Assembly: GCF_019175385.1 (NCBI RefSeq)
Contig: NC_083347.1
Span: 121,900,124-121,964,123 of the forward strand
Direction of reading: 5' to 3'
Source of the DNA: Lycium barbarum
Taxonomy: Eukaryota; Streptophyta; Magnoliopsida; Solanales; Solanaceae
Length of the DNA stretch: 64,000 bases
The position numbers and the translations under genes were made by a program. This document shows positions 1-64,000 of the stretch, one piece after another (position 1 is the first letter of the stretch; each line of letters begins with the position of its first letter). Below the pieces are notes generated by a model that ran no database searches, was not told where the DNA came from, and worked only from the letters and a program-made list of their open reading frames with translations.

Positions 1-643
1 AATCTTTAGAAGCTCCATCATTTTTGTCACCAAGTAGATCCTCAATGTCATCAAGTGAATCTATGTCTATATTAGTAGCTACAGAAGAGGCACCGGGCCG
101 CGGAGTTGTACAACTTGGACTCCAACCATGAATGCCTGTTGCAGTAGAACCCTCAAATAATGTTGTACAAAGTTCCGGAAAGGGTAGAGGTGCACTCCTC
201 AATGCCTTGGCTTTTGGATGAGCCTATATCCAAATATAAGAGATCATACTTTCAATATACACTTCAAACCGTTTCTCCTTAAACAAAAAAAAAACAAAAA
301 AATTACTAGATAATGAACTAACCTTTATGTACTCATCCCACTCCTCGTTAGACATTCGAATGGTATTGGTTGCTGGATCATAAATATTACCGGTCTTTTT
401 AGTTATTGGCAACCAAGCTTGATATTTTTCTTTTAAATAATCATAATGGTTCTTCATCTTCTTTTGTGTGACTATAAAGTCATGAGAAGTTTGCAGAACA
501 ACCTTAACCTTGTTCTATGAATCTGGCTTCAAACTACTTCCTTGTCTCCCATTCAATGACACTTCTTGAATACAAGTTTCTTAAAATGTTTTTACTACCT
601 CCAATCTCCAAGTCAATCTTGAATTTTCATTAGCTTGTTTCAT
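1..643 (-). pseudogene. Myb/SANT-like DNA-binding domain gene, decayed and cut by the window edge
   Basis: Read on the minus strand, an ATG at 643-641 opens a frame matching the plant Myb/SANT-like domain found in LIMYB-like proteins and in the second protein of PIF/Harbinger transposons. Visible signatures are ETCIQEV, NGRQGSSLKPDS, KNHYDYLKEKYQAW, then NEEWDEYIK. A good phase-0 intron (GT at 322-321, AG at 225-224) joins to a second exon, 223-1, reading AHPKAKALRSAPLPFPEL and later TATGIHGWSP, also typical of the family. Two in-frame stops break it: TAA at codon 21 (583-581) and TAG at codon 43 (517-515), the latter where the family has a tryptophan. The gene runs off the left edge, so its 3' end is unseen. 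Whether it was a host gene or part of a Harbinger element cannot be decided here. Confidence 0.75.
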
Positions 644-800
644 AACTGAAATATAAAATTCTAATGATCATCATAGCATATTAGACTAAAAGAAAGGTCA
701 TAGTGAAAATGATAATTAATTTAGGCTCCTTAATTATGATTAAACACAAGTATTAACCAATTAGCCCACATAAAGACACGGATAATTATGCAATTTGCAA

Positions 801-1060
801 TTATGACCTCAATTGAACTTAAATCATGAGTTTGGTCATTTCAATTATGGTCATGATTAACCTACTCAAATGATTCAAAATTAATTTTTCAAAGATGACC
901 TCAATTGACTTAGGCCATGAGGTTGGCTATTTCAATTAAGACATTATTTAACCAACAGAAGGCTAATTTTACAAAATGTGACCCCAATTGACTTAAGCCA
1001 TGAAGTTGGCTATTTTAATTAAGGTCACAATTAATCACATAGTGAATAATTCATAAATAT
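801..1060. repeat. three-copy tandem repeat, period about 85-90 bp
   Basis: Three related copies begin near 803, 894 and 978. Each carries a core like GACCTCAATTGACTTA followed by CCATGAGGTTGGCTATTTCA and an AATTAAGGTCA-like end. The copies are diverged. The remainder of 644-1296 is AT-rich and shows no gene. Confidence 0.6.
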
Positions 1061-1296
1061 AACCACAATTAAGTGCTCAATTAATTATGATTAAATCTAA
1101 GAATTGCACAGATGCAAATTGATTACGCAGAATTAAAATTTGAGAAGTAAAATGATTAACTTATTTAATTAATCAGATTTCTTGAATTAAACGGAGTAAA
1201 ATGCTTGCTAACTGAACTTTCAATAATTTAAACAATTAATTAAATAATTATTTTGAACTATTTCCCGATTAAATTTGGCAAAGGCTTCATATCAAT

Positions 1297-1515
1297 TACC
1301 CTCTGTTTCAGTATATGTGAACCTATTTCCTTATTAGTTCGTGCCAAAAAAATGATCTCTTTCTATATTTGAAAACAATTTACCTTTATGCAATGATTTA
1401 TAGTCGCACAAAATATATGTGACTCATTTAACCCCACAAGTTTAAAAGTCATCTCCACTTTCTTAAACTCCATGCCCAGTCAAATGCGTTCACATAAATT
1501 GAAACGGAGGGAGTA
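1297..1515. mobile_element. Stowaway-like MITE
   Basis: Terminal inverted repeats CCTCTGTTTCAGTATATGTG (left) and CACATAAATTGAAACGGAGG (right) are flanked by TA, the usual Stowaway target duplication. The element is about 219 bp and has no coding capacity. A second member of the family lies at 6072-6333. Confidence 0.75.
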
Positions 1516-3256
1516 TAAAATATGTAAATTATTTTTCTAAATGATCTAGTATTATTGAAGTTATTTTTCCAGATAAAATGGAAAAATATTATCGAAACAT
1601 TTTATAAAATCATTTTGACTTATAGAAAATACACATTTCACTCCGTTTGATATCCAATGACTCTTGGTAATAAAAATAATTTATGGGAGGTCAAAAATTA
1701 GGTGTCAACAGTCAATACATTTGAATTGTACTGGTATGTAAGCAACTGAGGAATGAAATAACATGACACATGAAATAATAGTACTGAAACTGTAAGCTGA
1801 ATATGAACATGACTATCATCTGACATGAATATATATATTCAATATCACCCCTCTATATCATGTCTTTTTTGGGGCTCCCTGAAGGGGAAACCTCTCTCCA
1901 TCTTTAAGTCATGTAAATCGTTATAACTATGTTTCTGTATTACTCTCCCGTTTATGTATATTATTAGTTTGTTTGTTGTAAAAATCTATGTTATATAAAT
2001 CCATGTTTAAGTAAGTACTTGTTGTTATGATCTATTACTCTCAGTATATGGTTATTCTCTTAATTTCTTAAACTCGATGGATTAACCTGTAAATTCCTAG
2101 GTTTTGAGAGGCCTTGAAAATGTCCAGAAAATAAAGGAAGAAATATTGGTCATGTCCGGGGTGTGGTTAAAGAAGAGAATTATTAAGAACAAAGGTTAAG
2201 ATAAAGAGATGAACAGGGTAAGAAGAATCCTAACTCGACTAAGTCCAGATTAAAAAAAAAAAGGAGAAAACTCAGAAACTTAGCAATATAAAGACAATTA
2301 CATGATGAAAAGATATACAAAGAGTGAGAAAGTACCGAATAGGATTGTTAAAATTTAATATACACAACAGTCATCCAGTCATCCAAAACTTTTTAAAATT
2401 TTTTTTTTTTCAATATCACCCCTATTTTTTTTTTCTCTTAACCTTCAAGAACTTGATTCTTAATGAATTTTTGTTCTTGAAGAATTGCAGTGCCTAGATT
2501 TTTTAGGGATTGAGGTCGAGAGAATAAATAGTCTCTAGAGAGAGAATAAATAGTCTCTTAGGGTTTAGAGTAGTGTTAGGGACGTTTTTAATTCATAAAA
2601 TAATAAAATAAGGAGTCCCAATTCGAGTCGGAAAAAGACAAAAAAAACATAACCTGAGATCTGGAAATTCTACTCCGACCAACATTAGTAAAACAGACAT
2701 ATTTCTTAGCATAGAGTTCTGTTTGAGCTGCACCATATATCATTGGAAAAGTATTTCAAAGGGTTACAACTTTCATTTTTTGAGTTTTCTCAAATTCCTT
2801 ATATATTTTTCCGACTACTCGCTTTAGTGAGGCCTTGTGCAAACTCACTTGAAAACATGGCCCATCGAGTAGCTTTTGACTATACTTGCCCATAGACTCT
2901 TCTTATAACTTGATTGGTTTTCGAAAAACTTCCTATACACACTCATCTTGGTTCCATTATATTCCCGTCATAAGGTTCATACCTTAGCCCGAAGGTACGA
3001 GGTGTTATATACACTCTAACAAAACAAGTTCAACGGGTAATAACAAGTTACTTTGTGCTAAAGCACGAGTTTCCTATTTTAAAGCTTTGATTCCAAATAT
3101 ATTGCATACTGTAACGTGAGGAGTTAAGGAGTTGTTAAATGCCTGAAATAACAAGGCATAGTAACAAACTCCATAGTGCAAACTGTTACGAGAAGAGGTT
3201 GAATTTATTCTAAATGAATTTAGTAAATGTCTGCAGTAACAAGGACATAGTAGCTA
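1516..3256. other. AT-rich spacer, no gene recognised
   Basis: About 1.7 kb of AT-rich sequence with homopolymer runs (for example T near 2400-2430). No open frame resembles a known protein and no RNA gene was recognised. Confidence 0.6.
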
Positions 3257-3386
3257 CACTACAAAATAAAATGAGTAATTTGCGGAGTTGAAAGTTGCAA
3301 TTCGCGGAGTTTTTAGCCTCTTCTAGCAACTAGCCTCAGCGAATTGGAATTTTCAACCTCCACAAATTACTCATTTTTTTGTAGTG
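3257..3386. mobile_element. miniature CACTA-type element
   Basis: The 130-bp element begins CACTACAAAAT and ends GTAGTG, the ends typical of CACTA (En/Spm) transposons. A 3-bp target duplication, CTA, sits at 3254-3256 and 3387-3389. Long inverted arms (ATGAGTAATTTG... against ...CAAATTACTCAT) make it a fold-back. It has no coding capacity. Confidence 0.8.
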
Positions 3387-3389
3387 CTA

Positions 3390-4200
3390 ATTTCACCAAT
3401 ATGAATATTGAAGTGCTACCGCTTCATGCAAGACTTATTGGGTTGGTCTTGTAAGTATTCATGGAATCAAGATGAGCACACGACCCCAAAAGTGCAAAAG
3501 AAAATACTGGGTTTCTAAGCTACTAAATAATATCATGTGTGTGATATTTTTGATTTTGACACATAGAGTTGTGGTTCAAATATTTAAAGATATCACTAAC
3601 TTCCAGAACATTAAAGTATTTACACTAATATTGGAAAGTTCAAACACATTACTATAAGATACTCTTTGGTATGCATGCTATTATAAGAAGTGTAACAAAC
3701 TAGCAGGGGATTGTAACGTAATTTGTAATATAAAAGATATTAAATTGAATTGAGAAATTATACTAAATAAAGAACACTGTTAGCACAAACTAGAAAAGAA
3801 ATAACAGTGTCATACACAATAAGACACAGGAAATATATGTGTATGATCGTATGCAAATAACTTTCCGTTTGGGCAAATGAGTATTGCATTCTGTAAATGA
3901 ATTTGCATGGTGCAAGTTAAGACATCTGGTGCCGGCCATGTGTTCCCTGGTTTTGAAGCGCGGAAATAGAAAGCAAGGGTGTATGTACCACTATAAGTAC
4001 GGCTTCATATGAACCCATAACTTTTAATGCAAAGCATACATAAATTTATGCGTAAATAGTAGACATGAACCTATAATTTTAAAAATATAATTGGTTCAAT
4101 GCTAAGAATTTTAAAAGATTGAACTATAGAGTTTAAATCATAAATTCGCCTTTGCGACATACCTAGAAGTCTTTTCATAAACGAAAAGTTGGTCCTTTCA
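3390..4200. other. spacer, no gene recognised
   Basis: AT-rich sequence. The part at about 4010-4155 resembles degraded non-autonomous hAT-type repeats seen elsewhere in the window. The 61-codon open frame near 3472 has no recognisable product. Confidence 0.5.
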
Positions 4201-4367
4201 TAAATTTAGGTGATTGAAGGAATATGCAGTGCAGCTTCTTCAGCATATCTTGATTCAACAAAAGGAAGGAATAAATCAAGAAAATGAAGTCATAGTGAAG
4301 TATTTGGCCTCTCATGTGAAGGTAAAGACCATTTAACAAAAATAGCCACATGGTCTTCTTTTTTTCA

Positions 4368-4375
4368 GCATATTC
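4368..4375 (+). promoter_or_regulatory. P1BS element (PHR-binding site) of MIR399 unit 1
   Basis: GCATATTC matches the P1BS consensus GNATATNC bound by PHR-type phosphate-starvation regulators. It ends exactly 27 bp before the TATA box at 4403-4410 (TATATAAT). The same spacing recurs in the units at 17.0, 31.5 and 39.0 kb, which supports function. Confidence 0.75.
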
Positions 4376-4470
4376 AAATGAATTATGCGACTGTCAAGTG
4401 ACTATATAATGGTGGTGAACAAATGAGAAGCTACTCAAGGAAATTTCAACAATTGAAGATTAATGTAGCA

Positions 4471-4563
4471 CAAGAATGGCAGGCTATTCTCCTTTAGCAA
4501 GAATGCTATGCTTTTGCATAACTTTGTTTCTTGCCAAGGGAGAATTGCCCTGCGTTTCTTCAG
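4471..4563 (+). ncRNA. MIR399: microRNA399 precursor hairpin, unit 1
   Basis: The miR399-like mature sequence occupies 4532-4552 on the 3' arm; it starts TGCCAAGGGAG and ends ATTGCCCTG. Its partner strand is on the 5' arm at about 4482-4502 (GGCTATTCTCC...). The arms pair from an outer AAGAA/TTCTT through the miRNA duplex, with a loop of roughly 30 nt. The layout (star on the 5' arm, mature on the 3' arm) is the standard MIR399 layout. Position 7 of the mature is G where most plant miR399 have A. A TATA box at 4403-4410 predicts a transcript start about 40 nt before the hairpin. miR399 is known to target PHO2/UBC24 mRNA during phosphate starvation. Confidence 0.9.
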
Positions 4564-4599
4564 TTCCAGATTGCTGAACAATCAACAAAAATGTAATAA

Positions 4600-4900
4600 A
4601 ATGCTTATAATACTTTTCGCAATGAAGGTGTTGAAGACATAATTAAGAAATAAAAAAGATGGGCACACACTTTAACGCGGTATCTGAGTAAACAGAGGTT
4701 TTGGATTCAAGTCTCCCAGGCAATAGAGGTTTTGGATTCAAGTCTCCTAGGCTCTCATTATTTATCAAAAAGAATTTTCATGTGCTTGGCTTAAAGAATC
4801 GGGCCCACACGTGAGGGGCATGTTAAGACGTTATTAAGTAAATAAAGAGAAGTGAACTTTCTATAACATCTTCAACTTTTAGATTAAATAGTCACACACT
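4600..4900. other. downstream flank of MIR399 unit 1, shared with unit 4
   Basis: Sequence from about 4620 (GGTGTTGAAGACATA..., GATGGGCACACACTTTAACG..., GGCCCACACGTGAGGGGCATG) recurs in diverged form after the unit 4 hairpin (31,810-32,040). The duplicated segment therefore extends beyond the hairpin. No coding sequence is seen. Confidence 0.6.
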
Positions 4901-4904
4901 TTAG

Positions 4905-5110
4905 CGACATAAATGGATTTCCTTCCTTTGGATAAGGGAATGGGTTCAGTGGGATTCTTGACAGGGCAGCCTTTGCGTTACTACGGCTCTTGGCCTCTTT
5001 CCTCTCGTACCATGCCTGTTGAAAGTTCCTTGCCTTTTCCCTAGGTCGAGTCCCCTTTTCAGTCGCCCTCTCACTTCGTTCGAGCTGAATTACAACCACC
5101 CTCTCACGGG
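4905..5110. other. GC-richer patch, possibly organelle-derived
   Basis: This stretch is clearly richer in G and C than its surroundings and is open on the minus strand for 71 codons (5099-4884). Phrases such as CTCACTTCGTTCGAGCTG recall plant mitochondrial intergenic DNA. No gene was recognised and the organellar origin is only a guess. Confidence 0.25.
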
Positions 5111-5325
5111 AATCTTCTTCTTTATAATACGTACGAGACTACCAAATTAGAAAGGAGTTGTACTTAACTAACAAAGAAATCTGGCTTTGACTATCTTGGC
5201 TCTTTGGCATTGGACGTGGCAGGATGGCAGCAAAGGGGTTGGCATGATAACCTAGTCATGGATCCTATGTGCAGACGAAATCAACATGCGGGACAATGAA
5301 TGGGACTAGAACAAAGAGTTGATAC

Positions 5326-6024
5326 TTAGGGTGGGCGTTGGGGCCGTCGGATTGAATATGAAAATTTGGGATTTACGATTTTCGGATTGAAGAAATTACA
5401 ATCCAAATCCAATCCAAATAAGTTCGGATTGGGTTGGATTTTTTAAGTTCGATTTTGGGTTAATCGGTTTGGATATTTCACATTTTCGGTTTTGACTTTT
5501 AAGCCTCCAAGGCAGGCTTAGCTTATTAGATTCGAAACTCATGTGCCGCAGTTACCAAGTTACAGGTCTTAGCATAATGTGAAACCAAATATGTTGATTC
5601 AGCAAGAGTTGTTACCACTAAATCAAGAGGTATCAATTCACATAGTATTCTACATTACTCCATTTGTTTCATTAGAAGTTGTCTTATTCTTAAAGTAGTG
5701 AAGTAAACTCCACCTTTGCAAGCTTTATTGTTTAATTTGGTAGAAAATTTTATATTGGACGTAATATTATAATGGGTAGGGCTGTAGCGTACTAATACTA
5801 ATCGATTGTCTTTGGAATAATTAGTATTGGACACATACAATATCGGTAGGGCAAAATATAAGGTATAAAATTGTTTGAACTAAACCCAATATCCAATCCG
5901 AAATCTAAAAATTATAAAAATAAAGTCCTAAGTCCAATCCATAATCTAAAAATCTAAACCAAATATACAAAATATTCGGATTTCGATTTGGATTTCAAGT
6001 TGATCCAAACTATGCCCACCCCCT
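5326..6024. mobile_element. hAT-like non-autonomous element
   Basis: Ends TAGGGTGGGCG (left) and GCCCACCCCCTA (right) form short inverted repeats. They are flanked by an 8-bp direct repeat, GTTGATAC (5318-5325) and GTTGGTAC (6025-6032), one mismatch, as expected for hAT elements. The interior is rich in repeated AATCCAAATCC/GGATTTGGATT motifs. Open frames inside look spurious. Confidence 0.65.
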
Positions 6025-6071
6025 AGTTGGTACAACAAGCTTGCAAAAGTCAAAGGTTGTCAGATGTGTTA

Positions 6072-6333
6072 TACTCCCTCTGTTTCAATTTATGTGAACA
6101 TGTTACTATTTGGGGAGTCTACGAGGTGGTTCTTTGGCCATGTTTTTCATACATTTTTTCTAAATTATTTGAATTATAAATTATCATGACTTAACTACTT
6201 TTTACGTAGTTTCTAAATATATAAATTTTATTTTTACAAACTTGAAAAATCTATGTTAAAATTTATGGTCAAAGTTATAAAATTTGACCCTCGTACTCCG
6301 AAAAGGTTCACATAAATTGAAATGGAGGTAGTA
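6072..6333. mobile_element. Stowaway-like MITE, second copy
   Basis: Inverted ends CTCCCTCTGTTTCAATTTAT and ATAAATTGAAATGGAGGTAG are flanked by TA. It belongs to the same family as the element at 1297-1515 but has a different interior. The 245 bp between it and the Copia element hold nothing recognisable. Confidence 0.75.
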
Positions 6334-6578
6334 TAGGTGTAGCTTTGTACTTAGTCAGAGAGGTGGGAAAATCGTGAGGCATTCTACAAGTAATACTAAA
6401 AAGAAATGTGAGGGTTTCAAAAGAGTATTCTAAAGTCTAATTAGGCTTGAGAAGTATTATTGTGGCATTGATTGGCTTGTGATATTGTCGAGTGGAAGTA
6501 GGATTTGGATGAACTGTGGCCATAGCAAGTGAGGGTGTGCTTTGTATGTTTTGTATTAATGTAAAGGTGGGGATTTTC

Positions 6579-7119
6579 TGTTAGGTGTGGAATTGGCCAA
6601 ACAAGTCAATTCTTTTGTTCACATAGTCGTGATGTAAGCGCTTACCTCATAATAGTTGTGATGTAAGCGCTTACCTCATCATAGGAAATTCATTCCTATA
6701 AATAGGTAGCTTATGGTTCATTTGTAAGAGATCATTAAGATCATTTGCTATACACATCCCAAGAGAGAAAAAATCTAAGAGAAATACTCTTAGTGAAAGG
6801 CCTAAGTAAGAGAAGGTCTTTGAGAGAATTTTCTGTGGTAAAATTCTTGAGTGTAATTGGGATTGGGGTTGTGAGGTTGAGTGTTGTAAACACTTGTAAT
6901 ATTTCTTCTTTAATAAGATCTGCAGCAGCAACGTGGACGTAGCTCTCACATTGAGGGTGAACCACTATAAATCTGTGTGTGCTATTTATTCTTCACTTAC
7001 ATCACTGCGTAAGTAGGTTCTTCCTAAGGAGGTTGGTATTTAAGTGGTCCAGCTGTGACCCTCCAATCTTTCCTGGGAACCTGCTTACAAAGGTCGGATT
7101 TGGGATTTAAATCCTAACA
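6579..7119 (+). repeat. 5' LTR of the Copia element
   Basis: A 541-bp terminal repeat acting as the promoter. A TATA box TATAAATA lies at 6697-6704, so transcription probably starts near 6730. Two tandem copies of a 29-bp unit upstream contain the perfect palindrome TAAGCGCTTA (6635-6644 and 6664-6673), a likely activator-binding repeat. Short open frames inside the LTR are not genes. Confidence 0.95.
6635..6673 (+). promoter_or_regulatory. tandem palindromic repeat in the LTR promoter
   Basis: TAAGCGCTTA occurs twice, 29 bp apart, within GTGATGTAAGCGCTTACCTC, and ends 23 bp before the TATA box. Copia elements of the Tnt1/Tto1 group are known to carry repeated stress-responsive boxes in the LTR; that this pair plays the same role is inference. 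The pair is repeated in the 3' LTR. Confidence 0.6.
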
Positions 7120-7121
7120 AC

Positions 7122-7133
7122 TGGTATCAGAGC
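7122..7133 (+). other. primer-binding site
   Basis: TGGTATCAGAGC begins 2 bp after the 5' LTR. It is complementary to the 3' end of plant initiator Met-tRNA, the usual primer for minus-strand synthesis in plant LTR elements. Confidence 0.93.
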
Positions 7134-7160
7134 AACAGGTTGTGTTGTGATTTAGAAACG

Positions 7161-10100
7161 ATGGGAGGCGAAGATGGTACGACGCACGGCATCGGTAAAT
7201 TCGATGGTACAGACTTTGCGTTCTGGAGAATGCAAATTGAAGATTATTTATATGGCAGAAAGCTTCATGAACCTCTGAGTCCGAAACCAGAGGAGATGAA
7301 GCAAGCAGATTGGAATCTCCTCGACAGACAAGTTCTGGGAGTCATTCGGCTGACGCTGTCAAAGAACGTTGCTCACAATGTGGCAAAGGAGAAGACCACT
7401 GCAGATATGATGAAGGTATTGTCTGACATGTATGAGAAACCTTCGGCAAATAATAAGGTATTTCTCATGAAGAAACTATTTCATCTAAAGATGATGGAAA
7501 ATGCTCATGTTGCTGCACACGTAAATGAATTCAATACCATTGTAAATCAATTGTCATCGGTAAAAATTGACTTCGATGATGAAGTGCAAGCTCTAATTTT
7601 GTTGGCATCCCTACCAAATAGCTGGGAGCCAATGAGAGCAGCGGTTAGTAATTCTGTCGGCAGTGACAAACTAAAGTTCAACGATGTTAGGGATCGTATC
7701 CTTGCTGAGGAAGTGCGCAGGACAGATTCTGGAGAGGCATCGACGAGTTCTGCTTTTAATGTTGAAAACAGAAGCAGAAATTATGACAGAAACTACAACC
7801 GAAATAGGGGCAGATCGAAGTCAAGGAATGGCAGGGGTCAATCCAGACCAGGACGAACATTTGATTGTTGGAACTGTGGAAAACCAGGTCACTTCAAGAA
7901 GAACTGCAGGGCGCCAAAGAAGGAGGACAACAAGGGGGCTGGAATCAACGCTGCTACGGAAGACATTGGCGATGCGTTGTTGCTATCGGTTGACAGCCCG
8001 ATAGACTCTTGGGTGCTTGACTCAGGAGCGTCCTTTCATACCACCCCACATCATGATATAATGACAAACTACGTGGCTGAGAATCTTGGCAAAGTTTATT
8101 TAGCTGATGGAGAGCCGCTAGACGTTGTTGGCATGGGAGACATTAATTTGAAGATGTCAAATGGATCCTCGTGGAAGATTACAAAAGTTAGACATGTTCC
8201 AAAGCTGATGCGAAACCTGATCTCAGTAGGTCAGCTTGATGATGAAGGATATGATCTCAACTTTGGTAATGGGTCTTGGAAGGTGGCAAAAGGTGCTATG
8301 GTAGTTGGCCGAGGAAAGAAGATTGGCACTCTCTACATGACGGCTAGCTGTCGTGATACTGTTGCTGTGGTTGACAACACAAAGAAGACAGATTTGTGGC
8401 ATTGTCAGCTGGGGCATATCAGCCAGAAGGGGATGAATCTGTTGGTGACAAATGGTTTAATTCCGGAGCTGAAGACGGTGGACCTTCATACGTGTGAGAG
8501 CTGCATTCTCGGAAAACAAAAGCGAGTAAGCTTCTCAAGTGCAGGCAGAGAGTTGAAGGTCGAAAAGCTGGAATTGGTGCACACAGACGTGTGGGGACCT
8601 ACCACTGTACCCTCCCTTGGAGGATCACACTACTACGTGACCTTCATTGATGATTCAACCAGGAAGGTATGGGTTTATTTTATGAAAAATAAATCCGATG
8701 TGTTTAGTGTATTCAAAAGATGGAAATCCATGGTCGAGAATGAAACAAACCTCAAGTTGAAGTGTTTGAGGTCCGACAACGGCGGAGAATACACTGATGG
8801 TGATTTCAAACGGTACTGTGCCGATAATGGGATCAAGATGATGAAGACTATTCCTGGAACGCCGCAACAGAATGGAGTAGCCGAAAGAATGAACCGAACG
8901 TTGAACGAGCGTGCTCGGAGTATGAGAATACACTCTGGACTGCCCAAGACATTCTGGGCAGATGCAGTCAATACCGCGGCCTTCTTAATTAACCGAGGAC
9001 CGTCAGTTCCCTTGGATTTCAGAATTCCAGAAGAAGTCTGGAGTGGCAAGAAGGTAAATCTTTCATTTCTGAAAGTGTTCGGTTGCTTATCATATGTTCA
9101 TAATGATGATACGGCTAGAAGCAAGCTTGATCCAAAATCAAAGAAGTGTTACTTTATTGGCTATGGTGACACCGAGCTTGGGTACCGATTTTGGGATGAA
9201 CAAAATCGGAAGATCATCCGAAGCAGGAATGTTGTCTTTAACGAAGAGGTACTGTACAAAGACAAGCTGCAAAAGAATTCAGAATGTCAGGACAAGGAAT
9301 CGAAAATAGTCGATTTGAGGGACTTTCCGGCACCTGAGCCGCAGCCAGGTACAACCGAGGCAGAGGAACAAACAATCCGAGAAGATGCTGATGAAAGTGC
9401 TGATTCTGAAACAAATGAACAGACGCCAATCACAGAGCTGCGTAGATCATCCAGGATCAGGAAGCCGCTTCACAGGTACTCTCCATCCCTCAACTACATT
9501 CTACTCACTGATAGAGGGGAGCCGGAATGTTATGAAGAAGCAATGCAAGTCGATGAATCGACTAAGTGGGAGCTGGCAATGAAGGATGAAATGGATTCAC
9601 TATCGGCAAATCATACATGGGAATTATCCGAGTTGCCAAAGGATAAAAAGGCATTGCAAAACAAATGGGTTTATCGGATAAAGGAAGAACCCAATGGAAG
9701 CAAGCGTTATAAAGCAAGGCTGGTTGCAAAGGGATTTCAACAGAAAGAAGGCATTGACTATACGGAGATCTTCTCTCCCGTAGTCAAGATGGTGACTATC
9801 AGAACTGTTCTTGGGCTGGTAGCAAAGGAAAATCTACATCTGCAACAGATGAACGTGAAAACTGAATTTCTTCACGGTGATCTAGACGAGGAAATCTACA
9901 TGCGACAGCCGAAGGGATTCAAAATCAAAGGAAAGGAGAATCTGGTGTGCAAACTTCAAAAGAGTCTGTACGGACTAAAACAGGCTCCAAGACAGTGGTA
10001 TTTAAAGTTTGACAGCTTTATGAAGAAAGCTGATTTTTCAAGGTGCGAGGCAGATCACTGCTGTTACTTCAAAAAAATTGAAGACTCGTACATGATACTG

Positions 10101-11066
10101 CTACTCTATGTCGACGACATGCTAATCGTAGGAGCAAACCTACAGGAGATTGATCGGTTGAAAAAGGGGTTATCGGAAGAGTTTGCAATGAAGGATTTGG
10201 GAGCTGCAAAGCAAATCCTTGGGATGCGAATCGACCGAAGCAAGGAGGGCATCAAACTCTCACAAGAAGAATATGTGAGGAAAGTTATCAAAAGGTTTAA
10301 CATGCATGATGCCAAGCCAGTCAGCACTCCCTTGGCTGGACACTTTCGGTTGTCAAAGGATCAGTCGCCGACAACCGAGGATGAGAAGAGGCAGATGGAC
10401 AAGATACCTTATGCATCTGCAATCGGTAGTCTTATGTATGCAATGATATGTACAAGGCCAGACATTGCACATGCAGTGGGAGTTGTCGGCCGATTTATGA
10501 GCAATCCGGGAAAGCAACACTGGGAGGCTGTGAAGTGGATATTCAGATATCTGAAAGGCAGCTCGAGTTCAGCTCTGTATTTCCGAAAATCAAAAACAGG
10601 ATTGCAAAGGTATGTTGATGCTGACAACGGTGGTGATATTGATAGCAGAAAGAGCACATCCGGGTATGTTTACACCTTCGGAGGTACTGCAATCTCTTGG
10701 GTTTCCAAGTTGCAAAAGATAGTAGCTCTCTCTAGTTGTGAGGCTGAGTACGTTGCTGTGACGGAGGCCACAAAGGAAATGATGTGGCTACAATCTTTTC
10801 TGCGGGAATTGGATCAGGACCACGAGGGAAGTGTGCTATATTGTGATAGCCAAAGCGCCATTCATTTGGCAAAGAACCCGGTTTACCATGCTCGAACGAA
10901 GCACATACAACTCCGGTACCATTTCATTAGATCAGCTTTGGAAGATGGAGCGCTAGTGCTTGAGAAGATCGCAGGGAGTCAGAATCCAGCAGACATGCTG
11001 ACAAAGGCAGTGACGATAGACAAACTGAATCTATGCTCAACTTCAGTTGGCCTGCACGAAGTATGA
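7161..11066 (+). CDS. Copia Gag-Pol polyprotein (Tnt1-like), intact
   Basis: A single 1301-aa frame encodes the whole polyprotein. The ATG at 7161 (MGGEDGTTHGIGKF) is chosen; the frame opens upstream without ATG. Domains in order: Gag of the UBN2 type (about residues 10-220); CCHC zinc knuckle CWNCGKPGHFKKNC (about 236-249); aspartic protease with VLDSGAS (D near 287); integrase with an HHCC zinc-binding region, then D476, D539 and E575 with the canonical 35-residue spacing; reverse transcriptase with YVDD near 983-986; RNase H ending near KHIQLRYHFIR. The RT motif that usually reads VKTAFLHGDL reads VKTEFLHGDL, and the RNase H motif usually DADWAGD reads DADNGGD. These are small departures that may or may not affect activity. 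No stop or frameshift is present. Confidence 0.96.
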   Translation: MGGEDGTTHGIGKFDGTDFAFWRMQIEDYLYGRKLHEPLSPKPEEMKQADWNLLDRQVLGVIRLTLSKNVAHNVAKEKTTADMMKVLSDMYEKPSANNKVFLMKKLFHLKMMENAHVAAHVNEFNTIVNQLSSVKIDFDDEVQALILLASLPNSWEPMRAAVSNSVGSDKLKFNDVRDRILAEEVRRTDSGEASTSSAFNVENRSRNYDRNYNRNRGRSKSRNGRGQSRPGRTFDCWNCGKPGHFKKNCRAPKKEDNKGAGINAATEDIGDALLLSVDSPIDSWVLDSGASFHTTPHHDIMTNYVAENLGKVYLADGEPLDVVGMGDINLKMSNGSSWKITKVRHVPKLMRNLISVGQLDDEGYDLNFGNGSWKVAKGAMVVGRGKKIGTLYMTASCRDTVAVVDNTKKTDLWHCQLGHISQKGMNLLVTNGLIPELKTVDLHTCESCILGKQKRVSFSSAGRELKVEKLELVHTDVWGPTTVPSLGGSHYYVTFIDDSTRKVWVYFMKNKSDVFSVFKRWKSMVENETNLKLKCLRSDNGGEYTDGDFKRYCADNGIKMMKTIPGTPQQNGVAERMNRTLNERARSMRIHSGLPKTFWADAVNTAAFLINRGPSVPLDFRIPEEVWSGKKVNLSFLKVFGCLSYVHNDDTARSKLDPKSKKCYFIGYGDTELGYRFWDEQNRKIIRSRNVVFNEEVLYKDKLQKNSECQDKESKIVDLRDFPAPEPQPGTTEAEEQTIREDADESADSETNEQTPITELRRSSRIRKPLHRYSPSLNYILLTDRGEPECYEEAMQVDESTKWELAMKDEMDSLSANHTWELSELPKDKKALQNKWVYRIKEEPNGSKRYKARLVAKGFQQKEGIDYTEIFSPVVKMVTIRTVLGLVAKENLHLQQMNVKTEFLHGDLDEEIYMRQPKGFKIKGKENLVCKLQKSLYGLKQAPRQWYLKFDSFMKKADFSRCEADHCCYFKKIEDSYMILLLYVDDMLIVGANLQEIDRLKKGLSEEFAMKDLGAAKQILGMRIDRSKEGIKLSQEEYVRKVIKRFNMHDAKPVSTPLAGHFRLSKDQSPTTEDEKRQMDKIPYASAIGSLMYAMICTRPDIAHAVGVVGRFMSNPGKQHWEAVKWIFRYLKGSSSSALYFRKSKTGLQRYVDADNGGDIDSRKSTSGYVYTFGGTAISWVSKLQKIVALSSCEAEYVAVTEATKEMMWLQSFLRELDQDHEGSVLYCDSQSAIHLAKNPVYHARTKHIQLRYHFIRSALEDGALVLEKIAGSQNPADMLTKAVTIDKLNLCSTSVGLHEV

Positions 11067-11122
11067 AAGTAGGAAAGAGCTGCTGCATCGATCAAAGTGT
11101 GAAGACAAATTAAAATTAGTCT

Positions 11123-11136
11123 TCAAGTGGGAGATT
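11123..11136 (+). other. polypurine tract
   Basis: AAGTGGGAGATT lies directly before the 3' LTR and is the expected plus-strand primer site. The form is common in Tnt1-like Copia elements. Confidence 0.8.
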
Positions 11137-11677
11137 TGTTAGGTGTGGAATTGGCCAAACAAGTCAATTCTTTTGTTCACATAGTCGTGATGTAAGCGCT
11201 TACCTCATAATAGTTGTGATGTAAGCGCTTACCTCATCATAGGAAATTCATTCCTATAAATAGGTAGCTTATGGTTCATTTGTAAGAGATCATTAAGATC
11301 ATTTGCTATACACATCCCAAGAGAGAAAAAATCTAAGAGAAATACTCTTAGTGAAAGGCCTAAGTAAGAGAAGGTCTTTGAGAGAATTTTCTGTGGTAAA
11401 ATTCTTGAGTGTAATTGGGATTGGGGTTGTGAGGTTGAGTGTTGTAAACACTTGTAATATTTCTTCTTTAATAAGATCTGCAGCAGCAACGTGGACGTAG
11501 CTCTCACATTGAGGGTGAACCACTATAAATCTGTGTGTGCTATTTATTCTTCACTTACATCACTGCGTAAGTAGGTTCTGCCTAAGGAGGTTGGTATTTA
11601 AGTGGTCCAGCTGTGACCCTCCAATCTTTCCTGGGAACCTGCTTACAAAGGTCGGATTTGGGATTTAAATCCTAACA
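11137..11677 (+). repeat. 3' LTR of the Copia element
   Basis: Identical by eye to the 5' LTR except for G at 11580. It is followed by the target duplication TTTTC. Transcript ends would be formed here. Confidence 0.95.
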
Positions 11678-11682
11678 TTTTC

Positions 11683-12264
11683 CCCTTGTGTTCTTTATTT
11701 TCGTTGCAATATTAATCTAACTACCGAAAAATAATTTAAAGGTTATCTAGGCTGATGAGTCAAGTTGGGACATAGAAATTAAGTTGCTCCTGTGACAAGT
11801 AAAATGATTGATGATGGACTGACCAGCGCTGACGTGGTAAAAGGATGTGCAATGGAAACGAGTGCAATCTCTGTGTAATCTATTTTGCTGGATGGCAAGG
11901 CTAGATGACTAGATCTTTCTCTAACCAAGAAGAACAATTTTAAGACCTTTTCCCTATATAATATAGGTCCATTAGTGACTAATCAGGGCAAATATTCAGT
12001 CAACATTATGGCGAGGACATAAATGAATCAAACTTTTAACAAAAGATGAAGTTCGGCCTTTACACAAAATACGAAGACGAATCTGGACCTTTTCTCTTGT
12101 TTGGTAATGAAAAAAGAGTTCCTTTTCTTGTCCCCTTCCTCTATTTTTACAAGTTTCCAAGTTTTTCATATATAACTAGTAAAAAATGAGGTAGAATATC
12201 ATTGGAATATCTTTACCTTCCAATTAGAAGTAAAGTGTATTTTAGAGTTTATGATCAGAATTAT
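11683..12264. other. spacer and start of duplicated unit 2
   Basis: No gene recognised. From about 12,120 the sequence begins to resemble 37,430 onward (ATATCATTGGA..., then GATCAGAATT...), so the left border of the duplicated MIR399 unit is probably here. Confidence 0.5.
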
Positions 12265-12540
12265 GTCACCATTAACAAATCATTGTGACACTTCTGATAA
12301 AGCAACAAAAAACCTATGTCCAATCTTTATTTTTGTACAGCATAATATCTCAAAAGGGTAAAAGGCAGAGATCTCTAAAGCTTTTGACCAAGATTCCATG
12401 AAAAAAGAAATTAAAGTCATGAGAATATATAGCTGTTGTAGTCTTAATGGCATTTATTGGTATATGCTTTCTTGTTATCTTAGGATGTCCGACATTAGGA
12501 GCCAAGTTTTCTATGGAAAGGCGTTCTCCTTTTGAGAATG
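12265..12540 (+). repeat. conserved block of MIR399 unit 2 with a small hydrophobic ORF
   Basis: This block lies about 1 kb upstream of the hairpin and recurs at 16,170-16,390, 30,377-30,600 and 37,530-37,800. It contains an ATG (12,447) opening MAFIGICFLVILGC, a hydrophobic start like a signal peptide or membrane anchor; the frame stays open for 65 codons here. The same start is present in the other copies but only the 16.3-kb copy also stays open (52 aa). It may be a leftover exon of an old gene, a small peptide gene, or chance. Confidence 0.5.
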
Positions 12541-13200
12541 AAAGTGACGCCAACCTATGTTGTTTCGAACTCTTCAAAAATACCGATGGTTATGTATCGG
12601 ATTCTCTAAAAGTATTGCATTTTTGTATAGTCCGTGCAATATAAACACCTATATACAATTCCAAATTGAGCAATTTTGTTCTGTCATCAAACTTTTGGTC
12701 TAATATTACTTGTGTCGTTATTTTTGCCGTTGACCCCCTAATGGGACACCAATCTGAGGGTAATTTTAATCGTAGTAAAAGGTTGAGGGGTAAATTTGTA
12801 ATATCATTTTTCTCAAAAAATTTGGACATGTGGAGTCCATCCATTTAACGCATTGGAGCTCCATTAAAGGCAACAGTTAAGGCGAAACAATTTGATATAT
12901 AACGGCAAGGTTATGAACCGAACAAAAGTGTAACGAAGCAAACTTGAAAAATTTATCTAGTACGTGGGGCAAATTTGGACATTTTCCCTCAACGTCATCG
13001 CCTCGCTGCAAGGGGGTTCATAAGAATCTCCTTATACAGAGAATTACATTGTAAGGCTATAACTATTTTCTCTATATATATAATAGATGTTAAATTTCAT
13101 TAGTTTCTTTGTATATTTACTTTTTTATACACTAAAATACAAGACGATAACAAAGTCATGATGGAGTTATATGTTCTATTGGCCACCATGGGAATGTTAA
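12541..13200. other. duplicated non-coding spacer of unit 2
   Basis: The sequence aligns with 16,380-16,960 and 30,600-31,420 (for example GGAGCTCCATTAAAGGCAA, TATATAACGGCAAGGTTATG). It forms part of the duplicated unit and has no recognisable gene. Confidence 0.6.
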
Positions 13201-13245
13201 GATTCTTTTAATATAGACAATAGCCATATGGCATTCTTTTCTTCA

Positions 13246-13288
13246 GCATATATCCAAGTGAATTATGCGAATGAAGTGACTATATAAA
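13246..13288 (+). promoter_or_regulatory. MIR399 unit 2 core promoter with a disrupted P1BS site
   Basis: Where the other units have an intact GNATATNC, this one reads GCATATATCC (13,246-13,255): two extra bases break the consensus. A TATA box TATATAAA follows at 13,281-13,288. Phosphate control of this copy may therefore be weakened, unless another site outside the core serves it. Confidence 0.6.
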
Positions 13289-13341
13289 TGATGGTGAACA
13301 AATATGAAGTATGTCAAGGAAATTTCAAGAATTGGAGTACA

Positions 13342-13431
13342 AGAATAGCAGGCTATTCTCCTTTAGCAAGAAAGCTATGCTTATTGCATTATTATTTTTC
13401 TTGCCAAGGGAGAATTGCCCTGCATTTCTTT
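13342..13431 (+). ncRNA. MIR399: microRNA399 precursor hairpin, unit 2
   Basis: The mature sequence at 13,402-13,422 is identical to unit 1 (TGCCAAGGGAG..., ...ATTGCCCTG). The star strand is at about 13,351-13,371 on the 5' arm. The arms pair through AGAA/TTCT beside the loop, and the loop is about 30 nt. It lies about 1.0 kb upstream of the UGT gene at 14,419 on the same strand. The hairpin is intact, but the P1BS site in its promoter is broken. Confidence 0.88.
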
Positions 13432-13679
13432 AGTTTCAGATTGATGAACAAATCACCAAAAATATTTAATTAATTGGTTCTACTTCTTTCTCAAATGGAA
13501 CCATATATATATGTCCATACAAGATCCAATATCTCGTAAAGGGATTTCTTTTTTACTCCCTCTTAAATTTTAAATTTTCTCACGTTTTAGGTATTTGAGA
13601 TGGTTGAGAATATGAATAATTAAATAAAAATATACTCTCTCTTACACTTATATAGATTTAAAAAGATAGATATATAGAA

Positions 13680-14335
13680 AGATGGATTACTTGGCATTAT
13701 CATTTAAGTCACCTAATTAAATCATAGTTTTTTTTAAAAAAAAAAAAAAAGATAAATGACTTTCCTAGACATAGAGAGTGCCACATCATCTCTCTTTAAG
13801 TCCAAAAATATACAAATGTAGATAGAATTACCTGTCATTATCATTTAACTAATCACCTAAATCATAATTTTAAAAAGAAAAAGACAAATGACTTTCCTAG
13901 TCATAGAGAATGCCACATCATCTCTCCATAATAATATAGATGTATAAATAGATTACCTAAAACTATTATTTAAGTCACCTAATTAATCATAATAAAAAAA
14001 TATATACATATATAAATGACTTTTCTAGTCGTAGAGAGTGTCACATCACCTCTCTTATCTCCAATTAGATAGATAGATAGATAGATATAGATATGTTATC
14101 TGCCATTATCATCTAAGTCACCTAAATCATAATATAAAAAGGAAAAGATAAATGACTTTCCTAGTAGAATGATATATATATATATAGATAGATAAATAGA
14201 TTACCTGCCAGTTTCATTTAAGTAACCTAAATAAATCATAATTCAATGACTTTCCTAGTAGAATGATTTAGATATATAGATAAATAGATTACCTGCCATT
14301 TTAATTTAAGTAACCTAATTAAATCATAATTCAAT
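13680..14335. repeat. degenerate minisatellite upstream of UGT copy 1
   Basis: A unit of about 80-130 bp is repeated roughly six times. Each copy holds ATTACCTGCCATTATCATTT, AAGTCACCTAA, AAATCATAAT and AAATGACTTTCCTAGT, several with GAGAGTGCCACATCATCTCT. GATA/TATA simple repeats lie between copies. A shorter array of the same unit precedes UGT copy 2 (17,740-18,180). Confidence 0.75.
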
Positions 14336-14343
14336 ATATGTAG
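14335..14343 (+). promoter_or_regulatory. probable TATA box of UGT copy 1
   Basis: TATATGTAG lies 84 bp before the chosen ATG, at the junction of the minisatellite and a conserved GAGGGACG leader. The equivalent in copy 2 is TATATATAG (18,175-18,183), 75 bp before its ATG. The box here is weaker. Confidence 0.4.
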
Positions 14344-14418
14344 AGGGACGTTAATTTTTTGCTCACTATGCACTTGAAACAATATAGAGCAAAAAGTTTC
14401 ATTCAAACAAACAAAACA

Positions 14419-15852
14419 ATGAACATGAGAAAAGATGGTGTTGTTCATGTTGTAATGTTGCCGTGGTTAGCATTTGGTCACATGCAGCCCTTTTTTCAAC
14501 TTTCTATAGCTCTAGCCAAAGAAGGAGTTCACGTTTCTTTCCTTTCCACCCCCAAAAATATTAAGAGACTCCCTAAAGTTCCCATTAATTTAGCATCATT
14601 AGTAAATTTAGTTGAATTTCCATTGCCAAAAGTTGATGATTTGCCTGATGATGCTGAGGCATCTGTTGACATTCCTTATGAGAAAATAGGCTATTTAAAA
14701 GTAGCTTATGATCTCCTTGAAGAGCCAATCAAGCGATTCATCACGCGCGAAAGGCCAGATTGGATCATCGTCGATTTTAACGCCAATTGGATAGTTGAGA
14801 TCGTTCGAGATCTTGATATCCCCCTCATTAGCTTCAGCGTCTTCACTGCTGCTTTAAGGGTCTTCTTCGGCCCCCAAAAGCCTCGACCCCAGCCCGGCCC
14901 GGCCCTAGAAAGATCAGTGCCAGTGCTTGAACTTTTGACAACACCACCACCATGGGTGGATTTCCCATCTATGGTTGCTTTCCGAAAATTCGAAGCTATG
15001 AAAATGATAACTGTCCTACAAATTGGAGAGAGTGCTACACGCGAAACTTTAGTGGGACATGATCCAATAGACGACGCATATAGAATTGTGGCTATACGTA
15101 CTTGCACTGAAGTGGAAGGTGATTACTTAGAGACACATAAGAGAATCCATGGGAAGCCACTGATTCCAATCGGATTACTTCCACCTGAAGAATTACCGGT
15201 GGATGAAAAAACTCTTGCTGATCAACCAGATTGGCAGAAGATTTCCAAATGGCTCGACCGACAAAAGCCAAGATCCGTTGTGTTTGTGGGATTTGGGAGT
15301 GAATGTAAATTTAGTAAGGATCAACTATATGAAATAGCAAACGGAGTACAACTCTCAGGACTACCGTTTATGTGGATAATTCAGAAGCCCGAATGGTCTT
15401 CTAACGATGCTGAGGCTTTGCCATCGGGCTTTGGCAAAGCAACGGAGGGGAGAGGGTTGGTGCACATTGGTTGGGCCCCACAGAAGGAAATTCTTGCACA
15501 TTCATCAATTGGAGGATCTCTCTTTCACGCAGGATGGGGTTCGGCCATTGAAACTTTACAACATGGTCATGTTCTTGTGGTGTTGCCTTTCGTTTATGAT
15601 CAGGGATTGAATGCAAGGTTACTAGTAGAGAAAGGCGTGGCGATTGAAGTGAAGAGGAACGAAGAAGATGGATCGTTTAGTGGAAATGACATAGCAATGT
15701 CATTAAGAGAAGCTATGGTTTCAGAGGAAGGGGAAGAGCTAAGAGCTCGAGCAAAAAAGGCTGCTGCTATTTTTGGTGACCGAAAGCTTCAAGACTCCTA
15801 TGTTAGAAATTTTGTCGAGTATTTGAAAAGTAATGGTGAGATGAAGGCTTAG
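14419..15852 (+). CDS. UDP-glycosyltransferase, UGT91-type (copy 1)
   Basis: The single-exon gene encodes 477 aa, the normal length for plant family 1 glycosyltransferases. The ATG at 14,419 (MNMRKDGVV) is chosen because it aligns with copy 2; the frame also opens 20 codons earlier at 14,359. The N-terminal acceptor domain carries the catalytic-type histidine in LAFGHMQPFF (H21). The sugar-donor PSPG box spans about residues 352-395, from WAPQKEIL to the final Q of FVYDQ. Its core reads HAGWGS where most family members have HCGWNS. Overall residue patterns resemble UGT91 enzymes, often labelled UDP-rhamnose:rhamnosyltransferase, which extend sugar chains on flavonoids or terpenoids; the true donor and acceptor are unknown. 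The enzyme should be cytosolic (no signal peptide). It lies about 1 kb downstream of MIR399 unit 2. Confidence 0.92.
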   Translation: MNMRKDGVVHVVMLPWLAFGHMQPFFQLSIALAKEGVHVSFLSTPKNIKRLPKVPINLASLVNLVEFPLPKVDDLPDDAEASVDIPYEKIGYLKVAYDLLEEPIKRFITRERPDWIIVDFNANWIVEIVRDLDIPLISFSVFTAALRVFFGPQKPRPQPGPALERSVPVLELLTTPPPWVDFPSMVAFRKFEAMKMITVLQIGESATRETLVGHDPIDDAYRIVAIRTCTEVEGDYLETHKRIHGKPLIPIGLLPPEELPVDEKTLADQPDWQKISKWLDRQKPRSVVFVGFGSECKFSKDQLYEIANGVQLSGLPFMWIIQKPEWSSNDAEALPSGFGKATEGRGLVHIGWAPQKEILAHSSIGGSLFHAGWGSAIETLQHGHVLVVLPFVYDQGLNARLLVEKGVAIEVKRNEEDGSFSGNDIAMSLREAMVSEEGEELRARAKKAAAIFGDRKLQDSYVRNFVEYLKSNGEMKA

Positions 15853-16169
15853 TCATCAACTAGCAAATTACAAATAAATGTCTATGCGCTCAATGCATTT
15901 CAATATGATGATATAATGTTACTTGCTCTTGCTTTTCAAGATTTATATTGAAATGAATCTATAATTCGGTTTAATAAGATATTACTCCTTTAATTTCAGT
16001 TTATGTGACATTATTTTTTATTAGTCTGTTCTAAAAGAATGATACATTTTATATTTGGACACTGTTGAAAGAAATAAAATTTCATAGATTTAGGTGATAC
16101 ATAAATTATATATCTTAGTTCATGTATTAGGAAATAATTTAAAGAAGCCTGCATCGAATCTTTTTTTTT
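15853..16169. other. 3' flank of UGT copy 1 and start of unit 3
   Basis: The first bases after the stop match those after UGT copy 2 (TAGTCATCA.CTA.CAAAT.ACAAAT), then diverge because copy 2 has a retroelement there. The rest is AT-rich and contains no gene. Confidence 0.5.
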
Positions 16170-16451
16170 TTTTTGTACGTATAGCAGCATAATACCACAA
16201 AAGGGAAAAAGACAGATATCTATAAAGCTTTTGACCAAGATTCCATGAAAAAGGAAAGTCATGAGATTCTCCATAGCTGTTGAATAGCCTTAATGGCATT
16301 TATTGGTATATGCTTTCTTGTTTTCTTAGGATGTCTGATATTAGGAGCCAAGTTTTATATAGAAAGGCATTCTCGTTTTGACAATGAAAGCAACAGCTAT
16401 ATACAATTCCAAATTAAGCAATTTTGTGCGGTCGTTAAACTTCTGGTCTAA
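16170..16451 (+). repeat. conserved block of MIR399 unit 3 with a small hydrophobic ORF
   Basis: Second copy of the block at 12,265. The ATG at 16,293 opens a 52-codon frame starting MAFIGICFLVFLGCLILGAK, closed by TAA at 16,449-16,451. It has a hydrophobic N-terminus followed by a polar tail (ERHSRFDNES). No homologue was recognised. Coding status is uncertain. Confidence 0.45.
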
Positions 16452-16980
16452 TATTACTTGTGTCGTTACGAAAATAAAATTTTATTTCTTCCCTTGACTC
16501 CTAAAGGGATGTCAATCTGAGGGTAAATTGTAGTCAAAAGTTGAAAGGTAAATTTGTACTATCTTTTCTCAAAACAAATTGGACGTTTGGAGTCCCCCCA
16601 TTTTACGATGGAGCTCCATTAAAGGCAATAGCAAATACGAGACATTTTGATATATAACGGCAAGGTTATGAATCGACCAAAGTATAATGAAGCAAAATCA
16701 AACAATTTTATACAGTACAAGGGGAAAATTTGGGCATTTCCCTTAAAAGCTATCGCCTCGCCGCAAGGGGTTCATCCATAATCTTCTTATAGAGAATTAC
16801 ATTGTGAAGTTGAAATTATTTTCTCTATATATATAATAGATGTTAAATCTTTTTGATCTTTTCGTATATTTACTTCCTTATAAATTAAAAAACGAGACGA
16901 TAGCGAAGTCATGATGGAGTTATATGTTCTATTGGCCTCTCATGTATGGGAAAGTAAAGATCCTTTAATAGCCACATGGC
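16452..16980. other. duplicated non-coding spacer of unit 3
   Basis: It aligns with 12,660-13,240 and contains TATATAACGGCAAGGTTATG and CATGATGGAGTTATATGTTC, shared with the other units. No gene recognised. Confidence 0.6.
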
Positions 16981-16993
16981 ATTCTTTTCTTTA

Positions 16994-17001
16994 GCATATC
17001 C
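16994..17001 (+). promoter_or_regulatory. P1BS element of MIR399 unit 3
   Basis: GCATATCC matches GNATATNC and ends 27 bp before the TATA box TATATAAA (17,029-17,036). It would serve both hairpins that follow, since no second TATA box is seen between them. Confidence 0.75.
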
Positions 17002-17090
17002 AAATGAATTATGCGAATTTCAAGCGACTATATAAATGGTGGTGCACAAATATGAAGTGTCACAAGGAAATTTTAAGAATTGGAGCACAA

Positions 17091-17183
17091 GAATAGCAGT
17101 CTATTCTCCTTTGGCAAGAAAGTAATGCTTATGCATAATTTTTTTTTTTTTCTTGCCAAGGAAAAACTGCCCTGCATTTCTTT
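17091..17183 (+). ncRNA. microRNA399-like hairpin, unit 3 first copy (decaying)
   Basis: The equivalent of the mature strand lies at 17,154-17,174 and reads TGCCAAGGAAAAACTGCCCTG when split as TGCCAAGG / AAAAACTG / CCCTG. It differs from the other copies in the middle (GGGAGAAT replaced by GGAAAAAC). The star region is at about 17,099-17,119. The changes create C.A mismatches in the stem. A long T run (17,139-17,151) sits in the loop. It is probably a non-functional or weak copy next to the intact one at 17,240. Confidence 0.5.
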
Positions 17184-17239
17184 AATTCCAGATTGTTGAA
17201 CAAATAAAAAAAAATCACCTTTAGCAAGAATTGGAGCAC

Positions 17240-17332
17240 AAGAGTAGCAGGCTATTCTCCTTTAGCAAGAAACCTATGCTTTATGCATAATATTTTTCTT
17301 GCCAAGGGAGAATTGCCCTGCATTTCTTTAGT
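17240..17332 (+). ncRNA. MIR399: microRNA399 precursor hairpin, unit 3 second copy
   Basis: The mature sequence at 17,300-17,320 is identical to units 1, 2 and 4. The star is at about 17,250-17,270. This hairpin is a local tandem duplicate of the one at 17,091 (period about 151 bp). Both lie behind one P1BS-TATA promoter and may come from one transcript. UGT copy 2 follows 0.95 kb downstream. Confidence 0.88.
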
Positions 17333-17425
17333 TCCAGATTGCTGAACAAATCAACACAATTTAATTAATTGTTTCTATTCTTTCTCAGATATGGAACCAT
17401 ATATGTCCTTACAAAATCATTTTTT

Positions 17426-17572
17426 AAATAGGATAATGGGCCCGCCTCTCCAGCCTTCTCCACTTAACTAAATACTAGAATATTATCTAGAGCAGGGTTT
17501 GAACTCGTGACGTGCGCCTAACCGATACATCACGTGTTGCGCTTTTACCACTAGATCAAAGCCTCGGGAGCT
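17426..17572 (-). mobile_element. tRNA-derived SINE, inserted between MIR399 unit 3 and UGT copy 2
   Basis: Read on the minus strand the element starts near 17,572. It shows an A-box-like GATCTAGTGGTAAAAGCG and a B-box-like GAGTTCAAACCC, the internal RNA polymerase III promoter of a SINE. It resembles Solanaceae SolS-type SINEs. Imperfect flanking repeats (CCTTACAAAATCA before, CCATACGAAATCA after) look like its target duplication. Unit 2 lacks the insertion at the equivalent point (about 13,510-13,530), so it is younger than the duplication. Confidence 0.75.
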
Positions 17573-17739
17573 CCATACGAAATCAATATCTCATAAAGGG
17601 GTTACTTTTCTACTCCCTTTTAGAATTTTAAATTTTCTCTCACTTTAGGTGATTTGTGATGATTGAGAATATGGTTAAGTAAATATAAGTATACTTTTTC
17701 TAACAACTTAATTAAGCTTTTAGTGAAAAGGGAACAAAA

Positions 17740-17933
17740 TAAATGACTTTTCTAGTCTTAAAAAGTGTCACGTCACTTCTCTTATGTCCAGAATTACATG
17801 GATATATAGATAGATTACTTGCCATTGTCATTTAAGTCACCTACTTAAGTAATAAATTTAAAAGAAAAAGATAAATGACTTTTCTAGTCATAGAGAGTGT
17901 CACGTCACTCTATTTAGTCCAGAATTGTGTGTG

Positions 17934-18014
<81 letters not shown>

Positions 18015-18180
18015 TAGATAGATTATATTACCTGCCATTATCATTTAAGTCACCTAAATCATAATTTAAAAAGGAAAAAGATAAATAACTTTCCCAGTGG
18101 AATGATATAGATATTAGATAAAAAGATTACCTGCCATATTGTCATTTAAGTAACCTAATTAAATCACAATTCAATATATA
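17740..18180. repeat. degenerate minisatellite upstream of UGT copy 2
   Basis: It has the same repeat unit as 13,680-14,335 but about four copies, ending in the same GTAACCTAATTAAATCA segment just before the UGT leader. The difference in copy number shows that the array changed after the duplication. Confidence 0.7.
17927..18023. repeat. compound microsatellite (GT)n(AT)n(GT)n(GA)n(TAGA)n
   Basis: Nearly 100 bp of pure dinucleotide runs: a short GT run, AT, a long GT run of about 38 bp, then GA. It lies within the UGT copy 2 upstream array and is absent from copy 1, where GATA repeats occur instead. Confidence 0.95.
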
Positions 18181-18183
18181 TAG
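18175..18183 (+). promoter_or_regulatory. probable TATA box of UGT copy 2
   Basis: TATATATAG lies 75 bp before the ATG, followed by the conserved leader AGGGACG. The position matches copy 1. Confidence 0.5.
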
Positions 18184-18249
18184 AGGGACGCCTTTCCCTC
18201 TGCACTTGAAAAAACATAGAGCAAAAAGTGCATTCAAACAAACAAAACA

Positions 18250-19698
18250 ATGAACATGAGAAAAGATGGCGTTGTTCATGTTGCAATGTTGCCATGGTTA
18301 GCATTTGGTCACATGCAGCCATTTTTCCAGCTTTCTATAGCTTTAGCCAAAGAAGGAGTTAATGTCTCTTTCATTTCTACTCCCAAAAACATTAAGAGAC
18401 TTCCCAAAATTACCCCCAACTTAGCACCACTAGTAAATTTAGTGGAATTTCCATTGCCAAAACTTGATGATAGGTGCCTTTTGCCTGATGATGCTGAGGC
18501 AACTGTTGACATTCCTCATGATAAAGTTGGCTACTTAAAAGTAGCTTATGATCTCCTTCAAGAACCAATCAAGCGATTCATCACGCGCGAAAGGCCCGAT
18601 TGGATCATCGTTGATATTAACTCCAATTGGGTAGTTGAGATTGGTCGAGATCTTGACATCCCCCTCATTAGCTTCAGTGTCTTCACTGCTGCTTTACGGG
18701 TCTTCATCGGGCCCCAGAAGCCTCAAGCTGGGCCCGGCCAGCCCCAAGATGGATCAGTGCCAGTGCTTGAACTTTTGACAACACCACCACCATGGGTGGA
18801 TTTCCCATCGATGGTCGCTTACCGAAAATACGAAGCCATACAAGTGATTACTATGCTACATCTTAGAGAGAATGCTACACGTGAAACTTTAGTGGGACAT
18901 GATCCTACTATAGACCACGCGTATAGAATTGTGGGTATACGTACTTGCTCTGAAGTGGAAGGCGATTACTTAGAGACGTATAAAAGAATCTATGGGAAGC
19001 CAGTTATTCCGATCGGATTGCTTCCACCCGAAGAAATATTAGCCCTGGATGAAAGAACTCTTGCCGGTCAGCCAGAGTGGCAGAAGATTTCCAAATGGCT
19101 CGACCGACAAAAGCCAAGATCCGTTGTGTTTGTGGGATTTGGAAGTGAATGCAAATTTAGTAAGAATCAACTATATGAAATTGCAAATGGAGTACAACTC
19201 TCAGGACTACCATTTATGTGGATATTACAGAAGCCCGAATGGGCTTCGAACGATGCTGATGCTTTGCCATCGGTTTTTGGCGAAGCAAAGAAAGGGAGAG
19301 GGTTGGTGCACATTGGCTGGGCCCCGCAGAAGGAAATTCTGGCACATTCATCAATTGGAGGATCTCTTTTTCATGCAGGATGGGGTTCGACCATTGAAAC
19401 TTTACAACATGGTCATGTTCTTGTGGTGTTGCCTTTCATTTTCGATCAGGGATTGAATGCAAGATTACTAGTAGAGAAAGGCTTGGCGATCGAAGTGAAG
19501 AGGAACGAAGAAGATGGATCGTTTAGTGGAAATGACATAGCAATGTCATTAAGAGAAGCGATGGTTTCAGAGGAAGGGGAAGAGCTAAGAGCTCGAGCAA
19601 AAAGGGCTGCTGCTATTTTTGGTGACCGAAACCTTCACGACTCCTACATTAGAAATTTTGTGGAGTATTTGAAAAGTAATGGTGAGATGAAGGTTTAG
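18250..19698 (+). CDS. UDP-glycosyltransferase, UGT91-type (copy 2)
   Basis: Intact single-exon gene of 482 aa, a close paralogue of the gene at 14,419. It starts MNMRKDGVVHVAMLPW with the catalytic-type histidine at residue 21 (FGHMQPFF). The PSPG box is at about residues 357-400, from WAPQKEIL to the final Q of FIFDQ, with the same unusual HAGWGS core. Compared with copy 1 it has a short insertion in the N-terminal domain (RCLLPDDAE where copy 1 has LPDDAE) and several substitutions in the acceptor-side region around residues 150-200, the part that usually sets acceptor choice. It is expected to be cytosolic and to transfer a sugar, often rhamnose or glucose in this clade, onto an already glycosylated metabolite. 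It lies 0.95 kb downstream of the MIR399 unit 3 hairpins. Confidence 0.93.
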   Translation: MNMRKDGVVHVAMLPWLAFGHMQPFFQLSIALAKEGVNVSFISTPKNIKRLPKITPNLAPLVNLVEFPLPKLDDRCLLPDDAEATVDIPHDKVGYLKVAYDLLQEPIKRFITRERPDWIIVDINSNWVVEIGRDLDIPLISFSVFTAALRVFIGPQKPQAGPGQPQDGSVPVLELLTTPPPWVDFPSMVAYRKYEAIQVITMLHLRENATRETLVGHDPTIDHAYRIVGIRTCSEVEGDYLETYKRIYGKPVIPIGLLPPEEILALDERTLAGQPEWQKISKWLDRQKPRSVVFVGFGSECKFSKNQLYEIANGVQLSGLPFMWILQKPEWASNDADALPSVFGEAKKGRGLVHIGWAPQKEILAHSSIGGSLFHAGWGSTIETLQHGHVLVVLPFIFDQGLNARLLVEKGLAIEVKRNEEDGSFSGNDIAMSLREAMVSEEGEELRARAKRAAAIFGDRNLHDSYIRNFVEYLKSNGEMKV

Positions 19699-19730
19699 TC
19701 ATCACCTATCAAATCACAAATCGTAGTATA

Positions 19731-20018
19731 CCTAGTTCTCTCTATCTCTTATTTTCTTCATGCTTATTTTCTTTCCCGGACCTCGCGCATAGCGGGAGTT
19801 AGTGCACCGGGCTACCCTTTTTGTTAGTCAGTAAAGCTTTGTTACCTCATTAGGATTGGTAAGGTAAAACCTAGCTCCTTTGCTTGTACTTATATCCCTA
19901 TTGAGGATTATTTTCATTATTAATGGAAGACCGCTTGCCACCTCCTGTTTTTGCTATGATTGAATAAAAGCTCACCCAAGCTCTAATGGGTGATTACATT
20001 TAGAAAAAAAAAAAAAAA
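19731..20018 (+). mobile_element. retroelement fragment with a poly(A) tail in the 3' flank of UGT copy 2
   Basis: Sequence starting just after the UGT stop includes a SINE-like module (GGACCTCGCGCATAGCGGGA, GTGCACCGGGCTACCC) and ends in a run of about 15 A (20,004-20,018). GTAGTATAC before and GTGGTATAC after may be the target duplication. Copy 1 has no such insertion. It is either a SINE or a 5'-truncated LINE. Confidence 0.5.
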
Positions 20019-20068
20019 CCGTGAGTGGTATACTTAATTCCCTTGTATTTATTGTTGAATTGATTACT

Positions 20069-20130
20069 TTTCCTCTTATAATTTGGTTTACTAAGATAAT
20101 TTTCCTCTTATAATTTGGTTTACTAAGATA
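20069..20130. repeat. 32-bp tandem duplication
   Basis: The segment TTTCCTCTTATAATTTGGTT followed by TACTAAGATA occurs twice in a row with perfect identity. No function apparent. Confidence 0.85.
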
Positions 20131-20304
20131 CTCCTATGCTAATTTATGTGACATTCTTTTCTTATTAGACTCTTTCAAAAAGAAAGGTGGGTGGGGGGTA
20201 AGTCTGACTTCCAAGATACTATTAATCATATGGCTCAATCTGTCCAAGAGGAAAAACATAGGTTGTATTGGTATGGATTCCCCTAAACTTATTAACCTCT
20301 AGAT

Positions 20305-20477
20305 CAGGGGCGCAGGCAGAGGGGTGCAAGGGTATTCAAATGAACCCCGTTAGTTGAAAATTAGATTGTGTAATAAGGTAGAAATGATTTTATTTACATA
20401 TATATGGGTTGTCGAATTCCCTTGTCAAAAAAAAACCTTTTTGTTTTAATCTTATTTGAATTCCAGGCTCGCCACTG
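20305..20477. mobile_element. hAT-type MITE
   Basis: Ends CAGGGGCG and CGCCACTG are imperfect inverted repeats of the hAT type. They are flanked by a perfect 8-bp duplication CTCTAGAT (20,297-20,304 and 20,478-20,485). The element is 173 bp and non-coding. A degraded relative seems to lie in intron 2 of the bHLH-like gene, near 49,790-49,940. Confidence 0.8.
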
Positions 20478-20876
20478 CTCTAGATTATACAAAAAGAATA
20501 GTTAGCTGACATAAAAATTTGTGTATCATATCTAAACTCTATACTAGCTACGCATTTGAGCTTTGTCTAGTTAAAAGGCTTCTTTAGTGTAACCATTGGT
20601 AGTACATAATTTAATATACCATATAAGGCAGCCAATATTGCTTCTACTTCATTGTTACAGTGGCATTTGGCCTCGGACATAAGAGAAAGCCAAGGTAGGT
20701 CATTGTAGAAATTATTCGTTGACCATCTAATTTGAAGCAAACTGAATTTTGTAGTATTTTGATAAGAATATATCTCATCATAAGCCTAACAATTACTTAT
20801 CCAAGCGAAAAAACTCTCTCCGTACAACAAACCACAACGGTAAAAAGCCAAACGCGTAGACTCACTCTCTTACCTA

Positions 20877-23147
20877 ATGACACCACCGGCGGCCGGATTA
20901 CCGGCGCGTATAGATCAACCAAAAGACCCTACTACAAAGCCGAACACCTCTATGGTGCCAAAAACAAAGAAGATCGATTATAAGGGAGCAATCGAAGAGA
21001 ACCCCGCTCCTTTCATCCCTATTATCAACGATCCAGTGGTGGTCAGGCAAACAGTACATAACGGCACTCCGGCGGCGATTTTCGATGCTGATAATTACTA
21101 TGGGGTAATGACCGAACAGTGTAAATGGACTCTAGTTGGAAAATACACGTATGGCAGACCCCAAATCGATTTGATTAGAACTAAATTCAAAGAGCAGATT
21201 CCTCTAAAAGGTAAGGTGCGTATAGGTGTGTATGACTATCGCCATATTTTTCTAGATTTCGACAATGAAGCCGACCTAAATGATGTATACTTTAGGAGAT
21301 TTATCTCTACTGATAATGCTTTGATGAGAATGTTCAAATGGTCTCCGGATTTCGATCCAAATGAAGAAACCTCTTTAGCCCCAATTTGGGTCTTGTTACC
21401 GGAATTGAAGTATCACTTGTTCCAATGGAATTATATTAGCCAAATTCTTCAGCAAGTAGGAACTCCATTAAAAGAAGATCTTGCTACTAATCTAAGAACT
21501 AGGCCAAATTTAGCCAAGGTAAGGATAGAGGTTGATCTGGAAAAAAATCTCCCAAATTCTATTTTTGTTGGAATAGAAAAGAAAGGGGCTGGTTTGAAAG
21601 GTTATTATCAAAGATTGGAATACGAAGGTGTCCCGGCATTTTGCAGAATATGTAGATTACAAGGACATGATCAAATTAATTGTAAAGTCGCAGCTAGAAA
21701 GAGTGCTAACCAACAGGAAGGAAAACAGGTTGTAACAGAGGAAGAGTCGAGCAAGCAAGAACAGGGGGAACAAGGAGAAGCACAACAATTAAAGGGAGAA
21801 GGAGTGGAAGAAAAAAAAATGCATGATGATGATGATGGTTTCATAGAGGTCACCAGGAGAAAGAATAAGAAGGCCTCTTTTAAGCCAATAAATCAACAAA
21901 CAGAAAAACAAGGAAATAAAATATTTCAAGCAACATCTTCAAATGTGCAACACGTGCAACAGAAACAACAACATGGGCAGCACTATGCCCAGCAGCATGT
22001 GCAGCAGCGTGGGCAGCAACATGCCCAGTAGCAGCGTGGGCAGCAACATGCTGTGCAGCAGCAGCAACGTGGGCAGCAACATGCTGTGCAGCAGCAGACG
22101 CGGCAGCATGGGCAGCAGCAGGTGAGGCAGCACGCGCAGCAACAACAGCAAAATGACGTGCACAAACAGCAACTGGAACAGCAGCATGTGCATCCCACTC
22201 CATCAAAAAATGGGCAGCAGCAGCAGCAACACGGGCAGAAACAGCAGCATGTGAATCAACAACAACAGCATGTGCAACGACAGCAGCATGTGCAACGACA
22301 GCAGCATCTTACAACTGAAAACGTGCAGCCTCAACAACATGATACAACCGAAAATGAGCAACAACAACATTGTACAGTCGAAAAAGGAGAGCAAAAAATC
22401 AAGGGTGTTGGACCTAAAAGACAGAAAAAGAAACAAAAAGCAAAAAACAAAAAGAACATACCTGCAGCTAGATTCCTCAAGAACATGCTATGGGCGAAAC
22501 AGAAATCAAAACAGGGCCATATCAAGGATATTCTTAATAAACCAGAGCAATCTGGGAACAAAGACATACCTGAAAACATCACGGCAAAAGCGGCAGCTCA
22601 GAACATCATCAAAGTTAATCGAGGGATAAACGAAGATGAGGATCCTGACAGTCAAGGCAGCAGCTCTGAGGGAGTTCATAAGGGACACATGTCCCCTATC
22701 ACTGCAGATACCGAGTGCTTGCAACAAAAAGGTGGTACTTTGGTGATAGATTTGGGAAGTCTTGAGTACATTCCCCCAGGAAAACAAAACAGAAATGGCA
22801 CAGATATAGAGCATGACTCTGATCAGGAGCATTGTTATGACACTAGTGAAGATCAAATAGAAGGAATATCATCTGATGAAGAAGTGCCAGATAGTTTTTT
22901 AGATGTTACTAAAGAAGAAGAGGCACAGATTCTGGACAGTTTGACGGAAATATTTGTCCCAAGCCCAAAGGACAACAAAGACCCTATCGCACATGAAATG
23001 GAAGAAATCATACAACAACAAGGTTTGTCTCCGAGAGGTAACAAAAACAAAAAAGGTAAGAACATTAATAAGGAAGACAATACTGTACTCCTAGAAAATT
23101 TTGAACAATCTGGAAAGGTTGTTCCACCACCTAAGATTTCTTTATGA
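20877..23147 (+). pseudogene. LINE A ORF1 (Gag-like RNA-binding protein), one nonsense codon
   Basis: The frame of 756 codons is interrupted once, by TAG at 22,029-22,031 (codon 385), inside a repeat where the neighbouring codons are CAG. An N-terminal DUF4283 domain (about codons 78-220) is followed by a CCHC knuckle CRICRLQGHDQINC (about 256-269), the usual pair in plant LINE ORF1 proteins that bind element RNA. A Gln/His-rich low-complexity stretch follows (about codons 355-482), then a Lys-rich stretch and an acidic C-terminus. Its stop overlaps the ORF2 start as ATGA (23,144-23,147). Confidence 0.9.
21943..22320 (+). repeat. CAG/CAT-rich coding minisatellite in LINE A ORF1
   Basis: Irregular repeats of GGGCAGCAACATG and GTGCAGCAGCA type units encode HGQQ, HVQQ, RGQQH and QHAQQ. 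The reverse strand is also open (Ala/His/Val-rich, 22,206-21,880), a by-product of the repeat. LINE B lacks this tract. Confidence 0.85.
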
Positions 23148-26100
23148 TTAAATTCATAATATGGAATATTAGGGGGATGACCTCCAAAGGTGCTCTTGAA
23201 AGCCTAACCAAGGTAGTCAAAATTTATAAAATTGATTTTGTTGCTTTACAAGAACCTTTCTTTAAAAGTAATAAAGTTGATAAGTTTAGGAGAAGGTTAG
23301 GATTTGACCATGCCATCTCCAATTCACATAGTAAAGTTTGGATCTTCTGGAATTCTAACATTGTTTGTTCAGTGATTTCCAAGACTAGACAACAGGTTAC
23401 CTTGCAGGTTAAATGGCAGGGAAGCACAGATATGTCTTGGATAACTATTGTATATTCTCGATCACGAGCTAACAAGAGGAAACATCTTTGGCAGAAATTA
23501 AGAGACTTAAATTCTATCATTGATGGTCCATGGGTCATTGGTGGGGATTTCAACTCTATAATGGAAGCAGAAGAGAAAAAAGGGGGTGTCTCTTTTAGAT
23601 TAAGTACCTGTCTAGACTTTATAAATTGTATGGATGAGTGTGGTATGACGGATGCTGGTTTTGTAGGCAATATTCACACTTGGTGTAATGGCAGAGGAGG
23701 TACTGAAAGAATCCATATGAGACTAGACAGACTTTTTCACAATGAGGAATGGGCTACTACATTCACAAATATCACTGTGGAGCACCTCTCAAAGACAGGC
23801 TCAGACCATAACCTACTGTTGGTCACCTGCACTAACGATAACCAACAGGTAATCAAATACTTTAAGTTTCTTAATTTTTGGACTGACCAAGAAGACTTTC
23901 TCCCATTGGTTAGAACAGTTTGGGAAACCGAAGTATATGGTAATCCTATGTGGAGATTTCATCAAAAGCTTAAAATGGTGGCCAAAGAACTTAGTAAATG
24001 GTCTAGAGACAGTATTGGAGATGTGTTTCAGAGAGTCAAGGATATGGAGAAGGAAGTCTCCGCTGCTGAAACTACATATCTGACCTCAGACTCTGATACT
24101 GACAGAATGCTTCTCAATAAGTCCAAAGTTGAATACATCAAGTGGTTGAAAATGGAAGACTCCATCATCAGGCAAAAAGCAAGAATAAAATGGGCTGAGG
24201 ATGGAGACTCCAACACAAAATACTTTCATAGCACTATAAGGGCTAGAAGAAGAAGAGCCCAGATTTACAAAATCAAAGATCAGCAGGGTCAGTGGGTAGA
24301 AGGAAATGTTAATATTTCACAGGCTGCGATTGACTACTTCAGTGGTATCTTCACCGAAAATCAAAAGATAGTGAACCTGAATTTTGTAAGAGATTGTGAC
24401 AATTTGATCAATGATGAAGACAACTCTCATTTGACTAAAATCCCAACAGAAGAGGAAATCAAGATAGCTATAGATTCTATGGATCCAAACAGCTGTGCAG
24501 GTCCAGATGGATTCAATGGCCTTTTTTTTCAACATTGCTGGGATATCATCAGAAGAGAGGTAGTATCTTTTGTGCTTTCTTTCTTCCACGGAGCTGATCT
24601 TACTAAGTTCTATACTCATTCCTGTTTAACTCTAATTCCTAAGGTTACTTCTCCGGACTGTTTTTCTAAACTTAGACCTATCAGTTTAAGTAACTTTTCT
24701 AACAAGATATTATCAAAAATCCTTGCCTTGAGAATCAACACCATTTTACCCAAGATCATTTCTGAAAATCAATCAGGCTTTGTCAAAGGTAGACAGATAA
24801 CCGAGAATATTCTCCTAACACAAGAGATTATTCAAGGTATTAGATCTAAATCTGACAGTTGCAATGTTGCTATCAAACTTGACATGTCTAAAGCTTATGA
24901 TAAACTTTCCTGAAATTTCCTGACTTCTGTCCTTAAGAAGATGGGATTTGCCGAGTTTTTTATACGAATGGTTTTTAGACTAATTTCTAACAATTGGTAC
25001 TCAGTAATAATTAATGGTACTAGATATGGTTTTTTCAAATCTTCTAGAGGTTTAAAACAAGGTGATCCTTTATCTCCTGCTCTTTTTATAATTGCTGCTG
25101 AAACTCTTTCCAGAGCCTTGAATTATCTTCGGCATAATAATAGGTTCATTAGCTTCTCTATGCATAAAAAAGGGCCACTGATTAATCATCTAAGCTATGC
25201 AGATGACCTGGTATTGTTCACTTCTGCTGATAAATACTCTATTAAGCTTATTATGAAACAGTTGAAGTTGTATCAACAGGCGTCAGGACAGGTAATCAAC
25301 AACGAAAAAACTTTCTTTCTCACACATAGTAAGACCGACAGAATCTATAATAGGAGGATTAGAAGGTGGACTGGTTACAAGCAAGCTTCCTTCCCCTTTA
25401 CTTATTTAGGCTGTCCTATATACTGTGGTAGAAAGAGAATTTCTTATTTCTCGGACATTTCAAAAAAGATTCTTAATAAGATTGCAGGTTGGCAAGGTAA
25501 ATTCCTATCCCCTGGAGGTAAGGCTGTGCTTATTAAACACGTTTTACAATCTCAGGCTTTACATATATTTGTCGCCCTAATGCCTCCTGTCACAGTTCTT
25601 TATGAGATTGAAATGAAATTTGCTAATTTTTTCTGGGGAGAAAAAGATGGCAATAATAGCTATCATTGGTCTTCCTGGGAGAACATGAGTTTTCCAACCA
25701 AAGAAGGGGGTTTGGGGTTCAAGAGCCTTTTGGATATCTGCTACACTTTTACTGCTAAAAGATGGTGGAGATTAAGGACAGAACCTTCGCTGTGGGCCCA
25801 GTTCCTAAAAGCTAAGTATTGTCAAAGAAGTAATCCCAACTCTAAGGTGATAGCTTCTAAAGACTCTGCTGCCTGGAAGGATCTGCTTCACATCAGGGAT
25901 AAAATAGAGAACAATATCAACTGGCATATTAACTCAGGTAATATTTTATTTTGGTGGGATAACTGGACCTTCCAAGGGTCCATTTATCAGATGATTAACC
26001 CAACTCCCAAACCTGGTAATATAAAAGTCAACAATTTTTTATGGAACCAACAATGGGAGTTGGATAATATGGAGCCTTCAATACCAAGGGATATATTGAA

Positions 26101-27313
26101 TCTCATCAGGAATATCCCTATTGGTAATGAAGGAAAAAGGGATGAGGCTATTTGGAATTTGAGTAGGGATGGTAATTTTAGTTGAGCAACAGCCTTTGAA
26201 TTCCTCAGGAACAAACAGGTGGCAGCCCCTATTTACAATTTCATTTGGATAAAAGAAATTCCTTTCAAGATTTCTTTTTTCATGTGGAAACTTTTAAAGA
26301 AAAATCTTCCCTTGGATGCTTCATTATTGAGATTTCACATTGATAAAGGTCCCAGTTGCTGTTGTTGCAGGATAGCATGCATCGAAACAGGAGATCATGT
26401 TTTTGTAGCAAGTGAACTAGCAAAACAAACTTGGCAAATTATTACAAGACCGTTGGGAATGAACATGATTGGAAACACTGTCCAAGCAATCATATGGCAA
26501 TGGTGGAGACAAAAACCAAGAAATATAGTGCACAAATTCCTTCTACTAATCACACCAGTGATAGTATGCTGGGAGATTTGGAAAGCAAGATGTACAATAA
26601 AATTTGAAAAAAAAAAAATCACTGCCTCTAATATATGTTTTCAATCTCTGTTTCAGATCAAGGTGGCCATTGGAAAGAAGTTCAAATTCATTGATTACAC
26701 ATGGAACTGGAGCAAAGTCTGTCTTATGGCAGAAAATTTCAAGGCAGTCATTACAAGCAAAATGATCAGATGGGTCAAACCAACTGGCAACACTTGGAAA
26801 CTCAACACTGACGGAAGCTACATGAAGAATCAAAACAAAGCGGGTGCAGGTGGTATTGTTAGGAACAGAATTGGGAACATGATAATGGCTTTCTCATATC
26901 CTTCTCAATGCTACACTAACAATTACAGTGAAGCCTATGCAGCTTTAATTGGAATATCTTGGTGTGTTAATCATCAATTCGAGGCTCTTGAAGTAGAATT
27001 GGATTCCATGCTTGTGGTGCAAATGTTAAATGGTACTTTCAAACCTCCATGGAGGATACAAAGCATCATTGATGACATAAAAACAAAGATGAATCATAGA
27101 AACATCTCTATCAAGCATTGCTATAGGGAAGGAAATGAGGTGGCAGATGCTCTAGCCAAACATGCTACACAAATTCAGGGCCAAATGATTTTTTTGAATG
27201 AAGGAGACCTACCCACAGTGGTTAGAGGTGCCTTAAGGATGAATAAACTAGATTTCCCATCCTTTAGAAGAAGAGTAAAGAAGAATACCAGTTGGTACTT
27301 TGAACCTCCTTAA
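23144..27313 (+). pseudogene. LINE A ORF2 (endonuclease / reverse transcriptase / RNase H), two nonsense codons
   Basis: The frame of 1389 codons is interrupted by TGA at 24,911-24,913 (codon 590) and TGA at 26,183-26,185 (codon 1014). Domains: AP-type endonuclease at about codons 1-225 (IIWNIRGM, ALQEPF, GGDFNSI, SDHNLL); reverse transcriptase at about 490-745 with YADD at 685-688; zf-RVT zinc-binding segment near 1026-1110 (FMWKLLKKNLP, CCCCR); RNase H at about 1220-1345 (LNTDGSYMK, SEAYAALIG, ELDSMLVVQML, REGNEVADALAKH). Both stops lie at positions where relatives carry tryptophan, so each is explained by one G-to-A change. The start overlaps the ORF1 stop, suggesting coupled translation. 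Confidence 0.92.
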
Positions 27314-27752
27314 GTTATTCACCTGTAGAATGCATTAGCTTATGATAAGTTTCAATGCATTAGCATAGGATCTATGTGTAAGATCTTCGGATCAAAATGG
27401 TAACATGGAGGCTTCGGCTGTCCTAAAATTCAAAGGAGGTAAGGTATTAAGTCCCCCTCCAATATGGTGTAACTGTTGTTTAAATTTATGGACGAGGTTT
27501 TTTGGAGGGAAAAAAAAAAAATATCTCATCATAATCAATCAGTCTGACACTTATGCAGAGGTGTAACTAGCTTATAATTTACGGATTTATGTGTGTTAAA
27601 TATGGTCCACGCCCAGATTCAGACTTCCATGAACCGGGGGCATTTCATCAACCCCCTCCCACCCCCCACCCCCCCGACGCAGTCTGGGGCCCACATCGGA
27701 TGTGTCTGACTCTAATACCATGTTAAATACTTAAATATTGACCGAGCCTAAT

Positions 27753-30097
27753 TGTCACACCCCCGACGAGGAGTATGACAAGCTCCGACCCGTAAGCCGA
27801 AGTCACATGACTTATCTGTTACTTGGACATCACATACCATAACTCAAGAACGTCAGCTCGCGGAAAAGGAGCCAACATAAAGGTATTCGATAAATCAACA
27901 CATATATACACATGCGGACCGACAAGGTCGCTACAACATCAAGTATATCTCAAAGCCGACAAGACAATCAAAACATATCAAGAAGCCAAAACAAGGCCGA
28001 CAAGGCCATACATAATATTTACATATCCCACAATGTCCATGAGCCTCTAGGAGTATACTTATGAACATATATTACACCAAAAGAAAAATACCAAAAGATA
28101 GCAAGCCCGGAGTAGAGGTACTTGCTAGCACCGCTGAAGCTGGGAAGTCCTACTGTGGTTGCTCTTCAACAAATCTGTCAGGGCCTGCAGCACGAAATGC
28201 AGTGTCCCGTGCAAAGGGACGTCAGTACTGATAAAAGTACTGAGTATGTAAGTCAGGAGGGAAACAACACAATTAAGATAAAATGGGACATTAGTATAGG
28301 CAAAAGAAAAATCCAACATCTGGAAGTAGCACAAAATGCAATGCATGATAAAATCATTTGTATGCTCATATGTATATATATATCTGTATATAATAAATAG
28401 TATCCATGCCCGGCCGTAAGGCTCGGTGTCATATATGTAAAATCATGCCCGGCCATTAAGGCTCGGTGTTATCATCATTAGCCCGCGTTCGGGGCAATAT
28501 CATAACATGCCCACTGCAGTGGTGTGCGCTTTTACGCGCCATGCCCGGCTGACTATAGCGCGGCACGGTGTAGTAAAATAGTGCAATACATGCATATATA
28601 TGTATATACCGTTATTGGGCTGGACTTAAAAAAAAAAAAAGGACTGCGCAGAGTTCCGCTTTCCTTCCGCGTTCTGAGGGCTTCCGCTTTTCTTCCGCGA
28701 TGCAGAAGGAAAGCGCAATGTCCTGAAGCTTTCTGCGCAGAACTCTGTTTTCCTTCCACAGCAATGTTCTGAGACTGGTTTTGAATGAGAAATCAAGGGT
28801 CTGATTCTTGGCCTTTCGGGGGGACATAAGGTCGTTAACCCCCGAATAGTTTATGGAATTCATCTCGAGTCCAAAGGAATAATCGATGACGATGAGTGAA
28901 ATAATGTCTAAAAAAACCAATCAAACAACCAGACCTTAAGATTGAAAATACAAGCATAGGAATGAAATGGCATTTGTTATGGAACGCTCGTGTTTATGTA
29001 CTAATTGGATTCGTGCCAAAGAAAGAGGAAAACGAACACCTTACATACCTTATCCGTCGAGCCACCCCTTAAAGAATTCCTTATATCGAGGCTTGCCCTT
29101 CGCCCGAGCCTACATATATATCGAGAAATGTATCATTAATCTTACTTTCATCGCATTCCCATTAACTTATAAGTATTAATTTATGGAAGTCTAATTTGGG
29201 TTACAAAAATTTGGGCAGCATTTCCCATATATCGTCGACTTCCTCCAAATGCTAAAACAACTTCCAAACAATACCAAAAACATTGACAACAACATCCTCA
29301 ACATTCCACAAAACAAATATATGTATTTTCATACAAATCCCTCTTCAAACCTCATCCATAAACCAACAACATCAATACAACAAACTACAACCTTTATTCT
29401 TATAACTATTTCCTTAATCAAGGTTGATAAGGGGAGAGATTCAAGGATTCATACCTTATTTTTACCAAGATGGCAAGATCTCCAATAATCACTTCTTCCC
29501 AAGCTAACTCTAACACAAAACGATATGATAATCGCGACTACAAGTTGTCCGGTCTTCGATTAGTACTCCGGAGCTTGAATTTTACTCAAGATTCTTACTT
29601 TTAGGTGATATTTAAGACCCCTTTAGTTGCTGAATTTTCTGGAACATTTTAGAGAGTTTTTGGATGAAAACAAATGGGGTTTTAACCCTTTTTATAAGGG
29701 CTGGGGTCGGCTGCACTGTAGCAGTGCTACTACAGTACTGTAGCGACCCTGTTTCTGTTCTGTCAGTTCAGTTTGTAACGTCTATAATTCTCTACTCCGA
29801 TATCCTATCGACGAGCGGTTTGTTGCATTATAAACTAGACTTGACGAACTTCATTTTAGGATTTTAAAACACCTTCAAACTCCTAATATACATGGAGATA
29901 TGCCCCTCCAAAGTTGGCTTAAAATCCTGTTTCAAATTTTTCGACACACTTAATTTCCTTGATTTGCTTGGTCCCCGAGTCTTCCATAGATTATTATATG
30001 AACTCAAACCCTCGTAACCATGAGATGAATGCGCCACGTCTAGACTTAACCAACTAATGCCCAATAGATTCCACGTATGCGACTACGAGGTGTAACA
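27753..30097 (+). mobile_element. solo LTR (2345 bp), probably Ty3/Gypsy
   Basis: It starts TGTCACACCCCCGACGAGG and ends CTACGAGGTGTAACA, ends common among plant Gypsy LTRs. The flanks CTAAT (27,748-27,752) and CTAAC (30,098-30,102) are a 5-bp target duplication with one change. No internal coding region is present, so the element was reduced to one LTR by recombination. A TATA-like TTTTTATAAGG near 29,690 suggests plus orientation. Short frames inside are not genes. Confidence 0.75.
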
Positions 30098-30102
30098 CTA
30101 AC

Positions 30103-30376
30103 TCACCTCAAAAGCTAGCTCAAAGAGATGAGGATTGCCCAAGCAATATAAGGAGTCCAAGGTTCTTATCCCAATCCGATGTGGAATTCCATTCCTGTCA
30201 TCAATGTGAAACCAATAGTTTTTTTCCTTAAATCTTGTATCTGTATGAAGAAATTCACCAAATATCTATACATATTTTACTATGAGCTCAATTATTATTA
30301 TAGTATCTATTTATTTGAGTTTGTCATAGAAACTCATATATTTTAAATTCTGAATCCGTCTCTCCAGTTAATCATT
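30103..30376. other. older dispersed repeat interrupted by the solo LTR
   Basis: The sequence after the LTR (ACTCACCTCAAAAGCTAGCT, GAGGATTGCCCAAG, CAATCCGATGTGG) is a dispersed plant repeat motif. Its left half appears to be the sequence just before 27,748. No gene. Confidence 0.45.
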
Positions 30377-30600
30377 TCTTTTGTACGTATGGCAGCATAA
30401 TATACCACAAAGGGGAAAAAGAGGGAAATCTCTAAAGATTTTGACCATGATTCCATGAAAAAATAAAGTCGTGGGAATCTATAGCTGTTGAATAGTCTTA
30501 ATGGCATTTATTAGGATATGCTTACCTGTTATCATACGATGTCCGATTTAGGAGCCAATATTTCTATTGCTAGGCATTCTCCTTAATTGTTAAAGAAAGC
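30377..30600 (+). repeat. conserved block of MIR399 unit 4
   Basis: Third copy of the block at 12,265 and 16,170. The small ORF beginning at ATG 30,501 (MAFIRICLPVI) closes early at TAG, so it is not maintained here. Confidence 0.6.
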
Positions 30601-30704
30601 GACGCCCATGGACAATGTACAATTTCAAATTGAGCAATTTTATCCTCTGTTAATTTTTGGTCGAACATTGCTCACAATTCATGCGGTTAGGAAAAATCTA
30701 ATTT

Positions 30705-30944
30705 TGTTAAGGAGTTAGATGATGTAGCAGTTGGTTAGAGTATATTAGAAATAGTTAGAGGTAGTTATAACTAATTGTACAACTAAGCAAGTAATTGTAC
30801 AGCTAAGCATAGGATAGAGTAGACTGGTCAATGGTCTATATATATTGTAATCTTGTACAGAAAGCACGGTGGTGAATATAGAAAATATTTTCCCAATTCT
30901 TCTCTCTAACATCTCTCTAAGATTCACCATTGTTGGTGTTTACA
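30705..30944 (+). mobile_element. 240-bp solo LTR or TRIM inserted in MIR399 unit 4
   Basis: It starts TGTTAAGGAG and ends GGTGTTTACA and is flanked by a perfect 5-bp duplication AATTT (30,700-30,704 and 30,945-30,949). The homologous sites in units 2 and 3 lack it. A TATATATATT segment near 30,840 resembles an LTR promoter. It is a small LTR of Copia or TRIM type. Confidence 0.85.
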
Positions 30945-31471
30945 AATTTCTGCCCTTGACCCCTAAAGGAAAGCCAATCTGAAGGTAATTTTAAACCATA
31001 GTTAGAGGTTGAGGGTTAAATTTGTATAAAATTTTCTCTAAAAATTTAGACTCGTGGAATCCACCCGTTGTACGTTGGATCCCCGTAAAAGGCAATGACA
31101 AGTACAAGATAATTTGATAATGGCAAAGTTATGAATCGACCAAAAGTGTAATGGAGCAAAATCTAACAATTTTATATGGTGCAAGGGGCAAATTTGGACC
31201 TTTCACCAAAAGCTAGACCGGGGTAGATCTAGGTGCTACAAGGGGTTCATCCGACCTCTCTTCTTCGAAAAGCTACAGTACAAAGTGAAAATTATTTATT
31301 TGGTATATACATATAGTAAACGTTGAATCCCCTTGACTTTTTTATATGCTTACATCTTTATAAATCAAGAAAACGAGACGATATACGATATTATATGTTC
31401 TACAGACTAGTGAAGGAATTGGGACCAATTGGCCTCTCATGCATGGGAATATAACGACCCTTTAATAAAGA

Positions 31472-31479
31472 GAATATCC
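31472..31479 (+). promoter_or_regulatory. P1BS element of MIR399 unit 4
   Basis: GAATATCC matches GNATATNC and ends 27 bp before the TATA box TATAAATA (31,507-31,514). Its second base differs from the other units, but the fixed bases of the consensus are kept. Confidence 0.75.
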
Positions 31480-31580
31480 AAATGAATTATACCAATATCA
31501 AGTGACTATAAATAATGGTGGTGACCAAAATGTGAAGTATGTCAAGGAAATTTCAAGAATTAAAGATTAATTGGAGCAAA

Positions 31581-31670
31581 AGAATTGCAGGCTGTTCTCC
31601 TTTAGCAAGAACAACTATGCTTTTGCATAAAATTTTTCTTGCCAAGGGAGAATTGCCCTGCGTTTCTTCA
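31581..31670 (+). ncRNA. MIR399: microRNA399 precursor hairpin, unit 4
   Basis: The mature sequence at 31,640-31,660 is identical to units 1, 2 and 3b. The star strand at about 31,590-31,610 reads GGCTGTTCTCC..., with one G replacing A, which still allows G:U pairing. The loop contains CTATGCTTTTGCATAA. The 3' tail GCGTTTCTTCAGTT matches unit 1 better than units 2-3, as does the downstream flank. No UGT gene follows this unit. Confidence 0.9.
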
Positions 31671-31699
31671 GTTCAAGATATTGTTGAACAAATCAACAA

Positions 31700-32912
31700 A
31701 AGTCTACTTAATTGTTGAACCATATATGTTCAAAATCCATTTATATCTGGTAAAGGGTTTTCCTTTGTCCTCCTCATTTTTTAATCTTAAAGTTTTTCAC
31801 AATAGTGGTGTTAGAAGACATAGTTTTAAGAAATAAAAGTGTACTTCTCTTTTAATAAATTAAAGTTTTTCGTAAGATGGGCATGCACTAAAACATGATA
31901 TTTGAGCAGGTAGAGATCCTTGGTTAGAATTTCACCATCACTAATATAAAAATAAAAAAATAACAATCACCTGCTTGGCCTAAAAGAAGTCAGACCCACA
32001 CATAGGGCGTGTTGAAACATATATTAAGAAAATAAAATTGTGTGCTCTCACAATTTATACATTTTGATAAGTTGAGCACAAAATTTGCACCACTTTTTTT
32101 ATTATTATTTGAATTGCCTCCATTGATCATTGAAATTCAAAAACATACAACTTGAATTTGACATCCCAAACTTGTTATATGATCATTGAGAAGAGACTAG
32201 ATTAGAAGATAACCTTCTGTAGCTAACACCAAAAAATTAGCCAAAGATAGCCTAGGTACAACCGTCATTTGGCTAGTGGAAATATACAATATGAGATGGC
32301 TTTTCTGGTTTGGATCTGAAGCTAGAGGTTCCGCGAGTATCTATATTTGCACAACCTAAGTAGGGCAAGTTACACCATAGTCCAACAAAATAATTACATT
32401 TGTTAGCTAAATATATTTTTTTTAAAAGTATGTATAAAATATGTATATTACACATTATACAAAATTATATATTTGCTGACGATTATTTTGATGGGCGGCT
32501 ATAGTTATATCAGTTTCTCTTTATTAATTGAGACAAAAGTTAAGCATCAAGTCGGAGAAAAATCTTGGAATTAAAGGTAGAAAGAAGAGGCAATGATTGG
32601 GGCACAACCGTCAAAGTACATATTATGAAAAAATTGCATTATTTGTCTTACAAATGGGTTGGTCTTTAACTTTTGCCCCGCAAAAATATATACTTATGCC
32701 CCGCAAAAAATATTAATTTTGAAGGACAAAATTAAAGACCGGCACAAAACAGGGACAAAAGTGCAAATGACCCACATATTGTTCATTTTGGTCCAACCTC
32801 AAGACCTTGGGCCTCACGGTTTTGTCTTTTTGGGCTTTACAAGCCCAATAACACCTCCACGGTTGAATTTAGAAGGGCAAATAACCTATATATACCGCTC
32901 ACACATCTAGTT
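31700..32912. other. downstream flank of unit 4 and spacer
   Basis: 31,700-32,040 matches the flank of unit 1. A short inverted-repeat element of about 140 bp seems to lie at 32,633-32,771 (GGTTGGTCTTTAACTTTTGC against AAAATTAAAGACCGGCAC). No gene recognised. Confidence 0.45.
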
Positions 32913-33530
32913 GGGCAATTCGCAGAATCGTCCTTCTTTTGGGGTGGTCTTTAAATTTTGCCCCTCATATTTGAAATCTTTAAATTTTGCTCTTCGGCTA
33001 AAACCCATGGGTTCCAGGTTCGAACCCACACACAGTTAAAATTTAAAAAAAAAAATCGCAAGACAGAGTTTAAATTTCGGTATGCCCCCACCGGCATACA
33101 CTTGTGAAGGAATTATCAAAGTTATGCCGGACCCGACATACTTATGCCTTATGGGCAGACTTGGCATAAGTATGCCGGGTCCGGCATAACTTTGATAATT
33201 CCTTCACAAGTTTATGTCGGGTCCGGCATAAAAGTTTGTCCATTAAAAGTATGCCCCACCGGCATAAACTTTGGTAATTCCTTAACAAGAGTATGCCGGA
33301 TCCGGCATACACGCGACCTAAACCTTGCCTTGCAATTTTTTTTTAATTTATGCTTGAGCGGGGGTTCGAACTCAGAACCTCATAATTTCTGCGTGAACGC
33401 TCAAAGTTGCAATGCGAAGGGCAAAAATTAAAGACCAGCAATATGAGGGGCATAATTTAAAGACCACAAATATGAGGGGCAAAATTTAAAGACCACCCCA
33501 AAAGAAGGGCAATCCGCGCAAAAAAAAATG
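32913..33530. mobile_element. MULE-like fold-back element (618 bp)
   Basis: Long inverted ends, CCTTCTTTTGGGGTGGTCTT on the left and its complement AAGACCACCCCAAAAGAAGG on the right, are flanked by a 9-bp duplication CATCTAGTT (32,904-32,912 and 33,531-33,539). A 9-bp duplication is typical of Mutator-like elements. The interior has nested palindromes built on GCCGGACCCGACATA/TATGCCGGGTCCGGCATA. It has no coding capacity. Confidence 0.8.
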
Positions 33531-33539
33531 CATCTAGTT

Positions 33540-34483
33540 TGCAGCCAATCTAGCCCACTGTATCATTCTAGCCCGCTATTGTATCATCGTTGTATAGATA
33601 ATATATACACACACATTAATATACCTTGTATATATATTGTATATGCATTGTATAAACACATGAAACCAACTCAAATTATAGTGTATACAAAGTACAAATA
33701 CATATTTACATTAATATACTTTGTATAAACACATAAAACCAACTCAAATTTTGGTATATGTGTACTGTATGAGTTCGCGTTGGCAACAAATTCATAAGTT
33801 GAATGATCGAGTGAAAGAGATTACAGGAGTTAAATTTACCAAAAACAAAAAAACATCTAAACAATATAGAAGCCACTAGACAACAAAATTAGAAATAACC
33901 AAACAAAAACCCCAAATGCTCCGACAACGAACCACTTCCATAAGTGCAAATCTGATGCAAATCATTTTTTTTTTCCTACATATATTCGATTGCTTACATT
34001 GAAGGGATTCATTTTTGGAGAAGTGACAACAGCCCAAATCCTAAACTTAAACTAAATCTCCGCTCACAACCCAGTTACTTAATGCAAACTAGATAAGCGA
34101 AGGGTTAATTTGGATAACAAGGGGATTTTTGGGTTAATTTTAGTAAACTAGATCACTTATCTGTATTGAACCATAATTAATCCAATTCAAAACTCATCCT
34201 TATATGATTCCTAACTTTTTTCGGATATTTTGATGTAGGATTTGCCTAAATAAATTTCAAAAGAAAATCACTTTTCGGGTCCAACCGCCAACAATTAATG
34301 GATGTTGAAGAGAAAATATAGCTCTATGGATTATTCCTTTTCCATTTCTTTTTAGGTGTAATTTAAAGAGAAGAATAAAAAATAAAAAATAAAAAAAGTG
34401 GAAAAATGGTAAAGGTCTATGAAAAGCTTAAAAGTGAATAAGAAATCTCTATAAATGGTCAAACTTAAACAAGAATTATCCTA
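33540..34483. other. AT-rich spacer
   Basis: It contains a short duplicated TATACACA/AACACATGAAACCAACTCAA motif (33,600-33,750). No gene recognised. Confidence 0.5.
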
Positions 34484-34743
34484 TTATTCTCTCCGGATAA
34501 AAAAAAGTGTCCACTTAGCTTTTTTTCTTGGGTAAAAAAAAGTGTCCACTTATTAAATCAAGAAACAATTAACCTTATTTTTTCAGATTTGCCCCTATTG
34601 AGTATTATATGATCAAATCCCAATGCCTATTTAATTAGGGATAGTTTAGTCAATTTATATATTTTTTTTCTTGAAGTGAGTAGTTTCTTAAGGGGTGTGC
34701 AAATGGCTAAGTCGACTCTTTTTTTTTATCTGGAGGAAGTATA
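34484..34743. mobile_element. Stowaway-like MITE
   Basis: Inverted ends CTCTCCGGATAAAAAAAAGT and TTTTTATCTGGAGGAAGTAT lie beside TA. The length is about 260 bp. Short frames inside are spurious. Confidence 0.65.
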
Positions 34744-34838
34744 TGCCGGTCCTTTTTTTCTTAACGTAATATATCAAAATCAAAGTTCGTACAACTTGCA
34801 TATACCATTTACGTGGAAAATCGATCATGCCCCAAAAC

Positions 34839-35577
34839 TAGGAGTGCGCGTTCGGTTCTTCAATTCGGTTTTATCAAACTTTGGTTAGGCTATTTCAGTT
34901 TCGGTGTTTTGAAGGTAGACACCAAACCCCAAACCGAACTAGTTCGGTTCGGTTCTTTCGGTTTCGATTTTTTGAAGTTCAGTTTGGTTCGGTTTCGGTT
35001 TTTTCAATTTAGTTTTTTTGATATGATATTAGAAACAATTCCATTTTCACTAATTCATATTCTCAAAAGCAATAAAACATAAAACTGATAAATTGAAATC
35101 AAAATCAAATAAACAGGATAAACAAGAATAGAAAACCATAACCATGATATAGGATTACAAGGTGTTATATACATACAGTAAGAATTACTAAGAAAACACA
35201 TAAAGGAACTAAGAATAACTAAGAAAACACATAAAGGACATACATTAATCCTAAAGACACATCCTAGTCACTTTTCTTTGTTAGGGATATTTGATTTTCT
35301 CAACTGAAGTGGAAAATTAGGGATACAAAAGCAAAAGAGGGCTTGTTACAATTGGATTTTTTTGGGCTTAAACTTAATGGGCCTGGACTATTTTAATTTT
35401 TTTGGGTAATGTATTAAATTTCGGTGGGCGTTCAGTTCTTCAGTTCGGCTATTTCGGTTTCGGTTTTTTGAAGGTGGACACCGAACACCGAACCAAACTA
35501 GTTCGGTACGGTTCTTTCGATTTTTGAAGTTTGATTCGGTTCGGTTTTTTCGTTTTCGGTATTTATGCCCAGCCCTA
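34839..35577. mobile_element. hAT-like non-autonomous element (739 bp)
   Basis: A perfect 8-bp duplication CCCAAAAC (34,831-34,838 and 35,578-35,585) flanks the ends TAGGAGTGCGCG and GCCCAGCCCTA. The interior is full of GGTTCGGTTTCGG-type repeats and appears partly duplicated in its two arms. It resembles the element at 5326-6024 in structure. Confidence 0.8.
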
Positions 35578-35585
35578 CCCAAAAC

Positions 35586-36146
35586 TGCTCGAAGAGCAAC
35601 AAATCAATGTGGCAAATTATGTAAGTTACCCATAATGGTACTTCCAATAAAGATAGGCTAGCTTAATACTTTTTTTTTCAATTTATATGATATATATTTT
35701 CTTTTTAATATAATTCGAAAATAAAGATACATTTTTGTCAAATGACATGCTTATGTCAACTAAGATTCCAATGAGTGTAACTTTTAATTATAAAAACTAG
35801 CGAACAATAGAACAAATAACAAGTCTTATGTCAAAGTGAACTCACACTTGATTACAAAAGTCAAAAGGACTTCAAACTAGTTGTCTAAGTTAGGGCATGT
35901 TACCTCATTTATTATAATATAATGAAGTCAGAAATTTCTCTAATGATATTTAAGATTTAATATATGAAGTATAATTTTCTAAATATATGGTATAATTTTG
36001 GGAATATTTAACTTGACCATCCTTCGGTCGATGTGGCTCAACCGTGTGCTTATAAGTAGCTTATACTTGCATACTTCAAGAAAATTAAACAAAAGATTTT
36101 ATTTTACCTTTGTTGCAACAAGTGAGCTATTGTATAATATTGTATG
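35586..36146. other. AT-rich spacer before the diverged hairpin
   Basis: No gene recognised. GAATATTT (36,002-36,009) is one base short of a P1BS site, and CTTATAAG (36,049-36,056) is a weak TATA-like box before the hairpin at 36,147. Confidence 0.4.
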
Positions 36147-36252
36147 GGTGAGTTACGGGGCAAATCTTCTTTGGCAATTAATGACCTAAATTTCACCAAA
36201 TAATAGTGAAGTGTGGCTATTTGCCAAAGAAGATTAGCCCAGTAATGCATCC
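36147..36252 (+). ncRNA. diverged miR399-like hairpin
   Basis: The 5' arm GGGCAAATCTTCTTTGGCAA (36,158-36,177) pairs with TTGCCAAAGAAGATTAGCCC on the 3' arm with a single mismatch, and the stem extends outward through GTTAC/GTAAT. The 3'-arm candidate mature strand (36,222-36,242) begins TGCCAAAG and ends AGCCCAG. It differs from canonical miR399 at a few positions, notably A for G at position 9. The arm order agrees with MIR399. The surrounding sequence is unlike the six clustered units, so it is either a separate MIR399 lineage or a small inverted repeat that resembles one. Confidence 0.55.
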
Positions 36253-36589
36253 ACACAGAGTTTAAAGTCTCTCTTCACCAATTGATTTGATTTGATGAAC
36301 ATTTCTAATATTATGAAACCTTTTTATAGCAAAGAAAAAAGAGTTAGTATTATTTCATTGGAGTATATTTCAATGCATATGCTGTATGTATATGTCTTAA
36401 GGAATCATGCATTTGAAGTGTAACATCTTAGCACATTCTTTCACACTTCATGTTGCATAGCCACAAACTTGAGATGCTTCATTTTCAACTATTTTCATGT
36501 CTCAATTTAGTTCCTTCTTGTCTCTTGGAATAGTAAAGAGGCAGGAAATTTGGAGGGAAAAAAAACAAATACAACCTAGACAGGTTAAT

Positions 36590-37063
36590 GGGAAAATGCC
36601 TAAAATACATCCTAACGTTTGGCCGGATTATTTATAACACACTCAACCTTTACGGGTGACCTATTACCCCACTGGATTTATTTTTAAAGCATTTCTTTGG
36701 CATTAATCTGAAAATTTTGAACCAAATTTCCAACGCGGCATAAATCAAGACTCGATTGTGAAAGAATATAGTGATTCACAAGATCAAATTCAAAGAGAAT
36801 CAACTCTATCTTTCTCCATTAAAAAAATTAAGAGTGTAGGAGAAAATTCTAATTTTTTGTTTTATTCGAAGAGTGAAATGACCTGAAAATGACCGGACTC
36901 CTTTGCTTTTTGGCCTTTTGTTCAGCACGTGTTTGAATTATTTTTCAACTCACTCGATAAATGTCAAAAAAAATTCTTAAAATATATGCAGGGGGTAATA
37001 GGTCACCCGTAAAGGTTGAGTGTGTTATAAATAATCCGACCAAACGTTAGGGTGTATTTTAGG
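36590..37063. mobile_element. fold-back MITE with inverted arms of about 75 bp
   Basis: The left arm (CCTAAAATACATCCTAACGT ... ACCTTTACGGGTGACCTATT) is nearly complementary to the right arm (AATAGGTCACCCGTAAAGGT ... AGGGTGTATTTTAGG). The centre is about 320 bp and non-coding. No clear target duplication was found. The structure suggests a Mutator-like fold-back. Confidence 0.75.
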
Positions 37064-37529
37064 TTGGTTGTGTGGGCTTTATTAATAAAATCCATACATA
37101 TTTTGTTGGGACGGGTTTTTAAAAAACAAAAATTCTATACTACGCGATAGGTACTTCTGGGTTTTGTAGGGTCGAATCTTCATTAGATTAAAAATAGGTT
37201 AAAATGTGGGAATTGTTGGTGTGACAATTTAAAATAACAACAGATAAAAATATCTCCATCGAAAGGTTATATTTTTAGCCATCGTTACTTTTCTGTTATA
37301 ATGGTGAGAGTACTGTGATTTTTGGGTGACCAAACACGTTATATGACTTTGGTGAAAAGTAATTAAGTGACCATTTTATGAAATTAATTTACCCCTTAAA
37401 ACATATTCTTCTTGGTTTTTACTTTCCAATTTATCTGACTCACTTTCAATATACAACTTCGTAGAAAAGAGACAAAATATCATTGGAGAAGTTATTCCTT
37501 GACTTTCTAATTAAAGTGAGTATTGGAGT
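37064..37529. other. spacer and left edge of unit 5
   Basis: No gene. From about 37,430 the sequence resembles 12,120-12,260 of unit 2 (TTCCAATT..., ATATCATTGGAGA), marking the start of the duplicated unit. Confidence 0.5.
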
Positions 37530-37800
37530 AGTTGATCAGAATTTACGTCAACATTAACAAATCATGGTGACACTTATGAGAAAGCAACAAAAAGCCTATG
37601 TCCAATGAATTCTTTTGTACGTATAGCAGCATAATATCAACAAAAGGCGAAAAGAGTAAGATCTCTAAAGCTTTTGAACATGATTCCATGAAAAAGAAAT
37701 TAAGTCATGGGAATCTCTAGCTGTTGAATAATCTTAATGGCATGTATTGGCATATGCTTTCTTGTTATCATAGGATATCCTATTTAGGTGCCAAGAACTC
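37530..37800 (+). repeat. conserved block of MIR399 unit 5
   Basis: Fourth copy of the block at 12,265. The small ORF from ATG 37,736 (MACIGICFLVIIGY) closes at TAG soon after, as in unit 4. Confidence 0.6.
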
Positions 37801-38526
37801 GAGCTCTCCATCTCCTAGAGATTGGATTTAGACTTAGGGGTGTCAAATTGACTCGAATTTAACCGATAAAAGTATGATTCGTTCAACCCGTGTAGAAGCG
37901 AGTTGGTACGTATAGCATATGTTCATTGAGACTAGTTTGGGATCAATAACCCAAATTTGTCCATATAAAGCTTGAGCAAATTTAATATGGGTAGCATTGG
38001 TAGTCCAAATTAACTTATAAGAAAACAAACAAAAATAGGTTGAATGAAGTAATAGACATTTATATTTAAACTGATTTGTCATCTCGGCCCCTTAACTCCG
38101 CGAGATTTCATCCAAGTATGTTAACCTAAGCTCACCAGTTGGATCGGGTTGTCCCATGTCCGGCCCTGTAAAATTGGGTCGAAACGGGCTGGTGGGCTGA
38201 GTCGGCAGACCTGACGCGGGGGTTGTGTTGACCAAGGTCATAGGCCCGATAGACTGGCTCAGGTAGTAGCTCGAGTATCAGCACACAGGGGTCACCGGCC
38301 CAGTTAAGTAAAAAAAAAAAAGGTTTTAATTTATCCATTTTCTAGCTGTTGGCCAATTGTCATATCTCCAATTTATTCAAAATCCAGTAAGTTATCTTTT
38401 CTAAAATTCAGAATTCATAAACACAAAATTTGGAATTCGCCTTTTAGTCTCTGCATATATATAACATTTGAAGTGATCCATATACATCATTAGCGCGAGA
38501 GGGGAACAAAATCTGGTCCAATAAAG
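37801..38526. other. insertion-rich spacer within unit 5
   Basis: This segment has no counterpart in units 2-4 and separates the conserved block from the hairpin. A repeat-like stretch (38,130-38,300) with GGGTCGAAACGGGCTGG motifs is probably a degraded transposon. No gene. Confidence 0.45.
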
Positions 38527-38765
38527 AAGATCATGCCTCCACACAAGCTAGAACCTTTTTAGGTTCCGAAATATCAAGTCTCACCCTCAAATTTGCCAAA
38601 GATTGAACATTTGTAGCCAACTAACACTCCTAACTTGTAGCAAAGCTAAGCTACCCATACTCACCGCCTTTCGACAGAAGGCATCTGCCACTACATTGGC
38701 CGTGCCCGCATGATAAAGAATAGTCATGTCGTAATCCTTGTGAAATTCTAACGATATTAGTTTGA
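38527..38765 (-). pseudogene. Ty3/Gypsy polyprotein fragment
   Basis: Read on the minus strand, the sequence encodes DYDMTILYHAGTANVVADAF followed by RKAVSMGSLALLQVRS. This is the end of Gypsy RNase H and the linker to integrase, where intact elements have a VADALSRK-type motif. A frameshift and stops follow. It is a small remnant stranded inside MIR399 unit 5. Confidence 0.8.
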
Positions 38766-38960
38766 AAGAACATGCTTCTTCTTCAGCATCTTTTCAATGA
38801 ATAGAGAGAATAAATCAAGAAATTAAATTAGATAATAATGATGTCATGATGGAGTTACATGATCTATTGGCCTTTCATGCATGGGAATTAATGTAAAGAC
38901 CCTTTTAACAAAGAGAATAGCCACAACATCACATGCCTAGTTTCTTTTTTTTCTGCTTCA

Positions 38961-38968
38961 GCATATGC
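38961..38968 (+). promoter_or_regulatory. P1BS element of MIR399 unit 5
   Basis: GCATATGC matches GNATATNC and ends 27 bp before TATAAATT (38,996-39,003), the same spacing as in units 1, 3 and 4. Confidence 0.75.
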
Positions 38969-39061
38969 TAATCGATTATGCGAATATCAAGTGACTATAA
39001 ATTGTGGTGAACAAAATAAATCTGAAGTATCTCGATATAAGAATTGAAGATTAATTGGAGA

Positions 39062-39166
39062 GGCAAGAACCGCAGGGTATTTTCCTTTAGCAAGATTGAT
39101 ATATGCTTAATTATGCATGAATTAATTCTTTCTTGCCAAAGGAGAATTGCCCTACGTTTCTTCATT
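39062..39166 (+). ncRNA. MIR399: microRNA399 precursor hairpin, unit 5
   Basis: The mature sequence at 39,134-39,154 starts TGCCAAAGGAGAATTG and ends CCCTA. It has the canonical A at position 7, unlike units 1-4, and A instead of G at the 3' end. The star strand is at about 39,075-39,095 (GGGTATTTTCC...). The loop is longer (TATATGCTTAATTATGCATGAATTAA). Its promoter keeps P1BS and TATA. This copy may be closest to the ancestral miR399 sequence. Confidence 0.9.
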
Positions 39167-39169
39167 TCC

Positions 39170-40355
39170 ACATTGTTCAACGAAGCAACACAAGTCAACA
39201 ATCAGAGAGCCTAAGTATACATGGTCAATGTAAGGAACTTTTATACTATCAGGTCATTTTTTATCAGTTCATAATTTTTTTATAAGTTTATCCCCTTCGT
39301 AAATAACTTTAGACATGTGCGATTGAAGTAGTAAAAGTTCGCGTCCGAAGTTACAAATTAAATATTGTCTGAAGCTTGGCATTTGTGCAAGCAAACTTCC
39401 AACAAATGCGCTAGAAGTTTACAGCTTTGTGATTTGACGGTACTTTCCTAGTATTTTCTTGTTAAGTCTTTTTTTCACAATTCACGTTAATTTTTACAAT
39501 TAATTAAAGTCTAGAACTTTTGGCAAACTTAAAGGATCAGAAAATGCTCAGGATTGTATTCAAGAAAATATTTGACACCTCCCCCAAACATAAGGAACCA
39601 TATTTGTCTGTTTTTAGCAATAACAACTATGTTGCTCAGACTTTTCAAAAATGTTACTGGATGCGTCTCAAATCTACTTTTGAAGGATCCGACACGGTGC
39701 AATAATATTTTTGAAAAGTCCAAGCTACATAGGTGATGAACATACTAGTATGTTTTCACTTTATCACGTGAATCAACTTGTAAAACAAAACTACCCTTGT
39801 AACCATTCAATTTTTTTTTTTTTTTTGGTTCCCTTTCTTTCATTCTTTTTATTTTAAGAAGCTAGAGAGAGATATGTCAAGGAGAAGGGGACAAGGCTAC
39901 ATTGAAGTATCAAGAAATGACTAGACAGAAAAGGACCCTGCCTACCCTTAAAAAGAGGTTTATAACATATATAACACTAAAGAACAAAGCTAAAAAGAGT
40001 GATTTAAGGAAGTATGTAACTACTAAAATCCAAATTGCCTTTTTGTTTTTGCTTTTGTATGTGTTTGTAATTCTCAGATCATATATGCACGCCTGTGAAC
40101 AGGAAATAAGAATGCAAAGGGAAAGACATTTCTTGTCATTGCTATCAACTAAATACGGTTCTGTCTGTTTTGGCTTTTTTCTATCTAAAGGGAATGAAGG
40201 AAAGAGAAAGAATAAAAGGACAATTGTGGACACTACTATTTTTGTTCCATATCGCTACATTATTGAGAGTACCATCTTTACCAGGAGTACTTATTTTCTT
40301 TGTCCCAATTTATGTATGACAACTAACAATTATAGGAGCACGTATTTGTATAATC
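39170..40355. other. spacer between unit 5 and LINE B
   Basis: AT-rich. The open frame at 39,902-40,369 (155 codons) shows no recognisable domain and runs into the LINE B boundary. It is treated as chance. Confidence 0.45.
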
Positions 40356-40493
40356 AAGGACAATGTTGAAAAAAAAAACTCTGTCTCTCTAAAAAGAAAC
40401 TCTCTCCGTACAAAAGTGTTCGTTAAGACATACAACGGTCAATTTTGACCTGACTAGGGTCAAAATCAGCGCGTCTTCTTCACGTGCAACTAC

Positions 40494-42351
40494 ATGGAGC
40501 CTCCTACGGCCGGACCTTCGGCGCGTATCACCCAGCCAAAGATCCACCTAGGGTTCCGAAGCAGGTGGAGATTGTAATAAATCCCAAACCAACATATATA
40601 GAAGTATTCTTTTGAGTGCCCTCAGCTGAAAAAGATGATTCTCTAACTCCGGTGATAGCTAATCAAACCAAACATAATGGTAAGCCTTCTGTTCTATTTA
40701 ACTCTTCTGACTACTATGGAAGAATGGCAGATACTTGTAAATTCACCTTGGTTGGTAAATTCACGACGGGCAGGCCCAAAATTGACTCAGTAAGATCAAA
40801 ATTTCTAGAACAATCCCCAAAGTTATAATAGGAGCCTATGATTATAGACATGTTTTCAAGGACTTTACAGTAGCTTATTATAAAAGATTCATGGACATTG
40901 GAGGATCATTGATGAGAATGTTTAAATGGACCCTTGAATTCGACCCGAATGAAGAAACTTTGTTTGCTCCTATTCGGGTCCTACTTCCAGAATTGAAATT
41001 TCACTTATTTAAATGGGAATATCTCAGAAAAATCCTTGCCGCTGTTGGCATCAGTTTAAAAGAAGATGCTGCAACCATAGGAAAAACTAGGCCTAATATG
41101 GCCAAGGTTAGAGTGGAAGTAGACTTGATGAAACCTCTACTTAAATCTGTTTGGATGGAAGTAGACTTGATGAAACCTCTACTTAAATCTGTTTGGATGG
41201 GAGTAGAGGGAGATGGGGCTGGAAGAAGAGGTTATTATCAGAAGTTGGAATATAAAGGGGTTCCTGCATTTTGTAAAACCTGTAAAATGCAGGGCCATGA
41301 AGTTGCTAGATGTAAAGTGGAAGAAAGGAAAAGAGAGCAAAGGGAAGAAGGTAAGGAGAAGGAAGAAAACAAGGAATATACTTACAAGCATTGAACAATT
41401 TTGGGAATGAAAAGGACAAGGAACAACAAGACAATGAGGGGTTTATGGAAGTCAAGAACAGAAAAGGGATAAATGTCACAACAAAGCAGGTTCAAAGAAA
41501 AAAAGGTTAATCGATTAGAACAGAAGGACAAAAACAAAGGCAAGGAACAAGCAGGAACCTCTACGATACAAGCACCAAAGAACCAACCTAATCCACTTAA
41601 AGTTCAGGAAGAGGTGGTAGAAAATACTGGAGATGTGTATGTTGGACCAAAGAAGCACAACAACAAAAAAGCCAACAAGAAAACCAAAAACAGCAATAAA
41701 CAGATACAAACCAACAGCTTCTTGAGGCAATTAGTTTGGGCAAAATAAAGACTCAAATAGAATCCTGAGGAGAAGAACAAAACTAGCACAAAAAAAAAAA
41801 AAAAGACAACAAGGAAAAGAATCAGACTGGTACAGGAAAAAAACAACAAAAACAAGAATAACAAGAAAGGGATGAGGGAAGAAGAGAGAAAGAAAAAAGG
41901 AAATACTCAGAATAATTAGGAAGAGGATCAACATAGCAAATCTGGGCATCCTATAGACAACAATGATTGTGAAGTCATGTCCCTAGTTTCCTTTGATCCA
42001 AAGAATACCCCAGTCATGAGTGGAGAATGGGTTGTTGATTTAGGTTCCTTGGAGGTTATAATGGATCACAACAGTGACTACAAACATGGTCCAGACTTAG
42101 AACAAGATCAAAACAACAACTATAGTGTCAACTCGGATGAGGAGGAAGGTGAATTCTCGGAAGAAGATCCTGATGGCACAATCAGAGCTTCAAAATCATC
42201 AGAAGATGAGGTAGCTGAAAGCCTCATCAAAATCTTTTCCCTTGACAAGCAGATGGAGGAGGATCCAGTCTCCAAAGAAATCAATGAAACCATTAACAAA
42301 CAAGGACTCTCTCCAAGAGGGTTCAAAAGCAACAAAAAAGAAGCAAAATAG
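40494..42351 (+). pseudogene. LINE B ORF1 remnant
   Basis: It begins MEPPTAGPSARI, similar to the LINE A ORF1 start. DUF4283 is broken near 40,828, then continues (MRMFKWTLEFDPNEE). The CCHC knuckle CKTCKMQGHEVARC is intact. A 42-bp in-frame tandem duplication (41,116-41,199) repeats VEVDLMKPLLKSVWM. A Lys-rich middle and an acidic C-terminus follow with several stops. The Gln/His-rich tract of LINE A is absent. Confidence 0.85.
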
Positions 42352-42413
42352 TGGGTCTGAGCACCCTTCCTCCAGCTTTCAAGCTTAAGTTCCTGTGATT
42401 TCCATATGTTATT

Positions 42414-45400
42414 ATGATTAACATCATAATATGGAATATTAGAGGAATGATATCCAAAAAAGCATCTGAAAGACTGCTTAAGTTTATCAGAATGCACAAA
42501 ATAGATTTTGTGGCTCTTCAAGATCCTTTCTTAACTGCTAATCAAATTGAAAGTTACAGGATTTACTTTGGGTTTGATCATGCATCATCCAATATCAATA
42601 GCAAAATCTAGTGCTTTTGGAGGAATAACATGACCTGCAATGTGATCTCCAACAAGAAGCAACAGTTGTCTTTTAAATGCAACACTATCCATGCTACAGA
42701 TCACTTATTTATTTCACTGATTTATGCTAAGACTAAGGCTAGAAGAAGAATGAAGCTATGGGATGACCTAAGAAATATCTACACTTTTGTGGATGGTCCT
42801 TGGACTATAGTTGGAGACTTCAACTCAATTCTAGCACCTAAACATTTTGAGCTGGGTGGATCCTAGTAATACTAATGAAGATAACAATATGCTGGAGGAA
42901 TTGCCTTCTGAAGAAGAAATCAAGCTTGTTGTTTTCTCAATAGATCCAGACAGCTCTGTAGGACCTGATGGATTCAATGGCCACTTCTACCATAGCACTT
43001 GAAATATCATCAAAAGGGATTTCTACAACTTTGTTCAAGCCTATTTTAATGGTGCTAATCTGACAAAATTTTACACTCATGTTTGTCTATCCCTCATCCC
43101 TAAAGTCCAAGCTCCGACTAACTTCTCTTAGATGAGACCTATTAGCTTGTGCAATGTCTCTAATAAGATCATTCTAAAGATCTGGACCATTGCTGCCAAA
43201 ACTTATTTATGAGAATCAAGCTGGTTTTGTCAAAGGCAGATTGATCACAGATAATGTATTGTTGGCACGAGAAATCATTCATGGCGTGAAAGAGAAAAAT
43301 CAAGGAGGAAATTTGATCATTAAGCTGGATATGTCCAAAGCTTATGATAGGCTTTCTTGGGAGTTCCTTTTCAATGTTTTAAGGAAAATAGGCTTCTCTG
43401 AATGGGTGATAGAAGGCATATACAGGTTGATCTCCAATAACTGGTACTCTATCATCATCAATGGTACTAGATATAGGTTCTTCAACTCTTCTACAGGAGT
43501 AGAACAAGGGGATCCGCTTTCTCCTGCTCTATTTATTTTAGCAGTAGAAGTCCTTTCAAGGGGTCTCAACCGGCTCAATAATAATAGTAATTTCAATGGT
43601 TTCTCTATTAGCAAGGCTGGACCTTAGGTCAATCACCTTTGCTATGCTGATGACTTGATCCCATTCAGCTCTGGATAAAGAAAATTAGTAAAGTTACTCA
43701 TGAATGTCTTAAATAAATACCAAAGGGCCTCTAGGTAGGAAATAAACAGAGACAAGACCAATTTTTACACTTATGGTATTCAAAGTAGGAGATGTCTCAG
43801 AAGAATTTAAAAATGGACTAGTTACAAGCATGCTAAGCTTCTTTTCACTTACCTGGGATGCCCTATTTATACTGGAAGAAAGACTTGCAATCTCTTCTCT
43901 GATCTTACTACTAAAGTACTAAAAAAGGCAGGAGGATAGCAAAGCTCTATGTTATCAAAAGGGGGCAACGTTGTTGTCCTTAAACACATTTTGCAATCCT
44001 AAACCCTCTACGTAATGGCTGCTTTAGTCCCTTCAGTTACCGTTACAAAGAAAATAGAGATGTATTCCTCTAACTTCTTCTGAGGCAAAAAGGAGGAGAA
44101 AAACAAATACCATTGGAGCTCTTGGGACAACACGTGTTATCCTCAAGAAGAAGGTGGTCTAGGTTTCAAGAAGCTTAATGACATATGCAAAACTTTCACT
44201 ACCAAAAGATGGTGGAGATTTAGGACTGAAAATAATCTCTAGTCAAGATTTCTCAAAGCCAAATACTGTCCAAGATCCAATCCTATCTCAAAAGTGGAAC
44301 ACTCTAAGGACTCTAATGTTTGGAGAACCTTGTTGAGCATTAGAGGGGAAGCTGAAAAGAATTTGTTCTGGAAAATAGGAGAGGGGAATGCACTCTTCTG
44401 GTGGGACTCTTGATATCATTTAGTCCTCTGACATATTTGGTTAATCACTTGGTGAAACCTGGTAATACCAAGGTGAATGAGTTCATTCAAGATGGGGCCT
44501 GGGATCTCACAAATCTCTTTACAATTCTTCCTCATTAGGTGGTCAATGAGATCAGCGAAAAAAGTATCTACAGCAGCAGCAAAGACAAGGCTTACTGGAC
44601 TATAACCACTGATGGGAACTTCTCTACCGCTTCAGCTTTTAAAATGCTGAGACAAAAAAGAACTATGATGCCTTAGTCCAAAGAAATTTGGAGTAAATGT
44701 TTGCCTTTTCAAATTTCCTTTTTTATGTGGAGACTTGCTAAAAAGAAACTTCCTTTTGATGATACTCTTACCAGGTTTGGAATCCAACCAGATACTAGAT
44801 GTACATGTTGCAGAGTGGACAAGCAAGAAACTCTCAATCATGTGTTTGCTAGGAGTGATCTGGCAATCAGAGCATGGAGAATGGCCTCAGACCCTTTGGG
44901 CATCAGCTACAGGCACTTTAATGTGACTGAAATCTTGAAAAACTGGTGGGACAGGAAACCTATTAATGTGGTATATAAAGTCCTTCTAAACATCTCTCCT
45001 AGTATTATTTGCTGGGAAATTTTGAGGGCAAGATACACCAAGAAATATGACAACAAGAATACTTCCAATGCTAGAATCAAGCAGAAGCTCCTATTTCAAG
45101 TCAAGATCACTCTGGCAAGATTTTTAGCAGAGTAAATGAAAACTGGAACTAGGAGTTTGTGTGTGACATGGCCATAGAGCAAGAATCTCCAACAAATTGG
45201 TCCAATGGGAATGCCCAGAGCAGTACTCATTTATTTTGAATATTGATGGCAGTTGTTCTCCCTCTTTAACCAGAGCTGGGGCAGGAGGAATTGTTAGAAA
45301 GAGAAATGGGGATATGGTTATGACTTTTGCTAAACCACTTCAATTCTTAACTAATAATTCCAGTGAACTTCAAGCTGCCCTATATGGTTTAAAGTGGTGT

Positions 45401-45748
45401 CATCTTCATAATCTCACAGATTTTATAATGCAACTGGATTCTCTTTTTATTGTGCAGATGATTCTAGGTAAATTCAAAGTCTCTTGGAATTTTCATAAAC
45501 TGATTGAAGAAATTAAGAAAATAGTCAACCAAAAAAGGGTCAAAGTGACTCACTGCTACAGAGAAGCTAACTTGGTGGCTGATGCACTGTCCAAGCTCTC
45601 CAACAATCTTGATCAAGAAAAGTTCTACTTCCTCAATAGAGGTTTGTCAGCTGAAGTTGCAGGACCTCTTTGAATGAATAAAATGGGCTTCCCTTCATTC
45701 AAAATTAGGCCAGCAAAGCATTCAGAGTGGTATTTTGAACCACCTTAG
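42414..45748 (+). pseudogene. LINE B ORF2 remnant (endonuclease, RT, RNase H)
   Basis: It starts MINIIIWNIRGMISKKASER. The endonuclease reads through GDFNSI at about 42,830, then jumps to the pre-RT region (EEIKLVVFSIDPDSS), showing a large internal deletion. RT segments (43,190-43,627) keep LDMSKAYDRLSWEF and GDPLSPALF. The YADD region reads CYADDLI after a stop. zf-RVT (44,701-45,135) and RNase H (45,197-45,673, NIDGSCSPSL, REANLVADALSKL) remain. Many stops sit at former Trp or Gln codons. Confidence 0.88.
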
Positions 45749-46088
45749 ACAGTTAAAGTTCTCAATGCTCAGGCTAGACTTCAATCTAAGTGTTTAAGCA
45801 GCTGGGAACAAATTTTTTGGTTCTCTATCATGTTGTATTATAGTAGATAACACTTCAGACTCTGCCTCTGAGAGTTGTAGGCTATAATGTACGTGTCCTA
45901 CCTAGTATAGTTTCCTGATACTAGGATAGAAGAGGTAAGGTTTATGCCCTCCTCCTTGTATTATAATACGTTGGTTTTTCAATTAACAAGGTAGGGATCT
46001 AGGCCAAAACCCCCAACATCACATGGGTGAAAACCTTGATGATTGGTTTATGGAATAGAAAAAGAAACAAAAAAGGACAATGTTGAAA

Positions 46089-47585
46089 GAGTATAAATAT
46101 GAAAATTATGACACCCTTGACAAAGGAGGGATTGACGAGGGAGGGTCAAGGTAAATGACCGGAAGAAATTTAGACTAGGAAGCTTCTGCAAATTTAATGA
46201 TGCATATATATAACAATTTAAATTAAAATTAGTAGAGGTAGAGTTAGGTTTTGAAACTTATGGATTCTAAATCTAAATCGATTTCGGTTACTATCTGATG
46301 TTTCTTGTACTTCAATTATCTTACTATTTTGTTGTAATTACTGTTCCTTTTTCCAGAATGCTTTGTCATATTGTTTATAGAATCTTATCATGGTTTTTTC
46401 ACTTTGGTTATTTCCTTTTATGACCTGCTTTGATATGCTTTCTCTTGAGCCGGGATCTATCATAGACAGACTCTCGCTCGATCTCCCACAGTAAGGGTAA
46501 GATCTGCGTACACTTTACCCTTTTCAGACCTTACTTGTGAATTACATTGGATATTTTGTTCTTGTTGGATTCTAAATTCTAAACTCAAGAAATAAATTTT
46601 GTAAGGTTCATTAGACCAAAACGAATAATACGTGACATGAGCTTAGGCGTGACGAGAAGAAGAAGAAAGAGTTAGGTGCATGGGCATGGCTAGAAAGCGA
46701 AAAGTTTTTGATTTGCGAGAGAATACCACGCTGGTGAGACATATCAGAAAAGAACATTGAGTAAAACAGAAAGAGCTTTAATTGGCAGGGCATGTGACCT
46801 ACAAAAAAAGACTAGTTTGGTGGAAGACAAAATGAAGTCAAGCCATTGGGGGAAGCTTGATTGCTCTCTGATGACTGCTACTGCAAATCTATTGCTGAAT
46901 TTCTCTGACTGACTGACTATTTGACACGCATCCATCACTTAATTAAAATTCCATGCTTCCCCATTATTCCCAAATTCCATTTCCATTGAAAATATTATTC
47001 TCAAATTCCATTGCAATAAAAAAAGAAATTATTTCATACGCCCACTTATTCTAGTAAGTTGATCTACAATCACACAAATTATTTTGTAGCTTGAGATGTA
47101 TGGTTGATGATACTGTTTTTAGGTATATTTCACTCGTTGTAGTTGTATTCCTCAAAATTCAACAAGTTTTTCTGGTATAAACTTGGAGAAGAAACAACGA
47201 AGAGTAATTTAATAGTAGAAAATCCAGCCAAATAGAAAAATAGAAAGGTAATATTTTCGTATTGGTTATTTCCTCACGTATATCTCGCGCACGGGAGCGG
47301 TCCCAACTCTTTTACCTTCAGGCCCATTTCCCATGAGTGCGAGCCTATTCTCTTTTTTTTAGCTCTTTATCCCCCACTAAAGGACAAGATGTAAAATTTC
47401 CCAACCTAATGATTTCAAGTGACACCGCTTGGTGTAAGATGGCTCTGCCCCTGAGTACTTTTAAACCACTCAAAAGTAGGAATTAGCGACAGATATATTT
47501 TGTAGTTAAATTCATCGCTAATCCTTTTTAGTGACAAATTATCAAAAGATTTTATTAGCTAAAAATTCATCGCTAATCCTTTTTA
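46089..47585. other. spacer, no gene recognised
   Basis: AT-rich sequence with short dispersed repeats such as GTAAGATCTGCGTACACTTT (46,497-46,516). Minus-strand frames of 60-64 codons near 46,611-46,938 have no recognisable product. From 47,480 a GCGATGAA/TTCATCGCTAA-rich MITE-like sequence begins. Confidence 0.45.
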
Positions 47586-47927
47586 GTGACAGATTATCAA
47601 AAGATTTTATTAGCTACGAGCAATTTAGCGATAGATCAGCGATGAAGTTCATAGCTAACTCCAGTTTTTTGTAGTGGTATTAATGGAACGTAACAAATCG
47701 ATATACTGTAAATATTCAAGGTGCAACAAGTTAAGCCATACACCATCATTTTTTGATGGTGACAGATTATCAAAAGATTTTATTAGCTACGAGCAATTTA
47801 GTGATAGATCAGCGATGAAGTTCATAGCTAACTCCAGTTTTTTGTAGTGGTATTAATGGAACGTAACAAATCGATATACTGTAAATATTCAAGGTGCAAC
47901 AAGTTAAGCCATACACCATCATTTTTT
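47586..47927. repeat. tandem duplication, 173-bp period
   Basis: The segment from GTGACAGATTATCAAAAGAT to CATACACCATCATTTTTT occurs twice in a row (47,586-47,757 and 47,759-47,927), nearly identical (AGCGATAGATC against AGTGATAGATC). It includes the end of a GCGATGAAGTTCATAGCTAA-type inverted-repeat MITE with GTAGTG. A third, shorter overlap precedes it (from about 47,535). Confidence 0.85.
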
Positions 47928-48635
47928 ATTATAAAAAATAAAAGTTAAAAAAGAAAAAGAAAAAAAAAACAAGCAAGAACCAAAGGAAATGATGAAAGAA
48001 GCAAATGGTATAAGGCTGCTGGTCCTAATCTAACCTATCCTGGATTCAGAAAGATGTCTTGTTATATGGAATTTGTCATTCCTATCCGTCCTTTTCTACT
48101 GATTCCATATTAGCCAATTTGCCAGTTACTGTCCATTGGTCTGTCTTTTAACTTGGCTTCTTTTTCATGAAAATATTTATTTGTCAATCTAAAAAGGAAT
48201 ATGGTTTTTTATTTAAATTTAATTTAATTTAAACTTCTCACTTTGATCTTTAATGACATGATTTTAGTGGACATAAGTATTTATTTATTTCAGGTCATAA
48301 ATTTCAAAAGTATATTTTTTCTTAAACTCATCCAGAAATCGAACTGGAGAGAGTATGTATCTTTTGCAATTTTCAACTACTCATCAGTATTTTTAAGAAA
48401 GAATTTAAAAAAAAAAAAATTACAATTTTAAATATGCAAAATCTTGTATGGCTTTAAAAACTTATGCATTAAGAATACATTAAAAGTTGAAATTAAATTG
48501 TTTCTATAGATCAATCTTCTTCTTACAGATTAAAAATAAATGGAATCACACACAATATAGAGATTAACTAAAAGAGAATGACAACCTAGAGATATCACTG
48601 TAGTAGAATGGATCTGATTTTTCCATTCTTAATTA

Positions 48636-48991
48636 TACTCCCTCCGTTCCATAATAAGTGTCATCTTAGTCTAAAACACGCATATTAAGAAATGAATAAT
48701 ATAATATAAAGTTTACTAAATTACCCCTATATAATAAAAATAAATTACTTTTTTCCTCTTGATTTGAGCATGCACAAATAGTAATCCTTTTGAAATTGGG
48801 AATCTAACAATACCAAGTTACTATGTGCCTTTTTCAATCATCATTTAGATGTTACTTTAACTTGTCATTTTTGTCTAAGGATTGAGTTGTGAGTTGGAAA
48901 AGTAGTCAATTTATGTCTTGGTTTCCTGTGATACTTATAATGGATAATTTTTTTTTACTAAGGTGACACTTATTATGAGACGGAGAGAGCA
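48636..48991. mobile_element. Stowaway-like MITE (different family)
   Basis: Inverted ends CTCCCTCCGTTCCATAATAA and TTATTATGAGACGGAGAGAG share the AAGTGTCA/TGACACTT inner motif and follow TA. The length is about 355 bp. It lies about 300 bp upstream of the bHLH-like gene start. Confidence 0.75.
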
Positions 48992-49105
48992 TTAGTGATC
49001 TCGAGTTCGAGCCCTAAAATGAAAAATGTCCTAATAGAAAGCGCTATCCTTATTAATGAATTTTGTGCAACGCGAATCCGGATTAATTGGGTATGGATAC
49101 CGAAC
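48992..49105 (+). mobile_element. truncated TS-type SINE in the bHLH-like gene promoter
   Basis: CTCGAGTTCGAGCCCTAAAA (B box), TAGAAAGCGCT and GCGAATCCGGATTAATTGGG match the middle and end of the SINE at 51,716. The A-box half is missing. It ends about 85 bp before the TATA box of the next gene. Confidence 0.65.
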
Positions 49106-49190
49106 AGGGAAAAACAACCTAGAGATGAAAAAAGAGAGTACGTCAGTACATATCTTGACATTCCGTGATCACCTATTACATCATTCCGTC

Positions 49191-49197
49191 TATAAAA
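49191..49197 (+). promoter_or_regulatory. TATA box of the bHLH-like gene
   Basis: TATAAAA lies 98 bp before the ATG. A start near 49,222 would give a leader of about 65 nt with a GA-rich run just before the ATG. Confidence 0.6.
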
Positions 49198-49288
49198 ACC
49201 CCTTCTTTTCACTCCCTTTATTCATTCTTACCATCAACATATTAATAAGAGAGACCAAAAAAAAAAAAGAAAAAATAGAGAGAGAGAG

Positions 49289-50387
49289 ATGGCATCATCA
49301 AGAAGGGTGCAAAGAAAAATGGCTGATCGCAGTAAGCTTCACCAATTACGAACACTTACTAACTCCAAATCAGTAATACCAATATTCTTTTATACTTTTT
49401 TATTTTTCCTTTAATATATCCCTTTAAAGTTTCAAAAAAATGGGTACAAAAAAAATAAAGAAATTACTAAAATCATGTTTTGTTTGTTTTGTTTCTAAAG
49501 GTTAAAAAGAGCTCTATAATATTGGATGCCTTCCTTTACATCATCAAGCTGAGACTCCAGCTAGAAGCTATCCAAAGAGAGTATCACAACTTCTTAAACC
49601 ATGTCCAAGTACACACACTCTCTCTCTCTCTTTACTTGTGTTTACTTTTTCACTTCTTTCCTATCATTTTTTATTATCGTATTTGAATGGTATGAAATTT
49701 AAGAAAGAAAAAAGAAATCAGGTACGACGAAAACTATCTTTAGAACTTGTGGCGTTAGACGTAACATTGACATTTTTTAGCTAGATCAATGCAGAGTCGG
49801 AGCCAAGATTTTGAGTTTAAGGGTTCTGGTTCTACAAAAGGCAGATTATAACCTGGTTTTAATGAATTATTTATACATATTAAGTGAATCATTAATGCAA
49901 ATACAAATCCTAGGCCAAAATTAGTGAATTCTTTCAAATCGGAAGATAAAACTGTCGTTCTGCCGTGAGGGCATGTCATTTGAGGATAAAATCGAACGTT
50001 TAAAGATTTGAAATTTCCAAATATAGAAAGTTATCGTTCTTTTTTCAATAGACTAAAATGAAATAATGTGATCTTGTAAAATGAACTATTTTTTTTTTGG
50101 TCTTATCGAGGAAATTTTGTGCTTTTTTAAAATAGGAAGTGAAGGTGGAGAAGCTTATTGGGACAAGATTTTTGGTGAAAGTGACTTGCAAAAAGGAGAA
50201 AGATGTGCTAGTATCAATTTTGGAGGCGTTTGAAGAGATGAAACTAAGTGTTGCCCAAGCTAGGGTTACAAGGAAGTACTTCTTTGGGATGGAAGCTATA
50301 GTTGAAGCTGAAAATGAAACTAATTTGGATGTAAAAGCTTTGACTAAAGCACTTCAAATGGCTATCCATAAGCAAAGTATAATGTAG
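49289..50387 (+). CDS. small bHLH-related protein with ACT-like C-terminal domain (three exons)
   Basis: Exons 49,289-49,372, 49,501-49,608 and 50,136-50,387 join in phase 0 with GT-AG introns to give 147 aa. The start MASSRRVQRKMADRSKLHQL matches short plant bHLH-related proteins. Helix 1 (KLHQLRTLTNSKSV), the loop KKSSI, and helix 2 with a coiled extension (ILDAFLYIIKLRLQLEAIQR) are recognisable. The basic DNA-contact residues (H-E-R pattern) are not present, so it probably dimerises without classical E-box binding. The C-terminal 80 residues (VEKLIGTRFLVKVTC..., ILEAFEEMKLSVAQARV...) fit the ACT-like domain of plant bHLH factors, a dimerisation fold. Expected in the nucleus. Intron 2 holds a degraded hAT-like repeat. 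No frame damage. Confidence 0.85.
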
Positions 50388-51715
50388 TGAAAATATTTTG
50401 AGGAAAATCTTGTTTGTTTTGTAGGAATATGATATTGTAGCTCTTGCTTTTGTTTTTATTTTTATTATCCTTAATTCTAGTTTGTTGTTAATGTAATGAA
50501 GGTAAAAAAACATCACTTTCGTTTTGTTAGCTGTAAGGTATGAATGTGATTAAGTGAAAGAGAAAAGACAAAATTTTGAAGATGGGTGTATTTGAGTTGA
50601 ACTATTTTAGTTTCTAGATTGTGTAACTTAATTAGTGTTATCCAAATTTTCAAATATGTGACATAGTATAGTACTTTGGCAATTATCTAGACCACCAAAG
50701 TTTTAGAAAATGTTACTTTCTTTGTCCTAATTTATGTGACAATTTTTCTTTTTCCGTTTTAGCCAAGCTCAAAAATTTCAAGAAATATTACTACTAGCTC
50801 CCACAGTTCAATTTTATGTGTTTTAATTTAGTTAATTTGCAACAAAGTTTTAAAATATAAAGAAGACAATTCGAAATTAAAATGTATATAACACACTAAA
50901 AATATACGTGAAATGATCTTGTGATTTTAACATGTCATATCTAAAGGGTGTTCATGATTTAATTTGGTTCAAATTATATCCAAACCGAAACTAAACCAAC
51001 TATGTCAATTTGTTAACAACTATGTCAATTTGTCAAATATACAAATCAAATCAAACCAAAATGTAGCTAGCCACCGAACTCACCAATGTGTTCTAGAAAA
51101 CCTGATTTTTCAATTCAATGGACACCGACCTTTTCTTTCTCTTTTTTGTTTTTTTTTATTCTGTGTTTAAACTTCTTTTAGAGTCTACTAAATCTAATTC
51201 ACACCGAAAAATTCAATTTTGAAGATAAACCATTCCCTGTTAAATGTGATTTCATTCTCAGGACTCGATAAAACAACGATGCTTTGTTACAAAATGTGTA
51301 GCGATAAAGTCATTGATACAAAATATCATAAAAATGACTTTTGATATAAAATATCGTAAAAACAACGACCTCTCAAACAACGTGTTGTAAAACAACGACA
51401 TATCATACCAATTGTTAAAAAGATTATGACTTTATTCTAAATGTCATATTATTAGTCTGTAATTACCAACACTTACATTTAATGCTGGAAAATTCTGTAC
51501 ATCTTTTAATTGTTAAATCATTCTTTGTCTAGAAGAAAAAAAATCATTCTTTATATTAAATATCACATTTTTAAAAATGATTCAAGGGTCCAAGTGTAAA
51601 ATTTCATCCTAGCAAACTTGACCACTTTTTTTCAATTTCAATGCCACAATTCAAATCATTTAAGACAGTTTGACAATATTGTAGTAGTAGGAAAGGTTCA
51701 TTGATCAACCAGCAA
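50388..51715. other. spacer downstream of the bHLH-like gene
   Basis: The 3' untranslated region likely ends around 50,500 (AATGTAATGAA). The remainder is AT-rich. Short repeats of AAAACAACGA/ATAAAATATCGTAAAAA type lie at 51,260-51,420. No gene. Confidence 0.5.
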
Positions 51716-51862
51716 AGGATGTGGTGCAGCGGATGGGCCTACTCCTCCCTTAATCAGAGGTCTCAGGTTCGAGCCCTGTGTATGAAAAAATCTTTAATAG
51801 GGAGCGCTTCCCCCTGAATGGGACCCTACGAGGTGCAAATCCGGATATAGTCGGGCTCCAAT
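51716..51862 (+). mobile_element. tRNA-derived SINE (TS-like)
   Basis: A-box-like GTGGTGCAGCGGATGG and B-box-like AGGTTCGAGCCC are followed by the body GGGAGCGCTTCCCC, GGGACCCTACGAGGTGCAAA and TCCGGATATAGTCGGGCTCC, typical of Solanaceae TS-type SINEs. The 3' end is uncertain. Confidence 0.75.
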
Positions 51863-52392
51863 TAAACCTATCAAGTGGGCCGAGCCTAGTTAACTCGGCC
51901 CATAACAGGCTCGGAACGAAACTCGGTAAGATGAGTAGTGGGCTAGGCTAGGTGGAACAATTTAGGGGGTTGGGCCGGACATGCTATGTAGCCCGGTAGC
52001 CCAGCCTACCGGGGGCCAGCTCGGCCCGGTTCGGCAAAAGCGTAATTAACTAATTTTACATCAGTGTTAAGACATTTATCAATGGCAAAATTTCCACAAT
52101 AAGCTAATTCATATATAACAAATGGTAACAAGTGATAGAATACGTTTCCAATTTAGTTGAGTTGAACTAGTAAAAGTCGAAGCCGTCTAACCTAAATTTA
52201 GGTACACTTTCACATTTAAGCAACAACAAAAAATAAATATATATATATATATCACTTTCAATTGCTTTAAAATTTAAATTCTATCTTCAACTTTAAACTA
52301 GATATTTTCCTCCTCTCATATGAAACAATGCATATTTTGCCCATTTTAATTGCTCATCCCCTCTTTATGTATTTTTTTTTAATATTGTGTTC
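51863..52392. other. spacer with GC-rich repeat remnant
   Basis: 51,880-52,040 is a GC-rich stretch with GGGCCGGACATGC and CTCGGCCCGGTTCGGC motifs, probably a transposon remnant. The rest is AT-rich. No gene. Confidence 0.4.
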
Positions 52393-52780
52393 CTTTTTTT
52401 TTTTTTTTTTGGGTAACTATCAGCTGTATTAATCACCAAGTAAAATATTTACAAATCTAGCAGGTAAACCCAACCGACTATGATCTATCAAATTTGCTCC
52501 TACAGACAAAAACTAGGAAATCTCATGCTAAAATAGCTCAACTACCTAATTAATCTCAAGTGCAAGGAAAATGGCATTGTTGTAGCAGTCGACTCAGGGA
52601 TACATCTGTAGCTCGTATATTACCATTGCAGCCTATCTCTCTTGCTAACGCATTAGCTGTTCTCTTATGCTTCTCAAAAATTCTTGCATTTCTCTCAGTC
52701 CAGATAGTGTAAATATATTTTGTGAACACCATCTTGATCAGTATTGCTCGTGGTGTCCTTCCCTTTGTATAATGCAGTAT

Positions 52781-55700
52781 CTAGGCCTGTAGTTGGTTCC
52801 AGTTAGAAAGGAATGGACAGTCAATTTGCAGCCACAACATTATTCTCATCCATAATTCCCTTGTGTAAACACATTCTGCAAAGAGGTGGTTTGTCTCCTC
52901 ATCAATTGTCTTACAAAAAGTGCATTTAGGATCCATTTGAAGTCCCCATTTCCTCAGTCTATTAGTCGTGTGAAGTCTATCTTGCTGCTGCAACCACATT
53001 GTGAAGATTGCTTTTAGTCTTTCTGATTTCAAACACATTAAACTTTTCCATGACACTTGTGGAAACACTCCAAGCATCTGTAAGTAGCCACACCTGATCA
53101 AGCTCTTTGTCCCAATTGGTTGTTGAGGGAAATTAATCAGTTGATCTCTGGACTTGATGATTTTTTTCACCATGTAACTAGCTTGTTGAGGGATAGGCAG
53201 CTCTATTAGTTGTTGACCCTTTATATAGTATGTATATACCCATTTAACCCACAGAGTATTCTTTTTCTTGGATAACTCCCAACATGTTTTTGTGATTGCT
53301 ACTTTGTTCCAGAGTTTTAAATTTGTAAGATTAAGTCCACCTGTTGCTTTTGGCATACACATTCTGCTCCATGAAACAAGTGATTTTTTGGTAATTTCAT
53401 TAGTACTAGATCAAATAAAACTCCTGCAATATCCTTCTATATTTTTCATTACCTTAGCTGGGATAACAAACATTTGGGCCCAATAAGACTGTATGACAAA
53501 AAGAACTGATTTGACCAACGGCACTCGCCCTGCATAGGATAACTTTCTTGTTGACCAAGATGATACTCTAGATATAATCTTAATTAATGGTTGCCACTCG
53601 ACAACTTTCAGCTTTCTGGGGGCCAAAGGTATGGCAAGATACATGAAAGGTAATTCACCTTGGTTGTACCCCAGGAGTTGTTGGATCTCATGTTTAATAG
53701 CATCTGAAACTCCTCCATAGTACACAACACTCTTGGACATGTTTGCTTGCAATCCTGAAGCTGCTAAGAAAATCTGAAATTGTTCATGTAGTAAGGCAAT
53801 TGATCTTGGTTCCTTTTTTGCAAACATGAGTAAATCATCTACAAAGCATAAGTGAGTAACATTCAATTTTGCACACTGGGGATGATATTTAAATTGTTTG
53901 TTTTTCTTGAGTGTACCAAGACATCTACTCAAGTATTCCATGACCACAGCAAATAAAAAAGGGGACATTAGATCCCCTTGGCTCAACCCTCTAGCTGCAT
54001 CAAAAGGTTGTGTAGGTTCCCCGTTGATAATAATAGAAGTTTACAGTCTTGACACACTACATCACCCAACCAATGAATTTGTAAGGGAAACCAAGACACT
54101 CCAGCACTTGCTCCAAGGATCCCCAGTCAACTGTATCATATGCTTTTTGCAAGTCAACCTTGATCATGCATCTATATGACTGGTGCTTCTCTGTGTAGGC
54201 TTTCACTAGTTCATGAGCAAGTATCACATTATCTTCAACTTTCCTCCCTGGAATGAACCCTGACTAAGTATCAGTGATAATAGTGGCAATGACCTGTTGG
54301 ATTCTGTTGGCCAGTATATAGCAATGATTTTGTACAATATAGTGCAGCCGTCTATAGGCCTGTACTCTCTGATGGATGCAAGATTAGGCACTTTAGGTAT
54401 TAATGTTACTGTTGTGCAGTTCACAGTCCTATACAATTGGCCTGTAAGGAATAAATTTTGAACTGCACCTATAACTTCATGCTTGATAATCTGCCATGCT
54501 TTTTTGTAGAAGATTGCATTAAACCCATCCACTCCTGGGGCCTTATCATATCCTATGGAATTTAGTACATCAAGTATATCATTTTCAAAAATTGGGGCAC
54601 ACAATTTGAGTTGTTGTTCATGACTTAGGACTGGCCCTTGTTGCCTAACTATTCTATCCATTGCCACTACATTTGTGAGGGCAGTACCCATTAGTGATTT
54701 ATAAAAGAGAATTATCTTTTCTTTAATGTCATCCGCAACAATCAACTTTCCTCCCCCTATTGCCTCCAGTTCTTTAATTTGTTTCCTCTCTTTCAAAACT
54801 GCAGAGAAGTAAACTAGTGTTTAAATCTCCCAGTTTTATCCAAGATACTCGGGCCTTTTGTTGTATTATACTCTCTTCAATCAAGGTCCACTTCTCTAGT
54901 TGTTGTAGGATTTGTTTCTCCTCATTAACCAGTGCATCTGAGTATTGAGTGTTGATCATAGTTTGTACATCTTTGAGATACAACCTTGCTTGGGTGAATC
55001 TTGCAGTAATCCCTTTGAATTCAGAGTTATTTAGTTGCTTCAGGTGTAGTCTTAGTGCTTTTAATTTCAACCAAATATTTCTCATGTTATCCTGATGTAG
55101 GTTCTGCTTCCAGCAGCTTTCAAACATTGCTAAGAAGGATGGATGACTTGCCCATACATTGAAGAATTTGAAAAGAGATTTGATCTGGGGAATTGTCTGA
55201 TTGGTCCTTATCACCATTGGAGCATGATCTGAAATGTGAGGTAGTTTATATTATGTTGTCAAGCGCCCATAACTCATCATCCAGTCTGAATTCCCCAGTG
55301 CCCTATCTATTCTACTCCACACTCTATTACTACCTTGGTGCCTGTTGGACCATGTCTAATAATCCCCTTGCCAGGGCAGTTCAGTAACCATTATATTTAT
55401 GACTGTAGCTCCATAGACTCTATCTTGGGTGTATAAGATAGTATTGGAGTCCCCCCACAAAATCCATAGTTTTGAACATTGTATAGATAGCCTGCTGAGC
55501 TGGTCCCAAAATTCGTTCCTCTGTTCAATTGTATTATACCCATAAATAATGGTCATCTCACATTCCATTAGCATCTATCTATTCACTACATTGCAATGAA
55601 GTAGTTGTGCTTCTTGAGCGAGAACCTGTACTTCATAAACATTTGGGTCCTATCGCAGGCAGATCCTACCATTAACAGCCTTACTATAGTTATTTGCATG

Positions 55701-55868
55701 TTCCCGTCCTGGAATGATTCTATTTGTAATCTCTTTGGCTTTTGGTTCCTTAACTCTTGTTTCCACTAACCCTGCAAGTTTGATTTTATTCTCTCTAAGG
55801 TAGTTAGCCATTTCACTTTTCTTATACCTTTTATTCATGCCTCTAACATTCCATACTAACCAAGACAC
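52781..55868 (-). pseudogene. LINE C ORF2 remnant (endonuclease and reverse transcriptase)
   Basis: It starts at 55,868 with MSWLVWNVRGMNKRYK and VETRVKEPKA. Further endonuclease is visible near 55,574-55,356 (MTIIYGYNT, LWILWGDSNTI). The pre-RT linker is at 55,217-54,774. RT segments at 54,796-54,224 (VTLIPKVPN, EYRPIDGC) and 53,986-53,411 (SQGDLMSPFLFAVVMEYLSR, LCFVDDLLMFAK) are separated by stops and shifts. The active-site motif reads FVDD. The zf-RVT region (53,362-52,781) has CTFCKTIDEETNHLFAEC. Several breaks make it inactive. Confidence 0.88.
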
Positions 55869-56434
55869 CTAATGGGAGGTGGGGGGGAGGGTCTCCTTCA
55901 GGAGGAGGTTTGGTTGTTACCTCAGGATTACTTGCTTGTTCTAAGCCACTTAGAGTCACATTAGTAGCAGTAGATTGCTCTTGCTACTTGGTTGCAACTC
56001 CTTCTCTGATATTGGCCTGAACTGGTACTCCATTTATCTCTACTGCATGTTTGCCCTTAGACCTGATTCTTTCAATATCATGTGGGGTTGGTTCCTCATT
56101 TGATGGGTTGATGATAGTGTCTTGGTTCTCTTTGTTGGCTATCTGAGTTTGTTCTCCTTCCTAAACACTAGTAGAAGTAGAAGCATGATTACCATTTTTT
56201 GTAAACCATTTAGATATCACCTTGGGCTGAGGTTTCGTCTTCTTTACTTTCTTAGGTTGTTGAATCTAAGCTTGTTCAGTGACTTCTTTTTGTTTAACCT
56301 CCTCTTTCTGAACTTTTTCTCTTTGTCTCTGGGAAACACAGTCATGGCCAAGTGATAAACATTTTGTACAATAAGTTGGTTTTCACTCAAAATCAACTAA
56401 CTGCTAAAATGTTCTCCCAGATAGTTCCGTCACA
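55869..56434 (-). pseudogene. LINE C ORF1 remnant, C-terminal half
   Basis: The minus strand reads a CCHC-like start (CTKCLSLGHDC), then a Lys/Gln-rich linker (QREKVQKEEVKQKEVTEQ) and a long low-complexity tail with PPPEGDPPPHLP near the end. Stops interrupt it. It joins the half at 60,371-60,975 across the solo LTR. Confidence 0.7.
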
Positions 56435-56439
56435 ACAAT

Positions 56440-59400
56440 TGTTGACACCCAATTTTGTCCCTCCTTTATTTAATTTTTATTCACTCGGGCGTCTAAATTT
56501 ACTGACGAGCTAAATACTTTATTTTCACTACTATTATTTTTCACTACTTTTATTTTCAACCTTACGAGCATTACTTTATCATAAATTTTAAATGTTCGTC
56601 ATCGTTTCATTTTTTCGGGTTTGGACTCGTTAAATTTAATTACAAGACAATACTTTGTTAAATCCTTATTTTTTTACACATAGTATATATTGTACTAGTT
56701 ATTAAATTAGAAGCCCAAGAAAAATTAAAATAGAGGAGGAAGGATCAATAATTTTCAGCCAAACTAATGGCCCAAAATACAAATACAATAATCAGCCCAC
56801 ATTTTTCCCCAGCCCACTATTTTAACCCAAATTATAGCCCATAACGTCCATCCCAATTCCGTTATTACCCGACCCGGTCCGGCCCAATCCCTTATTTTAC
56901 CCTAATCCCTCACTCTCCTCTCTTTCTTTTCTCTCACCAGACGTCTCCCTCTTCTCTCATCTCTCTCGTCTCTCCTCCTTCACGCTCTCTCCCATTCACT
57001 GCTGTCCCCTTCACGTTCCCTCCACTAACTGTTTCTCCCCACGCCTCTGCCATCCTCCCTGCCACTTCCACCACGCCTGTTCCCCGATTCGTCTCTATCA
57101 TACGTTCCTCTATTTTCTTAAACCAAACGAAGCCCTATAAATTTGGGGGAATTGTTCTGTTAAAGGGAAAAAGAAAGAGAAGAAAGGAATCCAAACATGG
57201 ACAAAGATCTGGAACCAAAAATCCCCTACAAATACAAGTTTTAACCATCAAAGATTACTCGAAAAGATCAGCCAACGATTACTCTAATTTTTGGTTGGAA
57301 ACTTTGTTACTTTAATCGATTTCTTCGAGTTCGAGTACGGATTCGAGACCTCGACGATCCCCACTTCACTGCACCACGAACAGGTACAATCTGATGCTAT
57401 TTAGGTTTTTCGTCTTGTGAAATTTTGTTAATCGAAGTGCTGTTAGTTGAAATCCTGTTCTTATTGGATATTTGTTGGTTCATTAGTTATTAGGTGTGAT
57501 TTATCACAAATCTTGCTTAGCTGGGGGTCTGTTTGGTTAACCTAGATTAATCAACACATTTTAGGCTCGGATTATGCTATTTTGATTTTTGTTTGAGTGC
57601 AAGCTAATTTGGTCTGAATCTCGTTTGCGATACACTTGATGGTTCATAAGTATGACTAAAGAATGTTATGTTTGGTTGTATCTGTTCTTACAAGTGTGAT
57701 AACAGGAACAATGGGTCTGCCTCAAGCTTAATTATTATGGTTAAGTTGTTGGTTGTCGACGATTGCGTGAATTATACTGGTTCATTCAGGGCAGGTTCTG
57801 TTATGATTTGGGTAGTGTCATATGGACTCATATAGTAGAGAATGCTTAGGTGCAATAAAGGGTTAATTCTAAGTTTTATTGTTTAAGTGTATGATGAATT
57901 CTGCTTAGAATAGGTTCGTAAGTTCATATATATTCAGCATATAAATTGGTTGGTTAGTTTGGTCTTAATGTATGTTAGCATATGAGTTAGTTCTATCTTA
58001 GTTTATTTATCTGTGTTAGCATTAGCATGCAGTAATCGAATCCAGTTGGTCAATATGCATATCTTCGCACTGATTCACATGTTCATTTGGTTGTTCAATC
58101 AAGCAGTTTAAACACTCTATGCCTGGAATTACTGTTGGTATTGCTGGCATGAAATTAGACATAACCTTTTTCCTTAGGTTGCAATCGACATAAAAGAATA
58201 GATTAGAAAGACTTATCTCTGGGTGGTGAGTTTGGTTAAAATCATGAGCAACTGAGAGCAGCATGCCATATGACCTGCTTGATAAGATAAATAATACCCT
58301 TTTTGTGTCTTGTATGATTTCTTGGACTGTTTACATGATCATGCCACTTACACTTTGATTTCAGTGTATTCTATAGCTTTGTTCTTTTATGTCATAATTT
58401 ATATGGAATCATCTGTGGAAGCATTTGTCTTCTTTTTCCCACTTAGTTTGATCAACTGAAACGTGGGAATTCGAAGAATATATTGTACTTTTGTATACTC
58501 TCTCAAATTGTTTTGTTGATATTTAAGTGATTTTAGAACTTGACTGGAGGTTTCAAAATATACTCTGGTATTAAAAATCTTCAGAGGATGTCCCTTGGGT
58601 TGTAAGAAGGAAGAACATTGTTAGTGCATTGTTATTTCCATAGGGATCCAGGTGATTAGGTTACATTATGGGTTTTGACAATCTAAATATCCTTGAAAAT
58701 GTAACTAATATCTTGCAGCCCTGTTATGTACACATGTGATTCAAGTTTGTTAAGTATAGTTCTGCGTTTAAGTCTGGTGTCATTGTTAGAAGAAGCTGCT
58801 GTTATTGTTCATTGGGTAACTAGGATATTTGCTAATGAGCGTATGAAATATAGGCATTTGAACTCAACTGTTTCAGTTTCAGTTTTGTCTATGAGGAAAA
58901 TGTGTTTCCCTCCCAACAGATTCCCCTACTAGTAGTTTTGATAAGTACCATATTATAAGCAGATGTAAGGAGCTATTTATTTAACTAGTTAATAAATGAT
59001 AAAAATGAGAGCATGCAGAATGGATTCTGCCCTTTTTAAATAGATGCCCATTTGTATAAAAGTTTGTGTCTGTTGTTTCTTAATGGTACCTTTTTGTGAT
59101 TGAAAACTGGAAGTGGGAATGCTGCAAGTATTGACGAAAACCCAGTCATAATTTGAGTTCTTGCAGTATCTTTCTTCCGCAGTCATTGTTGAATACTAAA
59201 AGTAGCAAGCAATTTTCCGCTTCATACTTTGGTAATTGTTGCTTGAATGCATGACACAATGTATACTCAAATATACACAACATGTATACAAGTCACTGAT
59301 TTGCTTGCTTTGAATTTTATATTTTATAGCCGTGTTTATTGATCATACACTGAATCCTCTCTTTTATTTTATGCATGACATCTCGCATACGGGTCCAAGC

Positions 59401-60365
59401 GACCCGTCATCTCCCGCATTCGGTGTTGGGCTGAAACCCAACGCAATTTCTCTTTCAAGTCAGCCAACCTACAGCCAAACAAGGAAATAAAATTTGGGCC
59501 AAAGCCCAATCAATGTGAACAGCAACAGTAGCGGACAGCAGCATTCTTTAATGGGCTGAGCCCATTTGCATCATTCCTATTCCTCTATTTTTATCTTTTT
59601 TTATGTGCATTTAACGTGTATTGTATGATTAACATTGTGTTTGCTAATTTAGATAAACTTTAGTAACATTAAGGGTTTTAGTTTAGTAATGAGTAGTTAA
59701 TTTCATAAATTACATTCACTTCTATTTTAAAACTACTCGATAGTATCTATAACATTTAATTGGAATAATTGATTTTTTTCAAATTGGCATGACCACATCG
59801 AGCTAAAAGAATCAAGGTTTACTCTTTTATCTTAGAACATTTGAAATACACATTTGTTAAAACATTAATATTGATCTTGCAATAACTTTACAAATACATT
59901 TTAATTTACTAGTTGAGTAATTCAATATTCAGAACACTCGTTCCATTTCTTTGGTTTATTTATAATTAAACTCTTCTTTATTAAATCACTATTTTTCTAC
60001 AAGTTTTACCTTAAACAACATTTTACTTCTATCTAAAGTTGTAGCAATACTTTTAAGATATTTTCTTAAATATTTTATAATACTATATTTACACTTAGCC
60101 TAATTAACTTTAAGTCCGGTCGGTTAACCATTGTTAATGGGTCTTAAAGGGTGCATAATACCTTCCCTTTAGACTAATTGAACCCTTACCCAGAATCATA
60201 AGTTTCGCAGACCTTAAACAGAGTTAGCTTTAAATATAACTTTAATAAACTTTAGGTATCCTAATTCACCAGAAATAATTAGGTGGAGACTCCTTAAAAT
60301 AAGCAATCTAGGAATCACCAATATGTTGTACTTCTACTTTAACCCGGTTAAAATGGGGTATAACA
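56440..60365 (+). mobile_element. 3926-bp solo LTR of a large Gypsy-type element, inside LINE C
   Basis: It begins TGTTGACACCCAATTTTGTC and ends GGGGTATAACA, with a perfect 5-bp duplication ACAAT on both sides (56,435-56,439 and 60,366-60,370). No coding region or internal LTR boundary is present, so it is a solo LTR. A TATA-like TATAAAT at 57,136-57,142 and a C/T-rich segment before it suggest a promoter. Such very long LTRs are known from the Tat/Ogre group; the assignment is inference. A second, diverged copy starts at 63,179. Confidence 0.88.
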
Positions 60366-60370
60366 ACAAT

Positions 60371-60975
60371 CTCATCAGAAAGCTGTTTTGTGATATTCAC
60401 TTAAATTAGCATTCGAGCATATGATATTCTACACTGCTTAGCCGTGCACTCATCAACATATTTGGGCACTCCAATAGCACTAGCTATGCGACTAAAAGAG
60501 TCACCAGACCAACAAATCATAGGTAAACTCAGAAATTTAACCCATAGAGGTATCACAGTCAAGAATTCTTCAGTAAAATCAAAGCTAGGTGTCGATTGTT
60601 TCAGAATCAGAGGTCTATTGTTTATAGAGTAGGGTCCTACATGTAGCACATCCTCAAGGTCCTCCTTCGATTGGAATCTAACCATGTAATATCCTTTCTC
60701 ATGATAGCAGATATCCAGTTCAGCAATTTCAGTCCAGTTTTGAGCAATGTATTTATATATGTAATTATACCCCGGAGTATCTCCCACAAGATACACAATT
60801 AGAGCATTGTTCCATTTTAGACTTGCTTGCTCAGTTTCCTCCTTATCAAGTTGTGACTTGTTTGTTGTTCAGTGCCATTCTTCAGGGTATCCGCTAATAT
60901 TCGAGCACTAACTGAGCTTCCCACCGTCACAATTGTTTCTTTGTGTGGTTGTCCTCATCCTCTCCATTTAGCCAT
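60371..60975 (-). pseudogene. LINE C ORF1 remnant, N-terminal half (DUF4283)
   Basis: The minus-strand frame from ATG 60,975 has early stops. The segment from 60,796 to 60,401 is open and reads a DUF4283 domain: YLVGDTPGYNYIYKYIAQNW, DICYHEKGYYMVRFQSKEDL, PLWVKFLSLPMICWSGDSF, KQCRISYARMLI. This is the N-terminal RNA-binding part of plant LINE ORF1. A stop follows at the LTR junction. Confidence 0.85.
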
Positions 60976-61030
60976 GGCTACCACTTACGGCGTATGTTAT
61001 TTTAATGTGCGCTGAGAGCACTCCAGCTAG

Positions 61031-62519
61031 AGAGAGAAATGTGAATTATCCATAAATTTAACTTTCTAATACGTTTCTGGTGCTTTTGTGTTCTTTTAAT
61101 GATTTTTCATTTTAAGTGTTTTTTCTATTATTTATATGATGAAATATCTCCTTCCAAGTTATGAGAGTAAAGAGACACAACATTTCTAAAATAAGTAGTC
61201 AATTTTCCTTCAACAGTATGATTAAATAATATTCATTAAAGATTTTTATATTTGTATCAATCCACAAATATGAAGAAGAAAGAAGGGTATTTATAGATTG
61301 GAAATAAAGCCAAAATATTATTTAAGAAACTTGATGGGTAAAATAAAGTTGGAAACGGCTAGATTTTAAAGTTAAAAGTTTAAACTTAATGAATTTTAGT
61401 GTTAGAATTTTTTAAAAAAATTATTAAAACCCGACCCGGCCCCGCCCAGTAAGCCCACAATGTACCCCTAACTGAGTAAGGGCCTGGCCCGGACACCCTT
61501 TTCCCTCCCCAAACCCAGCCCATAGCTGGGGGCCGGCCTGATGTGGCCCACATTTAAATGGCCCCGCCTGGCCCTTTTGACAGGCATAGCGCCAATACGG
61601 GTACAGGACACCGAGTGAGAAAAAAAAAGGTCCATTGATCTTCTACGTGTTGGAAACCAAATCCCTTAGCTATATATAATAGGGAAATTTCAATTGTTTT
61701 ATGTTCATTGAATCATTCTGGGTTTGTTGATTTGAAGCATTTCTATGTAAGACCATACATCATGAAGATCTAGGAAGCTTGGTATAAAATTGCATGATAA
61801 ATGTAATTACGTTCTTATAATTGTTCAACTAATGAACTTTGTCACAAGAAGTCTAGACCAATTTATGATTAGACGATCCTTTTAAAACTCAACATTTAGT
61901 CATGTTGGGCTAAACGGTTCAAAAATACTCTTAACATGATGTGATATTGTCCGCTTTGGACCAAGCTCGCACGATTTTCCCAAAGGGAAAAGGATATACA
62001 ATGGCCAACAGGCCAAACTAATCCAATATTTGGGCCTAATAACATAAGCTGGCCGGCCGGCCCAAACTATTCCCAAGCGTTGGCCGGCCCAGCAGCCCAA
62101 ACTCCTTATAAAAATAAAGACTTTTTGTGGCGACAAAGATCAATTTTTATTTTTATTTAATTTTTAAGTGACAATTCAAAAAGTCTCCACTAAAGGTTAA
62201 AATTCATATTGAGCCTTGCACAAATGTTTCAAAACATGTATAATACGTGTGTACTTATATAGTGATTGAACTTTCAAAATATTCCAAAACATGTATAGTA
62301 TGTGCATATTTATACGTTGATCGAGCCTTCAAGAAATATCTCAAAACACTTTGTGGCGACTTTTCGCCACTAAAGGTTCGCTACAAACTTCTGTTTATTT
62401 TTCTATCTTCTACTAGGGATTAAAAAAGAAGAACTAAATAAATAAACTAAAGTAACCATCATCGAAAACTTAACAAACTAAACTATATCAACTACAAACT
62501 AATAAAATTAGTAAGTAAA
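61031..62519. other. spacer with repeat remnants
   Basis: 61,590-61,630 holds a SINE-like tail (CAATACGGGTACAGGACACC). 61,430-61,580 is GC-rich repeat debris. 62,150-62,400 shows related copies of a unit of about 65 bp (TCAAAACATGTATAATACGT, CCAAAACATGTATAGTATGT), flanked by GTGGCGAC motifs. No gene. Confidence 0.45.
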
Positions 62520-63160
62520 CATTTATTATACATTTATTAAACATAAATTAGATGTCAATTATGCATGTATTATATATAAATTATATGTTAATTATACATT
62601 TATTATACGCATATTATACAATATTGATACAGTTTCTATATGTGTGATACATTTTCTATACATATACAATAGTGATATATATTCTATACAACAATGATAC
62701 GTTTCTATACGTATATATGATATATTTTATATACGTATGATACACTTTCTATACAAGAATGATACAGTTTATATACATATGCTACAATTATATATACACT
62801 TTCTATACAAGAATGATACAATTTATATACACCTTCTATACAAGAATGATACAGTTTATATACACTTTCTATACAAAAATATACAGTTTATATACACTTT
62901 CTATACAAGAATGATACAGTTTATATACACTTTTCTATACAAGAATGATACAGTTTATACATAAATTATACAACAATGATACAGTACTTCTATCTTATAT
63001 ATGGAATATGTATAATATGGGAATCATTAGTGTATAATCAATGTATAACTAATGAATAATATATGTATGATTAGTGAATATACGTTGATGATACATTTAT
63101 TATACACAAATTACACAATAATGATACAAACCTATGATAAATTTTCTATAGATATACATT
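62520..63160. repeat. AT-rich minisatellite, period about 30-34 bp
   Basis: The unit TATACAAGAATGATACAGTT plus TATATACACTTTC is repeated about six times at 62,745-62,960, with looser TATACATTT/ACAATGATAC variants on both sides. The apparent reading frame at 62,737-62,964 (FLYKNDTVYIH repeats) is a by-product. Confidence 0.85.
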
Positions 63161-63178
63161 TTCGATACATATGTGAAT

Positions 63179-64000
63179 TGTTGACACCCAATTTTGTCCT
63201 TCCTTTATTCCAATTTATTTCCTCGGACTTTTAAATTTATTAACGAGCTAAATACTTTGTTTTCACCACTATTTTTTTATTACTATTAACATCGTTACTA
63301 GTATTATGTTATCACAAAATTCAAAATGGTTCGTCGTCATTTTTTTATTTTCGGATTTTTGACTCGTTAAATTAATTACAAATAAACACTTTATTAAATC
63401 CTTTCTTTCTATATATTAATTGTACTAGTTATTAAATTAGAAGCCCCAAATGATAATTTAAATAAAGGAGGAAGGCCATGATATTTCAACCAAATTATGG
63501 CCCAAACGGAGCAGCCCACAACAACTTACCCGATCAGCCCTACCCACTTACCCAATTCGGCCAGCCCAACAAACACCCAGTCCAGCCCAGTACCCACTTC
63601 AACCGACCCGACCCAGCCTACTTATCTTATTCACCTAAAACCAAAAGAAAACTAACCTAGCCACACGCCGCTTTCTCTTCCTCTCTCCTTACTTTCTCTC
63701 TCTCACCCCCATTTTCAACAAACTCTCAGTGCACTTTCGCCGTAAACAGTCTCGTCTCTCCATTTTCGCACAAAAATCATCCCCACATCTGCTTCACTTG
63801 CTTACTCTGTCGTTGAAAGAGGAGAATCTTCCATTTTTGGCTTCAAGACGCGGACGATCTTCAATACCAGAGAAGATCTGTCCTTTTTGAGCAAGATTTG
63901 AAGCAAACCACGTGAATCAAGCCCAACGTTCTGACTTTGGAACAAATTTGATTTCAATTCCCACCCAAACGAAACCCTAGAGTGTCAATTTTCACCTATA
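63179..64000 (+). mobile_element. start of a second LTR of the long-LTR Gypsy family, cut by the window edge
   Basis: It starts TGTTGACACCCAATTTTGTC and follows the LTR at 56,440 with many differences (for example ACGAGCTAAATACTTT, TGTACTAGTTATTAAATTAG and GGCCCAAA are shared). The same orientation. The flank TGAAT (63,174-63,178) is the candidate left target duplication. Whether it is a solo LTR or a full element lies beyond the window. Confidence 0.85.

Follow-up and report, generated by a model that had tools for sequence, protein, structure and literature searches.

MIR399 Hairpins and Mature Sequences

The window analyzed here is a 64,000-nucleotide stretch of Lycium barbarum contig NC_083347.1. 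Its interval 4368–39166 contains seven MIR399 loci, namely a plus-strand family of six tandem hairpins (five intact and one decayed) and one locus, F, on the minus strand. Covariance scores refer to Rfam model RF00445 (gathering score, 57 bits).

4470..4562, plus strand: MIR399 hairpin A; mature 4532–4552; P1BS 4368–4375; TATA from 4403; 39.3 bits on plus (43.7 on minus); z −5.6
13339..13432, plus strand: MIR399 hairpin B; mature 13402–13422; TATA from 13281; 41.4 bits on plus (43.3 on minus); z −5.5
17087..17184, plus strand: decayed MIR399 hairpin C; mature-like 17154–17174; P1BS 16994–17001; TATA from 17029; 31.3 bits on plus (35.4 on minus); z −3.1
17238..17330, plus strand: MIR399 hairpin D; mature 17300–17320; 36.2 bits on plus (38.9 on minus); z −5.1
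31578..31670, plus strand: MIR399 hairpin E; mature 31640–31660; P1BS 31472–31479; TATA from 31507; 42.3 bits on plus; z −5.7
39063..39164, plus strand: MIR399 hairpin G; mature 39134–39154; P1BS 38961–38968; TATA from 38996; 48.0 bits on plus; z −5.8
36146..36252, minus strand: MIR399 locus F; mature 36176 to 36156; 62.8 bits; z −7.9; upstream on the same strand, P1BS 36382–36375 and TATA 36328–36321

All of the six plus-strand mature sites proposed in a sequence-only reading of this DNA are present. Those beginning at 4532, 13402, 17300 and 31640 (A, B, D and E) are one identical 21-mer, TGCCAAGGGAGAATTGCCCTG, the mature sequence of G (39134) is TGCCAAAGGAGAATTGCCCTA, and the mature-like site of C (17154) is TGCCAAGGAAAAACTGCCCTG. 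A search for canonical miR399 with up to three mismatches gave six matches in the window, corresponding to five of these sites and to locus F, and none in 100 dinucleotide shuffles; thus, the sites are not a product of chance. The degenerate form of miR399 gave eight matches, i.e., all six plus-strand sites (1–2 mismatches) and both strands of F (2 mismatches on the minus strand). In the folds, the mature sequence occupies the 3' arm, and the 5' arm of each carries the star, as had been claimed. Mean pairwise identity among the six copies is 0.921 for the mature and star segments, compared with 0.764 for the loop and 0.728 and 0.762 for the flanks.

On the plus strand, the six tandem hairpins score 31.3–48.0 bits, all under the gathering score, with E-values from 4.7e-8 to 0.0038 in a window-wide scan. 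Therefore, the assignment of these hairpins to MIR399, which the analysis supports, is based on their mature sequences, folds and E-values. Each of them matches the model on both strands below the cut-off, and since A, B, C and D (four of the six) have slightly higher minus-strand scores, Rfam alone is insufficient to establish their orientation. An nhmmer search of the window with a profile of the six hairpins revealed no further MIR399 remnants; it recovered the six on both strands and the minus strand of F (E-value, 0.00098), and the other seven rows, including the plus strand of F, had E-values of at least 1.4.

Plant microRNA genes are expected to have few mismatches in the stem over the mature region. 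This is the case for A, B, D, E, G and F, with 1–3 of mature nucleotides 1–19 unpaired; in the five tandem hairpins, 2–3 are unpaired and z ranges from −5.1 to −5.8. A hairpin had been proposed for each of the six, which holds for these five but not for C, where 9 of the 19 nucleotides are unpaired and z is only −3.1. C thus shows the very outcome, no stable stem over the mature region, that the earlier reading had named as evidence against itself, and, judging by its fold, it looks like a dead, decayed copy. The 5' arm of C contains TTTGGCA again. A role of C as a decoy found no support: its predicted duplexes with the A/B/D/E and G matures reach −24.6 and −24.9 kcal/mol, compared with −22.8 and −23.1 kcal/mol for the ordinary star arm of unit A and −42.0 and −38.3 kcal/mol for a perfect duplex. 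A scan of both strands of the window for the IPS1/At4-type mimic pattern GGGCA-N6..12-CYTTGGCA gave seven places, each of which is an arm of one of the seven MIR399 loci or the complement of such an arm.

Nucleotide 7 is G in the 21-mer of A, B, D and E, and A in F and G; of the six tandem copies, five have the change at this position. Against a canonical site, G7 in A, B, D and E would be expected to form a G:U pair in the seed. The exact 21-mer of these four was not found in the literature search. Among the five members printed in the consulted part of PMC6296076, Nbe-miR399-2 of Nicotiana benthamiana (UGCCAAAGGAGAAUUGUCCUG) shares, by eye, the central GGAGAAUUG with A, B, D, E and G, and differs from the tandem copies in having A rather than G at nucleotide 7, a feature found among them in copy G only, and U rather than C at nucleotide 17. 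The G7 copies may represent a diverged form of miR399, with a shifted target preference that matches certain PHO2 sites or else new targets. The occurrence of one identical 21-mer in four copies suggests that this form has been kept, and A7 is found in F, G and all five N. benthamiana members of that source. On the other hand, gene conversion could equally keep the copies alike, and the G:U pair may simply be tolerated, and such a divergence is regarded as unlikely.

A MIR399 Locus on the Minus Strand

The earlier count of six overlooked locus F, which lies on the opposite strand. It is the best-scoring MIR399 and the sole locus in the window above the gathering score (62.8 bits on the minus strand, compared with 57). 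Its P1BS and TATA box, 54 bp apart, follow the same order as in the tandem units, on the minus strand; neither motif was found within 300 bp of it on the plus strand. The mature sequence is identical to that of Nbe-miR399-1, sequenced from phosphate-starved N. benthamiana, the promoter of which also contains P1BS and TATA, according to the consulted part of PMC6296076. F is taken to be a separate MIR399 of the miR399d type, sitting inside the array on the other strand.

The plus strand of F exceeds the gathering score as well (61.6 bits), and good folds were obtained for the two strands (z −7.9 and −7.0). Sense and antisense transcripts might therefore both fold, each giving a miR399-like 3'-arm product. 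However, the geometry of a near-perfect hairpin leads to matches on both strands, as seen for the six tandem hairpins below the cut-off, the upstream P1BS and TATA are confined to the minus strand, and it is the minus-strand product, the one covered by the literature search, that is in print (PMC6296076, as far as consulted). A two-way microRNA at F was thus rejected as the main reading and is considered highly improbable.

Proximal Promoters

The PHR1 site, P1BS, was searched as GNATATNC. It is present in the proximal promoters of A, C (common to D), E, G and F. In A, C, E and G, i.e., in all four tandem units with an intact proximal P1BS, the site precedes the TATA box by exactly 35 bp; ten P1BS–TATA pairs with a spacing of 25–61 bp occur over the two strands together, and the 35-bp spacing is unique to these four. 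In unit B, alignment places the corresponding site at 13246..13255 on the plus strand, where two extra bases interrupt it (GCATATATCC), and no intact P1BS was found within 300 bp. No TATA or P1BS occurs between hairpins C and D, and D, having no P1BS of its own, probably uses that of C. The suggestion that the hairpins share promoters thus holds in the sense that every unit has a homologous promoter, but a single common promoter is seen for C and D only.

The window contains 26 P1BS motifs, compared with a mean of 15.4 and a maximum of 25 in 50 shuffles, and this abundance counts against a PHR1-driven reading of the locus. In a column-shuffle test of the proximal site, four matching rows were obtained in none of the real alignment windows, because the insertion in B puts gap columns in the site, and in 2 of 5000 shuffles of all columns and 67 of 5000 shuffles of gap-free columns.

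Duplication Units

Sequence comparison confirmed that the hairpins belong to duplicated units with upstream sequence in common. The tree of the six tandem hairpins has three inner branches, none with strong support. The view that different units have different flanking genes proved only partly correct, as B and C/D are each followed by a copy of one UDP-glycosyltransferase (UGT) gene, copied together with the hairpin unit. The flanking UGT genes indicate a Solanaceae source nearest to Lycium. A retrotransposon lies between A and B.

14419..15852, plus strand: UGT1, intact UDP-glycosyltransferase ORF, 477 aa; Pfam UDPGT
18250..19698, plus strand: UGT2, intact UDP-glycosyltransferase ORF, 482 aa; Pfam UDPGT; 94.6% to Lycium barbarum P0001
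6579..11677, plus strand: Ty1/copia LTR retrotransposon; 541-bp LTRs that differ at one position; 5-bp target duplication TTTTC

Transposons among tandem plant genes are unremarkable.

A second conserved region, the distal block, lies 0.8–1.5 kb upstream of the hairpins in four units (B, C/D, E and G) and is 84–91% conserved. All four copies contain a P1BS, which in three of them is adjoined by a near match to MYCS, a mycorrhiza-response element.

12338..12506, plus strand: distal block of unit B; P1BS 12460–12467; MYCS-like 12468–12478
16183..16352, plus strand: distal block of unit C/D; P1BS 16306–16313; MYCS-like 16314–16324
30391..30558, plus strand: distal block of unit E; P1BS 30514–30521; no MYCS-like site at up to one mismatch
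37622..37795, plus strand: distal block of unit G; P1BS 37750–37757; MYCS-like 37758–37768; second P1BS 37773–37780

These conserved features bear on whether the tandem copies are mostly silent relics, with phosphate regulation left to F and to miR399 genes at other places in the genome. Such a reading would fit the facts that F alone passes the Rfam cut-off, that C is decayed and the proximal P1BS of B interrupted, and that five of six copies carry the nucleotide-7 change. Conservation of mature and star segments above that of loop and flanks, the P1BS–TATA spacing preserved in four of four intact units, and the 84–91% identity of the distal block all argue against it, and we consider it quite improbable.

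The MYCS element is described as TTTCTTGTTCT or one variation of it, and in a strict form as TTCTTGTTC. The MYCS-like sites match TTTCTTGTTCT at 10 of 11 positions; the exact 11-mer has no occurrence in the window, and the strict 9-mer is absent at these sites. A similar arrangement, P1BS beside a TTTCTTGTT core, is known from the P1BS–MYCS (CTTC) modules of mycorrhiza-activated Solanaceae PHT1 promoters (LePT3, LePT4 and LePT5), and the two motifs are placed "very closely" in tomato, according to the consulted part of PMC4007770. Unlike in those modules, the MYCS-like site found here fits the "one nucleotide variation" rule (PMC4926463) rather than the strict tomato TTCTTGTTC, and is located upstream of microRNA genes. 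The distal block could be an enhancer in which P1BS adjoins a MYCS-like element, so that miR399 in arbuscular-mycorrhizal roots would be under the joint control of PHR factors and of AP2/WRI factors induced by mycorrhiza, with duplication having spread this phosphate-plus-symbiosis switch over the array; this proposal is speculative and rather doubtful. The block was rejected as a structured RNA, as z-scores for the B and G copies on both strands were 0.23, −1.08, 1.35 and −0.17.

Proposed Function and Evolution of the Array

The sequences, folds, duplications, motif positions and conservation described above were read directly from the window. We infer transcription, PHR1 binding, processing, targets and biological role. 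Very probably, the locus is an array of MIR399 genes driven by PHR1, which duplication has enlarged and transposons have interrupted, and which provides a higher dosage of miR399 against PHO2 when phosphate is lacking. PHR1-type MYB factors would then bind the P1BS located 35 bp (A, C/D, E and G) or 54 bp (F) upstream of TATA and switch the loci on, Dicer-like 1 would cut the hairpins into 21-nt 3'-arm products, and these would repress PHO2, and perhaps PHT1;4 too, leading to more phosphate uptake. The array probably grew by segmental duplication of a unit composed of distal block, proximal promoter and hairpin, which in B and C/D also included a UGT gene. The C/D hairpin pair behind one promoter probably arose by internal duplication, and C decayed.

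According to the consulted part of PMC11062440, miR399–PHO2 and PHR–P1BS form one pathway. In N. benthamiana, as reported in the consulted part of PMC6296076, all five MIR399 promoters contain P1BS, phosphate-starved plants have miR399-1 as one of their most abundant members, and cleavage of PHO2 and PHT1;4 was detected by 5' RACE; the same source reports that the PHO2 target was absent from degradome reads and that there was no significant difference in target transcript levels between +P and −P.

Clustering itself is not new, as the earlier reading had stated: miR399 genes in legumes are "generally organized in clusters" (PMC3707012), and miR399 is listed with the homologous miRNA clusters reported from plants (PMC2812943), both sources as far as consulted. 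The array resembles those legume clusters (RF00445) in its 3'-arm miR399 hairpins and in the several homologous copies close together, and does not differ from them in kind; its particular features are a duplication unit that can be recognized together with its control regions, a decayed copy, and a miR399d-type locus of opposite strand inside the array. As MIR399 clusters and P1BS promoters are already known, novelty would lie in the possible mycorrhizal module, which has modest support.

The locus offers a well-resolved Solanaceae MIR399 cluster, with the duplication unit and its control regions visible, one dying copy, a probable two-hairpin transcript (C/D) and a miR399d-type neighbor in opposite orientation. 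If the proposal for the distal block is true, the enhancer would be a direct cis-regulatory cause of the rise that has been reported for some miR399 members in the leaves of tomato and Medicago with mycorrhiza. Should the block with its P1BS and MYCS-like sites prove to be an enhancer, phosphate starvation, miR399 and mycorrhizal symbiosis would be connected by a cis-regulatory link that can be tested directly.

MIR399 Hairpins and Locus F

The sequence-only reading had placed six miR399-type hairpins (A–E and G) in duplicated units on one strand. A search with canonical miR399, allowing up to three mismatches, gave six matches in the window, of which five are sites of that reading, and none in 100 shuffles. 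A degenerate form of miR399 gave eight matches, namely all six sites and both strands of a further locus, F.

MIR399 loci: mature position and strand; fold z of the 115-nt stretch; unpaired positions among mature nt 1–19 in the tight precursor
A: 4532, plus; −5.6; 3
B: 13402, plus; −5.5; 3
C: 17154, plus; −3.1; 9
D: 17300, plus; −5.1; 3
E: 31640, plus; −5.7; 3
G: 39134, plus; −5.8; 2
F (36146–36252): 36176 to 36156, minus

A, B, D and E share one mature sequence (UGCCAAGGGAGAAUUGCCCUG), from which G departs at nt 7 and 21, and C at nt 9, 11 and 14. All six proposed mature sites were recovered. By their folds, five of the six hairpins (A, B, D, E and G) are plausible miRNA precursors; C, with nine unpaired positions and z of −3.1, is not.

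Against the Rfam MIR399 cut-off of 57 bits, the six tandem hairpins score 31.3–48.0 bits on the plus strand and 35.4–43.7 bits on the minus strand. Hairpins A, B, C and D score higher on the minus strand, and their putative plus orientation is based on the mature sequence and promoter motifs. The only place in the window found at the gathering threshold is F, which scores 62.8 bits on the minus strand and 61.6 bits on the plus strand. The sequence-only reading had overlooked this MIR399 locus. The two-strand match of F was ruled out as a sign of two-way transcription, since the six tandem hairpins also match on both strands. The following motifs were found at F:

36382–36375, minus strand: P1BS (PHR1 binding site)
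36328–36321, minus strand: TATAAAAA

They lie 206 bp and 152 bp upstream of the minus-strand mature start, respectively, and neither occurs within 300 bp on the plus strand of F. The minus-strand mature sequence, TGCCAAAGAAGATTTGCCCCG, equals Nbe-miR399-1 as printed in a phosphate-starvation study (PMC6296076).

Proximal Promoters and the Distal Block

The binding of PHR factors to P1BS and the repression of PHO2 by miR399 have both been reviewed (PMC11062440). The window contains 26 P1BS, compared with a mean of 15.4 and a maximum of 25 in 50 shuffles, so the mere presence of the motif is weakly informative. Each of A, C, E and G has a P1BS whose start lies exactly 35 bp upstream of a TATA box, although the distance from this P1BS to the mature start ranges from 160 to 173 bp; among the 10 P1BS–TATA pairs spaced 25–61 bp on both strands of the window, this 35-bp spacing is unique to these four. 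The proximal P1BS of B is broken by two extra bases, and the stretch between C and D has neither TATA box nor P1BS. In a column-shuffle test of the proximal P1BS, the real alignment had no window with four matching rows, as the insertion of B places gap columns within the site, and shuffles reached four rows in 2 of 5000 cases (all columns) and 67 of 5000 (gap-free columns).

A conserved distal block of about 170 bp is located 0.8–1.5 kb upstream of B, C/D (two hairpins probably behind one promoter), E and G, and was not found at A. Across the six pairs, its identity is 84–91%, compared with 71–83% for the proximal promoter and 74–95% for the hairpin, varying with the pair and the alignment. 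Between block and promoter, identity is lower for B–E and CD–E in most 50-column steps. All four blocks carry P1BS at one alignment position, with variation solely at a free base of the consensus; column shuffles gave such a four-copy position in 0 of 5000 cases (all columns) and 13 of 5000 (gap-free columns). A W-box (TTGACC) is present in three of the four blocks, and four folds of the block revealed no RNA structure.

In B, C/D and G, the distal P1BS adjoins TTTCTTGTTAT or TTTCTTGTTTT, which match 10 of 11 positions of the mycorrhiza-response element MYCS, described as TTTCTTGTTCT or with one variation (PMC4926463); the P1BS of E has no adjoining MYCS-like site. The window holds 10 MYCS sites at up to one mismatch, none of them exact. 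P1BS and one-mismatch MYCS at most 5 bp apart form four pairs from three MYCS-like sites, one being flanked by P1BS on both sides. At least one pair occurred in 5 of 200 shuffled windows within 5 bp and in 19 of 200 within 30 bp, and four pairs in none; MYCS was looked for only after the block had been seen, and the pairs count as about one event because the block copies are paralogous. The adjacency of P1BS and MYCS-like sites is suggestive.

In tomato, MYCS near P1BS is described solely for three mycorrhiza-activated PHT1 genes, in the strict form TTCTTGTTC, which the MYCS-like sites of the distal blocks do not fit (PMC4007770). Mycorrhization raises some miR399 members in Medicago and tomato leaves, but over-expressing miR399 failed to support colonisation when phosphate was high (PMC4160938). 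PHR factors enable mycorrhiza in rice, and P1BS and CTTC/MYCS are often combined in Lotus-type promoters; the text of the paper describing this makes no mention of miR399 (PMC8789775).

Duplication History and UGT Genes

Self-comparison matched 12644–13463 to 16392–17215 (80%), 16484–17216 to 30946–31704 (70%), 4367–4603 to 31471–31714 (84%) and 31471–31707 to 38960–39199 (75%), as well as the UDP-glycosyltransferase (UGT) segments 14186–15875 and 18012–19721 (88%). Hairpin C with its upstream sequence matches the upstream side of B, and D with its downstream sequence the downstream side; C and D therefore look like an internal duplication of a single hairpin behind a single promoter. No single order of duplication emerges from the tree of the six hairpins. 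Their mean pairwise identity is 0.921 in both mature and star, 0.764 in the loop, and 0.728 and 0.762 in the flanks. The unconstrained chance of an identical 21-mer in B and D is about 1% (0.8 to the power 21; linked UGT Ks 0.24), for copies of equal age without gene conversion.

The UGT ORFs after B (UGT1, 477 aa) and after C/D (UGT2, 482 aa) are both intact and match Pfam UDPGT. Among the 120 homologues listed of 714 passing, UGT1 comes closest to a protein from Lycium barbarum named 'putative UDP-rhamnose:rhamnosyltransferase 1' (86% identity), with which UGT2 shares 94.6% identity; other close homologues among those listed are from Nicotiana, Capsicum, Lycium ferocissimum and Withania. The window thus belongs to Solanaceae, most probably to Lycium or a close relative. 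UGT1 and UGT2 show a Ks of 0.239 and Ka/Ks of 0.26, which at 6.5 × 10−9 substitutions per site and year places their split at roughly 18 million years. Imperfect direct repeats (13647–14335) lie between B and UGT1 and are partly common to 17732–18100 before UGT2, beside which a (TG)20 run is found (17952–17991).

Transposons and Repeats

6579–11677: Ty1/copia element between A and B; 541-base LTRs with one difference; 5-bp target duplication
20.8–27.3 kb and 40.8–45.7 kb, plus strand: non-LTR retroelement pieces
52.8–54.0 kb, minus strand: non-LTR retroelement piece

At usual substitution rates, the Ty1/copia element would be younger than about 0.15 million years. The non-LTR retroelement at 20844–27313 has DUF4283, endonuclease and reverse-transcriptase domains in frames interrupted by stops. 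A MITE-like 577-bp element (32932–33508) with 42-bp perfectly inverted ends lies between E and F. A further element, of 465 bp (36599–37063), separates F from G's distal block; its inverted ends measure about 110 bp and are 89% alike. Tandem repeats include a 173-bp unit present twice (47586–47927), the two copies being 99% alike, and AT-rich arrays of short repeats with units of about 11, 22, 33 and 65 bp (62511–63172). Rfam matches far under the cut-off, to MIR8007 (6092–6315; 46.4 of 195 bits) and MIR2630 (3263–3383; 36.3 of 144 bits), are possibly transposon-derived.

Relation to Known MIR399 Clusters

UGCCAAGGGAGAAUUGCCCUG, in RNA or DNA spelling, was not found in the open-licence PubMed Central main texts searched. 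One MIR399 member has been assigned among L. chinense small RNAs (PMC4294688), and another Lycium paper mentions miR399 as a mobile signal (PMC5067468). Legume MIR399 clusters are in print (PMC3707012), a list of homologous plant miRNA clusters includes miR399 (PMC2812943), and in grapevine, chromosome 10 is named as the location of five of the nine MIR399 genes (PMC10931670). MIR399 clusters as such are already known, and the window holds a real, well-structured MIR399 array.
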